Shown here piece after piece: positions 1 through 64,000 of a stretch of 64,000 nucleotides of DNA (within the stretch, counting starts at the first letter, position 1; the number at the start of each line of letters is the position of its first letter). Position numbers and translations under genes: made by a program. The notes under the pieces are model-generated. The model did no database searches, was not told the DNA's origin, and was given only the letters and a program-made list of their open reading frames with translations. This DNA comes from Aphrocallistes beatrix (taxonomy: Eukaryota; Porifera; Hexactinellida; Sceptrulophora; Aphrocallistidae). Location: positions 1,496,096-1,560,095 of the forward strand of contig OY725499.1 of NCBI GenBank assembly GCA_963281255.1. The letters run 5' to 3'.

Positions 1-33
<33 letters not shown>
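1..33. repeat. (TA)n microsatellite
   Basis: Uninterrupted TA dinucleotides run from the window edge into the first family A element. Similar TA tracts separate core and terminal repeats in other family A copies, so this is probably the spacer of an element whose outer end lies off-window. Confidence 0.9.
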
Positions 34-36
<3 letters not shown>

Positions 37-526
37 ACGAATTGATTGAAGAAACTGCATGGCGCAGAAGGCTGATTTTTGGCATGTGGGAGTCTTTTGG
101 CTATGGCTCCAGTAAGTTCTGAGTTCAGAGCAAAATGTCGACTCATCATGGAATTATGACGTCATTGTCACCTTTTTAAAAGTTAAGCAACACAGTTATT
201 CGGGCATAACTCAGCCATTATAGGAGATAGAAGGCTGAAATTTTAATAGAATATGTATACTAACATACCTCACATATGATACAACCATCATCAAAAAATG
301 ATGACTCATCACTTTGTTATGACGTCATCATTAATCATCAAAATTTTAAAAATTGACAAATTTGGTGACTTTTCGAGTGAAATCGATTAGAACAGTAGGA
401 CAGACGTATTCAGAGATGTTATCTCCATTATAATTAACCAAGTCACCTCTAGGCGACTGAAGGGAGCCTCTGGCGGACACAAAGTGTCCGCCAGCCGCGC
501 AGCGCAAGCAAGCGAAGCGCGCTTGT
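34..526 (+). mobile_element. Family A MITE, copy 1
   Basis: The core starts with TGTAACGAATTGATTGAAGA and ends with the GC-rich GCGCAGCGCAAGCAAGCGAA followed by GCGCGCTTGTA. It has no coding capacity. It carries two TGACGTCA palindromes (157-164 and 320-327) and TGACTCA at 302-308. The tail contains the perfect hairpin GGCGGACAC-AAA-GTGTCCGCC. About a dozen copies or fragments occur in the window, on both strands. Outer terminal repeats are not visible here because the left edge is cut and copy 2 follows directly. Confidence 0.85.
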
Positions 527-562
527 ATATACTATGTGTGTATGTGTGTGTATATATATATC

Positions 563-1115
563 TCTGTAACGAATTGATTGAAGAAACTGTCAGGCACAGA
601 AAGCTGATTTTTGGCATGTGGGAGTCTTTTGGCTATGGCTCCAGTAAGTTCTGAGCTCAGACAAAAAATGTCCACTCATTATGGAATTATGACGTCATTG
701 TCACATTTTTAAAAGTTAAGCAATACAGTTATTCGAGCATAACTCAGCCATTATAGGAGATAGAATGCTGAAATTTTAATAAAATCTGTATACTAACATG
801 CGTCACATATGATGCAACTATCACCAAAAAATGATGACTCATCACTTTGTTATGACGTCATCATTAATCATCAAATTTTAAATATTGACAAATTTGGTGA
901 TTTTTAGAGTGATATCGATTTTAAAACTAAGATGGACACATTTAGATATGATATCTCCCGTTTAATTAACCAAAGGCACTTCCAGGCGACCGAAGGGAGC
1001 CTCTGGCGGACACAAAGTGTCCGCCAGCCGCGCAGCGCAAGCAAGCGAAGCGCACTTGTATATATATATATACACACAAACAAACAAATATTAATCGAAT
1101 TTTAATTGCAAGGAT
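563..1115 (+). mobile_element. Family A MITE, copy 2 with right terminal repeat
   Basis: Direct tandem of copy 1, separated by a TG/TA microsatellite. The core runs 563-1060. It is followed by a TA spacer and a degenerate right terminal repeat near 1090-1115 (ATTAATCGAATTTTAATTGC then AAGGAT), matching the family consensus ATCGAGTTTTAATAGTAAGG. CRE-type TGACGTCA occurs near 690 and 852. Confidence 0.85.
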
Positions 1116-1345
1116 TGTTATATCACTTGTGAAGTGTATTAATGTACACATTTTATAAAAATTTAAGCCTTCTATCATTTAAAATGACTGAGTGATGGTC
1201 GAAAAGCTAAAAAAGGTGACAATGACGTCATAATTCCATGGCATATGAGTCGACATTTCCGTCTGAGCTCAGAACTTAATGGAGTCACAGCCAAAAGACT
1301 CCCACATGCCAAAAATCAGCTTTTTGTGCTTGGCAGTTTCTAAAA
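1116..1345 (-). mobile_element. Family A MITE fragment, copy 3
   Basis: The middle and CTGTAACG-side of the family A core in reverse orientation. The segment CAATGACGTCATAATTCCAT and the motif AAAAGACTCCCACATGCCAA are conserved. The GC-rich end is missing, and the match stops in the GGCAGTTTCT motif. Confidence 0.75.
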
Positions 1346-1758
1346 TAATTATTTCATAAAAGGGCAGTGGGTTATTAATTATTTTACTTGATATGGGTAG
1401 TTGCAGTATATTTACAGTTGTATTATAATATTGATATCAAAGTAAACTTATCTAACCAATCCCTAGTCAAAGTCCACTAATCAGCACAATTGTTCTACTC
1501 TATAGAATGCAATGGTCTATCGTATCCACTTTTTGATTAATCGATCTATTAAAATTTGAAATGTGTTAAAACTGGCCTTCCCGATGCCATACACGGACGT
1601 GTATTAAGGTCATGATTTCGGATACGGGAACTCTGATATGTTTATATGCTGGCAATGGGAAAAAAACTTTTTGATATATTTTGTGAAATCACCTAACTAT
1701 ATACTAGTTCATATTTGGCCATAGTCCATTTGAGCACGCCAGTGCCTTTAGTAAAGTA

Positions 1759-2305
1759 CAAGCGCGCTTCGCTTGGTTGCGCTGCGCGGCTGACGGACAC
1801 TTTGTATCCGCCGGAGGCGCCTATAGTCACCATTGATTAATTATATGGGAGATAACATCTCTAAATACGTCTGTGCTACTGTTATAATCGATATCTCACG
1901 AAAAATCACGAAATTTGTCAATTTTTACAATTTTGATGCATAATGATGACGTCATAACAGAATGATGAGCTATCATTTTTTGATGATAGTAGCATCATTT
2001 GTGAAGAATATTAATATACATATTCTAATAAAATTTCAGCCTTCTATCACTTGAAATGGCTGAGTTATGGTCGATAAACTAAAATTTATAATTATAAAAA
2101 AGGTGACAATGACGTCATAATTCAATGATGAGTCGACATTTTCGTCTGAGCTCAGAACTTACTGGAGTCATAGCCAAAAGACTCCCACATGCCAAAATCA
2201 GCTTTCTGGGCCTGACAGTTTCTTCAATCAATTCGTTACAGATACTTGTGTATATATATATATACACACATAAACAAACATTAATAGAGTTTTAATAATA
2301 AGGAT
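1759..2305 (-). mobile_element. Family A MITE, copy 4
   Basis: The reverse-oriented core (1759-2240) begins CAAGCGCGCTTCGCTTGG and ends AATCAATTCGTTACAG. A TA/CA spacer and a terminal repeat (AATAGAGTTTTAATAATAAG then GAT) follow, ending near 2305. The left terminal repeat is absent. TGACGTCA occurs near 1947 and 2110. Confidence 0.8.
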
Positions 2306-2365
2306 ACATTGCTATGATTACAGTTAACTGTGTCATCAGTTATAATGCTAAATAAGTGTTGTAAA

Positions 2366-2612
2366 TACAGTCGAAACCGGTTTTTTCTTACTATTTCTTT
2401 CCAGATCTATATAGTAAGAATAAACCGATAATAAGGATAAACCGATGTAAGTATAAACCGAAGTAAGAATAAACCGATGGTAAGGATAAAACGAAGTAAT
2501 AATAAACATAACTGATTATAAGAATAAACCGCAAAAAATAAAAAACCGATTAGTAAAGGATAACGCGGTGTAAGAAAAAACCAGATGAAATTAGTTAATA
2601 AAACCAGATGAA
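2366..2612. repeat. Degenerate tandem repeat, TAAGAATAAACCGATG-type
   Basis: Begins with CAGTCGAAACCGGTTTTTTC, resembling a pogo/Tigger-type terminus after TA. About ten degenerate 15-17-bp units on the theme GTAAGAATAAACCGAT follow, ending with a direct repeat of ACCAGATGAAATTAGT. It could be one end of a Tigger-like MITE expanded by tandem duplication, since a similar pattern is seen in the element at 40382-41325. No right terminus was found. Confidence 0.6.
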
Positions 2613-2659
2613 ATTAGTATGACATATAATCACAGATTTTATGCTTCAACTGAAACGTA

Positions 2660-3171
2660 CTATATACATACATACATACATACATACATACATACATACA
2701 TACATACATACATAGTACATACATACATACATACATACATACATACATACATACATACATACATACATACATACATACATACATACATACATACATACAT
2801 ACATACATACATACATACATACATACATACATACATACATACATACATACATACATACATACATACATACATACATACATACATACATACATACATACAT
2901 ACATACATACATACATACATACATACATACATACATACATACATACATACATACATACATACATACATACATACATACATACATACATACATACATACAT
3001 ACATACATACATACATACATACATACATACATACATACATACATACATACATACATACATACATACATACATACATACATACATACATACATACATACAT
3101 ACATACATACATACATACATACATACATACATACATACATACATACATACATACATACATACATACATACA

Positions 3172-3202
<31 letters not shown>

Positions 3203-3205
3203 TAT
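2660..3205. repeat. (CATA)n microsatellite, about 540 bp
   Basis: Nearly perfect CATA tetranucleotide array with one visible interruption near 2712-2718 (CATAGTACAT). Long open frames on either strand here (YIHT/MYVC repeats) are artefacts of a repeat without stop codons. Confidence 0.98.
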
Positions 3206-4133
3206 CACGAATTTAAAAAATTCATAGTTTAATCCTGAAGCGAATTCTCAACAGCAAATATAGGACACTTCAATGGGTAGACTTCAAATTTCACACATAG
3301 AATGATACAAAATGAGTATTTTCCAGTTGTAATCCGATATTCACTTTTGAATTTTCTTCGAGTCAGTTACTAGAGCTGCACTACCAATCGGTCGGTCGAC
3401 TGAGACTTTTAACTTTACATTTAATGTAGGAAAATATTAATTCTATACTAGCTTGGAGTTTAGGGATCTCGATTCCGAGGTGCAAAAAATTATATGATAA
3501 ATAATTTGATCGTTTTTTTAATAACATATATATACAATAAGAGTCGTTTGGTATGAAACTACCAGGATCCAAATATATATTTATAATAGAAAACTTAATT
3601 TTATGTAAATAATGAAATTGGGACTAGTTTGTTTATAAAAACGAATGTTCGCATTAAGTAGATTCATCAATATAAACCCTGACTGTATACTAAAATTCGA
3701 TTAATCAAATACACACAGAATATTACGGGTTGTCGAGATTCTGATTATTAAACTTTTGAAAGTATTGGATAAATCATGTGTTTTTCTCTAAAATAAATAA
3801 ATAGAGGAAATAAATTTCGTATACTACATAGATTAATTTGCGAAAGAAGTCTTAATCAAACTTTCAAAATTAGAATTATCTCATCGGAGAAAGTCGCAAA
3901 TAACAGCTGAAGAGTGCATACTAAATAACTGCAAACAGCACAGTGAGTTTATTTTGATTAAAAAATCTAATTGTTTTACTCCTTCGAGAAATTTCGATAA
4001 TAGTTTAGCGCTCGAAAATATTTGCAATACAGAAATGTGGTTGAAAGCATTATACTATTTGATACCAAATTCATTCACACAAAGGTTTCGAAGTAAATTC
4101 AATTATAACAAACTATATAGTAAATAGAACTAC
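3206..4133. other. No recognisable gene; possible downstream host sequence
   Basis: AT-rich sequence with no repeat family I can match. If the host gene continues, its next minus-strand exon could lie here. One candidate starts after CTCCAAG near 3463 and stays open to a stop near 3381 in the right phase, but its polypyrimidine tract is poor, so I do not call it. Confidence 0.4.
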
Positions 4134-4315
4134 CATTTTGCGCTGAAAAAGAGAGATCAGTAGTAGAAGGTTCAATTGATAGTAAACTATTATAGCCACT
4201 AAAGACCATACTTCGCTTATGGTGATCAAATACTACACCAGAATCCGCATCAGATGGTAAGCTTTGCCTTTTCAAATCACCAGATAAAAAATATCCCATT
4301 TCCTTAGTGAGTGAC
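4134..4315 (-). CDS. Putative host gene, exon 5 (internal)
   Basis: Minus-strand segment of 182 bp between acceptor TTTTGATAG (exon begins at 4315) and donor ATG|GTAGTT (exon ends at 4134). It starts with one base completing the codon left by exon 4 and ends in phase 1. The translation begins SLTKEMGYFLSGDLKRQS and ends STTDLSFSAQN. It is hydrophilic with no recognised domain. Support comes from splice signals plus phase agreement with exon 4, not homology. The following exon was not identified. Confidence 0.55.
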
Positions 4316-4657
4316 CTATCAAAATAAAGGAAATAAGCAATTTCTTAAAACATGGTATATTCTCAATAGGGTCTGGTAATAATATAATATTTGACAATAT
4401 ACAAGTATCATTAACCATACATATTAGACTTCAAAAGACTTTACAAACCTATCAAAAATATTATCAACGTGTTCACACAAAAAGTACAAATATTGAAAAA
4501 GATTAACAAAATTATGATGTCATCTGAATATAGACCACAAAGTTAATATAGGATACATTTGTCGAGTTTCTGATATATTTTAAGCATAATTTAAGCAGAC
4601 TAAAAAGTGTTTTTCATTTTGAATAGATTGGGGGCGGTAGACTGAAATGTAAAAGTA
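4316..4657. other. Intronic sequence, nothing recognised
   Basis: AT-rich sequence between exon 5 of the putative host gene and the hAT-like element. No repeat family member or coding signal was seen. Confidence 0.4.
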
Positions 4658-5519
4658 TCATAGAACAGTGGCGACGAGAGGGTGAGGCCTGGTGAGGCAG
4701 AGGCCTCAGGAGAATTCACTTGTGCCTCATCTGAGGTGTGGCACAGCCCTACCACATGTGTTGTGGCACAGTACTCAACTCAGGAAAGGCACAGGCCTGT
4801 TTATTCGTAAGTTGATCAGTGTTATGGATCTACTACACCTAAGTTGATCCGGTATTACAATCTACTATATTATAGTAACTTGATCCGCAATTCTATTTTC
4901 AGTATTTTTATTTGCTAATCATTTTTTTCGCTCCAATCGAAATATTGCACTTAAAGATTTTATAGATTTGTTCGTTGACATGCCCCAAAATGATTTCGGG
5001 TACAGACATGTACTCGTCGTTCGTTACTTGAGCAAATGAGTTGTTGCAAGACCTCTTAAACCAAAAACTAGAAAATGTTTACAAGTATGGTGATGGACAC
5101 ACACATTCGAAATTAGAGAATTATCATTTTAATATTAATAAAATTGCTTGAAATTCAATTTGTCGTTGATATAATATAATTTCAACATTTCAAAATGATT
5201 GAAACAGGGATCATACAATTTCAATGTATTCTATAAGAATTATTTATAAAATTAACATCATCCACAATTTTTTTTTCTCAGCTAAATTCCAGCATTCATT
5301 GAGTCATAAAATCACTCATTTTGTTAAGATTACTTAAACCAAGTTATTATGACAAATGTTCTCAACACATGAATTCTCAGATCGGTTACGCAGCAATGAC
5401 AATAAGTATAACATATTCAAAAATATTCAAATTGTACCGAACTAATTACTTGTAGCAATAGTTTGGCAATAGTGAGATTTCTCAAATAAGTGATTTGTTG
5501 AATACGACTGATTGATCGA

Positions 5520-5690
5520 TTATTAATTAAGAGGAGTTCAACTATATGCATGAACAGTTGGGGGTTGATAACCGAAGGACAAGTGTATACCATCCTCAGA
5601 GCAACGGTCTTGTGGAGACACACAACAAATTTTGAAAAGGTTTGAAATACTATTTGAAGGCCGATCCTTGATCAGAAATGTAGTACCGGG
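5520..5690 (+). pseudogene. Retroviral-type integrase fragment (Ty3/gypsy or Ginger-like)
   Basis: The plus-strand reading contains NRRTSVYHPQSNGLVETHN, the characteristic segment around the catalytic Glu of gypsy-type integrases and the related Ginger transposases (consensus HPQ(S/T)NG..E). A stop follows soon after (KF-stop-KGLKYYLKA). Only the C-terminal part of the catalytic core remains. The neighbouring OTU domain recalls Ginger1 elements, which can combine integrase-like transposase and OTU domains. That link is inference. Confidence 0.7.
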
Positions 5691-5849
5691 TGTAAAACGC
5701 CACTTTATAGAGTCGACATTGTATCGAGTATCAACACCGAGTTCTAAATCCAGTTGTGAGTTGGACAAATTAACTATTCAAATAACTAAATCATCAAGAT
5801 GATTTTCGATTGTTTACGAGTTAATTAATATACTAGATATGTGACCGCT

Positions 5850-6710
5850 TGGAAACAGAAATGATAGATGGGTTATACACTTCTGAGACTGAAAACAGAC
5901 CATTCAAACTTCCATTCCTTTCACCAATGATCCTTTATACATTCCTGTCAAGGAATTTTGGCAGAAGCAAAAGTCTCAAGAACTGGGTATTAGATTATAT
6001 GAGAACTTCGAGCAACAACCATCCTGAACATATTCTCATTTCTCTGAGTTGATTCCCTGGCAAACAGAAAATATTGCGAGCAGGGTATTATAGCCCTCCA
6101 GAGATACGCTCCTAATCTCAATCCCATAAATTTTAATGCACCTAAATCTATAAATAACACTATAATATAGGGTAAATTGGATAATATACTAAATTTTCAC
6201 GCTCCTAAACACTTACGGGCCTAAAATCATACGCCTAAAAAAGCGTCTCGCGCTCCTAGATAATCCCTTGATAGAGAGGGATGGAAACTGATTTTTCAGA
6301 TGCATTTCCAAGATGATAACAGGGACAGAAGACCAACATGTTAAACTGAGAGCAGTGATATGCCTATATATGGTGACAACAGGGAGAGTATTGATGAAAA
6401 GGTATCTAAGAACATTCACTAATGATACTACACCGATAGACTATCTAAAAAAGGACGGAATGATTGAGAATGCAATTTGGGCTACAGATGTAGAGGTGTT
6501 GGCAGTTTCTAGTATGCTCAATTCTGATGTTTATATCGCCACATAACAATTCGAAATATTAGGAGAAGAAAAACCTGGAATCGATATTCCTGTTGTATTG
6601 AATCCTCAAGAACTGAGCATTCAGTGTCTCTCTACTTTCCAACATAAATCACAACCACTATGAGCGTGTCATTCGCTTAATAAATTTGGAGTACGAATCA
6701 TACTGAAAGA
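5850..6710 (+). pseudogene. OTU-type cysteine protease domain, broken
   Basis: Upstream residues (IPVKEFWQKQKSQELGIRL) lead towards an OTU catalytic block. In frame with the ATG at 6313 is DGN, then TGA at 6289-6291, then FFRCISKMITGTEDQHVKLR. The stop sits where the OTU motif DGNC has its catalytic Cys. Downstream is ENAIWATDVEVLAVSSML, matching the conserved WG/ATxxE segment. After a +1 frame change the His motif NHYERVI occurs at 6653-6673. Order and spacing fit a transposon-encoded OTU domain. One nonsense change and at least one frameshift make it a pseudogene as it stands. Confidence 0.7.
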
Positions 6711-7336
6711 GTTTAAAGATGACTTACGTAGTAGAGACTTCACTGAAACTGATGTGAGTGCCATGGAAATGTTTAGTTGTCACTCGAAAATACTACCTGT
6801 TTTTTAACAGGGGTCGCATGCCTGTTCTGGGTCTTACCCTGTACCGGGTAACTGATGATGATCTTTGGAAGGTCGAAACCTAGAACATGAATATCAGCAC
6901 AAAACAAATCTGAAGATACATAATAGTGCATTATTTGTTAAATACTAAATCAATTTTCTGTTAGAGATTTTCTATCACATATTGCTAAATATCTATGTTA
7001 TATTTGAAGTGTTAATATGTTTATTAGAAATCGCTGAACGAGGCAAAAACCAAACTCCCATTATTTATCTATTTAAGTTATCATATTATCATTGACAAGA
7101 ATAGCAAAAGTTCAGAAATAACGAATCAAGTTGCTATATAACAAAGTTGACAGAAATTGCGAATCAAGTTACGATAATAAAGTAATAGCGGATCAAGATC
7201 CTATAGAAATTGTAGATCCATGGCGCGAACCAAGTTACGATGCGGATTCAAGATACGATAGGTTTCACCTCAAATAAGTTATGGCTCACCTGTGCCTTAC
7301 CAGTGGTGAGCTGCTAGAGCCGCTACTGTAATGGAA

Positions 7337-8794
7337 TGATTTCAAATTCCTGTCCAACTGTATTTTGGTCAATTTGGAAAGATTCGTAGGAGTTAGCAAA
7401 CAATTTTATCACATTTCAACTCAAGACATTCAACCAAACAAAATATCACATCAATTTAGAATTTAGGAGGAAATAACTTATCATCAAGAATGAAACCGGG
7501 GCATAGCTAGTCAAGGTCAAACAAGGTCCATGCACGGCCAATGATACTCTGTGCCTTGACAATCGAATTTGGTCGTATTGGAAATGCTACGGATTCATAG
7601 TTATTGACTTTCCATCGTAATTATGTAAAGAACAACTGCTGCTGGTGCTTCTAGCTCAAGTAGATGCTAGAGAAATTACTGTTACAGCATTCTTCCACAA
7701 TACGACTGCACACTCCTGTTTTTCGACATTTAACCCCTTAATAAATGTGAAAAATAATTCAACTTATCGGTTTAGATCTTTAATATGGGTTCATGAATAA
7801 TAATAATACTTCTTCAATATATTTCATCTTACTATTAATTTTACCAATTATTGTGAAGTTGAAGAATTTCAAAAGAAACGTCTCCTTTTCTTCACGGCAT
7901 GTCGTTGTTGACTGAAAAAGAATGTGGTTGGTTTTTTGAAAAACAAGGAGATTTAGTATTGACTGGTCCAGAATCATTAAATACAAGTTAATTTGATGAA
8001 TCTCGTCTTTCCTGTTCTCTGCAGAACAAGCAAGAGTAACAACATCCATTCATGAACTACCATCCGATATCTCTGTAGGACCAGGTTTTATCCACCTGAT
8101 CAGCCTCGAAACTTTCGGTTTGCTTCGAGAATTTTTCTGAGAAATTTCTGACTTTTAATTAACCCTGGTACAGTATATTACCCATAGGTAAAAACTCTGT
8201 GTCTTGAGATACAGTATTTTGTCAACCCTATCAACTGTTCGCATTACATACAGTAAAGTTAGAGATGGTTTTTATGTATACATCTTGAGCAACTAAGTTG
8301 AAAGCTATCAAGTGAATATATTAACTGGCTACAAATTAAAATGTGAAGAAAAAGAAATTTTCAAGATTTAGTGTATATGTTACAAATTAAATGTTTTGAC
8401 CACAATTTGGATAGAAATTGGGGTGCACGAATACTTTTGTTCAGGAAATTCACATTTTGCTTCTGTTGCTTGAAAATTAAGTTGAAATAAAAACTTATTG
8501 AGAGATAGAGGACAGAAAACATCAAGACAATAATCACAAAAAGCACTATCTAATACAAAGCAATTAATTTTATAGTGTTTTGAAAAAGAATTGGTATTTA
8601 TTTGTAAAATATCAAAATTACTTCCCTTTGAGTAATTTATCATAAAAATCAAAAGTTTACATGGTATCTTCCATTTATCTCATCAAGGAATAAATTCGTA
8701 TGAATTTCATCAGGAATTGAAACCCCATATTGTAAATGTGCAAATCAAGATAAATAAAAGTTTTAAACAATTGCAAATAAGATAATATACATAC
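7337..8794. other. Intronic sequence with one candidate cryptic exon
   Basis: No repeat family recognised. On the minus strand, near 7915-7848, a short segment follows a strong acceptor (CCACATTCTTTTTCAG) and ends before ATTG|GTAAAA. Its phase does not fit between host exons 4 and 5, so it is not included in the gene. Confidence 0.35.
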
Positions 8795-8899
8795 TTGGAA
8801 CAATGCATCATATCTTTCGCTATTTGGGGATAATCTGGATGCGAAGGAATGATAGGACTCCATAAATCTGAATTTTCTAATGAAGGGGATGAGATGCAT
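8795..8899 (-). CDS. Putative host gene, exon 4 (internal)
   Basis: Minus-strand 105-bp segment after acceptor CTTATATTTAG and before donor CCAA|GTATGT. The supported frame starts with one base completing the codon left by exon 3. It reads CISSPSLENSDLWSPIIPSH followed by PDYPQIAKDMMHCS, and ends in phase 2, which fits exon 5. An overlapping frame with an ATG is also open but does not fit the flanking phases. No recognised domain; rich in Ser and Pro. Confidence 0.55.
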
Positions 8900-9859
8900 C
8901 TAAATATAAGGGCGTCATAAGTATTAAATAGTTAATAATACAAAAGCAATTAAGGTAATGAATTCGTTCTATAAATACAAAAGAAATGAAAGATCCATAA
9001 AAAGTACACTGACAAAATAATTTGAACGAAGTTTAAAAAGAACATGGCGTATGCGTTTCACAGTGAGTATTTAACAAAAAGGATTAAATATTGCGACACA
9101 CGTATGTACACAAATGAAAAAGGTAAAGCTAAAGACGTGCTTTTTAGCTTACCCCTAAAAATTAATAGTTTTGCTCAATTTCGCACCAACAATGAATTAA
9201 ATGCAGATATTCATAAATACCCTCTTGATATTCAAAAATAAACAACCAATCTCTTTTGAAGTTTTACATCCCTAGCAAATAATATATTCATCTATCAATT
9301 ATTACTTGAATATAATAAGTAAGGTATAAGTTAACTAACAACAACTTTATTAAAACCGTTAAAACATTAAAAATCATTTGGTAAATTAGTTTCTATTTTC
9401 CAAATGATGATAATTAGTGCATATATAATTGCTGATTTCATAAACCACACGTTTCAAATAATATCCATCAATAACCACTAAATTTGTTTATGTTTTCGAA
9501 ATTCAACTTTCTGTTAGATCTACGCAGCTAATAATTGATATTTTCAATATGTATAGACAAATGAAGATGAATTTTTTCTTCGAATTAAGTTAGCAAATTT
9601 TAAAAAAATCGATTAACAAATCCTTGGTGGAGTATAACTCCAAAGTTATAATTATATAAAAATATCACAGCTTAAGGTGACAGATTCTCAAAGAATAAAA
9701 GTCTTATTTCAACCATTGGAATACGGTTTATGAATCGACTAGTTAGTATAAGAATTATTGCATTATATGAGCATAGAACTAGGAATAAATAGTTATAGTC
9801 ACTCAAAGCCTGAATCCGATACAAAATCCGTGTTTGGGCCGGTCGGCATAACTACACTA
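8900..9859. other. Intronic sequence, nothing recognised
   Basis: AT-rich. A 65-codon plus-strand frame at 9044-9241 has no recognisable motif and no supporting splice context, so I treat it as chance. Confidence 0.35.
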
Positions 9860-10360
9860 TTGGCAAGGATCTAGTTGATTTAACCGCTCAATGATACATC
9901 ATTGTAGCGGAGCAGGTCTTTTTAAAATTTTGACTATAATTTTTTTCATGATGAAAAATACTATTTTGTCAAGCTATTCAATAAGGAAATTTTAGACAAA
10001 ATCAATTTCAGTTTTTACACTTTGCTATTATTCGGAACGCTACTAACTATTTTCTGAGATAGTGATTTACTGATGTACGCCAATTGACACTTTTAAAAAT
10101 TTAAATTAATAGATATCGAATGAAAAGGACAAGATTGTACTTGCTATAAATATATATATAATAATCGGAATGACAAATTTTTCATTCGGATTATATAGAC
10201 ATCCTAGAATGATATAAAAACAAAATTACAATGTTTTGAATTTTTTGAAAATTGGGGCCTGTCGCCATAAAAAATAAAATAAAACAGTCTTTAAAAAATG
10301 TCCTGAAGGTAGTTATGGCTTTCAAAATCAAAAGCTACTTAAGAAATCGAAAACAGTCAT
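9860..10360 (+). repeat. Family C fragment
   Basis: Segments such as GTACGCCAATTGACA, the line ending CATCCTAGAATGATATAAAA, and ATTGGGGCCTGTCGCC correspond in reverse orientation to 56220-56480 (GGTGACAGGCCCTC ... CAATTGGCGCACATCC). It is a diverged partial copy of the non-coding family C repeat found at 46.0-46.6, 50.2-51.3, 55.2-57.3 and 60.9-62.7 kb. Confidence 0.55.
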
Positions 10361-11374
10361 TTAATAGAAGAGAGCGGAGATAAATTTGGATAAAATGAAT
10401 ATTCTTCAAGTTATTGTATCACTATGGGTCCTAAGCCTGGATTTTTTCAAAATTATCGAATTCATTGAGTTCAATTATTGAGTTCATCGGGAATTTTAGG
10501 TACAAAAAGGGTTCGAAAGGTTATTTGATGGGATTTTTGAGATAGAATAATAAATTATAAACTCAACGTCATTCGAAAATAGATATGTCAAAAAGAATTG
10601 GGGGTGGAGATTTCGCAATAAGACCATTGCAAGTTGTTGCCACATGTAACGATTTTGGCACTTCAAAATACCATTCCGGGGTTTGGGGTCTTAAGGGTTC
10701 GATAAATGGGCATGATTAACAATTTGTTTCCCTAAACAAGCCGTAAATTTTTAAAATGACCATTTAAAAGATGCAAATTCAAAACATTAATTTGCTTACA
10801 CGTTATCAATCACATCATTTTTTCCTAACTATAGTTAGTAAAAATGATTTGGTAAATATATTTGCTAGTCCATTTGTTCTATATAGTAAGCTACATACAC
10901 TTGAATCTTTTTTACGGAATAACCTAGTTTTCAAGGAATAACTTAGTACTATATAGAACAAATGTAGCAAAATATATTTACCAAATCTATTTAAAAAATC
11001 TTTTCGTGCTATATATTAACAGTTAAAGTATATCGTCTCAAATAATCTAGTTCGAATTTTGTGAATCTTGTCACTGTGACACTTTTGAATACCTACTCAG
11101 GGCAGCCAAATCGTGGTTTCCGGAATTACAGTTACCCATTGCATCTGCTTTTAGTCAATGGATTAGCTTGCGTCCTGTTTTGGGCATCCACAACCAGAAA
11201 TATTCCTCTTTGGACACCCACTGGCAATAGGACCTGAAGCCGGTTATGATTTTCGTTGCGTTAATTTGATCATGTGAATTCAAATGGAAAATCAACATTT
11301 CTTGTTTATAATTACAAATGAATTACTAGAAAGTAATTTAATCTTATATAAAAAAATAAATTCGGATACTATTA
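10361..11374. other. Intronic sequence with an imperfect hairpin at 10850-10985
   Basis: Mostly featureless. GGTAAATATATTTGCTA and ATTTGTTCTATATAGTA near 10852-10890 are answered by inverted copies near 10945-10983, forming an imperfect palindrome of about 130 bp. It is probably a small MITE, but no target duplication was identified. Confidence 0.4.
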
Positions 11375-11975
11375 CAGGGTGGTTCATAAGTTCTGTGACA
11401 AGCTTTATTAGGTATAAAATTTCTTATTCCCAAACAATCTTAGTTATTATGGTCTTTAGAGATTGTAATTCGGATATTTCAGTTATTTTAAAAGATTTTT
11501 CTAAGACCTGGAACTGTGTTTTGTATGCTGAGCTTTATGGAGAAAAAATGTGCACTGGAAAGCAGCGAAAATCGCGAATCTGCCCACCGCTTCTGAAATT
11601 ATCTTCCTAGAGTCTTCAAATTCTAGGAAAAATTAGCACTCACATTTCCCTCGAACACTAAGTTTGTAAAATATAGGCTGTTAGATCAGTACATATTGAG
11701 AACCATTAGGAACAATTTTTTGGTGTTGTGGAAAAAAAGTGCAATTTTGGCTGATTTTTCAAAAGATAACGCTTTGAATTCGTGTGAAATAATAACTTTC
11801 TCTCGTTTTTTGATAAAGAATTCAATGGATTTGTGAAATATTTCAAAGGTGAATGAAAGGTATCTGGTGCTAAATCGTCATGGAACATCTTTTATGAAAA
11901 CAATTTTACAGAAGCAATGGGCACTGATTCGCGATTTTTGCTGAGCACCAGGACACAGTTTCTTCCGCAAAACAC
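11375..11975 (+). mobile_element. Family E MITE (CAGGGTGG), truncated copy
   Basis: Starts after TA with CAGGGTGGTTCATAAGTTCT and is homologous through its length to the complete 771-bp copy at 31440-32210. Shared blocks include TCTAGAGTCTTCAAATTCTA and CTCACATTTCCCTCGAACAC. The right terminal repeat is missing. Open frames inside are not conserved between copies. Confidence 0.7.
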
Positions 11976-12412
11976 ACCTCTTTGTCAAAAACTCGAATAT
12001 ATTGTCTACTGTATTAGGTTACAGCAGGAAAAAGTAATAACAAATGAAACCTTTTTAAGGCTATATATCAAAATTTATAGTAATTTTTAGATAATAAAAT
12101 CATTTATTATAAGTAAACATCATAAAGATATACCAGTTTGCCGCCGCTATGTGCAAACCAGAGGCGTAAAACTAATAATGTACAACTAATTAAAAATTCG
12201 AACCAATTTTATTTGTAATTAGGATAAATTTATCAAACTAAACATGTACTATGTATCATGGTCAATAGGGTGTTCTGAAAAATTTTTTTACCTTGTATCC
12301 TTTATTATTGGTTGTCAAAAGTTGATATTATGTCTGTAAACAACGTTAATATAAAATAAAACCCGATTACTATCCAACTACAGGTTGCGAATTTTGCTTC
12401 AAGTTTTGATAA
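11976..12412. other. Spacer, nothing recognised
   Basis: AT-rich sequence between two mobile elements. No gene or repeat signal was seen. Confidence 0.35.
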
Positions 12413-14748
12413 AAATTGTTTCAAACAACTGTTGTGATTGATAATTGCTCATACTTGACTTCACATCATTAAATTGAAGTGGTACAAATAGAATTTTACC
12501 TTTTAATAAATATCAATGTTAATATATCGTGATCAATTGACCATGTTTCTATATTAGTGTTTTTACGTGTAGAGCTAATTAATTACCACAATATTGGCTT
12601 CCTAAACAATATTATTCTATCATGCTTTTTAAATTAACTTACGCGTACGTTTGAGTATACATTATATGAGAAATCTTGTTGAAACTCCTATTTTAAATGG
12701 AAATACTGAAAAATTATTTAATCAAATTAAATATTTTGACGAATTGTTTGATATTTCAACCTGTAAATGCTTTGATAGTTCAATTGATAGAAAGTTATGC
12801 GAATGCCATGTTAAAATAACCCTCAGTGAGCATCCATTCTATGCAGACCAAAAAAACCCGGAAAGATTACAAGTTATACGGAGTGGATATGGAAATCACT
12901 GCACAGTTACACGATCGTACAAATAGAATCTTAATACAAAGCGTAGAGCTCATCCTGAAAATGAGAACCAGAAAAACTGTTGTCTAGATTTTGAAATTAG
13001 GGATGTCATTGATCCAATTGACAGTGAAGAAACAAATAATTACTACGATTCACCTTTTGAACCTCCCGCCATCTCGCTACTCAGTCTAATCAAAATCGTT
13101 ATAACTATCAAAAACTTGCAGCAACTGTAGATAGATTCAGAACTAGCAACTGAGAGGTCGTTGCATTAGTCAATGCTGCACTAATCGATCTTAATCTTCT
13201 GACCTCAGAAGTTACTTTGACTTCAAAAATCCAGTGGGAACGGGAGAAAGCTAGGGAATTTGTCATTAAAATCATACAGAAATAAACAGGGCTTTCTTGT
13301 ATAATGTTTGACGGCCGCCGTGATTGGACATTAACAGCCATTGAAACTAACGATAAGTTATTAAAGTCCAAAGAAATAGAGGAACACATTCCAATAGTCG
13401 CCGGACCTGGATCGTGTTATATAGATCAAGTTGGTCCTGAAAAGGTAGTAATATTGCAAAGGAAATATTATCAGTCCTCTCGGAGACCGATTCAATTGAT
13501 TCTCTTGCAGCGATAGTGTGTGATGGTTGGGCTACCAATAATGGTAAGTTACCTGCCGTTTGGAACTTTCACTCGATCGTCAACTTCAATGGATGATATG
13601 CATGTTACATTCAAATGAACTACCATTTAGACATCTTTTGGAAGAAATAGATGGAACTACAACAGGACCAAAATCCTTCACAGGGGAAATAGGAAAGGAA
13701 TTGAATGGCGACCTTCATTAGCTTCCAATATCAAAATTTTAAACAATGAATGGTTTTATTGATGAAATTTCTAAAGATGTATATGTTCAACTCTACAGCG
13801 ATCAACAATTCCTTTATCAAATGGGCATGTCAATTTAGAAAGGAACATTTTACCTCGAGAACTGTGGTATTGCCAACAAATCGCCAGGTGAGCTTGATCA
13901 TGCTAGATGGCTAACCAAAGCGAATATGATATTTCGTTTATACATCTCAAAAAGATCTCCATCAGAGGTTCTCAAAGTTTTGGTTTATTGTATTATTGCA
14001 TTTTATATTCAAGTTGGTTCTACATAAAACAGCATTCGATATGCACTCAAGATGCGAAAAACTTTTTCAAATTAATAACGGTTATTGGGCAATGTAGAAA
14101 AAATTGTGTTAGCGGCTTTATCTGATGAAGATAAAATAAACAGAGGAATTGCCGTAAAGAAGATTTTAGATGCAAGGAAGCTATTAAAGGAAAATATTTC
14201 CCTCAGAATCTTCAGAATTCCAACAATTAACTTTTCCGCAGACAACTATCGATGGTTGATTGGAACATCACCTCCTTTATTACAAAATTTGAGTGAGCAG
14301 GATATCCAAAATGCTATTGAACTTCCTCTCAATAATATTTACCAGTAGCCATGTCATACACAGCCAGTGGAAAGGATGGTTCAATTAGTTTCGCAGGTTT
14401 CTCCAACAGTTTGTGGTCATGATGAAAGGCATGGTCAAATTCTAAACACACTAAGTAACCGGATAGAATTCCCCGCATTTAATTCGAAAAGTGTATTTAT
14501 TGATTGGTAAGCTATTATTCTAATATTATAATGAGCTCATATATTTACGACAATATAAATTGAATAATATATTGGGAAACTAATATTGTAAAAATTATAT
14601 AGCTCTAAACACTAATATAGAAACATGGTCAATTGATCACATTATATTACCATTGATATCTAGTAAAAGGCAAATTTCCATTCGTACCACTTCAATTTAA
14701 TGTGAAGTATGAGTAAACATCAATCACAATAGTTGTTTGAAACAATTT
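12413..14748 (+). mobile_element. DNA transposon with about 190-bp terminal inverted repeats
   Basis: The left end AAATTGTTTCAAACAACTGT and the right end ATAGTTGTTTGAAACAATTT are inverted. The arms continue inward with further inverted blocks (GTGATTGATAATTGCTCAT, TTAAATTGAAGTGGTAC, TGATCAATTGACCATGTTTC) for about 190 bp. Total length is 2336 bp. It encloses the decayed plus-strand protein gene at about 12650-14510. No clean target duplication was found, so the superfamily is open. Confidence 0.75.
12650..14510 (+). pseudogene. Decayed transposon protein of an unclassified invertebrate family
   Basis: Fragments in several frames, in order: a Cys-rich block (FDISTCKCFD, KLCECHVKI, HPFYADQKNP); LNLLTSEVTLTS and FDGRRDWTLTAIETNDKLLK; EEHIPIVAGPGSCYIDQVGP; IVCDGWATNNG; LDHARWLTKANMIFRLYIS; LVLAALSDEDKINRG; FRIPTINFSADNYRWLI; and PCHTQPVERMVQLVSQVSP near the end. 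This order matches a protein family I have seen in many insect and cnidarian genomes, of unclear superfamily, presumed to be the element's transposase. Multiple stops and frameshifts show it is inactive. Confidence 0.6.
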
Positions 14749-15294
14749 AGAGAAAAAAGATTGTTATGGAGTGCTGTTTAAAGGAAGGATACATTTTTTA
14801 TTCAATGTGGTGCTTTAAGAACCGAACCATGAATCGATTGTATCAGCATATTTAGCAATACCAAGGAGTATACTAGTTGGTTAGGACTAATAAGTGCTAG
14901 TGATAATATGAGTAATATCATCTCAGTTTCAGTTGGATTTCAGTTTCAGTTATAGCAATATTATTTCAAGACCTAAAAAAGGAAAGTAAGGTTGATTCAT
15001 TGATTACATAATGGGACGTAAATAAACGCAGTTTGGATAAGAAGTCTAGCAAAAAATCAATTGAATTGAGGGAAAGAATGAACTACATATATGAGGGAAA
15101 GAATGAACTACATTTGAAATTCTAACAAATCAAGAATAACCTAAAAAAATGGATAAATAAGGTGTTTATTAAGTACTATCTAAACAGTTATTTCTTACAT
15201 TTCTTGGCTTTCTTTTCTTTGTATTCCAGAAAATTTATGCAATAAAAATCTAAATCTATGTTAACTTTCATCCCTATTGCTCACTGTTTGAACC
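14749..15294. other. Spacer between two elements
   Basis: Contains two short direct repeats (GAGGGAAAGAATGAACTACAT twice near 15070-15111, and CAGTTTCAGTT-type repeats near 14925-14955). No gene was recognised. Confidence 0.4.
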
Positions 15295-15470
15295 TGTAAA
15301 GAAATAGTAAGAAAATTATATTGTATTATGATGGCGAACATGAAGATTGAGAATTCCAATTGGTTAATTAGTAGAGTGAGTTTCAGGAAATCATTTAAGA
15401 GTAATATATATATATTGCATCAGTATCGAGATTGGATGTATGACAGTATGGAGATTATTAAAGACTAATT
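15295..15470 (+). repeat. 5' LTR of the gypsy-type element
   Basis: Aligns by eye with 18246-18420 over most of its length, with an indel in the ATATATAT stretch. Starts TGTAAAG; the 3' border is uncertain. Confidence 0.65.
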
Positions 15471-15536
15471 AATTGTATCTTACAATTAGTAGTAGAGAGT
15501 AATTGAAGAGCCGAGCGTTTGCTACAATTCCTCATA

Positions 15537-15900
15537 TATTTGACAGTGGTGACTTTGAGGAATGGTTATAATGCTATGAGATATGTGCAGCAGCTAATGG
15601 GTGGAAGGAAAAGGAAAGGCTCTTCGATTACCAGTGCTCTTGGAGAAATAAGTTTTCTCAGTATACTTTGGGATGGAGGAAGAAAAGAGAGAATATCGAG
15701 GCCTGAAAAGAGCACTATAAAAGTATTTTCAACTTCAAGAAACTAGTTTTATTGCACTAGATGAATTTGATCGAGGATAATCCTTCCTAACAATTTGGAG
15801 GTTATAGGAAAGTTTTAATGAGTACTGATGAGCGGAATTCGGTTAAATCATGAATTCACTGTGGTTTCAAGTTTTGTTATTTTTATTTGGGAAAGGTTTT
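15537..15900 (+). pseudogene. gag-like fragment
   Basis: The plus-strand reading FDSGDFEEWL-stop-CYEICAAANGWKEKERLF resembles the N-terminal part of the gag region of invertebrate Ty3/gypsy elements (a Trp-rich 'FEWL..FE.CA.ANGW' pattern). It is followed by a ragged frame with FIALDEFDRG. A stop interrupts the conserved block. Confidence 0.5.
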
Positions 15901-16314
15901 CTTTCAGCTCACAAAATAAGGATAGATTTTGAAAGAATTGATTGAATGAATGTCCCTTGGATTTATTTCACCACTCGACTCTAAAAAGGAGGTTGTGAAT
16001 CGTTCAAATTTGATCAAAAATCAAGTGGATTGCAAGGATAACTGGAAAAAAGATCAAAATACATGTTAGGTATATAATACATTTCTTAGACCTTTCCCTA
16101 GATCGGTTTCACTAATAACATCAGAACCGGAATCTAGTGGTTTTGAAGAATAGTATATTCAATGTTTCTATCAAGATTCTAAGTTTGAGTTGCCGAACTA
16201 TCCTTTCCAGTCGGAAGAGCTTATTTGAGAATACCAAGATCGGTTCTTTATCAGTCCTGGAAAGTCTAACGTCGCAATTCATCAGATATATACAGAAGGA
16301 AGCCGGGCAATTTG

Positions 16315-16830
16315 TGTACAGTCAAGACGAATGCCAGCGCATTATAAATCTGAAGTAGAAATTCAAATACAGAAAATAAACCACACTCGATCAAGGAATA
16401 ATTAGAGTAATAGCCCGTGGATTGTGCCAGCAGTTTATGTGATATGATGGATGTTTAAGAATCTATGTAGATTATCGTGAATTAATGAAAGAACAATTAG
16501 AGACGCTTACCCTTTGCCTTTGATAGAAAATATACGATCTCATCTATCTGGGGATGTGGCATTTTCTACGTTGGCAATAAATAGTGATTACTGGCAATTA
16601 ACATTCACCCTGACGATCCTCATAATACAGCTTTAACATCTGGTCCAGGGATGGGATTGTATGAATCCGTGTGTATGGCGTCTAGGGTATGCAAAGGACC
16701 TTCTTTTAAAGAATGATGGAAACTGTGCTGCGAGGTGTTAAAGCATGCAAAGTAATTATTGACGATATTCTCATATTTTCATCGGAAAGGAAACCTTTTT
16801 CTGCTCAAGCAACAAGATCAGATCCTTCTA
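16315..16830 (+). pseudogene. Reverse transcriptase remnant
   Basis: Across three frames: RRMPAHYKSEVEIQIQK, SNSPWIVPAVYVI, LRICVDYREL, RDAYPLPLIENIRSHLSGDV, AFSTLAINSDYWQL, then HPDDPHNTAL and GPGMGLYESV, and finally VIIDDILIFS-like codons near 16755-16780. These are the ordered blocks of gypsy reverse transcriptase, including the segment with the first catalytic Asp region (FSTL(D)INS, here Asp replaced by Ala). Several frameshifts and stops; non-functional. Confidence 0.8.
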
Positions 16831-17884
16831 AAGTGACAATTCAGGATTGGCCTAATCTGAAGTCATAGGCGCCCTACAGCAATTTTAAGTATTGCTTCTT
16901 ACGATGGGTATTTTGCCAAATTACGCTGTTGCGGAATAATTCAGTGGTGATTTTCCAAATATGGAAGCAACTCAAAATAGCAGATCGGATTTCGGATCGA
17001 GAATATCAAGTAAATATAATCGGGGTTGCTCGCAGAATGATAGTAGAACCTGATGAAATGAAGGAATCGTTTTTACACCAAAATTATTATTCACCCAGTG
17101 CAGGCAATATATATATATATATCTACAAATATATATGGCAATTCATAAAATTTTCCGCAGCATTTACTGATGCATGATTCTATTTCTAAGAAGAGTCAAC
17201 GTAACTTTGACGTCCTAACCTTTAACTTCAAAATACAACGGGATAAGTTTGAATCTCCAGGATATTCGGTTTAGAAAATCCAGATACATTTGTTTTTCGC
17301 CCGGCTGATGTATTATCTGGGACGTTGGAATTACTGTGGGAGGTGGGAAGCAATGTAGAATCTATCTCAGGCTCAATAAAAAAAAGGTGTTGAAACAGCT
17401 GAGGTGACCTGGTTTTCATACTTTTACGCTCTGGCAGGATTTTTCTACGTATATCGTTCCGATGCGACTTCCCTCGTTTCTTCTGATGACACTGTCACAG
17501 GGATGGATAGGCAACAAACAAAATCAAAATCAAAATCTCGAGAAAAACCAGAATATTATATATAGAAAAACTCGGTAGATTTCTGAATCCTCGAGTTCGC
17601 TCATGGAAAATCCAATTCTCTGTGATTTTGTCACAGTAAAATCACTCAATGACAGGTAAGTCCGAAGAGAATATTGTTGGATATGTTGAATTCTTATGTT
17701 GCGAGAATAGAACAATGGGAAGAGATTATTCTTTTATTAATCGTATAACACTTTGTATCATGCTTCAAACAAACAACTTTCTTACAAATATATAAGTTAT
17801 CTCCAATAGGATATGAGAAGCAATTAAAGGAAATACTTGAGAAATGTGAACATACGTTCGTACACATCTTACAATCGAGCAAGA

Positions 17885-18080
17885 TATGATTTGGGGTAGG
17901 AGATGAAGTATGGATTCCTCACAGTAGTAAATTTGACCCTCGTTGGGGAGGGAAATGTAAGGTGGCGGAGATAGTAAACGATGTTAACCTCAAACTGATC
18001 AATGAGGACAGAAGAAGACGGATAGTCCACGTGAAAAGAGTAAGGCCAAGATATGTGCGGGATCTGAAAAACAATAAAAT
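17885..18080 (+). pseudogene. Integrase C-terminal (GPY/F-like) fragment
   Basis: Reads VGDEVWIPHSSKFDPRWGGK, then CKVAEIVNDVNLKLINEDRR and RRIVHVKRVRPRYV. This is the small C-terminal module that follows the integrase core in gypsy elements, where GPY/F is expected at GGK. It sits just upstream of the polypurine tract and 3' LTR, the expected place. The catalytic core itself was not recognised between 16.8 and 17.9 kb. Confidence 0.7.
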
Positions 18081-18245
18081 AAGGGGATTTGGATGTCCAT
18101 GAGAAATGGCTTAAATGCAGAGTTTAGTTCCGAAAGAGATCAAGTATAGGAAAGTGATCATATGAAAAACTCAAATGTCTTCACGTATCAAAATTACCAC
18201 AATACCGGAGAGATTATATTTTATTTTAATACATTAAGGGGAGTG

Positions 18246-18420
18246 TGTAATGAATGATAAGTATATTGTATTGTAAAGGAGGACACCAAGATCGAGAATT
18301 CTGATTAGTTAATTAGTAATGAGTTTTGAAGTTATTTAAAAGATATATATATAGGTATATATATATGGTATCAGCATCGAGATTGGATGTCTATAAAGAG
18401 ATTATTAAAGACTTATTATA
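18246..18420 (+). repeat. 3' LTR of the gypsy-type element
   Basis: Begins TGTAATGAATGATAAG directly after AAGGGGAGTG and parallels the 5' LTR. The end is set where the two copies diverge. Confidence 0.65.
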
Positions 18421-18591
18421 AAATAGTAAACTGCATACTCAACTATTCATTCAAACTAACTAGTTTTCGAATACATGTATAGGTAAATTTTAGATGGAAA
18501 ATATAGAGAACGAAAGACACCTAAGTTTAGCATTATCGCGTACTAAATATCAGTAAATTTTCTAAGTGATTTAAGAAAAACTATAACTCAC

Positions 18592-19073
18592 TTCTCAGTA
18601 AATTGAGATTCAAAAAATCTGATTCTTTGGATTCCTTGAATTCCAAATGGTATTTGTGATAATTCATAAGTATGAGGCATCGTAGCAATAGAATGACGCA
18701 CATATGAATCATTGGTGGTTGAGAGATTTACTGTAGATTGAGGTAATGGAGTCAAAGGAAACGCGATAGAATTAGGACGAATATGAGGATTCTCGTTAGA
18801 ACTGTAAAAATTCTGAATAAGATACGATGAACAATGAGGACTAATAGCTACATCAGATTTTAATTCATTTGGGGATTCATGATTTAAAGCATGATTAGAA
18901 TGTACATATTGACTACCAGTAAAGAGACTATTACCAGAATTAAAATTAGAATTAATTGAACATTGACTTGAATCACCAGTTGAATAATTTCTGTGTTTAC
19001 TCTTAGGGGAGATAGCTGAGCTCATTTCGATAATATTTGGAGTAGATTGGATAGGAATATTTGAATCTGTACT
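18592..19073 (-). CDS. Putative host gene, exon 3 (internal, largest)
   Basis: Minus-strand segment of 482 bp open over its full length. It lies between acceptor TGATTTTATAG (exon begins at 19073 in phase 0) and the strong donor GAGAA|GTGAGT (exon ends at 18592 in phase 2). The translation begins STDSNIPIQSTPNII and includes MSSAISPKSKHRNYSTGDSS and a long Ser/Asn-rich, apparently disordered stretch (SINSNFNSGNS, FYSSNENPHIRPNS). It ends FFESQFTE. No known domain or transposon motif was seen. Its length, lack of stops in an AT-rich background and consensus splice borders make it the best single exon of the gene. Confidence 0.65.
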
Positions 19074-19538
19074 CTATAAAATCATAATTATTAATCAAAA
19101 ATATTTTCTCTAAAATTTCGAATATTTTAATATAATCTCATAAGTCAAGGATTATTACATAGTATACTGAAACATTTATTGAGGAACAAGTAGTAGAGTT
19201 AAATTTGTCCGGTGCACACTGTCGAATCATAGGGGGATTTCACGATAATCACTAAAATAGCCCATGAGATTATCAAAGTTAAGGGGAAATTTCATTAGAT
19301 ATAACCAGAAAATATGAAAAGGGGTTAGTTGAATACTTTAACTATTGTTCGACGGGCTCAAATTAGTAAAACATGGGACAGTTTCAATTATCCGACAGGA
19401 GTTGTATAAATTTGGACGTTTGAATTATTGACTATCTTGAGAACAAATTGAAGGATTGAATATAATAAAATAACGCACAGTGAACACATCAGATCATTCT
19501 TCGAAAAAAAGGGAGTTGGAATCAGAACTAAATGATAT
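19074..19538. other. Intronic sequence, nothing recognised
   Basis: AT-rich spacer between host exon 3 and family B copy 1. No gene or repeat match was found. Confidence 0.35.
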
Positions 19539-19856
19539 ATTTGTCCATAGCATTCTATATACTAAAGCAATGGCACTCACCAAAAAATTGGTACCATGGA
19601 TTGGTTAAATACTTCAATCCTAAAACCGCTAATTAAATAACTGTTATTATCAACTATATAATTATCTCATATTGTGAGTTAATGGTTGTTTAAATATTCA
19701 TTTTGAAAATATTATGTAACCACAATATTTATATTTACTTCACATACAACACTAGTGTATTACAATAATGCATTATTTTGCTGCATATTATTTCTATTAC
19801 TCATTTATAATACCTCACTTGACAACACTAATTGCATAAATCATTATTTGGACGAG

Positions 19857-20009
19857 ATGTCTTGTCTCGCGCCTGACTCTACTTCCAAATACAGAGGAGT
19901 AGAACACTTCATGAAGTTTTTCAATTTCCTAAAGATGGTGCTCTTCGTGAAAATGGTATTGAGCCATTCCAAGACGTGTGAATACTACCAGAACAACAAG
20001 ATCCCAAGG
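19857..20009 (+). pseudogene. THAP-like exon in family B copy 1
   Basis: ATG at 19857 gives MSCLAPDSTSKYRGVEHFMK. The paralog at 27628 gives SCVAPGFTSKYRGVEHSMKF and FFNLPKDGALRE. Both exons end at AAGG|GTGAGT. The pattern C-x4-(C) then FF.(L)PKD..LR resembles the N-terminal half of a THAP zinc finger, found at the N-terminus of P-element and Kolobok transposases. The second metal Cys is not Cys in either copy (S or F). Copy 1 has a frame change after MKFFNF. The THAP assignment is from pattern only. Confidence 0.45.
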
Positions 20010-20485
20010 GTGAGTGATTTCTTAAGTAATGTAGTTAATTATTCTAGAATCATGCATATACATACTCAAATTGGGTAGAAACAATTGGCTGAATTTAAAA
20101 GACTAAGAAAAAGTGTTGCCTTCCCCAAATTTAGTAAATGCAATCCTCGTTACTACAAAAACGTGGGCATAAGTACCTTTTTTTAATTCAGATAAGTGCA
20201 ATTTATCTAAACGTGCTCCAAATTAATATCGGAATTATCTAAACGTGCTCCAAATTAACATCTTTCCAACCTGACAAGCCTGCTGGTTGTCAGGTTGGAA
20301 AGGCGAAATGTAATTTTGGCCCTCAAGATTTTCCATTAGTCAACTTCAGCCGGACTGTTAGCTTATATCATGGATAAGAACAATGTAGACCAGAACTAAA
20401 CTGTTGAGTTCTTGAAATTCGTTAATGATGTTTAGAAAATGTTCAATGTGAATCGGGTAGGGAAGAATAGTCGTTTAACGACGAT

Positions 20486-20638
20486 CATAGGCGTAACTAT
20501 TTTGTTTTTTTCACGGTTAGCTGGGGTGGCGAGATTTGTAAACATATATCAAACTAATGTGGCATGCCACCCCAAGTCAACATAACATTTAGGTTTGGGT
20601 GGCACGCTACCCCTGCCACCCCTGGAGTTACGCTTATG
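20486..20638. mobile_element. hAT-type MITE, 153 bp, inserted in family B
   Basis: Ends CATAGGCGTAACTATT and GGAGTTACGCTTATG are inverted, with GGGTGGC(A)-type inverted motifs inside. The 8-bp flanks are ACGACGAT and ACAACGAT. The paralogous sites in the other two family B copies (near 28170 and 31305) read TTTAACGACGATG without the insert, showing the original site and an 8-bp duplication. Confidence 0.85.
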
Positions 20639-20974
20639 ACAACGATGTATCTGCATCCTCAGCAGAAATTTAAAAGATTTATTCAAGCCCTTCCCGTGCT
20701 AATATTATTCATTTGGCATGTGCTACTATGGAACTAGAACATTGTACACTTCTAATAAAGTTAAGACCTATATAGTATAATGCACTAGTATTGAAACAAG
20801 AGAATAGTAAACTTGCTAAATTCAAGAACTAATTTAATATATTCTTTGTTTATTTAGTCAACTTCACAGACTGTAGAAGTCCTGGAATGTGTGACTATAT
20901 TCTATTGAAAGTCCGAGTGTGATTGTTCCTTAGTACCTTGTAGAAGTATATCGTTCCCTTATGATGCCTCAAGT

Positions 20975-21185
20975 CTCAGGTCGGTCAAGTCAAGTCAAGT
21001 CTGTCCCTCAAGCTAAGTCAAGTCTGTCCCTCAAGCTAAGTCAAGTCTATCTCCCAAGCTAAGTCAAGTCTATCTCAAGCTAAGTCAAGTCTGTCTCTCA
21101 AGCTAAGTCAAGTCTATCTCTCAAGCTAAGTCAAGTCTATCTCTCAAGCTAAGTCAAGTCTGTCCTTCAAGCTAAGTCAAGTCTC
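20975..21185. repeat. Minisatellite, CAAGCTAAGTCAAGTCT units
   Basis: About nine tandem units of 20-24 bp on the theme CAAGCTAAGTCAAGTCTGTC with a variable CTC linker. The same minisatellite with different copy number occupies the equivalent place in the other family B copies (28618-28810 and 32345-32465), so it is part of the element. Confidence 0.9.
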
Positions 21186-21489
21186 AATATTGTGATTAAC
21201 TATTCTTTGGATATTTTGTATGTATTAAGTATTAAATAATTCCACTATGTGCATTAAAAACCAAATAATATATCTCATTTCAATTGTTCTGATATAATAG
21301 TTAGTTTGTCAGGGTAGGTGAATGCCGAAATTGATGGAAAATTGAATTATCTACAATATAAAAATTATTGGTTTTGAAGTATTTAACCAATCCATGGTAC
21401 TAATTTTTGGGTGAGTGCCATTGCCTTAGTATATAGAATGCTATGATTTGTCATATTCTGTATAAAAAAAGAAAAATTGTATCTTCGCA

Positions 21490-21905
21490 CATAGGGAAAC
21501 TCGATAAACAGAGCCCATTGCTTTCAAATAACTTTCCAGGGCTCTCAAATTCTAGGGAAAATTAACTCACACCTTTTTCGCTACATTATTTTGGTAGAAA
21601 TTTACGATGTTCAGATCAATGCATATTGAGACTTTTAGAATCAGATTTTTTGGTGCCGTAAAAAAGTGGCATTTTGGGTGATTTTGCTAAATGAAGCTAA
21701 TTTTGAATTCGCGAATGAATATCCTTCTCTCATTTCAGAAAATGAATTCAATGGATTTGTGAAACATTTCTATTTTGAATGAACTGTATCTGGTTCTAAA
21801 TCATCATGGAGAATGGATGGCGCACTCACCATATAAAACAGAGTTTCAGTTCTGAGAATCTTTTAAAGTCATTTAAATATTCGAATTACAATATCTTAAT
21901 ATATC
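21490..21905 (+). mobile_element. Family E MITE, internal fragment
   Basis: Matches the middle of the elements at 11375 and 31440 (CTCTCAAATTCTAGGGAAAA, GGTGATTTTGC..AATG, AATTCAATGGATTTGTGAAA, TCTGGTTCTAAATC). Both terminal repeats are missing. Confidence 0.65.
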
Positions 21906-22177
21906 TGGAAATGGATGAAAAGAAGATGAAATACTGATATTACTCTCAAAATAATAATTATGGTTTAATTATAATTTGAAGTAGAACCAAAATTATATTA
22001 TTGAGAGTAATATACTTAATTGGCCTTGTTTTTCAACGATGGTAGGAGTCTGTTGGCAGGCATTGTCTTTAGCAGGCTATGACAAAGGCAATTATTCAGG
22101 GAAAATAAACTAAAAAACTAACAATGATCACGGTCCTATTTTAAATAATTTGCTGAATTTCAAGTTCAACTTTAATA

Positions 22178-22943
22178 CTTAGGGCATTCAAAAAGTTCTC
22201 ATCCCAAATCTGTATCTCAAATGATAGTGAAAATAGGATATTTTCTATTTGTCTATTGTATTCCTTAGGGGATCAGCTTCCAATTTGTATATTGGTTTAT
22301 TTTACAAGGACAATTGTTGTGGTTCCTACATTATATTTTTGTACATCGGTTTAAGGTAGTCCCTTTGAACGTGATTTTTCGGGTTCCCTTTGATATATTT
22401 CAGTTCTGAGCAAATTTAGATTAAAACTGATCCCTCCATCGAATTCTACGCATCAACTAACATATAGATTGAATTTTCTGAAGTATTATAGTTTGAGGCT
22501 GAGGGAATACTATGTTTTGAAGTGGTTTACTACCATTTTTGTCCCACTTTTTGAGTGGCGAAAATTGACAAAAAATCCACTAAAAGTAGCATGATATTTT
22601 TTCAACACGAGCAATACTATTGAACACCTCCCGTTTACTTTTTCACATTGGTTCTTAATTATTTAACCTTTTAATGACCTTATTCTACGATTTTCACAAC
22701 TTTTATTCTCCAAATTTAGTTTTAAGCCATTTTCAATGGGGAGATTCCAACTTTTCGACACTACCCTAAACCGATGCACAAAAAATATAATGTAGGAACC
22801 ACAATAATTGCCCTTTTAAAATAAACCAATATCTAAATTGGAAGCTGATCCCCTAAGGAATACAATGGACAAATCGGAAATATCCTATTTTCACTATCAT
22901 TTGAGATACAGATATGAGATGAGAACTTTTTGAATGCCCTAAG
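22178..22943. mobile_element. 766-bp palindromic MITE, copy 1
   Basis: TA-flanked element with arms of about 200 bp: left CTTAGGGCATTCAAAAAGTT, right AACTTTTTGAATGCCCTAAG. Inverted blocks continue inward (GATCAGCTTCCAATTT, TGTGGTTCCTACATTA, ACATCGGTTTA). It has no coding capacity. The copy at 41542-42307 has the same length and, by eye, differs at only about two positions, so transposition was recent. TA duplication and long arms fit a Tc1/mariner-mobilised MITE. Confidence 0.9.
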
Positions 22944-23124
22944 TATCACACTTCAATATGTCTTCTCTATTCTTTCATTTATCAATACCATGGTATATAA
23001 TTACAATATTGTTTACTAATTCACAATTAGACACTAACAACAACCAAATTTGATTGAAATTCAATACTAACTCCAAGACCGAGAGTAGTTAGTTTGTGTA
23101 AATGTTTAATAAGAGAATATTCGT

Positions 23125-23198
23125 TACTAAATAATTTAGTACCCACCTTCCGCGACCCACTAAAAAATCTGTCGCGACCCACTGGTTGAAAACCCCTG
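23125..23198. mobile_element. hAT terminal fragment
   Basis: The segment CGCGACCCACTGGTTGAAAA followed by CCCCTG is the reverse complement of a hAT-type end starting CAGGGGTTTTCAACCAGTGG, preceded by a GTCGCGACCCACT duplication. No partner end was found, so this is a solo remnant. Confidence 0.6.
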
Positions 23199-23239
23199 AT
23201 CTACATGATGTGTGTATCAAACTCAAATTTAATTTAATT

Positions 23240-24880
23240 CTGAGATCCGGACAGCTCTAAATTTCAATGCTCTGAGATCCGGACATTATCCATTTTTACT
23301 CTTACATGAACATTAGAGTAGGTATGGTTAAATACGATTTCTCTTTTTCAACTTAATTAGAATAATAGCGACTACATCATCAAAGAAAAGGAAACATCAA
23401 GCAATTAGTCTCGAACTTAAGTTGAATATCATAGCAGAACTGTTGAAGGGCAAATCGCAGAGGTTAGTTTCAGATATTTTTCAGATATCGAAGTCGACAA
23501 TAAATGATATCTGGAGACAGAGAGAAAAGATTGAGCAGCATATAACGAGTTGTGATCATCCTACTCTAGTGAAGAAGCGATGTATAGTAAGGCACGTTCA
23601 CTTCCCGGAGTTTGATAAGGCATGTCATATCTGGTTTTTGCAACAACGCTCCAAGGGCGCTCCAGTTTCAGGCCCTATTCTACAAGAGAAGTCTTTGCAA
23701 TTAAAGAAACTGGGCTTTGGTGGAAATTAATTCCCTCAAAAACTCTCATTTCCGATGGTGAAACAAATGTTAAGAACTTCAAACAGTCGAAAGACAGAGT
23801 GACTTTACTTGCTTGCGTAATGCTTCTGGATCTTGTCAAATTCCGCTGGCCTTCATACATCGGAGTGCCAGGCCTCGCTGCTTCAAACACACTAATATGG
23901 AATGCCTCCCAGTTAGTTATTTTGTACAAAAACGATCTTGGATGGATGCTAAAATTTTTCAACTTTGGTTTCAACTCAAATTCTTACCTTACGTGAAACA
24001 ATTTTGTCAGAAGGTATCCATTGAGTATAAGGCACTCTTGTTATTGGACAATGCACCAGCACACCCTCCCGTTGAAAAGCTTCAATCAGAGGATGGAAGA
24101 GTAGTAACAATGTTTTTACCAGCGAACACCACTTCCATCCTCCAACCCATGGATCAGGGTATCCTGGAGGCAATGAAACGGCGTTACAAAAAATGTCTAT
24201 TACGCCATTTAATCCTTGAGGAACGTGCATTAGAATTATCGATACCTGAAACTAGCAACCATCAAAGATGCAGTGTACTGGGCGGCCCAGAGTTGGGATG
24301 AGGCAACTCCTGAAAGTTTATCAATGGCTTGGAATTATTACTTCCCGATTCCTCTTTAGAGGTCGTAGATAGCACATCCTCGCCAAATAATGAATTAGGA
24401 GAATTCACAGATTTATTTTTGGAAATGGGATCTTCAGAGAATGATGAATGGCAGCAACCACACGAGTGGCTTGATGAAGATGATGATCCAGGATACCAAC
24501 TTTTGAATGATAAAGAAATTATCTCAGAAGTTTTAACTACAAATGAGGTTGAAGAAGACACAACTGATACTAAACCTTGTGTATCCCCAGCGCAAGCATG
24601 TGAAGCCCTGGAAATCGTGTTAGAATGGCTGGAGTCCCAAGGGGATACCCAGATAGAACATTTGCTTTTAGTTAAGAAATGGAGGAACAGGGCTGCTGAA
24701 AAACGAATACAAACTACTAAACAGATATCAATATTGTCATTTATCAAAGACCAATAAGGAATATAATAATTATTTGTATTCAAATCAATCTTTATAACCG
24801 AATTTTACTTTTTTATGAATTTTTGTGTCGAATATTTTCATTGGTCGTAGAAAAGAAATCCGATCTCGGAGGTTCGACTG
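23240..24880 (+). mobile_element. pogo/Tigger-type DNA transposon
   Basis: The right end ATCTCGGAGGTTCGACTG, followed by TA, is a classic Tigger terminus (reverse complement CAGTCGAACCTCCGAGAT). The left side keeps only the inner part, with two copies of CTGAGATCCGGACA (near 23250 and 23270), so the outer left terminus is lost. It encloses the Tigger-type transposase at 23360-24757. Confidence 0.8.
23360..24757 (+). pseudogene. Tigger/jerky-like (CENP-B family) transposase, broken
   Basis: The N-terminal helix-turn-helix is visible: KKRKHQAISLELKLNIIAEL, then SDIFQISKSTINDIWRQREK. The DDE_1 domain is spread over three frames: ETGLWWKLIPSKTL, GETNVKNFKQSKDRVTLLAC, LLLLDNAPAHPPVEKLQ, FLPANTTSILQPMDQGILEA, MKRRYKKCLLRHLI. 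The second (LDNAPAHP) and third (QPMDQG) catalytic Asp are present; the first, expected in DETGL, is Lys (KETGL). An acidic C-terminal tail runs to the stop at 24757. At least two frameshifts plus the lost Asp mean it is not active. It would bind the element's own ends and cut them in the nucleus. Confidence 0.85.
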
Positions 24881-24882
24881 TA

Positions 24883-25133
24883 TATTTATATAAAGCAAAT
24901 GCTTTATCTTATTTAAAAGACATTTCTCCATGCCAGGAATAATATTAGTGCACGGCATACGTAACTATAGCCTATTCAAGGTGCGAATTTTACCTCACCA
25001 TGGATTACTACGGTCCAAGGAAATGCAAGATGAATGGCGAAGGTTTCTCCATAGAGAAATTGGCGAGAGTCTTCATCTGTGCGAGACGTTTCTGTGACGA
25101 GGATATACTACTTCACTTCGATATTCCCCAGGG
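24883..25133. other. Short spacer
   Basis: Sequence between the Tigger element and the hAT remnant. A plus-strand frame (MDYYGPRKCKMNGEGF...) from 25000 reads into the hAT end and has no recognised motif. Confidence 0.35.
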
Positions 25134-25400
25134 CAGTGCCGGATTAAGCACGTGGCAGAAGTGGCATATGCCACGGGCCCCGCGCTTTCATTTACTTGTG
25201 CCTCATGATCTCCAACTGTTCTGGTGAACGATCGTTCTCTAAACTCCAACTCATAAAAGTTCAGTTACGATCGTATATGACTCAGAGCCGCTTGAACAGC
25301 CTCACTCTGCTTAGCGTAGAATATGAACTTCTTCGTGACATTGATTTGTCGTCACTTATTCGTGATTTTTCTCTCCTGAAATCCCGTTAGCATGACTTTT
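25134..25400 (+). mobile_element. hAT transposon remnant: left end joined to dimerisation domain
   Basis: CAGTGCCGGATTAAGCACGT with ATGCCACGGGCCCCGCGCTT is a typical hAT left end with GC-rich inner part. It is followed after about 50 bp by the C-terminal hAT dimerisation region (GERSFSKLQLIKVQLRSYMT, then RLNSLTLLSVEYELLRDIDL, ending with a stop near 25390). The body of the transposase is deleted, so this is an internally deleted copy. The right terminus was not identified. Confidence 0.75.
25196..25390 (+). pseudogene. hAT transposase C-terminal dimerisation domain
   Basis: The residues NCSGERSFSKLQLIKVQLRS and SRLNSLTLLSVEYELL match the conserved C-terminal helix region of hAT transposases (consensus ERSFSKLK.IK..LRS.M...RL..L..L). 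The frame ends naturally at LLKSR-stop. The N-terminal BED finger and RNase H-like core are missing. Confidence 0.8.
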
Positions 25401-25711
25401 AAATGACTCTAAAGATTGAGATTAGTAACTTTCACACAATAAAATGTTATTACCTTATATTATATATCATAGGGTAGCACCCGATCCGCTTTTCCGTGGA
25501 AATATCATCATTTAAAATTTATAACTTGAGAAATCGAAGATGCCCCCATTTTTAAAAATGTTCAAAATTATGTATTGCAACTAGGTACTCCCAAATCTGA
25601 TCTATCTATTTTTAGCGTGCTTCCTATATTATTATATTGGATCTATGATCCAATATAATAATATAGTAGCACAGTACTAAAATGAGTGCTGGTGTATGGC
25701 TGGCCGGCCTT

Positions 25712-25985
25712 AAGTGGTGCACAGACCAGAGTTTAAAAGATATCGCCCTGAAATATTATGTGAAGATGCGGACATATATGTAGATGTGCACCTACTCATA
25801 CGATTTTCAATATATGCTAAATCATCATCATACGTAGCATTTTGTGATTTCATTCTCTTGCTTATTGCACAAAAACTAGAAGTTCTATAACTTGAGATCG
25901 GTAACACTGGTGGGGTATGAAGCCCTCTAAAACCAATTTCATCCCTAGATCTATCGGATATAGGACCTCTGAGCAATTTGCTTGG
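25712..25985 (-). CDS. Unassigned open frame ending at a family A end
   Basis: The minus-strand frame includes SKLLRGPISDRSRDEIGFRG, LHTPPVLPISSYRTSSFCAI and YDDDLAYIENRMSRC, ending LNSGLCTT-stop. The composition is protein-like (balanced, Ser/Arg-rich) and unlike the transposon remnants around it. It begins abruptly where a family A terminal repeat ends. A possible acceptor TTGCTCAG lies inside, but its phase does not fit the host gene between exons 2 and 3. It could be an exon of another or alternative transcript, or cargo of an unknown element. Confidence 0.3.
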
Positions 25986-26058
25986 CCTTACTATTAAAAC
26001 TCGATTAACGTATATTGACATGTATTTATACCTCTGTAACGAATTGATTGAAGAAACT
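25986..26058 (+). mobile_element. Family A MITE, solo end
   Basis: CCTTACTATTAAAACTCGAT (terminal repeat), a short AT spacer, then CTGTAACGAATTGATTGAAG. The match then stops abruptly against the Tc1-like remnant. Only one end of the element is present. It shows the terminal repeat beside the CTGTAACG side of the core. Confidence 0.8.
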
Positions 26059-26545
26059 CCAATCAATGTGACCCAAGTCGCCCAGACATTTATTTTGGGA
26101 GTATGCTTCACAGTCGGGACGATTCTTTTCTCCCAGATTTTGTCTACGTCAGCAATCTTCTTCGACTAAGCCAAATTGACATTTCGTCAAGGAAAATCGT
26201 ATGAGACCAGGCTTTTTTAGGAGACATATATCTTTTCGCCCATTTGATGCGATAAAGACGGTTCTTATCGCTTAGCATTGGTGACTTTGATGGAAAGGCC
26301 ATATAAAATTAAGATATTTTAGAGCCCTACCGACTGTAGAAAAAGTGGCATTAAATGCGAGTTGAGAAGCAAGTTTCCGTAATGATAGAAATGATTTTCT
26401 TCTAATCTGCTGGGATGTACTTCGTATAATAGCGTTTCTCAAGGTTTCAGCTCCTTTTTATGCTGGAGCATAGCCTACTGTATATAAGGCCTGCCATCTA
26501 CTTGGACAATCTGGACTAGGGATGCACTAGAGGACGATTATTATA
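26059..26545 (-). pseudogene. Tc1/mariner-type transposase remnant
   Basis: The minus strand reads PMLSDKNRLYRIKWAKRYMS, then KKAWSHTIFLDEMSIWLS (the IF.DE segment with the first catalytic Asp of Tc1-like transposases), and in another frame IVPTVKHTPKINVWATW (the KH.P.I.VW block). Upstream are weaker matches. It is truncated at 26058 by the family A end and broken by stops. Confidence 0.6.
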
Positions 26546-27513
26546 ATGAACCACAACTTTTAATGATGATTTTATCACTAGCTTAATCAATGAGAATACA
26601 TTATGTGAAGTTGTTTCCATATATTATCTGTCACAAATATTTAACCTAGCCTCCGTAATCCTTCTCTGCAGCAGATCACTTTCCATTTTAAGATGCAAGA
26701 ACTCAGAAGAGACATTTGACCGACGTTTCGATTCCTGTTCTCTATCCAAAGGATCCTGTTGAAGGGGATACATATAAAACCAAAAGTGGGGACTGGAGCT
26801 AAATCATATTGCCTTTCATGGTGTCCTCTTAATTGTTCGTCGATATCCAAAATAAACGGACTGTGTTCTCTGGAGTAAAAGGAAGAATATTGCTTAACAA
26901 AGGAGACTCCTAACTTGAAATATGAGATTGAGGAGAAAGAGAAGTACCTTGTCAAGAATTTGCAAGATCTAAAAAGTAAGTATATTTGCTTTCAATTAAT
27001 ACTAGCAAATTGTATTTGTTCCAACTGACAATTGTATCCGAATTATTATATTCTGGCAAATCTTAAAAACATCTCGGAGGATGTCATAGACAGCGAACGG
27101 GTCCTATCCCCAAGGGGCTGATACTTTGAAAATAATTGTTTAAAATTTGTGGGAAAAATTCTGGGTTATATTTTCACATGCAGGTCGCTTGGCCATAGCA
27201 ATATCAATACTGATAATTATATATGAATTTCAATGAAGCATTTATTTCAGTAAACACAGGGGGGAGCTCCCCGACCTTCGGTCTATGATGTTTTCTTTCA
27301 AATAGTCATTTTTATCTGCATATGTAGAGGGTGCGTCAAAAGCAACAAGAAATAATTTTTATTATTGAAAATTGTTCTACGAGAGATCTAATCTGCAAAA
27401 TGAGTTAATTGTATCTCACAGCTTTCAATAGATAAGCGAAACATTTTAGTTCTGTTTAAATTCAAGATTATCGAGTAATAGTTTACTATGATCATGGCCA
27501 GCGTTAAGTTGTA
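26546..27513. other. Intronic sequence, nothing recognised
   Basis: No clear gene or repeat. A 104-codon minus-strand frame (26641-26955) has no motif and looks accidental. A short AGGGTGCGTCAAAAGCAACA motif near 27330 resembles a transposon end but has no partner. Confidence 0.3.
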
Positions 27514-27627
27514 TGGACAACACTAGTGTATTACATTTACGTATTGTTTTATTGTATATAATTTCTATTACTCATTTATAACGCCTCATTTGACAACACT
27601 AATTGCATGAATTAATATTTGGACGAG

Positions 27628-27781
27628 ATGTCTTGTGTCGCTCCAGGCTTTACTTCCAAATACAGAGGAGTAGAACACTCCATGAAGTTTTTCAATTTAC
27701 CAAAAGATGGTGCTCTTCGTGAAAATGAAATTGAGCCATTCCAAGACATGTGAAGACTACCAAAACTACAAGTTTCCAAGG
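27628..27781 (+). pseudogene. THAP-like exon in family B copy 2
   Basis: The better-preserved copy: SCVAPGFTSKYRGVEHSMKF then FFNLPKDGALRENEIEPFQD, with a stop (TGA) near 27751 shortly before donor GTGAGT. Phe replaces the expected second Cys of a THAP finger. See copy 1. Confidence 0.45.
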
Positions 27782-28617
27782 GTGAGTGGTTCTTAAGACA
27801 TAAGTAATGTAATTATTCTAAATCATGCATATACTCAAGTTTGTTAGAAACAATCGACTGAATTTAAAAGATTATGAAAAAGTGTTTACCTTCCCCCAAT
27901 TTAGTGAATGCAATCCTCGTTACTCCAAAACATGTGCATAAGAACCTTATTTAATTTGGATAAATGCAATTTATTTAAAAGTGCCCCAATTAACATCGAA
28001 AGCCTGCTGGCTATCAGCTTGGAGAGGCAAAATATAATTTTGGCCCTTAAGGTTTCTCATGAGGAGTCAACTTCTGTCGAACAGTTAGCTTATAACATGG
28101 AAAAAACATCTGTTAAGTTCTTGAAATTCATCAATAATGTCTGTTCAATGTGAATTGGGTAGAGAAGAATAGTCTTTTAACGACGATGTATCTGCACCCT
28201 TAGCAGGAATTTTTAAACTTTATTCTGGCTCTTCCCATACTAATCTTATTCATTTGGCATGTGCTACTCTCTGGAATTAGAACATTGTATACTATGAGGA
28301 ATTTTGCACATGCAGTACGTTACGGTTTGAAATTCTACAAATACCAAAGCTTTTATCACTGTATTCAACTGTTCATTATTTAATAAAGTTAAGACCTCTA
28401 TATAATACACTACCGTAGCACTCGTATTGAAACATGATAATACTTGTAGTAAACTAAACTTGCTAAATTCAAGAACTGATTTAATAATATTATTTGTTTA
28501 TTTAGTCAACTTCATCAGGCTGTAGACGTACGAAATGTGTGACTATATCCTATTGGAAGGCCAGGGTGTGTGATTGTTCCTTATTACTCGTAGAAGTATA
28601 TTATTCCTTTATGACGT

Positions 28618-28810
28618 CTCAGGTCAAGTCAATCTCAAGCTAAGTCAAGTCAATCTCAAGCTAAGTCAAGTCTATCTCTCAAGCTAAGTCGAGTCAATCT
28701 CAAGCTAAGTCAAGTAGTATATCTCTCAAGCTAAGTCAAGTATATCCTCAAGCTAAGTCAAGTCTGTCTCAAGCTAAGTCAAGTCTGTCTCTCAAGCTAA
28801 GCCAAGCCAT
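28618..28810. repeat. Minisatellite, CAAGCTAAGTCAAGTCT units
   Basis: Eight or so units equivalent to the array in family B copy 1, with extra linker variants (CAATCTCAAGCTAAGTC). Confidence 0.9.
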
Positions 28811-29108
28811 AGCCTGCCATCAAGAAGTAGAAGTCCGTCTCATTAGTACTTCTCGAAATCCAATGTTTATTTTGTATTAATGAGTTTAATATTTATATTA
28901 TGTCATATTCGTTTTCTCCAGAATAAAAATAATTATCAATATCAAATATGTCTTGACAATTAATGGTTATATTTGTGAGTGGGGTCACTTAAAATGCTTT
29001 AATTAATCATGTAAAACGTATAAAGGATGAATGTAAATTTGAATATACTAAGCAGTCCCTGATCCAAAAAAATAGTGACTGCCATTGCCCTATGTATAGA
29101 ATGCTATG

Positions 29109-29372
29109 GCTGGAGTTTAGAAGTCTTCTGCCGAGATTGTACATTATATACAGTAGGACAAGCTAACCATGGCAACACGAGCAATCTCTTTCACAGTATA
29201 ACTCGTAGAAGTAAGGAGGATATCTACAATCTGTCGCTTTCTGAGCTGTGCCTTGAAATCATTGCTAATCTGGCTAGATTTAATATAAATAGAGATCAAA
29301 GATAGTAATCAATTTCAGTCTTAATTGCTTTGGCAATTTAGAATTTTTCAAAAATCAGTTTAAATTTATAAA
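29109..29372. other. Spacer between two family B copies
   Basis: A 76-codon plus-strand frame spans 29075-29305 (LEVFCRDCTLYTVGQANHGN). It starts within the family B terminus and has no recognised motif. Confidence 0.3.
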
Positions 29373-29395
29373 GTTAGAGCATAGCATTCTATATA

Positions 29396-29833
29396 CAGTA
29401 CACTCTCGGTTATCCGAACACCTCCGTTTGTTAGCTCAAAGATTGGTGTTCGGATAAGCGAAATACGTATTTTACGCTCTTAAATGCACATGTACCAACT
29501 TAGATGTTATTAAAGAACGTATTATGATTTGAATACTACTTACACGTATGTATAGCCAAACAAATTGACAATGCTACGCACAATTTTGGAACATACATTT
29601 TTATGGAATTGATTTATTAAACATTATTTCAGTTATCCGAACACATCATTTCAGTTATCCGAACACATATTTCAGTTATCCAAACACATCATTTCAGTTA
29701 TCCGAACACATTATTTCAGTTATCCGAACACATTGATAAAATGAGTGGTACTCGAACACACTGTTCGGATAATCGAGGTGTCGGATAATCGAGGTGTCGG
29801 ATAATCGAGGTTCGGATAATCGAGGGTCTACTG
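29396..29833. mobile_element. Tigger-type MITE with internal tandem repeats
   Basis: TA-flanked. Left CAGTACACTCTCGGTTATCC, right GGATAATCGAGGGTCTACTG. Inside are five copies of a 22-24-bp unit (CATTTCAGTTATCCGAACAC, 29625-29735) and about four copies of GTGTCGGATAATCGAGG near 29768-29820, so the subterminal motif itself has been amplified. The insertion site is recoverable: family B copy 1 reads TATATACTAAAG uninterrupted. Confidence 0.9.
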
Positions 29834-30072
29834 TACTAAGGCAATGGCAGTCACTAAAAAATTTAGTACCATGGATTGGTTGAATACTTCAATCCTAAAA
29901 CCGCCAATTAAATAACTGTTATTATCAACTATATAATTATCTCATATTTCGAGTTCATGGTTGTTTATATATTTATTTTGATAATATCATGTAACCACAA
30001 TATTAATATTTACAAGATTCCAAGGGTGAGTTATTTCTTAAGTAATGTAATTATTCTAGAATCATGCATATA

Positions 30073-30930
30073 CAGTGTGTTCGGAAATTATTGAGACTAG
30101 ACTTTAACTTAATGAAGTATCAAACCTGTACTTGGAAAGAGTATTATAATTTCAGTATAACTTCAAAATGCAAACTCATTCTTTGTCTCAGTTTTCGTCA
30201 AAATTCCAACCACAGTTTGCTATGGTATAGCAATGTTTTCTTCTATACCGCTTAATTTAGTTATAGAAATATCTAAGCATGTATATATCTTGTAGTTATG
30301 CAATTCTTGAGGATTTGTTCAAGGGATTCGGAAAGATATAGGCTCTGAAAGTCAGAATTAGGGGTGTGATTGAGGCCCGCAGAGAATAACAATGTAAAAA
30401 GTGGAATTTAGCCCATTAAATTCACAATTTTGAACTTAACTTGTTTAACGTAATGGAATAACTAATAATTAGTGCTATTTGTGGGGATTGACTACAAATA
30501 CAATTATATTTTCTAAAATTCAATTGAGAAATTTGATTATTGTAGGGTAATCACTGGCACACCCCTAATTCTGACTTTCAGAGCCTATATCTTTCCGAAT
30601 CCCTTGAACAAATCCTCAAGAATTGCATAACTACAAGATATATACATACTTAGATATTTCTATAACTAAATTAAGCGGTATAGAAGAAAACATTGCTATA
30701 CCATAGCAAACTGTGGTTGGAATTTTGACGAAAACTGAGACAAAGAATGAGTTTGCATTCTAGAAAAGATGCTGGCTAATCACATGGTATGATAGTGTAA
30801 CTCAAAACAATGTAAATATAGTAAGAAAATACATACATGAAGTTATACTGAAATTATAATACTCTTTCCAAGTACAGGTTTGATACTTCATTAAGTTAAA
30901 GTCTAGTCTCAATAATTTCCGAACACACTG
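30073..30930. mobile_element. 858-bp palindromic MITE (CAGTGTGTTCGG)
   Basis: TA-flanked. Left CAGTGTGTTCGGAAATTATT, right AATAATTTCCGAACACACTG. The inverted arms cover most of the element (GAGTATTATAATTTCAGTAT, TTGAGGATTTGTTCAAGGGA, AGCCTATATCTTTCCGAATC). It has no credible gene. A second, older copy is at 42664-43510. Confidence 0.9.
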
Positions 30931-31439
30931 TACATACTCAAGTTGGGTAGAAAAATTGACTGAATTTAAAAGAGTAAGAAAAAGTGTTTAGCTTCCACAA
31001 ATTTAGTGAATGCAATCCAGGTTACAACAAAAACTTGGGCATAAGTACCTTTTTTAACTCCGATAAGTGCAATTTATCTAAAAGTGCTCCAAATCAACAC
31101 CGAAAGCCTGCTGGTTGTCAGCTTGGAAAGGCAAAATGTAATTTTGGCACTTAAGGTTTTCCATTAGTCAACTTCAGCGGACTGTTAGCTTATATCATGG
31201 AAAAGAACATTGTAGACAAGAACCAAACTGTTGAGTTCTTGAACATATCAATGATGTTTAGAAAATGTTCAATGTGAATTGGGTAGTGAAGAATAGTCGT
31301 TTAACGACGATGCATCTGCACCCTCTGCAGAAATTTACAACTTTTATTCTGGCTCTTCCAGTACTAATATTCAGTGACCTATATAAAATGCATTAGTATT
31401 GAAACAAGAGAATAGTGAACTTGCTAAATTCAAGAACTA

Positions 31440-32210
31440 CAGGGTGGCTCATAAGTTCTGTGACAAGCTTCATTAAGTATAAAATTTCTAATACTCAAAC
31501 AATCTTAGGTATTATGGTCCTTAGAGATTCTAAATCGAATATTCTCAATGATTTTAGAAGACTTTTCCAGTCTAAGACCTATAACTGTTTTGTAAGGTGA
31601 TTTTTATGGGGAAAAAATGTGTCCTGGCACGCAGCGAAAATCCAGTATCAGGACCCACTGCTTTTCAAATGATCTTTCTAGAGTCTTCAAATTCTACGAA
31701 AAATTGGCTCTCACATTTCCCTCGAACACTCTAAATTTGTAGAAAAATAGGATGCTTATATCAGGTACATATTGAGAACCATTTGGATCAGATTTTTGGT
31801 GATGTGAAAAAAAGTGCAATTTTGGGTGATTTTGCAAAATGTACCTAATTTGATCTCGTGAAATAATAACTTTCTCTCGTTTCTGATAATGAATTCAATG
31901 GATTTATGAAATATTTCCATGGTGAATGAAAGGTATCTGGTGCTAAATCGCCATAGGACATCGATTATAAAGACATTTTTTACAGAAGTAGAGACCTTGA
32001 TTCTCGATTTTCGCTGCGTGCCAGGACACATTTTCCCCCCATAAAACTCACCATACAAAACACAGTTCCAGGTCTTAGACTCGATAAATCTATTAAAATC
32101 ATTGAGAATATTCGAATTACAATCTCTAAAGATCATAATAGCCAAGATAGTTTGAGTATAAATCATTTTATACATAATGAAGCTTGTATCAGAACTTATG
32201 AGCCACCCTG
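31440..32210. mobile_element. Family E MITE, complete copy (771 bp)
   Basis: TA-flanked. Left CAGGGTGGCTCATAAGTTCT, right AGAACTTATGAGCCACCCTG. The arms extend about 100 bp or more. Family B copy 1 shows the empty site (CAAGAACTAATTTAATA). The 139-codon minus-strand frame inside is not conserved in the relatives. Confidence 0.9.
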
Positions 32211-32344
32211 TAATTTAATATATTCTTTGTTTATTTAGTCGACTTCACAGGCTGTAGAAATCCGGAATGTGTGACTATATCCTATTGAAAGGCCGGAGTG
32301 TGATAGTTCATTATTACTCGTAGAAGTATATTGTTCCCTCATGA

Positions 32345-32465
32345 TGCCTCAAGTCTCAGGTCTCAAGACAAGTCGTGTCGGTCCTTCAAGCAAAGTCAAG
32401 TATGTCCCTCAAGCTAAGTCAAGTATGTCTCTCAAGCTAAGTCAAGCCTGTCTCTCAAGTCTCAA
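32345..32465. repeat. Minisatellite, CAAGCTAAGTCAAG units, short allele
   Basis: Four or five units at the family B position that carries eight or nine units in the other copies. Confidence 0.85.
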
Positions 32466-32720
32466 TATTGTGATTAACTATTCTTTTGATATTATGAATA
32501 TTAATTAATTCGACTATGTTAATTAAATACCAAATAATACATCTCATTTCAATTGTTCTGAGAGAATAGTTAGTTTGTCAGGGTGGGTGAATGCCAAAAT
32601 TAATGGAAATTGAAATATCTACAATATCAAAATTATTGATTTCGAAGTATTTAACCAATCCATGGTACTAATTTTTTGGTGACTGCCATTGCCTTAGTAT
32701 ATAGAATGCTATGGTTAGAA

Positions 32721-32842
32721 CAATATTAATTAGAAATCACATTCAGTCTCGATCAGAAAACAATTCTTCAAGTCAGAAGATGGTTATTCAACAACTAATG
32801 TATATTCTAAATAATTATGATATAAACTGTATATACATATGT
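32721..32842. other. Spacer
   Basis: Short AT-rich sequence between family B copy 3 and a family A fragment; nothing recognised. Confidence 0.4.
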
Positions 32843-32938
32843 ACCTTTTAATCAATGTGAGCCTACGTGTCGAAGGACGCCATTACGGACATAAAGTGTC
32901 CACCAACCGCGGAGCGCAAGCAAGCGAAGCGCGATTGT
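32843..32938 (+). mobile_element. Family A MITE, GC-rich end fragment
   Basis: Matches only the right end of the core (TAATCAATGTGAGCCTACGT, then AAAGTGTCCACCAACCGCGG, then CAAGCAAGCGAAGCGCGATT). Confidence 0.75.
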
Positions 32939-32999
32939 AAATTTTAATTTAGAAAATGAGGAAACGAAAGAGAATAAACACTAGCATTAAATAATTGAA

Positions 33000-33692
33000 A
33001 GAAATTATGGCGTTATTATCAGCCTTTTTAAATTATAACTCAGTCATTTTAGGTGATAGAAGCCTGGAATTTTGATAGACTGTGTATTAGAGTTGTACCG
33101 GATTAGAGAGTCTCTTCCCCGCCCGGATCCAGATATCCGGCTAGAAATTGTATTACAAAAATATAGCTACTAGATAGCGTATTCATTATCAGTGTAAAAA
33201 TTATCTGGGGACGATCGTTTCTACACTGCTATCTTCATTATTTCTGGAACAATATATTATTCATATGCTAATTTTGATATGTATGCACAATTCAAAGTAT
33301 AGCTGACATTATATTTGGGATGATCTTTCAGTATATTTATTTCCATATCCCATATGAGCGAATTTTTGACATTCTTCTCAATTTCTGAACACAACTCTTC
33401 GAGAGCACTGTGCAAGGAGTGTGATACCAATATCTCAAGTGGGAAGAACCCCAAAACATACAGGCGTCTCCATTGTGGAATCATTTGATAAATTCACATC
33501 AGGAAATATTTAAACAGAAAAATTTTAGTTAGTGATAGTTAGAGAACCGGATTTCCGGTACAACTAAGACAGATGTATTTGATGTTATCTACTTTATAAT
33601 TAATCAACGTGAGCCTAGGCACCCAAATGATGCCTCCAGCGGATACAAAGTGTCATTTAACAGCGCAAGCAAGCAAACGAAGTGCACTTGTG
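33000..33692 (+). mobile_element. Family A MITE, diverged copy with nested insertion
   Basis: The middle core (ATAACTCAGTCATTTTAGGT) and GC-rich end (AAGCAAACGAAGTGCACTTG) are separated by the 475-bp insert at 33091-33565. About 150 bp of core is missing at the junction. Confidence 0.65.
33091..33565. mobile_element. 475-bp MITE with AGTTGTACCGGA termini
   Basis: Left AGTTGTACCGGATTAG and right CCGGATTTCCGGTACAACT give a 12-bp exact inverted terminus plus inner CCGGAT repeats. It sits inside a family A copy. No clear target duplication because the host lost sequence there. The minus-strand frame at 33257-33484 has no motif. Confidence 0.65.
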
Positions 33693-34277
33693 TGTATTGC
33701 TCTAGGTGTCTAGACCTACTGCCTCCCCATTTAGCTAATTGTACAGTATGTATCTCTCCCTACATGGACACCCAATTTCAGATAAATCCTTCTTAGGACA
33801 CCGACTGCTCATAAAGATTGGCGCCGGCCATGGAATTCTTTTACAACAAAATTATATGATATTTTATGAGGAATTTGTGGGGCAAGCCGCCCAAGGAGAC
33901 CCTGGTCTTCAACTGAAACTGAAACTGAAATTGAATTTGATTTTAATTTCAGTTAGCAGAAATAGCAACGCGGCGCATTTATGGGATGTCTAGATGGCGA
34001 TTGCATGATAAAAACGGAGGGAAACTGAGGTATCTCAATGATAAATTTAATAGATGTTGCAAATATTGAGGAATCATTATCACCCGATGCCTAATAAACC
34101 ATTCGTCTCAAGTGAACAGTATCTATCTATTCTCCTTTCAAGTTGACACTTTTAACACCTACTCGAGGTGAAAGAATTATGAAATTTTGGATGAAAACTA
34201 TTAGGGCAACATAGTAAAGCATAATTATACAAATGTAGCATTAAATATTGTTCGATGAGTAATCGTCAAATAACAAT
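33693..34277. other. Unassigned sequence
   Basis: A plus-strand 84-codon frame (33739-33993) contains GHPISDKSFLGHRLLIKIGA and a low-complexity LKLKLKLNL. There is no recognised family. A short CAACTGAAACTGAAACTGAA tandem lies at 33918. Confidence 0.35.
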
Positions 34278-34827
34278 ATCCTTACTATTAAAACTCGATT
34301 AATGTTTGTGCATGTGTATATATATATATGTACAAGCGCGCATCGCATGCTTGCGCTGCGCGACAGGCGAACACTTTGTGTCCGCCGGAGGCTCCCCTCG
34401 GTCGCCTGCGGTAACCATTGATTAATTATATGGGAGATAACATCTCTAAATACATCTGCCCTACTGTTATAATCGATATCGCACGAAAAATCACCAAAAT
34501 TATCAATTTTTAAAATTTTGATGCATAATGATGACGTCATAACAAAGTGATGAGTCATCATTTTTTGATGATAGTTGCATCATTTGTGCGATATGTTAGT
34601 ATACATATTCAATTAAATTTTCAGCCTTCTATCTCCTATAATGGCTGAGTTATGCCCGAATAACTGTGTTGCTTAACTTTTAAAAATGTGACAATGACGT
34701 CATAATTCCATGATGAGTCGACATTTTGGTCTGAGCTCAGAACTTACTGGAGCCATAGCCAAAAAATTCCCACATGCCAAAAATCAGCTTTCTGTGTCGG
34801 GCAGTTTCTTCAATCAATTCGTTACAG
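34278..34827 (-). mobile_element. Family A MITE, copy 7
   Basis: Left terminal repeat ATCCTTACTATTAAAACTCG, TA spacer, then the full reverse core to CAATTCGTTACAG. It is joined back-to-back with the next copy. TGACGTCA near 34530 and 34695. Confidence 0.85.
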
Positions 34828-35298
34828 ATATCTGTCACACAAAAAGCTGATTTTTGGCATGTGGGAGTCTTTTGGTTATGGCTCCACTAAGTTCTGAGCT
34901 CAGACGAAAATAGCGACTCATCATGGAATTATGAAGTCATTGTCACCTTTTTTATTATTAGAAATTTCAGTTTTTCGACCATAATTCAGCCATTTTAGGT
35001 GATAGAAGGCTAAAATTTTAATTGAATTTGAATATTATTATACTACACATATGATGCAACTATCAAAAATGATGGCTCATCACTTTGTTATGACGTCATC
35101 ATTATGTATCAAAATTTTAAAATTTGTCAAATTTGGTGATTTTTCGTGCGATATCGATTATAACAGTAGGACAGACGTATTTAGAGATGTTATCTCTCTT
35201 ATAATTAATCAATATGACCTCAGGTGCCCAAAGGGCGCCTCCGGCGGACATAAAGTGTAGGCCAGCTGCACAGCGCAAACAAGCGAAGCGCGCTTGTA
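34828..35298 (+). mobile_element. Family A MITE, copy 8 (inverted partner of copy 7)
   Basis: Starts within the first 30 bp of the core (CACACAAAAAGCTGATTTTT) and runs to AAGCGCGCTTGTAA. Together with copy 7 it forms an inverted dimer of about 1 kb. TGACGTCA near 35092; the first site is mutated to TGAAGTCA. Confidence 0.85.
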
Positions 35299-37014
35299 AC
35301 ATGAATATTCATTAAAACGAGTCAAAATAAATATTGGACATTTATCCGTTGAAATTTTTCTCTTAACTCATTTCATTATGAAGTTTTCAACTTATAAACA
35401 TTTGCATAGTATCTCCATTTATATAGATATCCATAATCATATTACTCCTGCTGAGGAATTATTGGGTAGTAGTATAATTATGTGAATATTAATAGCTATA
35501 AATCAAAACTTATTGTAATTTGTTGTGAATTCGTATCAATGGAAAATAAAATTTCAATAATAAACTTTGAGTATCGTTCTCACACTAGCTTTGAGCCATT
35601 ATTGTTAGACTCGAGTCAACATAATTTAAATTGCATTTTATTATATGAAATGAATAATTATTTACTAAATAAGGATTGTAAAAATGGATAGGTCAAGGAA
35701 AAAATTGCAAATGAAAGTGTCAAAATTGTCCTACTTTTTAGCTGAAGAGTAAAAGATTTAGGGTCATATTTATGGAATCTGAGTTGACCCCATGTCTAGC
35801 CTTCAATTTGTTCCATTTTGTCCTTTCGTGCTGGATCGAATATCGTACCCGAGGTGCACACATCATTCTCACAGCACCTAGTATTCCGAAAATTCATACA
35901 GTATACTCTAATTGTTTAGCCAAGAGGAAAATGATGAAAAAATGTGTCAGCAAACTAAAAAAAAACATATTATAGCCACTAATTTCAGGAGTTGGAATAC
36001 TATAGTAGAAAATTGGTAAACTAAAAACTCAGGGGTTAAAAAACAAATTTCACTTTAATTGCCACTGAAAGTGTGATTTCTGGCAGGTAATTAAAGAACT
36101 ACGAATAATTATACTATTGAATCGCTGATTATGCTGGGAAATTGCTTAGGCGATTCTTTTATTCCTTTTGGGACGAATCTTTGAGACAGTGAGAAGATCT
36201 GACTGCAATAAGTCAAATAAAAACATCTTATATTGATATTATATATGAATAATTTAATCTTTGCAAATAGGTTGTGTACAATATCTGATGTGCTTATCAT
36301 AAGCAACTAAACCTTTTTATGAAAAGGACTTCATGCCTATATCATCAAAATATTCAAAAACCTTTGGGTGCCAAAATTTTGGCATTGAGCAACAAACTAC
36401 AAATGGATATTATTGAAATTTTGGAGTGCACAATCCTTTGTTGTAGCATTAATCAGTGTTTTTCATAATATCTTATTTCTCATAATGGGAATCAAAGCAG
36501 AATAGATTCAACTTTAACACATAATTTTCAAGCATCCTGAATATGGCGAGACTTTAAAGTAGCATAACTCGCAAAGTCGGTCTTGTATCTTAAAGTTGAG
36601 ATCACCCTGGCTCGATTCCTGACAAGAGAGTGATGAAAGTATAAAATTGGGCTGAACTATGTTGCCACAAAGGATTGAGGACGGGAAAATTTTTAAAAAG
36701 ATTCCCTTGCAAGTTTTTGCTCCATGTGAAAAAAAGTATATAATGTAGGCAATGGCCATATAAATATACCAATAGTTGATAATGTTAGGTTGCTTAGTTA
36801 GCTACGACGCTCGGAATTTTGGTGGCTTGTAATAATTGCCACTAAACCACCAGATTTTTGAGTACTCAAAAAGATATACCTAAACTATTCATACCTTACG
36901 TATACACCCCCAATTGCTTGAAATCTGAAGTTAATATCCCTACGTAAATTGCAAGATTCTACAACACGCGAACAAGGTATTTGGACACTTAATTATTTCA
37001 CATGCAAATAGTCC
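35299..37014. other. Intronic sequence, nothing recognised
   Basis: About 1.7 kb without a recognisable repeat family or gene. Several frames of 60-80 codons occur on both strands without motifs or splice support. Confidence 0.35.
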
Positions 37015-37858
37015 TGTTGTATGAGGGTTTACTTACCATGACCATTTACTTACCTCTATTACATGGACCAGGGATATATTCCAGCCATGACGGTTTACTT
37101 ACCATCTTTGTTATGGCTTCACACTTTATACTTCCTATTACACAACTACATTTTATTAGTATTCACATCGGAAACAATTAATTACTTAAACCCTGAGTTA
37201 AACATTAAGGATTATTTACTGTTAGCAGGATGCATTTGATTTAATTGAAATATAAATAATGAAAAGTCTAAAATAATCTAAAACATGGATTAAAAAGTAA
37301 CTATTATTCTATAACAATTGCATCACTAAACTATATGAATTGTAAAAAGAAGAATATCGACAATGTATGAGGTCAATCACTGGCTCATAGTGATAATCAG
37401 AGTGGTTAGCTAAATAAAGAGCTGGATTGCTGTACTTATGGTAGTCGGAACAATATCTATACCACGTTGAATGGCATTCTTTTCTTCTCGGATGAGAGTG
37501 GAGATTAGGTACGAATATGTCAACACTAAGCATTTTAGAAAAATTTTTGTAATCCAAAATATCCATTCTAATAATATTAGGGGAAAAGATATAGAAATTA
37601 TTCAATAGTAAATCGATATAACAAAATTAATAAAGCATTATGATAATATCCGATATCATGTTCCAGCATATTTTACCGAATGCACTTCATTTTCCTGAAA
37701 TACATGTGAATACTAATAAAATGTAGTTGTGTAATAGGAAGTATAAAGTGTGAAGCCATAACAAATAAGGTAAGTAAACCGTCATGGCTGGAATATATCC
37801 CTGGTCCATGTAATAGAGGTAAGTAAATGGTCATGGTAAGTAAACTGTCATACAACAG
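37015..37858. mobile_element. Small element with about 150-bp TIRs and an OTU remnant
   Basis: Left TGTTGTATGAGGGTTTACTT and right AAGTAAACTGTCATACAACA are inverted. The arms continue with repeated TTTACTTACCATGACC, CATGGACCAGGGATATATTC and TTATGGCTTCACACTTTATA. TGT...ACA termini, 4-bp flanks GTCC/GTAC and the OTU fragment inside would fit a non-autonomous Ginger1-like element. The superfamily is inference. Confidence 0.7.
37325..37605 (-). pseudogene. OTU-type cysteine protease, C-terminal part
   Basis: Minus-strand reading SVDIFVPNLHSHPRRKECHS, then WYRYCSDYHKYSNPALYLAN, then HYEPVIDL. The final HYEPV with preceding LYLANHSD matches the catalytic-His region of OTU domains in transposon proteins. 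VDIFV and the Trp before it match the strand upstream. The DGNC block is absent. The rest of the protein was probably deleted when the element became non-autonomous. Confidence 0.6.
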
Positions 37859-38318
37859 TACTAAATGAGTCTATTTATGAAGGCGAATACATTTAAACGC
37901 TAAGATTACAGCTACTTGTTTTCGGATTCGATATAAATACATCCAATTTTTTCCTAGATGGATATTTCAACTCAATTGTTCGTTAAATACAGTATAAAGC
38001 TTTTCATTCTGACCAATAAAATAATTATAACTACGAAAGTAGTAACAGGACATACCTTTTAAACTCGCAGAGCAAAAGTATTGAGTCCATCATAAATGAG
38101 GATACAATTGTTTGAACGATGACAATTTTAATCGACCAAGTTGGAAGTTATCTAAGGAATAGTCATTATGCGCAAATCTGAGGTAGTGGTGAATCTAATA
38201 TAAATTTATAATGCATCAATCTCAAATTGCAATGCGCATGTAAACAACACAATTGAATAATTTACAATATATCAAATAGAGTTTTCAAATTAAAAAAAAA
38301 TTGAATTAATAACACTAC
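37859..38318. other. Intronic sequence downstream of host exon 2
   Basis: AT-rich; nothing recognised. Confidence 0.35.
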
Positions 38319-38590
38319 CTTTTTCAAAAATGGAAAAAAGGAGAATTTTGAACCGGAGGGTTTTGAATAACGACGCTTTGAAAAGTGATGAGGAGAGTGC
38401 GATAATTTGTTCTCATATTTTGCACCAAAAGAGGAAAATTGTTCTAAGTGAGAACCTTCATCCAATACTGATATAGAATTATCAGCGTAAGATACATTAT
38501 CATTAATAGGTAAAGTCGAATAATGAGCAGATCCAGTTAAGATATCTTTGGGTGAATATAATTCTGGAATATCTATCAAGAATTGAATAG
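38319..38590 (-). CDS. Putative host gene, exon 2 (internal)
   Basis: Minus-strand 272-bp segment between acceptor TATTTTAAG (exon starts at 38590) and donor AAAAAG|GTAGTG (exon ends at 38319). It begins with two bases completing the codon left by exon 1 (giving Ala) and ends in phase 0, as exon 3 requires. Translation starts IQFLIDIPELYSPKDILTGS, contains YADNSISVLDEGSHLEQFSS, and ends in a basic stretch HHFSKRRYSKPSGSKF then FPFLKK. No recognised domain; the basic patch could be a localisation signal (speculation). Confidence 0.6.
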
Positions 38591-38697
38591 CTTAAAATAT
38601 AATCATCAAAATTATATTTAATATTTTCAATTCATCAAAACATTATAATTATCAAAAAAGATGAATATAAAAGACCTTATATAGTTATAGTAAATCC

Positions 38698-39304
38698 ATC
38701 CTTACTATTAAAACTCGATTAATGTATATATGCGTATATATATATATATATATACGTATATATAGTATACAAGCGCGCTTCGCGCTTGCTTGCGCTGCGC
38801 GGCTGGCGGACACTTCGTGTCCGCCGGAGGCTCCCTTCGGTCGCCTGGAGGTAACATTGGTTAATTATAAGGGAGATAACATCTCTAAATATGTCCATCT
38901 TAGTGTTAAAACCGATTTCACTCGAAAAATCACCAAATTTGTCAATTTTAAAATTTTTGATGCGTAATGATGACGTCATAACAAAGTGATGAGTCATCAT
39001 TTTTTGATGATAGTTTTATGACATGTGAATAATATCAATATACAGATTCTATTAAAATTTCAGCCTTCTATCTCCTATAATGGCTGAGTTATGCCCGAAT
39101 AACTGTGTTGCTTAACTTTTAAAAATGTGACAATGACGTCATAATTCCATGATGAGTCGACATTTTGCTCTGAACTCAGAACCTACTGGAGCCATAGCCA
39201 AAAGACTCCCACATGCCAAAAATCAGCCTTCTGCGCCCGGCAGTTTCTTCAATCAATTCGTTACAGATATATATATACAATCATCGAGTTTTAATAGTAA
39301 GGAT
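38698..39304 (-). mobile_element. Family A MITE, complete copy (607 bp)
   Basis: The reference copy. Left terminal repeat ATCCTTACTATTAAAACTCG, TA spacer, reverse core (CAAGCGCGCTTCGCGCTTGC to AATTCGTTACAG), TA spacer, right terminal repeat CGAGTTTTAATAGTAAGGAT. Terminal repeats are about 21 bp exact. TGACGTCA near 38969 and 39137. The next copy begins immediately after it. Confidence 0.9.
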
Positions 39305-39448
39305 ATATCTGTAACGAATTGATTGAGGAAACTGCCAGGCACAGAAAGCTGATTTTTGGTATGTCAGGGTCTTTTGGCTATGGCTCCACTAAGTTCTGAG
39401 CTCAGAGCAAAATGTCGACACATCGTGGAATTATGACGTCATTGTCAC

Positions 39449-39972
39449 CATAGGCGTCGTAACCCACCCGGTTACCCGGCAATTGCCAGGCGGCCCAGAG
39501 TGAATGCTGGGTACTACCCGGCAGGCCGGGTGCTACCCGGTCTAATGCCGGGTACTACCCGGTAAANNNNNNNNNNNNNNNNNNNNNNNNNNNNNNNNNN
39601 NNNNNNNNNNNNNNNNNNNNNNNNNNNNNNNNNNNNNNNNNNNNNNNNNNNNNNNNNNNNNNNNNNNNNNNNNNNNNNNNNNNNNNNNNNNNNNNNNNNN
39701 NNNNNNNNNNNNNNNNNNNNNNNNNNNNNNNNNNNNNNNNNNNNNNNNNNNNNNNNNNNNNNNNNNTGATCGGGTACAACTCGGTAAAAAGCTTAGTGCT
39801 ATTATGTAATTGGCTGTTACTAATTCCTCATGTAGATCAAGGGTTCACGGCCCATTTGGCTGACGGTAACGCTGGATCAGCTGAAGATACAGCCCGATTA
39901 ACTGACTGAACGGCCCTAGATTATTGTGGCCGGGCAGTCCAATGGTAGGATATAAAGTTTACGACGCCTATG
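39449..39972. mobile_element. hAT-type MITE in family A, with assembly gap
   Basis: Ends CATAGGCGTCGTAACCC and GTTTACGACGCCTATG are inverted, and the 8-bp duplication ATTGTCAC (39441-39448 and 39973-39980) is exact. The left half carries tandem GGGTACTACCCGG motifs and leads into 200 N at 39567-39766, so its true length is unknown. It is more GC-rich than its surroundings. Confidence 0.85.
39567..39766. other. Assembly gap (200 N)
   Basis: Exactly 200 undetermined bases, probably a placeholder. It starts within a GC-rich GGTACTACCCGGT tandem repeat, which probably caused the gap. Confidence 0.99.
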
Positions 39973-40381
39973 ATTGTCACATTTTTAAAAGTTAAGCAAT
40001 ACAGTTATCCGAGTAAAACTCAGCCATTATAGGAAATAGAAGGCTGAAATTTTAATAGAACCTCACATATGATACTCACATATGATACAACTATCATCAA
40101 AAAATGATGACTCATCACTTTGTTATGACGTCATCATTACTTATTAAAATTTTATAAATTGATAAATTTTGTGATTTTTCGTGCGATATCAATTATAACA
40201 GTAGGATGGAAGTATTTAGAGATGTTACTTCCCTTATAATTAACCAATGTGACCCCAGGCGACCGAAGGGAGCCTCCGGCGGACACAAAGTGTCCGCCAG
40301 CCGCGCAGCGGAAGCAAGCGAAGCGCGCTTGTACTATTAAAACTCTATTAATGTGCATGTATACAGATAAATATATATATA

Positions 40382-41325
40382 CAGTGAAAACCGGTTATAA
40401 GAACATTGTTGGGAGTTGAAAAAAATGTTCTTATAACCGGTATGTTCTTAGAGCAGTATTTCTGTTATAAGAACATGTTCTTATAACCGATATAAGAGGT
40501 CAGATATGTCGGATATAAGAACAAATTTTGTTATTTTTATCGGTTAAGGAAATATGTATTGGTTGATTTGGTACATACGTACCATATGTTGAGTGTAACT
40601 ATACTGTACACGTACACTACCTACAATACTACAGCAAAAAAATGATAACTTGACTACTAATAGTTTAGAAATTATTGATAGAATGTTCTTATAACCGGTA
40701 TGTTCTTATAGCAGTATTTCTGTTACAAGAACATGTTCTTATAACCGATATAAGAGGTCAGATATGTCGGATATAAGAACAAATTTTGTTATTTTTATCG
40801 GTTAAGGAAATATGTATTGGTTGATTTGGTACATACGTACCATATGTTGAGTGTAACTATACTGTACACGTACACTACCTACAATACTACAGCAAAAAAA
40901 TGATAACTTGACTACTAATAGTTTAGAAATTATTGATAGAATGTTCTTATAACCGGTATGTTCTTATAGCAGTATTTCTGTTACAAGAACATGTTCTTAT
41001 AACCGATATAAGAGGTCAGATATGTCGGATATAAGAACAAATTTTGTTATTTTTATCGGTTAAGGAAATATGTATTGGTTGATTTGGTACATACGTACCA
41101 TATGTTGAGTGTAACTATACTGTACACGTACACTACCTACAATACTACAGCAAAAAAATGATAACTTGACTACTAATAGTTTAGAAATTATTGATAGAAT
41201 GTTCTTATAACCGATATTAGATGTTCTTATAACCGGTTCTGTTTAATTAGCAATGCATAGAAAAAAATCCGTTCCCAAATAAATGGTTCTTATAACTGAC
41301 ATGTTCTTATAACCGATATCCACTG
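40382..41325. mobile_element. Tigger-type MITE containing three 258-bp tandem units
   Basis: TA-flanked. Left CAGTGAAAACCGGTTATAAG, right CTTATAACCGATATCCACTG. Three nearly identical 258-bp units start at 40425, 40683 and 40941, each opening with ATGTTCTTATAACCGGTATG; a fourth begins at 41199 and ends early. Each unit also contains GTACATACGTACCATATGTT. It has no coding capacity. Confidence 0.9.
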
Positions 41326-41541
41326 TACATATATAAGCTCGCTTCGCCTGCTTGGGCTGCGCTGCTGGCGTACACTTTGGGCGCCTGTAGTAACATTCAT
41401 TAATAATACGTCTGTACTACTGTTATAATCGATATCGCAAAAAAATCAACAAATTTGTCAATGTTTAAAATTTTGATGCGTAAGGATGACGTCATAACAT
41501 AATATTTTTATTTAAAGTTGTAATACATGTTAAAACTATTA

Positions 41542-42307
41542 CTTAGGGCATTCAAAAAGTTCTCATCCCAAATCTGTATCTCAAATGATAGTGAAAATAG
41601 GATATTTTCTATTTGTCTATTGTATTCCTTAGGGGATCAGCTTCCAATTTGTATATTGGTTTATTTTACAAGGACAATTGTTGTGGTTCCTACATTATAT
41701 TTTTGTACATCGGTTTAAGGTAGTCCCTTTGAACGTGATTTTTCGGGTTCCCTTTGATATATTTCAGTTCTGAGCAAATTTAGATTAAAACTGATCCCTC
41801 CATCGAATTCTACGCATCAACTAACATATAGATTGAATTTTCTGAAGTATTATAGTTTGAGGCTGAGGGAATACTATGTTTTGAAGTGGTTTACTACCAT
41901 TTTTGTCCCACTTTTTGAGTGGCGAAAATTGACAAAAAATCCACTAAAAGTAGCATGATATTTTTTCAACACGAGCAATACTATTGAACACCTCCCGTTT
42001 ACTTTTTCACATTGGTTCTTAATTATTTAACCTTTTAATGACCTTATTCTACGATTTTCACAACTTTTATTCTCCAAATTTAGTTTTAAGCCATTTTCAA
42101 TGGGGAGATTCCAACTTTTCGACACTACCCTAAACCGATGCACAAAAAATCTAATGTAGGAACCACAATAATTGTCCTTTTAAAATAAACCAATATCTAA
42201 ATTGGAAGCTGATCCCCTAAGGAATACAATGGACAAATCGGAAATATCCTATTTTCACTATCATTTGAGATACAGATATGAGATGAGAACTTTTTGAATG
42301 CCCTAAG
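41542..42307. mobile_element. 766-bp palindromic MITE, copy 2
   Basis: Same length and orientation as 22178-22943, also flanked by TA. By eye the two differ at about two bases (AATATA/AATCTA and TTGCCC/TTGTCC near the right arm). The plus-strand frame at 41527-41718 is not a gene. Confidence 0.92.
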
Positions 42308-42663
42308 TAATATACACATTCTATTAAAATTTCAGCTTTCTATCATTTAAAATGGCTGAGTTAAGTGGAAAAACTGAAACTTCTAATTACAAAAAAGGTT
42401 ACAATTACGTCATAGTTCCATGATAAGTCGACATTTTGGTCTGAGGTCAGAACTTAGCGGATCCATAGCCAAAAGACTCCCACATGCCAAAATACTTCCT
42501 GTGTCAGGCAGTTTCTTCAATCAATTCGTTACAGATATATATAGTATATATATATTTAAATATATACATAGTACATACACACACAAACATTACAAACTTC
42601 CAGGCACGGAAAGGTGATTTGGGACACGTGGGAGTCTTTTAGCTAAGGCTCATCATGGAATTA

Positions 42664-43510
42664 CATTGTGTTCGGAAATTATTGATACTAAAGTTTAACT
42701 TAATGTAGTATCAAACTCGTACTTGGTAAGAGTATTATAATTTCAGGATAACTTCATTTATGCATTTTGTTACTCTACATATATTTATTGTTTTGAGTTA
42801 CACTATCAAACCATGTGATTAACCAGCATCTATTCTGGAATGCAAACTCTTTCTTTATCTTAGTTTTTGTTAAAATCCCAACCACTATTTGCTATAGTAT
42901 AGCAATGTTTTCTTCTATACCGCTTAATTGGTTATAGAAATATGTAAGAATGTACATATCTTGCGGTTGTGCAATTCTTGAGGATTTGTTCGAATGATTC
43001 GGCAAGATATAGGCTCTGAAAGTCAGAATTAGGGGTGCGTCAGTGATTACTCTACAAAAATCAAATTTCTCGAGTAAAAAAATTCAATTTGAGAAAATAT
43101 AATTGTATTTGTGGTTAATCCCCACAAATAGCATTAATTATTAGTTATTCCATTACTTTAAACAAGTTAAGTTCAGAATTGTGAATTTTATGGGCAAATT
43201 CCACTTTTACGTTATTATTCTCTGCGAGCGTCAATCACACCCCTAATTCTGACTTTCAGAGTCTATATCTTGCCGAATCCTTTGAACAAATCCTCAAGAA
43301 TTGCACAACTACAAGATATGTACATACTTAGATATTTCTAGAACTAATTAAGCGGTATAGAAGAAAACATTACTATACTATAGCAAATAGTGATTGGGAT
43401 TTTGACAAAAAATGAGACAAATAATGAGTTTGCATTACAGAAAAGATGCTGGTTAATCACATGATATGATAGTTTGACTCAAAACAATGTATATATAGTA
43501 AGAAAATAAG
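42664..43510. mobile_element. Palindromic MITE (CAGTGTGTTCGG family), older truncated copy
   Basis: Begins CATTGTGTTCGGAAATTATT and follows the element at 30073-30930 through both arms (AGCAATGTTTTCTTCTATAC, TTGAGGATTTGTTCGAATGA) to about AACAATGTATATATAGTAAG. The right terminus is missing. Confidence 0.8.
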
Positions 43511-43572
43511 AAATTAGTAAGTTGAGAGGCTAAGTCACGATTCCAAATTCAAACATATATGACCACCTTAAT

Positions 43573-43621
43573 ATGGCCCTTCCAGCGCAACACCAAGAGT
43601 AAAATCACGGCTACGCCACTG
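43573..43621. mobile_element. hAT terminal fragment
   Basis: Ends AAATCACGGCTACGCCACTG, the reverse complement of a hAT-like start CAGTGGCGTAGCCGTGATTT. No partner end was seen. Confidence 0.55.
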
Positions 43622-43706
43622 TTTCAATTCAAAATAAACTATGACTTATATTTGTCAAACCAACGATTTTATTGCTAGTTAAGAACTGTTATATTTAATT
43701 GAAACA

Positions 43707-43896
43707 CAGTATAACTCGGATAAGAAGTACCCCTTCGGGAAGGAATTATTAGTAAGTACTATCCTTAAGTACGTACTAACCGAGTTAATACTACATAGAA
43801 ATATATATAATATACAGATGGATTTTAAATCAGAGAAATAAGTACGTACTAAACAGAAGCACGTATTATCCGAGTACAACTAACTGAGTTCCACTG
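43707..43896. mobile_element. Tigger-type MITE, 190 bp
   Basis: Left CAGTATAACTCGGATAAGAA, right TACAACTAACTGAGTTCCACTG (last 20 bases conserved). The inside carries ATAAGAAGTAC and AAGTACGTACT motifs in inverted pairs. The right flank is TA; the left flank is CA, probably mutated. Confidence 0.7.
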
Positions 43897-43898
43897 TA

Positions 43899-44421
43899 GT
43901 TTAAATGGTTCATTGTGACGAAACAACTTATATTATGGTTTCTAGTATGTAACACTGGTCTTAGGTCTAGTAACATGTATAGGAACTCATTTATTGACAG
44001 AATTCAATGACGAAAATAATTATTTTACATTTCTAGAAAAAGAATAGAAAACATGGAACATATTAACCTTAAACTTTTGCGAAGAGAGGAAACACAACCA
44101 AAACAGTATTTTTTGTACTGAGCTTCCCATAAAGTATTAAAACATTAATCGAATATAATATTATTGGAAGCATAATAAAAAGCAGAAGAATTCTCTGGGA
44201 ATATTTGAATCTTCCAGACCATTTGAGGACGATTTTTTAAATATTTAACTTTTTCTCTCACATTTGGCTCTGACGATATAACCTATTATATCCAGAAAAG
44301 GGCACACCCTAAAATGAAAAAATGTTACTTACTCGATATTAGCATATCATTTGAAAGAAAAGGCAAAAATTTGAGGCGCTGCACCTTCCACTTTATAATT
44401 TCTGTTCAGAGGGGTACCTAA
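43899..44421. other. Sequence with no recognised feature
   Basis: AT-rich spacer upstream of host exon 1's intron boundary region; no gene or repeat seen. Confidence 0.35.
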
Positions 44422-44423
44422 TA

Positions 44424-44608
44424 CAGTCATGGTCGTATATTATGAACCCGCTTAATATTAATATTCGTTTATTATGAACTAACCTCCTGGTCCCAATTTC
44501 ATTTCTTAGATAGGATTTGTATTGAATCAAGTTCGCTTAATATGAAGCATCTTTATTATGAACATATCTTTTGGCCCCCTGGTGGTTCACAATAAGCGAC
44601 CCTGACTG
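44424..44608. mobile_element. 185-bp Tigger-type MITE, copy 1
   Basis: TA on the left. Left CAGTCATGGTCGTATATTAT, right CACAATAAGCGACCCTGACTG. Internal ATTATGAAC motifs repeat. A second copy of equal length lies in inverse orientation at 58418-58602. Confidence 0.85.
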
Positions 44609-44864
44609 CATTTGCATCATTTCTATACACTCAAAAGAGGGACAATTCCAATTTTTGGAATGTTTTCGACATTACTTTCAACATAAGTCAGAAAAATAGG
44701 GACATCCCACAAACAAAGGGACAGTTGGAAAGTATGCTAATTCTAGCACCAAATATTAAGTAGCTATACCAAATAGCGAGTGAAGACAATTCGTGTTTTA
44801 TTGTTGAAAATATATATAAATTTTAAAAAATCAATTACTCATTAAGACTTTTAAGAATACTTAC

Positions 44865-44970
44865 CTTTCACTTTTTTTAAGACCAGATGGTTGTCTCCTT
44901 TACAGGATTTCTTAAAAGTTGAATCACGCTTTTTTTTAGGATTGTGTTTCTTATCCTCTCTATTTGGCAT
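44865..44970 (-). CDS. Putative host gene, exon 1 (start codon)
   Basis: Minus strand, ATG at 44970, donor AAAG|GTAAGTATT (exon ends at 44865 in phase 1). An in-frame TAA lies four codons before the ATG, which supports the start. It encodes 35 residues, MPNREDKKHNPKKKRDSTFK then KSCKGDNHLVLKKVK. It is very Lys-rich, with KKHNPKKKR resembling a nuclear localisation signal. The GTAAGT donor is a full consensus. The next exon in phase is at 38590, 6.3 kb away. No core promoter could be identified. Confidence 0.65.
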
Positions 44971-45565
44971 GATAAGAGATTAAAATAAAATAGAGTACAA
45001 AATATCAATTTGAAGAACAATTCGTTTTGAATTACATAGAATATTTAAAATAACTGTAAAACATTTAATCAATTCATGAAAAAATATTTAAAGATATTAA
45101 TTTCTAATTACTGATTATGAAAATATTAATATATAAATAAGATAAATTTTGAAGAATAAGCATATGCGAAAAAATGTTGGTTGAGTGAGATATAGCATCT
45201 CAATTATCGGAACCTAATAGAGCTATTGGATTGGACATAGGCAGAAACATTTTACTAGTTCTCTATTCATGATAATTACGAAGTTTGGATAGTCCAGTTA
45301 TATGAGGAGGTAAATCTTAGGTTTTCAAACGTAATTAATATATTTTTGGCTACTTTGATAATTTGGATTTCGATATTTATTCCCCATAGGCCGTAAAACA
45401 ACGGAAATGACCTATTTCTAAAAACGCATGATAATTTTATTAATGTTGAGTAATCTTTCACGTTCTATGACACATTAGGTAATTTTCTAATAAACGCTTT
45501 ATGCTTTCAAATTGTCTACAATAAAAATTTATGGCGAAAACCACTTTGAGCGACGATTTTACAGG
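44971..45565. other. Region upstream of the putative host gene
   Basis: Expected to hold the 5' UTR and perhaps the promoter of the minus-strand gene. I see no confident TATA box or initiator in this AT-rich sequence, and upstream exons cannot be excluded. Confidence 0.35.
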
Positions 45566-45567
45566 TA

Positions 45568-45899
45568 CAGTACACCCTCGCTAATCCGAACAGCTCTGTG
45601 CCAATGATCGAAAAAATCGTTCGGATTAGTGAATTTGTTCCGATTAGTGAAATAATACTAATTCAATAGGGTATTAACTATAAAAAATTTGAATTGTTAG
45701 AATATTAAGGATAATATTTTGTTATGATTCCTTCTTTAATGAGGTTTCTCAAACTTATTTAAATATATAATGTTATAAACGTTGATTTAAAGTATAGAGG
45801 CGAATAATATTATATTTCGGGTGTTCGGATTGTAAGAATGAAGTGTTCGGATTAGCGAGGGTTCGGACTAGCGAGGTTCGGATTAGCGAGGGTGCACTG
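45568..45899. mobile_element. Tigger-type MITE, 332 bp
   Basis: TA-flanked. Left CAGTACACCCTCGCTAATCC, right GATTAGCGAGGGTGCACTG with extra GGTTCGGATTAGCGAGG copies just inside. Related in sequence to the element at 29396-29833. Confidence 0.9.
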
Positions 45900-46016
45900 T
45901 ATTTATAATTTTTTTATTACAAATTGTCTTCTAGATTGAAAACTAAGAACAATATCAAAAATCCGTAAGGTCAATTTAAAATAAATAACATGATACAAAT
46001 GGATTCAAAAAAATAA

Positions 46017-46601
46017 GGATACCGCCCGTGAAAAACCATTCAATTCGGCATAAAGCACACGATTAAAGGAGAGGTAAAAGAAATGTTGAGCGTGGGCACG
46101 TATCTCCGATTAGAAATAGTTAGCATTCCAAACCGCTTTTAATTCTCAAATCGAGATTTTGAGACACAGAGTCTCAAAGTCCGTTATTTTTCATTTTTCG
46201 TTAGCACATCCTAATGCTAGATTCAGGGCCACTCAAAATATTTTATAGAACATGCCAAGGAAACAAATGCTACCAAAATCGAAACATAGATAGTGTATCA
46301 TATTTACCACTGCATAGGACTAAAAGAAAGACAAAATAAATAATTTAAAATGGGTCTGAAAAAAAGTAGCAAAAAACCCCGAAAAACGACTGTTTTTTTT
46401 GGCAAATCAGCAAAAATATCACTAGGTTATGAGATATCGATAATTGAGTGGTACTACGTTCATCACATAATAATATGGGACAACTTCTGAAATTTTCAAA
46501 CATCTATCTCAATCCAATTTTGATTTTTATTTATTCTAAAGACGTTCAATTTTGATATTAGTTTTTAAAATCCCTATATCATCAAAACTATTGAAGATAT
46601 A
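46017..46601 (+). repeat. Family C repeat, left portion
   Basis: Starts near GGATACCGCCCGTGAAAA and contains GAGCGTGGGCACGTATCTCC, ACATGCCAAGGAAACAAATG and ATCATCAAAACTATTGAAGA. It parallels 60955-61440 and, in reverse, 55930-56170. Non-coding. It is interrupted by a mariner (46602-47920), resumes at 47923-47980, is interrupted again, then continues from 50193. Confidence 0.7.
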
Positions 46602-47920
46602 CGAGGGTTACTAGGAAAGTTTTGCGACTCACTATTAAAATCATACCACACTGTTATTATTAGTGTTCTAATAGAATACTCTACATATCTGATGATTCGA
46701 GTATAATTTTCTAACTGATCGATTCACGCGTTTTTGAGTTTTATAGCTTTATACTAGAGACATTTAGTATCATTTTGAATTTGTTAAGAAATGCAACTTG
46801 AAAGAAGAGATTTTCGAGCAATGATCTATTACGATTACAGCAGAAATTTAAGTCCGAAGGAATGTCTAGATCAGCTTACTACTGCTTTTGGTGATTTATC
46901 ACCTGATAAAGCAACAGTTTATCGATGGTTTAATGAATTTAAGTGGGGAAGAACCAGTATAGACGACGATAGAAGGAGCGGCCGTCCTCCAACAGCGGTT
47001 AATGAATCCAACGTATGTGATGTCAAAAAACTGATAAAGGAGGATCGAAGAATCACTTACGAACTTATTCTGGAAGAAATTAAATCACTCTCCCCACCTA
47101 CTCTAAACGAAATACTTCATCAGCATTTGAAAGTATCTAAAGTGTGTGCTAGGTGGATCCCACATCGCTTGACTGAGGACCAAAAAGACCGGCGTGTCTC
47201 ATGGTGCAAGTTCATGATCCAGAAATTTGACAATGGAAAATCGAAATTACTGGATCATGTTGTTACAAGAGATGAAACACGGATCTACCAATATGATCCT
47301 GAGAGTAAAAAGCAGTCTTCGGTCTGGAGATTTTCCGGGGAGCATAATCCAACCAAAGTGAAACGGCAGAAAAGCGCCGGAAAGCAGATGATTGCAACTT
47401 TTTTCGCTAAATGGGGGCATGTGACCACAATTCCATTAGTTGAAAGGTAAACTGTCAACTCAGAATGATACTCTGAAGTTTGCGTACCAAAGGTTTCCCA
47501 GGAATGGCACTGTAAGTTTAAAAAACGTGTCCGAAGACAAATCCTATGGCATCATGATAATGCAAGCGCACACACTGCTGCAAGAACACTGGACACACTT
47601 GCAGAAAATGATATACAACTCCTCACACACCCTCCGTATTCTCCTGATCTAGCGCCGTGTGACTTTTTCCTCTTCCCGAGAATGAAAAATGAGATACTTT
47701 CGAAAGTCCAGAGAGTGCTGTGGCGGCATACTTAGAGGGCTTAAAACCAGAAGATTGGGCCTCCTGCTTTGAAAAGTGGTTTGAAAGAATGCATAAGTGT
47801 ATTTTTTACAATGGTGGTTATTTTGAACAATTATAATCCAATATTATATATTTCAATCAATTTCGTTTAGATTCAAACGATTATTCTAGTCGAGTCGCAA
47901 AACTTTCCTAGTGACCCTCG
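46602..47920 (+). mobile_element. mariner element, complete length (1319 bp)
   Basis: TA-flanked (46600-46601 and 47921-47922). Left CGAGGGTTACTAGGAAAGTT, right AACTTTCCTAGTGACCCTCG, both continuing to TTTGCGAC/GTCGCAAA. Standard mariner size, enclosing the transposase at 46791-47837. Inserted into a family C repeat. Confidence 0.95.
46791..47837 (+). pseudogene. mariner transposase (SETMAR-type), frameshifted
   Basis: Intact for 219 codons: N-terminal HTH (DFRAMIYYDYSRNLSPKECL), second HTH (KATVYRWFNEFKWGRTSIDD, RRSGRPPTAV), linker WIPHRLTEDQKDRR, first catalytic Asp in VTRDETRIY. After a frame break near 47445 come HHDNASAHTAARTL (second Asp) and YSPDLAPCDFFLFPRMKNEI (third Asp, D34D pattern), then a divergent tail with WFERMHKC-like codons. 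All three catalytic Asp survive although the frame is broken at one or more places. Acts in the nucleus on its own 28-bp ends. Similar proteins are very common in arthropods. Confidence 0.9.
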
Positions 47921-48496
47921 TATAATCTATTATAATCTTAAAAGAAAGGATATATGCGATATATAAAAATTTCTCGCAAATCACAGCGTGCCAGATTAGT
48001 GAATTTTTGAATCTCTTGTCCCAGATGTGAAACCTATGTAATTTGTTTCTCTTATATGTGTATATTCATATACTTAATTCAAAAAAAATATAGTATCTTG
48101 CAAAATCTTGATTTTCACACCCCTTTGTCTGTATGACATAAGAAAATTCAAAAAAAAATTTTTGCTTTTTAACTTTTGCGTATGTCGTATTAGACTTGTA
48201 AATTTATGACAAGGATTAGAGAAATCTACCTTATGCGGTCGTATTTATTCATAAATGATTCATTAATAAATATTAATGGATAACATGGCGCCATCCGACC
48301 CAAATTTGGCGATTTCCCTCTTGGATCAGTTATATTGGGGAAGTATATGTAAATATACTTAGTTTATGTAATTTCTGGGGGTCCCAAGCCCCTCTTAACT
48401 ACAACCTTGCTTATAGTATCATTCACTGTTTATTACTACCATTATCTATTATAAAATAAATAATACATACATATGATACAAGAATCAGAGATAATA

Positions 48497-49300
48497 TTAA
48501 TATAATTTCAAACGCATAGAGTTATATTCACAACAAGCTTTCATTAAATCACTTTCTTGCCCTTTAAATCTAGTGTATGTATCACGGAAGGCAGAATGAG
48601 AATTTTCGCACGCAGTTTCAGACCATACCCCTAAACCCTCTCCTTCCTCCAGCATTTCAATCTTGTCCAATAAATGTGAAGTTATATAGTGTGATTTTAA
48701 TGTTACTGGCCATCCTGTCAGAATCCAAGCAGTTTTAAATTCACAGACTGCATTGTGTGCAGCAATTTTATCTGGTTCATTAGAAGAAAAACATATTGCT
48801 ACGATGGAATCTAACTTTACCAGTACGTCGATGGAAGAAGTGGGTGTTTGTTCAGGCCATGTAATTTCATTGGTAATTCTCAGAAGTTTTCTACAATCAT
48901 TTCCTTCCAAGCTGATTCCATGGTATGATTGCCATTTTATACCATAGTCAGTGTGGAGTAACTTCTGGAATGTCTCAAAATTTGAAATGCCTATATCAGA
49001 TGATATTTTCTCAAGAATATTGTTAACCATCAAAAGAATGTGTAGGACTGGAAACAGAAGAAGTGGAAAAAGTCTACTTCAAATAAGGGAAAATCTTCAT
49101 AGCCTAAATGATGCATAGTACGTATTTTTTAAAACAAAATTGGTAGTTACACTCACTAGTGAAAAACATGTTCCTACCTTTGGAATTTGAATCGTTATTA
49201 GTGACAATCTCTACGGCCTGGTCATAATTCCGATGTTCTGTAACTTCGTCTTCAAAACCTTTAGTTCTCGTCCAAGTACACATAGGACATGGTTATAAAT
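48497..49300 (-). CDS. Two-exon gene inside the long-TIR transposon
   Basis: Upstream exon about 49300-49178 (CPMCTWTRTKGFEDEVTEHR, NYDQAVEIVTNNDSNSK) ends at AAAG|GTAGGAAC. A 130-bp intron ends in CTTCTTCTGTTTCCAG, and the second exon (49047-48497) continues in frame as LHILLMVNNILEKISSDIG and ends NSMRLKLY-stop. Contains ITSHLLDKIEMLEEGEGLGV and WSETACENSHSAFRDTY, resembling a conserved C-terminal 'G.G..SE...E..H..F' block in transposon-associated proteins of cnidarians and arthropods. No catalytic motif assigned; probably the C-terminal part of a larger protein whose 5' part is deleted. Confidence 0.55.
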
Positions 49301-49465
49301 TGAAAATATAAACAATTAGTCAACCGTTAATTAATTACAACCAATCTGAAATGGTGGCTGCATATTGGATATTAATTGCCACGTTATTTTACAATTCTAT
49401 TAATAATGGACCTCAAGAATCACGAAAATCGTAAACCAGTGAATTGAAATAATTATAACTACTAA

Positions 49466-49644
49466 CAGTGGCGGCGTTAGAGGGGGCGCAGCTGCGACCC
49501 CTGATTCAATTCCTGCGCCTCCTAAAGGGGTGCATGGAACATAGCATAATAATTGTTATATGAGATTTTCCTTATGCTGCGACCCCAAACAGATGATCTG
49601 CGATCCATACACAACACATAATGATAAAACTGGCGCCGCCCCTG
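49466..49644. mobile_element. hAT-type MITE, 179 bp
   Basis: Left CAGTGGCGGCGTTAG, right CTGGCGCCGCCCCTG are inverted, and the inner GCTGCGACCCC is repeated. An exact 8-bp duplication ACTACTAA flanks it (49458-49465 and 49645-49652). Nested in the long-TIR transposon. Confidence 0.93.
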
Positions 49645-50192
49645 ACTACTAATGTAGTAGTATGTTCGTAAAACGACGATTTTTTAGAACAAATTATGAT
49701 AAAAATAATTGGCCTCTCTGAACGACAGTAGATAACAAACTTTTTCCTATAGCCTGACCTTACCAAATGTTTCACAGTTGTTTCAAAGAGAAATAAGTGT
49801 CAATGGAAAGGAAATTGGCCGATTAAGTCAGAATATTAACTTGTGATGGGGTCTAATAGTTGATCCAAGAGAGAAATCGGATGGTGCCATATTATCCATT
49901 AATATTGGTTAATGAATCATTTATGAATAAATACGACCGCATAAGGTAGATTTCTCTAATCCTTGTCATAAAATTACAAGTCTAATACAACATACGCAAA
50001 AGTTAAAAAGAAAAAAAAATTTTTGAATTTTCTTATGTCATATAGACAAAGGGGTGTGAAAATCAAGATTTTGCAAGATACTATATTTTTTGGAATTAAG
50101 CATATGAATATACACATATAAGAGAAACAAATTACATAGGTTTCACATCTGGGACAAGAGATTCAAAAATTCACTAATTTGGCACGCTGTGA

Positions 50193-51282
50193 AATATTCT
50201 CGACTTATCATTGACTTGATTGTAATACAAATTCTATGGAGAACTTCAAATATATTATAAAATTGTGAATCTAGTTATGAAATATGTATCCAAATGTGGG
50301 TATTATGCTATATAATGAATACAATTGTCGTTATTATGTGTACAGAAAGATTGGAGATCTTTGGATAATTATTTTGAAAGTTCTAACATTGGACCACCCA
50401 GAAACGGTCAAAAACCCCCATTTAGAGTCCCAAAAGAGATATCTCTCTATATCTGTAAATATAAGCCCAAATTCTTAGCTCTGAATTCCTAAAATACTTT
50501 TTATGAGGGTACATATATGATTCATTGATAATGATTAAGGTTGGTGGTTCATTCCAGAACTAACTCAAAAAAGTTTTCATTATTATCACCTGAAATTTTT
50601 TGTGGAAACTGTTCTCGATGAGTTATCTGCAAAAATACACTTTTCGGAAACTCAAGAAGCGAGAAAAAATTTATTTTTCTCAAATCACAAAATTTACAGA
50701 GGACATTCAAGGAAACTTCAATGGCTTATGCCTCTTTTACTCAATTATTCTTGCACAAAATGGTTAAATAATGAAAATAATAGGAATATAATTTCAATTT
50801 TAAGCCTATTAATTTTTTCTCTCAATTTCTTGCTATAATATTTAGAAGCAGATTTTGTAACCAAAAATATTTCAACGTTTTTCTATAGTAGAATATCGAA
50901 AATCTGTCTCTATCATTTTGTCCTACGTGATGAGATCTTTCCAAAACCGTCGAGTTTTTTACTCTACGACCTTTGTAACTAAAGATTCCTCCTTTATAAA
51001 ATTGATTTTTTAGAGTGCAAAAAACAGGCTACAAAGCAATTTTCTTCGAAAAAGCTGATTTCCATCAGTTTTTACTCTATCTAAATATTAAATAACATCC
51101 AAACATCCTTAATCAACAACTTATAGTAGTACTTAATTTCGAAATATGGCATATCAAAAATTTTTACATCAAGACACCCTCAAAAGTGTGAAAAAGTTGT
51201 CAGTAATGACTGGGGACCCAAAAATGACCACGATCGATATTAGCCGCCGAAATCCCATATCAATAACTTTATTTGACTATGC
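50193..51282 (+). repeat. Family C repeat, right portion
   Basis: Continues family C after the long-TIR insertion. Parallels 61800-62160 in reverse (ATGTATCCAAATGTGG, AAACCCCCATTTAGAGTC, AGGGTACATATATGATTCAT). From 50560 on it is the inverted image of 55240-55930 (AACTGTTCTCGATGAGTTAT, CTTCAATGGCTTATGCC). Short frames inside are shared by the inverted copy only as repeat sequence. Confidence 0.7.
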
Positions 51283-51513
51283 CAGATCGTTATTTTAATA
51301 CTGAGTTCGTGCTCAGCAGTAAATTTCCAGCAATTTGATATATATATTGACCATATTTGGAGAATATTTTGGTTGCCTGTTCCTAGCAACGGCCAGGAAT
51401 GTGAAAAAATTCCTGATCGTTGCTAGGCACGGTCAAACAAAAATGTTTCCAAATATGGTCAATATATATATCAAATTGCTGGAAATCTAGTACTGAATAA
51501 AAAGATGATCTGG
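51283..51513. repeat. Palindromic module, copy 1
   Basis: Imperfect palindrome: AGCAATTTGATATATATATT then CCATATTTGGAGAAT, TTCCTAGCAACGGCCAGGAA, answered in reverse to CAAATTGCTGGAAATC. An inverted second copy is at 54966-55200 and a half-module appears at 52730-52850 and 54370-54490. Flanked by TGCCAGATCGT / GATCTGGCA. Confidence 0.8.
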
Positions 51514-51551
51514 CACTGTTAAAAGAAGTTATAGCTGTGGGACATTTCGCA

Positions 51552-51895
51552 TTTAAGCAATACGGTATTCGAGTATAACTCAGCAATTATAGGAGATAGA
51601 AGGCTGAAATTTTAATATATTAGGTATATTAATATATCTCACATATGGCACAACTATTATCAAAAAATGATGACTCATCACTCTGTTATGACGTCATCAT
51701 TGCGCATCAAAATTTTAAAAATTGACAAATTTGGTGATTTTCCGTGCAATATCGATTATAACTGTAGGACAGACCTATTTCGAGATGTCATCTCCCTTTT
51801 AATTAATTAATGTGACCCCAGGTGACCGAAGGGAGCCTCGGGCAGACATAAAGTGTCCGCCAGCCGCGCAGCGCAACAAAGCGAAGCGCGCTTGT
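51552..51895 (+). mobile_element. Family A MITE, partial copy 12
   Basis: Starts mid-core (TTAAGCAATACGGTATTCGA) and ends GCGAAGCGCGCTTGTT. TGACGTCA near 51689 and TGACTCA near 51671 are kept. The CTGTAACG side and terminal repeats are missing. Confidence 0.85.
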
Positions 51896-52543
51896 TGCGA
51901 ATAAAAAGAGAATCATGAAAGAAATAGTGTCAAAATTGCCAAAAATAAAATTCCTCAGATGTTTTGCTGTGAATTTTTAACAATTTTCAAAATATCAAAA
52001 ATATGTCCTTTCATTAGATAGATAATCGATTTATGAAAGAATTTGAAAAGTTTCCAAAGGATTGTAAGCATATTGTGTCCGATTTCTTCCTCGTAAATAT
52101 TGACCAATGTTTTCAAAAAATATAAATCTGTTGAATTATTTCGATTATAATGAAGTTGCAGATAACTCAGCGATTCAAATCTGCACTGAAAAAAATAAAA
52201 AAATCGGTTGAAAAAGTCAAAAGATAGCTATTATAGGAATGGCCAACCATAAGGTTGGTGATTCCCATAGGAAACTTGTTTATACTGAAAATCTCCTCAA
52301 ATTGCTTTTTTATCATTTTTAGATCCTTATAGGGTTTTTAATAAAAAATTCCGACTATAATTAGTCCAGCCCGAATATTTCGCCACTTTGAGCCACTTTG
52401 AGCCACTTTGAGCCACTTGTATCACCTGATTTCGCTCTAAAAACGACACATTTAAAACGCGAAATGTCCCACATCTATAAATACTTTTAACAGTGCCAGA
52501 TCGTCTTTTCAATGCTGAATCCACGCTCAGCACTCGATTTCCT
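51896..52543. other. Spacer inside the left arm of the palindrome
   Basis: Non-coding. Contains four tandem CCACTTTGAG units (52383-52418), and AAATGTCCCACATCTATAAA with AACAGTGCCAGATCGTC near 52480, which is the inverted counterpart of 51490-51550. Confidence 0.5.
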
Positions 52544-52995
52544 TATAGTCAGGTCAATATAATTTTTCCGTTGTATCATGTCTTAGGAGTAACATACTAA
52601 AAGTTTACCGAAATCGGAGTATCAGAAAGTGATTTGCCACGACCCCGTCGTTGACCCCGGACTATAGAAATCGCCGGTTTTGAAAACTGAGTTTAACCTT
52701 TCAAATGATTGCAAATCAGTTTTTTATGTCATATTCGTGCTCAGCATCAAATTTCCCGCAATTTGATATATATATTGACTATATTTTGAGCAAAGAAATT
52801 TGGGCCTTCTCTAGCAACAGCCTGGAATGTAAAAATTCCGATCTCCAAATTTGCTGTAAACCATATCGAGTGACCCCTTGTTTTTCTCGGCTATGCTTGC
52901 TGAGTATGAATTTCTTAATATAAATAGTCTAAACGTTAATTTTAAATATTTTGGTTTGCGACTGGTGATATTCATGTATTTTTAGCATAGTTGGA
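52544..52995. repeat. Inverted arm of a FEN1-like transposon, left
   Basis: Matches 54225-54640 in reverse: TGTATCATGTCTTAGGAGTA, CTATAGAAATCGCCGGTTTT, ATCGAGTGACCCCTTGTTTT, TAGTCTAAACGTTAATTTTA. Probably the terminal inverted repeat of the element carrying the gene at 53270-54148. Confidence 0.7.
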
Positions 52996-52999
52996 TTGA

Positions 53000-53270
53000 T
53001 ATATTCACATTTCAATACCATCTTCGGTTACATCATCCGATGCAATTCCTTCTTTCATATAGCCAATGTTGTTATCTTGGCATCGTCCGCATGCTTGAGA
53101 ACAGTTGAGTCCTTGTTTTCTGCAGCTACACCTGAGACTACTAGAGCCTATGGAACAGTTACAGTGAATCATTTTCAGGAGTGCCGGGTGCAGGGTGACC
53201 TCCATACCATCAGCCATGCTCATCCACATCTTCATCTGGAAATAGCACCTCAGAAAGTGAAATTTCGCGG
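53000..53270 (-). pseudogene. Inverted duplicate of the FEN1-like protein C-terminus
   Basis: The minus strand encodes FHFLRCYFQMKMWMSMADGM, ALLKMIHCNCSIGSSSLRCS, CRKQGLNCSQACGRCQDNN, and IGYMKEGIASDDVTEDGIEM. This is the same Cys-rich end as on the plus strand at 53798-54115, but the frame here is cleaner and lacks the 60-odd bases present in the other copy. It shows that the end of the gene itself has been inverted and duplicated. Confidence 0.8.
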
Positions 53271-54148
53271 CGGAGACTGTAGTAATAAGGAGGATTCCCT
53301 TTCTAATCAAGCCAACAAACAGCCCCTCATCCGCCTCATTTCTGAACGTATGAGAGAAATGTTGCTGCAATACACTCCTAACAACAATGTAAATAAGATA
53401 TATGTACTTTCGCTCGGATAAAGGGAAACCAACCGTAGTTTATGATATCAAGGTGGTAAAGCAGGTGCCTGCGGACGAAATCTGCTACAGCCTGCTTTTT
53501 CTGCATGCATTCACCGGGTGTGACACCACTTCCAGCATTTTCGTGCTCGGAAAGAAGTCTGCTCTGTACAAGTTCAAAGAGGATTCCATCTTAAAAACCT
53601 ATGCTTGGGTGTTTTCTGTACCAAACCAAGACCCAGTTGTGATAGAAAGCACTGGTTATAAAGTCATGATCGCGTTGTTCAATGCAAAACCTGGGGACAG
53701 TCTTCGCGACTTGAGATACACTATCCTCTGCAAGAAAGTAAGTGCAGCCAAAAGCTTCGTTACACCCGAAAGACTGTCACCTACAGCCTCTTTTCACTCT
53801 CTGAGGTGCTATTTCCAGGGGATGATGTGGATGAGCACGGCTGATGGTATGGAGGTCACCGAATGAAGATGGAACTGCCAAGATAACAGCCTAATCCCAG
53901 TCATGTTGGACAGTAACCCTGCACCCGGAGCACTCCTGAAAATGATCCACTGGAACTGTTCCACAGGCTATAATAGTCTCAGATATAGCCACAGAAAACA
54001 AGTACTCAACTGTTCTCAAGCATGCGGACGATGTCAAGATAACAACATTGGCTATATGAAAGAAGGAATTGCATCGGATGATGAAACCGAAGAAGAAATT
54101 GAAATGTGTGCATATCAATCCATCTATTTATCCATCTATGCCACCTAA
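53270..54148 (+). pseudogene. Transposon protein with FEN1/XPG-like nuclease features, internally deleted
   Basis: Starts with SNQANKQPLIRLISERMREM. Frameshifts into VYDIKVVKQVPADEICYSLL then FLHAFTGCDTTSSIFVLGKK, and later LRYTILCKKVSAAKSF, LSPTASFHSLRCYFQ, MMWMSTADGMEV. Ends with the Cys-rich SLRYSHRKQVLNCSQACGRC. I know this domain order from invertebrate mobile-element proteins with a PIN/FEN1-like fold. The catalytic acidic block expected between ERMRE and YFRSDKG is missing, so a deletion is likely. Inactive as it stands. Confidence 0.65.
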
Positions 54149-54224
54149 ATTTTCCATTCTTATGTTTCATAGGAATTAAAGGGACATAATAAATATTTAT
54201 GCGTATGTTTACTGTTAAAAATAT

Positions 54225-54640
54225 ACTTGTATGAATACCACCAGTCGCAAACCATAATATTTTAAACTAACGTTTAGACTATTTATATTAAGAAATTCGT
54301 ACTCAGCAAGCATAGACGAGAAAAACAAGGGGTCACTCGATATGGTTCACACCAAATTTGGAGATCGGAATTTTTACATTCCAGGCTGTTGCTAGGGAGG
54401 GCCCAACATTTTTTGCTCAAAATATAGTAAATATATATATCAAATTACCGGAAATTTGATGCTGAGCACGAATATGACAATAAAAACTGATTTGCAATCA
54501 TTTGAAAGGTTAAACTCAGTTTTCAAAACCGGCGATTTTTATAGTCCGGGGTCGTGACAAATCACTTTCCGATATTCCGATTTCGGTAAACTTTTAGTAT
54601 GTTACTCCTATGACATGATACAACGGAAAAATGCAATAAA
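54225..54640. repeat. Inverted arm of a FEN1-like transposon, right
   Basis: Counterpart of 52544-52995 (CCAGTCGCAAACCATAATAT, AAGGGGTCACTCGATATGGT, AAAACCGGCGATTTTTATAG, TGACATGATACAACGGAAAA). Confidence 0.7.
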
Positions 54641-54965
54641 ACAATTTCTTGCAATTTTTGGGGTTGGGACCATTAATGTAAAGGATTGATTTCACTATTA
54701 TTGAGGCATTCTAAAGGCAGCACAAATGAGCAACCTCTCTTAGCCAATATCCCATTACTCTAATTAACAATCATTTCGTTCATAAATCGATGTTAAAAGA
54801 AATGCATCTCTACAAAATCGTGAAAATCAATTGCTTCATTAAAAAATGTCATCATTCAGTGTCAGGTGGAAATTGCACATTTTCTTGTTAAAATACGTTT
54901 GATTTTTGACATCAGGCGCCAATCTCTCAAAGTGATAAGAGCCGACGTAATGAAGTAGAAGAGTG
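54641..54965. other. Spacer in the right arm
   Basis: Non-coding AT-rich sequence with no counterpart in the left arm. Nothing recognised. Confidence 0.4.
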
Positions 54966-55200
54966 ATATCTGTCAGTGATCAGACCTGGTCTAAGTGTAA
55001 GCATTTTGATATAAATATTGAAAATATTTGGAAACATTTTAGTTTGACCGTTCCTAGCAACGGCCAGGAATTTTTTCACATTCCTGGCCGTTGCTAGGAA
55101 CAGGCAACCAAAATATTCTCCAAATATGGTCAATATATATATCAAATTGCTGGAAATTTAGTGCTGAGTACGAATTCATTATTAAAATAACGACCTGGCA
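54966..55200. repeat. Palindromic module, copy 2
   Basis: Inverted counterpart of 51283-51513: GAAAATATTTGGAAACATTT, TTCCTAGCAACGGCCAGGAA, then ATTCCTGGCCGTTGCTAGGA and CAAATTGCTGGAAATTTAGT. It could extrude a hairpin. Confidence 0.8.
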
Positions 55201-57362
55201 TAGTCAAATAAAGTTACAGATATGAGATTTCGGGGGATATTATCGGACGTGGTCATTTTTGGGTCCCCAGTTATAACTGACAACTTTTTCACACGTTTGA
55301 AGGTGTCAAGATGTGAAAATTTTAGATATGCCATATTTTGAAGTTATAAGTACTACTATAAGTTTTTGATTAAGGATGTTTGGATGCTATTTAACACTAG
55401 GATACGTGAAAAATTAATGGAAATCAAGACTTCCCGAAGAAAATTGCTTTGTAGCCTGTTTTTAGCATTCAAAAAAATCAATTTTATAAAGGAGGTATCT
55501 TTAGTTACAAAGGTAGTAGAGTAAAACTCGATGGTTTTGGAAAGATCTCGTCACGTAGAACAAAATGATATGGACAGATTTTCGATATTCCACTTTAGGA
55601 AAACGTTAAAATATTTCTCCTTACGAAAATCTGCTTCAAAATATTGTAGCAACGAAATTGGAAAGAAAAATTTAATTGGGTTAAAATAGGAAATTATATT
55701 CCTATTATTTTCTTTATTCAACCATTTCGTGCAAGAATAATTGAGTAAAAGAGGCATAAGTCATTGAAGTTTCCTTGAATATTATCTGTAAATTAGGTGA
55801 GTTGAGAAAAAAAAAATTTTCTCTTGCTTTTTGAGCTCCCAAAAAGTGCATTTTTACATATACGTAACTCATCGAGAACAGTTTCCACAAAAAATAATGA
55901 AAACTTTTTGAATTAGTTCTGGAAGGAAACACCAACCTTAAGATGCGCTAGCGACAAACGAAAAAGACAGACTTTCAGACACTGTGTTTCAAAAACTAGA
56001 AATGAGACTCTAAAACGGTATGGAATGTGCAAGTATTTCTAGACGGATATACCTGCCCACGCTTAACATCTCTTATAGTTCTACTTTTATCGTATGTAAG
56101 CCAAGCCAAATCTTTTTTTTCACGGACGGTATCCTTAAGATTATTTAGATTATATATCTTCAATAGTTTATAAGATATGACATCGGCCACTTTCGGGACC
56201 ATAGAGAGGTATTAAGGTGACAGGCCCTCAAATTTTGAAAAAAATTCCCAATCCAAATATATTGTAATTTAGTTTTTATTCTATTCTAGGATGTCTACAT
56301 CATCCGATAATGAGAGATTTTGTTAATCCGAAGATTATTTATGTAGGTAAAATCTGGCCTTACTCAATCAAAATCTATTAATTTAAATTTTTAAAATTAT
56401 CAATTGGCGCACATCCGTACGATCACCCTAACTCAGAAAATAATCATATTTTAAGCACAAACATATTGTGAAAAACACGTAAAATACTCTGAAAAAAAAG
56501 TTTAAAAACTGAATATAATATAATTTTGTATAGTTTTGCCGAACGGCCCATCCACGGGTTTTATATAGGATTCAGACTTTGAGTGATTATAACTTCATAT
56601 TTATTCCTACTTCGAAATCATATTATGCATTAATTCTTATACTAATTAGTACTATCCATAAACAGTACAACAATGGTTGAATAGATTTTGATTTTTGGGG
56701 TTCTGTCACCTTAATCCCGAACTTTTTCAACATATAATAAGCGATTTCTCACGAACAAATGGTTGGATCCGAACCAGATTTTTTAAAAATGATGAGTTTA
56801 TTTCTAAAACAATTATCGCAAAATATCTGATAGCAATCTGGCCATTTCCAGAGCATTATTGAAATGAACCCCCTTATATAACTATTTTGGTTGGATTTTA
56901 CTGGCCTTTCTTCTATATCTTTGTGTTTTATAATCTCCAATGGTGCCAAAACACTTTTGAGGTCCATATCATTAAAAAAATATCAAATAAGTAAGAAACT
57001 ATTTGATGAATAAGTCGAAAAACCTCGAAGAATTATTATATTTTTAGTAACGCTAAACTTTAGGGGGCCAACTCATAAAATTCAAAATAAATATTGTCCA
57101 ACTAGTACGATTATATGGTAGACTACTCTGTAATACAATGGAATTAACAACGAAAAAATTTTTTACGTCAGGCAAATTTTTCGAGGCAGGTATCCATAAG
57201 ATTATAATAGATTATATATCTTAAAAACTTTTAAGATATGACATCGGCATCTTTCGGAACCATAGAGAGGTATTATGCCCGAACTTTACCTATAATAAGC
57301 GAAAACTCACGAACAAATGGTCGGATCTGTACAATTTTTTTTAAATGTTCAGAATTTTATTT
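55201..57362 (-). repeat. Family C repeat, reverse copy
   Basis: The first part (55201-55930) mirrors 50560-51280. 55930-56170 mirrors the GAGCGTGGGCA region. From 56170 to 57340 the GACATCGGCC...TTTCGGGACCATAGAGAGGT block occurs twice (near 56175 and 57240), showing an internal duplication, and also occurs at 62260. Non-coding. Frames at 55551-56202 and 56749-56967 are incidental. Confidence 0.7.
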
Positions 57363-57455
57363 CTGACATGCGCGCATTGCGCACTCGTTTAGCGCGGCAT
57401 GCGGACACTTTGTGTCTTTGGAGGCGCCTTTTGGGCGCCTGGGACCCCGATTACG
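57363..57455 (-). mobile_element. Family A MITE, diverged GC-rich end
   Basis: ATGCGCGCATTGCGCACTCG, GCGGACACTTTGTGTC and GGCGCCTTTTGGGCGCCTGG follow the family A end in reverse. The rest of the element is absent. Confidence 0.6.
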
Positions 57456-58415
57456 TAGTAATATGATGTGTTGATTCATCATTAGTGTTGATATTGATAA
57501 CATTATGTGGCTATGTTATTAGCTACTTGGTTCAAATTCTATCAAAACTTTTACGAATTCAAGCTCGAAAAACTAAATATTCTAAACACAAGAATGGTGA
57601 AAATTGAGTCATAATTCTGTCGTGAGCATTTTTTCTGACATTCCTTACTCACCTACCTGGACGTTCATGATTCAATACGCTACACAAAAAACTGTATCGT
57701 TATTTGGATTTTGATCATATTATTATTCAATTTACTAAGTTATATTAATATAACATGATTCCTAATTAATTTAATCATTGTTTCAAAAATAATTTCAGTT
57801 TTAATAGAATTCGCATTTAAATTCAATTAAGACTGAAAATAGATTTTGGAAAGACTTAGTGATCATGTTTCAAAAGACATCTAATTCAATGGAATTTTGA
57901 TTTGACGTAATTTCAATCCGGCGTGCAATAGATTTCTAAAAGTAAACTCAATATGCTACTATTCGGAACTAAAGAGAAAATCCGAATGCGAGTTCGAACT
58001 AAATTAATTAATAAAAAGTTCAAGATAGAAATCACATACTCGTTAATCAATTCGGATCCCAGGTAATACCTCAATTTTAAAACAAAATTCAGGTATTTTG
58101 AGTCATTGTGGTTGTCCAATGATCGCCTTTTATGCTTTTAAATATTTCTATAATGTAAATTATTTACTAAATAATGTATGATAATAGAACTCACACAGAT
58201 ATATCACCTTCAAAATATATATGAATAAATCTATTAATTAAAAAACATACCTTTAAGCAGTTGAAATGTGAAATGTTCATGTGAAATGTAATTAATGTGA
58301 AATGTAATTAATCTCTTAGTAATCAATGGAATCAGTAATATAGTAATTGTTTTGGTGGCATATCGTGTTGGATGAGTCTTTGTACTACTTTAGAGAGAAG
58401 AATATAATACATGAG
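57456..58415. other. Sequence with no recognised feature
   Basis: AT-rich, with frames below 70 codons on both strands and no motif. AATGTGAAATGTAATTAATG forms a short tandem near 58280. Confidence 0.35.
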
Positions 58416-58417
58416 TA

Positions 58418-58602
58418 CAGTCAGGATCGCTTATTATGAACCACCAGGGGACTAAAAAATATGTTCATAATAGAGATATTTCATATTAAGCGAACTTGGT
58501 TCAATACAAATCCTATCTAGAAAATGAAATTGGGACCAGGAGGTTAGTTCATAATAAACGAATGTTCATATTAAGCGGGTTCACAATAAGCGACCCTGAC
58601 TG
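58418..58602. mobile_element. 185-bp Tigger-type MITE, copy 2
   Basis: TA-flanked both sides. Left CAGTCAGGATCGCTTATTAT, right AATAAGCGACCCTGACTG. Equal in length to, and inverted against, 44424-44608. Confidence 0.92.
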
Positions 58603-58844
58603 TATATAAATATATTCCAAGAGTCGATACTAGATTAATTAATTATAGTATACTTACCAAATAGGAGATTTGTTGAGATGATATACAGATGGTGGTAATT
58701 TTGCCATTTAAAGTAGCTCAAAATAGAATCGGGGCGCTCAAACAGCCACACATGACATCGTCAAGAAAGGGGCCACTTACAGGAAATCCAGGTAGTCAGC
58801 TTTCAAATCCTGAATTCGTCTGCACAAAAATTCCTATGAGCTAC

Positions 58845-59330
58845 AGCAATAAATGGATCGAAATGGTATAGCATGTCGCTGTTGTGTAGTCGATGTAGTA
58901 GTACTACACCCAACCTCTGTCCATTAAAGGTAGGTCGCACATGGAAAGAGTGGGCACAATATTGTGTGCATAAATGGTGTTTACTCTTCAAAACTGGTAA
59001 TCATTATTAGTTGCATTAATCACTAAAATATCTAGATGCGCTAGAGCACCTAAAATAGCCGATTCTACATTTGAATCCCATTCGTTTGGAAAGTTGATTA
59101 GCTCAAAATGATCGTCCAATTCCTTTTCACTTTTTATGCCTGACATGTGCATGACATTTAAGGTGTGTTTTGGACTATTACGGAATTTTGTAATCAATTT
59201 TGATTTCAAATCGTTGTAATGTTTCTCAGTACCAAATATGATATAAGATAAAGAACGGTAAAGACAATTACCGTCCCCAATGACAGAACACATATTTAAA
59301 GTGTCCCGAAACATTTGTGATAGCCGCATT
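58845..59330 (-). pseudogene. OTU-type cysteine protease domain at the end of the Helitron gene
   Basis: Minus strand: CSVIGDGNCLYRSLSYIIFG (DGNC with the catalytic Cys intact), KHYNDLKSKLITKFRN, WDSNVESAILGALAHLDILV (aligned with the conserved W...E segment). After a frame change comes YHFDPFIAV, a candidate for the catalytic His region (HFD). OTU domains are known accessory parts of animal Helitron proteins. The frame differs from the helicase upstream by a shift around 59310, so the fusion protein is broken. Confidence 0.7.
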
Positions 59331-59655
59331 CGTAGGGATTTTTGTCATCCTCAGAGTGATTCCTTATTTCTGCAGTATAAAATGAAATTTCACTTAATGA
59401 TATATCCATCTGAGAAAGATCCATGATATCACTAAGGGATGAATTGATATTATGGTTTTGGAATACCTCACGGTAGACCACATTGCTAATCCAAACGCCA
59501 CCCGAAGTGGAATTGTATGCTCCGCAAACCATGACTTTCAAGCCCTTAGGATTTTTAGCTCGACTCAGGGCAACGTAGAATTGTCCATGACTGAATATAG
59601 CATCAGATGATAGAAAGATACTAACAGATTCTAGACTCTGGTCCTGCCCTGTGTT
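59296..59655 (-). pseudogene. Helitron helicase, C-terminal segment
   Basis: Minus strand from 59655: QDQSLESVSIFLSSDAIFSH, GQFYVALSRAKNPKGLKVMV. This is the last Pif1-type helicase block of Helitrons (consensus GQT...V.V.L....FSHGQLYVALSR). The preceding SQGQ motif is changed to GQDQ. A hAT end joins exactly at 59656, so the upstream helicase part is separated from it by over 3 kb. Confidence 0.85.
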
Positions 59656-59775
59656 CAGTGGCAGCGCCAGGGGGGGCACATGCCCCCCTATTATTAGTGG
59701 TGCCCCCACTGTAGTGGAGCACCAATTTTCGACAGGAATACATGCGTCATTCATTTGTCCATGCCTTCGCATTTT
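59656..59775 (+). mobile_element. hAT element end inserted in the Helitron
   Basis: CAGTGGCAGCGCCAGGGGGG, ACATGCCCCCCTATTATTAG and GTGGTGCCCCCACTG form a typical GC-rich hAT left end with a hairpin. The other end was not recognised; the element may be truncated in the AT-rich sequence near 59.8-59.9 kb. Confidence 0.65.
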
Positions 59776-60007
59776 TTTACTAGGCTTCTATTAAATAGAT
59801 AAACAGGTTTCTCTAATTCAATAGTGTACACCAATATTTAAGTGTAATAAAATAACAGTAAGTGTAAGAAAATAACATAATATGTGCATATATATATATA
59901 TATATGTACTATATACCTATTAGTTCTCATTAGCGGGTTTTCTCATAATCTGTTTCAGAAGGAGTGCTTATAAAGCTAGGAATAAACACTGGTCTGCCAC
60001 GATGGAT

Positions 60008-60522
60008 ACGTATGTATGTATGTATGTATGTATGTATGTATGTATGTATGTATGTATGTATGTATGTATGTATGTATGTATGTATGTATGTATGTATGTA
60101 TGTATGTATGTATGTATGTATGTATGTATGTATGTATGTATGTATGTATGTATGTATGTATGTATGTATGTATGTATGTATGTATGTATGTATGTATGTA
60201 TGTATGTATGTATGTATGTATGTATGTATGTATGTATGTATGTATGTATGTATGTATGTATGTATGTATGTATGTATGTATGTATGTATGTATGTATGTA
60301 TGTATGTATGTATGTATGTATGTATGTATGTATGTATGTATGTATGTATGTATGTATGTATGTATGTATGTATGTATGTATGTATGTATGTATGTATGTA
60401 TGTATGTATGTATGTATGTATGTATGTATGTATGTATGTATGTATGTATGTATGTATGTATGTATGTATGTATGTATGTATGTATGTATGTATGTATGTA
60501 TGTATGTATGTATGTATGTATG

Positions 60523-60553
<31 letters not shown>

Positions 60554-60620
60554 TGTATGTATGTATGTATGTATGTATGTATGTATGTATGTATGTATGT
60601 ATGTATGTATGTATGTATGT
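60008..60620. repeat. (TATG)n microsatellite, about 610 bp
   Basis: Nearly perfect tetranucleotide array with one frame slip near 60552 (TGTAATGTATG). It is the reverse-complement type of the array at 2660. The long frames (MYVC or YIHT repeats) are artefacts. Confidence 0.98.
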
Positions 60621-60869
60621 GTCCGTACGCGCGCTACTGCGAAATCTGACATTCCGAACTTTACCAAATTTCGCATGTAGGATCTCTTTATGGTGTAGAT
60701 GTGCACCGTCGACTTTTTTTCGCAAAATCTCATCACTTCCGGTTTTTATGAGTATATATTCATATTATAACACCTCCCACTGCAAAGCTTTGCTTAAAGA
60801 TATAAGTAAGATCTCAACGACTAATGTAGGGTATTTCACCACGTAAGATCCGATTTTCGCATTTTGTAA
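60621..60869. other. Flank of the microsatellite
   Basis: GTACGCGCGCTACTGCGAAA with short CpG-containing sequence, then AT-rich. No gene recognised. The junction with family C lies near 60870. Confidence 0.35.
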
Positions 60870-62668
60870 GTAATAATATGAATATTTTTTGAGTTTTTAA
60901 CATATGTATATATACATATTTTCACACCTTTTGTAAAATCTTATTTTGAGCTAGAAGCGTGGGCATGTATCTCCGTCAAGAAATATTTACTTGCACATTC
61001 CAAACCGTTTTTTATTCTCATTTCTAGTTTTAGAGATAGTGTCTCAAAGTCTGTTTTTTTCGATTATCGCTAGAACTTCTTAACGGTAGAAATCCGGCCA
61101 CTCAAGGAACTGTTTAGGACATACCAAGGAAACAAATGCATCCAAAATCTAATCATAGATAGTCTATCATATTTGCCACTTCATAATACCAAAAGAAAGT
61201 TAAAATAACAAAAATTGTAAATTTAATCGGAGTCCGAAAAAAAGGGCCAAAAAAGGGCGAAGAATGTCTGTATTTTTTGGAAAATCTGGAATAAAATCAC
61301 CAAGTTATAAGTCATCGAAAATGAAGCGGTCCTAGGTTCATCGCCTAATGATATGGAACAACGCTTGAAAATTTCAAACCTCCCTCTCACACCAATTTTG
61401 AAATTTTAAAGTCCCGTGATATAGAGATTTTAAGTTTAGATGTTAAGAAGAATGTACAATGAGTAAATAAAAAGGAACAAAAGCATTCACAGACTTTTTT
61501 TCGCATTTATACTGCTGATTTAGGGATATTCGAACCAAATATTTACATACAATAGCTCGAGAACCCTGAAAATCCGCAAATTTCCATTAGGCCCCTAACC
61601 CTGAATATTTTGAGATAATTGTGAATAATAATTTATATTTATAGCACTACGAAGTATAATCCATCAGTTTAGAATGAATAAAGTGCTTCCAAAAAGTATT
61701 GTAGGAAGTTAGAGCGAAAGTCTACGACTTTTAGTTTCGAAGTTAGGATTTTCGAAAAATGCTACGTCATCATATGACAAAAATCTAAAACTGACATTCC
61801 ATAGGATGTAGTACAATTATTATCAATGAATCATATATGTACCCTTATTAAAAGTACATTAGGAAGTGAGAACTAAGAATTTGGGCATATATTTACAGAG
61901 TTAGAGAGATACCTCTTTTTGGACCCTAAATGGGGGGGTTTTAACCTAATCAGGGAGTTCCAAGGACAGAACTTTCAAAGTAATCATCAAAAGTTCTCCA
62001 ATTTTTATGTACACATTATTTAACGACAATGTATTTATTATTTAGCATAATAGCCACATTTGGATACATATTTAATGATTAGATTCGCCATTTTCAAATA
62101 TATTCAAAGTTCTCCATATATTGTACTACAATATAATCAATGCTAAGTCGAGAAATATTTATTTTTTGAGAAAGGAATGTTTGACCTATATGTTTCGCAT
62201 ATATCCTTTCTTTTAAGAGTATTATATATTATATATATCTTCAATAGTTTTTAAGATATGACATCGGCCTCTTTCGAGACCATAGAGAGATATTAAGCAC
62301 GAACGTTACCTATAGTAAGCGATATATCACGAACAAATGGTTGGATCCGAATAAATCTTTTTTTGAAACGATCATAATTTTATTTCTGATTCAGTGATCG
62401 CTAAATATCTGATATCAAACAGGCTGCCAAGGTGTTAAAACAATGTTAAGGTCCATATCATTAAAAAAATATCAACAAATTAAAAACTAATTGGTGAATG
62501 CGTCAAAAACCTACAATAATTCTTCAATTTTAGTAACGCTAAACTTTGGGAGTTAACTCATAAAAATTAAAATAAATACCGTCCAACTAATACTATCAGA
62601 TGGTAGACTGCTCAGTAATACAATGAAGTTAACAATAAAAAATCACCAGGCAAAGTTTTTCGAGGGCG
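60870..62668 (+). repeat. Family C repeat, copy splitting the Helitron
   Basis: Contains AGCGTGGGCATGTATCTCCG, ACATACCAAGGAAACAAATG, ATAGAGATTTTAAG, then in inverted order relative to 46-51 kb the block 61800-62240, then GACATCGGCCTCTTTCGAGA. Ends near 62668 at GGGCGGTATCC (reverse of GGATACCGCCC, which starts the 46-kb copy), directly against Helitron coding sequence. So GGATACCGCC may be a true terminus. Confidence 0.7.
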
Positions 62669-64000
62669 GTATCCTTTAGATATTCAGTAAGGTACATAGC
62701 TGCCTGACTGGAATCTACTGAGTCTGCACTCAGTAATACTTTTGCTTCTCCAGGAATTTGATCAATCGCGTATTTATTTACCGTTTCAGCTGTCTTATTT
62801 TTAGGAGATATCATAATACGCGGCGTGATGCAATCACGATCATTAAAGTTTTCTTTAATGTTACTATACAGTACAAAGCAGTGGCTAAGTCACCAATAGA
62901 CTCACCACATACTACATGTTTGTGATCTAAATGAATCATACTCACCTCTTCATGATTCTGACATAAATCTATTCGAAGACGCATATTTATGGTCAATTTC
63001 ATCACTTTGACATGTTGTCAAAGTGAAGATCTGTTAAGGCAGGCTGAAGCGACCTCAGCCCTCGATCCACGCCTAATGATCGGTAGGATTTGTCGGAAGT
63101 CACCGCCAAATGCAATAACTTTGCTACCAAATGGTAGATCATCTCTCAAAGTCCGATAATACATTCTGCAGCATGTTTATGCATCATTGGAGCTTCATCC
63201 CAAAATAAAAGCTTAGCACCTTATATAAGTTTGGCTAAAGCACTCTGTTTAGTGATATTATACACAGATAGTTCATTCAAAGTGATAACTGGGAACTTTC
63301 AACCTAGAATGGACAGTTCTCCTGCCTTCTAGGAGTAGAGCTGCTGTTCCAGATGAAGCCATTGCTATTGCGATTTCACCACGGGTGCGAATCTAAGCTA
63401 ACAATGTATTGTACAAAAATGTTTTGTCAGTCTCACCTGTGCCGTCAACAAAAAATGCGTTGTTTTTAGCATCAGGATTGTCTATAGACTTCATAATACA
63501 GTTATATGCAGTCAACTGGTCCAGATTCAGTAAAGGTAAATTAGTATCTGCAATTATGGCTAGTTCAGGTGCATCATAAGCAAGCTCATCTTGAATGATG
63601 CGCGGTAGATCAAATGGACTCCTATCTTGAGTGGGGATAGGCATCCCGGGATAATTGGATAAATATTTTCCATGCTTTTCTAAGCTATTATCAATATCTA
63701 GTAGTAGTAACGTACTATTCAAAATAGATGCATTCAATTTGACATTGGGAAAAAGAATTCTCGCACGAAGTAGAAAATCCTATGCTAGAGATACCTAATA
63801 CTTATTCTACAGTTCTAGTGGTAACATGGCTCTTCAAACAGAAGAATAGCGGCCTCAGTGAGACAGTCATCGGACTCCTGGTCATCTCCCAACAGGTCTC
63901 GCCTACGGCACGCCTCCTTAAAGGTAGTGCAGACGGTGCTATCAGGGAGAGTACAGATATCCTGGTAACAGGTACAGCCTGTTACATGGTTAAGGAGTAT
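62669..64000 (-). pseudogene. Helitron Pif1-type helicase, runs off the right edge
   Basis: Minus strand from the window edge: YQDICTLPDSTVCTTFKEAC, then DDCLTEAAILLFEEP, DELAYDAPELAI, NLPLLNLDQLTAYNCIM, FFVDGTGETDKTFLYNTLLA (Walker A, normally GTGGTGKT, here GTGETDKT), GEIAIAMASSGTAALLLEG, RTLRDDLPFGSKVIAFGGDF and RQILPII (Walker B region), KLTINMRLRI, and IPGEAKVLLSADSVDSSQAA ending MYLTEYL at the family C junction. It would unwind DNA for rolling-circle transposition with an N-terminal Rep domain expected beyond the right edge. Broken by several frameshifts, stops and the Walker A changes. Confidence 0.88.

Follow-up and report, generated by a model that had tools for sequence, protein, structure and literature searches.

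The best reading of this locus, which rests on predicted splice junctions, is a single-copy host gene whose coding exons are strung along the minus strand and separated by introns filled with transposon sequence. The window (the whole stretch of DNA that was presented, 64,000 bases with a G+C content of about 33%) occupies C13:1496096-1560095 in a 100.5 Mb assembly of 28 contigs, and the gene model appears to extend beyond its left edge; the region analysed was therefore 264 kb, namely the window with a further 140 kb fetched on its left and 60 kb on its right, and negative coordinates continue the window numbering to positions left of its start. We consider it probable that the exons are parts of one spliced gene on the minus strand, with transposon-enlarged introns and a disordered adaptor as its product. 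The model and the features that bear on it are as follows:

44865..44970, minus strand: exon 1, 35 Lys-rich codons with the ATG among them, and donor AAG/gtaagt (8.1 bits)
39567..39766, no strand: stretch of 200 N within intron 1, crossed by the link between exons 1 and 2
38319..38572, minus strand: exon 2 with its favoured acceptor at 38572 (first drawn from 38590)
23332..24757, plus strand: transposase remnants inside intron 2
18592..19073, minus strand: exon 3, 160 stop-free codons, Ser/Asn-rich, single copy
8795..8899, minus strand: exon 4 as proposed, 105 bases, phase-symmetric, weak
4134..4315, minus strand: exon 5, 60 codons
-20702..-20942 (L009:9058-9298), minus strand: candidate exon 6, phase-matched, single-copy, Ser-rich
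-24541..-24745 (L009:5255-5459), minus strand: candidate exon 7, phase-matched, single-copy, Ser-rich, ending in TAA

The initial annotation had joined five segments of 106, 272, 482, 105 and 182 bases, and the sequence bears out this arrangement at every border: an AG precedes exons 2-5, a GT follows exons 1-5, and the phases chain without conflict into 382 codons with zero stops. The ATG, the upstream in-frame stop and the GTAAGT donor claimed for exon 1 are likewise present, the stop being a TAA 12 bases before the ATG. The five exons make up most of what is probably one gene, and candidate exons 6 and 7 lie outside the window, where the initial annotation could not see them; with them the model runs from ATG to TAA through 524 codons, continuous across GT/AG introns and with one terminal stop, and places 1575 coding bases (stop included) within 69,716 bases of the minus strand, a span that is about 98% intron. 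The product has 524 residues, or 489 if exon 4 is dropped. Each of the seven pieces occurs once in the 100.5 Mb genome, and the joined product, searched against it at E up to 10, matches its own seven pieces only, which sets these exons apart from transposon relics. Their third-position bias resembles that of the neighbouring multicopper oxidase gene. An AATAAA starts 52 bases past the stop, a motif that is not rare in such A+T-rich sequence, and the window holds no tRNA and no Rfam match.

On this reading, a host gene of six or seven exons would reach from window position 44970 to a point some 24.7 kb beyond the left edge of the window; its introns of 3.6-25 kb would have grown largely through transposon insertion and would be excised by ordinary splicing. 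The single-copy product, some 489-524 residues long, would most likely act as an intrinsically disordered adaptor under the control of phosphorylation.

Coding signal exceeds chance in exons 2, 3, 6 and 7 and moderately so in exon 5, and was not found in exons 1 and 4, so that the five-exon host gene first proposed is well supported in exons 2 and 3 and moderately in exon 5, but not in exon 4, which scores at chance level, or in exon 1, which carries no codon signal. The clearest case is exon 3, with a three-base periodicity of p=5e-10 and T at a fraction of 0.56 of its third positions; by chi-square it ranks second among the 841 open segments of at least 60 codons in the 264 kb, behind the multicopper oxidase gene, and under the codon usage of that gene alone its claimed frame scores 30.6 bits against -30 and -32 in the others.

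A segment as strong as exon 3 might stand alone as a small gene without introns, unrelated to the other segments, a reading that we think rather unlikely. Such a gene would begin at the first ATG (19025) and end at a TGA (18590-18588) after 145 residues, and this stop overlaps the proposed donor GAGAA/GTGAGT. Intronless genes are, moreover, many in this genome: among the 130 kinase matches listed (the best 127 of 460 candidates having been scored, so that broken kinase genes are under-represented), nearly the whole domain lies in one frame in 116 and does so without a stop in 115, by counts made by eye, and three histone deacetylase matches each span the whole domain in one open frame. Such an abundance of intronless genes is in keeping with a glass sponge, which the host probably is: for Aphrocallistes vastus, PMC10282587 gives 19,578 genes and 12,409 single-exon transcripts. 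Against an intronless exon 3, coding-like codons continue for the 16 codons between its first ATG and the acceptor (3.8 and 8.0 bits in two models, both partly trained on exon 3), the exons downstream match it in phase and composition, and exons 2 and 7 are coding-like yet have no in-frame Met and must, if coding, be spliced to something.

The spliced host gene is further supported by exon 2, the lack of an in-frame Met in which calls for an upstream exon. Its donor side and phase stand as first drawn, but the acceptor at 38590 is probably misplaced: among the three in-phase acceptors (38590, 38572 and 38563) our scoring prefers 38572, which takes six residues off the exon and sharpens its periodicity from p=0.0015 to p=0.0004. 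Its score of 26.0 is never reached in 34.9 Mb of simulated sequence, the source of all candidate rates given here, although exon 2 itself helped to train the model; in a leave-one-out model, built from the oxidase gene plus the other exons, it scores 10.6 against -15 and -25 in the other two frames, while one reverse-strand frame, in which stops are present, scores 11.4. Under oxidase codon usage alone exons 2, 4 and 5 score 1.3, 2.1 and 1.8 bits, each the best of its strand.

Exon 1 owes its place to its donor and phase and not to codon usage, since it shows no codon-usage signal: its periodicity is p=0.60, and it scores -11.7 with oxidase usage alone and -8.2 in the leave-one-out model, against -9.6 and -6.8 in the other frames. 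It ranks second among 23 phase-1 first-exon candidates at 38600-64000, the first being a helicase fragment. Over the 264 kb, the plus strand has no phase-1 first-exon candidate that combines a donor of at least 8 bits with a length of at least 90 bases, and the minus strand has one; candidates with a total score as high as that of exon 1 number none on the plus strand and about six on the minus.

Exons 4 and 5 part company in the simulations. A score like that of exon 5 (15.3) arises by chance 0.13 times per 100 kb of one strand, and one like that of exon 4 (9.9) 11.5 times, which supports exon 5 but not exon 4; the 14 kb that separate exons 3 and 5 should by chance alone contain more than one candidate of the grade of exon 4. 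In the leave-one-out model exon 5 scores 7.9 against -8 and -22, and exon 4 scores 5.9 against -6 and -8 with a periodicity of p=0.73. Being at chance level and phase-symmetric, exon 4 may be skipped, and may perhaps not be real; the best chain does not use it. Periodicity is p=0.08 in exon 5, p=0.025 in exon 6 and p=0.00014 in exon 7, and p=8e-9 for the three pooled.

Some choices shaped the chaining analysis. A codon model derived from conserved genes only was misleading because the genes it was trained on favour G+C in third positions (52%) and the exons are T-rich there, and it was replaced by one trained on the oxidase gene with exons 2 and 3, which leaves exons 5, 6 and 7 outside the training set. 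Unrestricted exon chaining over the 264 kb strings transposon ORFs together, and for this reason its use was confined to the part after exon 3, which was tested against simulated sequences matched to equal unmasked length. The best minus-strand chain after exon 3 consists of exons 5, 6 and 7 to the TAA; with a penalty of 12 per exon it scores 17.4, where the highest of 1178 simulations attains 5.7 and the plus strand of this stretch 7.0. A penalty of 10 raises the chain to 23.9 (simulations 9.7, plus strand 11.0) and adds a small exon at 6879-6838; this segment (10.4) and another at 7325-7290 (8.3) score at chance level and were not adopted.

Real sequence is a harsher control than simulation, and it bears on the reading that the segments are relics of a dead gene, or open stretches that have nothing to do with one another and were chained by chance, which we hold to be quite improbable. 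Chaining was run on five stretches, the longest of 44.6 kb and the last two overlapping, on both strands and in three start phases, which gave 30 values. Exon 2 or the oxidase gene is part of the chain for nine of these values, from three strand-stretches, and they range from 30.4 to 84.9. The other 21 range from 1.7 to 26.4, with 15 at or below 14.0 and six at or above 16 (16.0, 18.0, 19.2, 22.3, 24.4 and 26.4), two of them, from one chain, exceeding 23.9. The six high values come from chains with presumed transposon ORFs, so classed mostly by resemblance. The search thus finds chains wherever there are several open stretches, and with a control reaching 26.4 the chain score alone is not proof; the weakness of exons 1 and 4 points the same way. 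A dead gene or chance chain is, however, at odds with 524 codons without a stop, with the periodicity of separate exons and with a chain score beyond the simulations.

The introns of the proposed host gene measure 6.3, 19.2, 9.7, 4.5, 24.8 and 3.6 kb. The initial annotation had them filled with transposons; in introns 1, 2, 3, 5 and 6, at least 71, 48, 18, 43 and 67% of the length is repeated sequence, and intron 4 shows 0%. All of these values are lower bounds, repeats being counted inside the 264 kb. Intron 2 contains plus-strand remnants of a transposase, which we take to be of the pogo/Tigger type, with matches to HTH_Tnp_Tc5 (E=8.7e-7, 23332-23730) and DDE_1 (E=5.7e-31, 23774-24301); positions 24314-24757 have no Pfam match over the cut-off. 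That the exons themselves belong to a transposon or a domesticated transposon gene is highly improbable, for although the region is full of transposon ORFs, the exons have no copies elsewhere in the genome, a Pfam search with the 382-residue product gives no match at E up to 1, and the exons do not combine repeated copies with a transposase, integrase or reverse transcriptase domain, by which a transposon-encoded protein is recognised.

Long introns may not be unique to this gene in its genome. When 35 pieces of conserved chaperonin genes were paired by hand into six genes, leaving out two one-piece genes and the unpaired pieces C16:3826751, C2:581902, C2:638629 and C9:4098197, 21 of the 23 gaps were shorter than 1 kb, one was 4.2 kb and one was 49 kb, if its pieces belong together; these are gaps between matches and not exact intron lengths, and some of the short ones may not be introns. 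A more far-reaching proposal, which we regard as a long shot, is that the gene encodes a lineage-specific regulatory protein and that introns of unusual length, built by transposons, set the time of its expression, with exon 4 as an optional cassette. Some 1.6 kb of coding sequence would then be spread through 70 kb, in a genome where intronless genes and short introns otherwise abound.

The product of the spliced host gene is rich in Ser (89 of 524 residues), Pro, Asn and Lys, and probably intrinsically disordered. The statement that the 382-residue product of the five segments as first drawn matches no recognised family is upheld, as far as Pfam (E up to 1) and the PDB (E up to 10) are concerned. 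Exon 3 alone, predicted with no alignment, gives a fold of mean pLDDT 31.5, a value that says little because a lone orphan sequence gives the same as disorder. A motif of two basic residues, any residue and Ser/Thr occurs four times where 1.3 would be expected (P=0.04); it was among four patterns tried, two of which gave P of 0.040 and 0.049, uncorrected. That the product is a disordered adaptor controlled by phosphorylation is a guess at its role. When exons 6-7 are joined, they match the F-actin capping protein beta subunit weakly across the splice (PF01115; E=0.002, 18.3 bits), below the curated cut-off of 26.3 bits, and we treated the match as chance: against the PDB the match has E=0.5, a search of the genome with the PF01115 profile finds nothing at the locus at E up to 10, and the intact copy in the genome is a one-frame gene on contig 7.

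If the model is true, this gene could escape both an ORF scan and a gene finder with a limit set for short introns, gene counts in the repeat-rich stretches of compact sponge genomes may run low, and reading raw sequence would have recovered most of a gene nearly all of whose span is intron. The gene looks to be of an ordinary kind for an animal, and its biology looks ordinary too. Taxon-restricted (orphan) genes for Ser/Asn-rich disordered proteins are a known kind, and the present gene shares with them its single copy in this genome, its biased composition and its want of a relative in Pfam or among the solved structures of the PDB. Spliceosomal genes with transposon-expanded introns are known as well, examples being genes with giant introns on Drosophila Y chromosomes and elsewhere. 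The same short exons, long repeat-filled introns and a frame that is continuous only once spliced are seen here, but the genome is compact, and in its likely relatives introns are short: they average 516 bp on one scaffold of Aphrocallistes vastus and 194 bp on the matching one of Oopsacas minuta (PMC10282587), or 341 bp (PMC10280926).

Within the window and the 264 kb region around it (with 140 kb of left and 60 kb of right flank), the predicted minus-strand spliced gene is accompanied by the following repeats and probable or possible transposon sequences:

window 2664-3201 and 60010-60620, both strands affected: ATAC and GTAT microsatellites, long and 99% uniform
window 40424-41217: tandem repeat of about three copies of a 258-base unit (99% matches), in intron 1
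window 970-1060, 38772-38853 and 40249-40333, with many further sites in the flanks: short G+C-rich repeat
window 46788-47450, plus: Mariner-type transposase (HTH_48, E=2.2e-8)
window 63393-63779, minus: PIF1-like helicase fragment (E=5.9e-5, below the family's cut-off)
fetched piece L020, 6661-7896 and 7900-8859, minus: a pair of open frames lying side by side, of which the first weakly matches the RAG1 recombinase

The microsatellites give rise to false open frames on both strands, and the G+C-rich repeat blocks have some 40-50 matches across the 264 kb region; by eye, a stretch similar to this repeat sits directly upstream of the predicted gene's last exon. The helicase fragment is perhaps part of a Helitron, and the L020 frames, the first of which scores 18.9 bits (E=4.5e-4) against the RAG1 profile, below the cut-off of 25, are possibly an element of RAG1/Transib type. 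In a literature search with 119 matches, the term RAG1-like was absent from all of the ten papers listed.

Three further loci concern genes or possible genes:

contig C9 of the same assembly, G000:C9:4032755-4084387, minus: chaperonin (TCP1) pieces, the last 49 kb away from the others
fetched piece L013, 8460-9428, plus: Ser/Asn-rich open frame of 323 residues
fetched piece L025, 1979-4282 (window +105979 to +108282), minus: multicopper oxidase (laccase-like) gene

At the chaperonin locus, which has an additional first-exon-like piece at 4098197, the arrangement with its 49 kb gap may reflect either an intron of great length or a copy that has been rearranged. The Ser/Asn-rich frame, on the strand opposite to the predicted spliced gene and near a run of 2041 N, has no match in Pfam and is possibly a second orphan gene. 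The multicopper oxidase gene is intact and intronless, with three Cu-oxidase domains, and it shares with the predicted spliced gene third codon positions that are rich in T.
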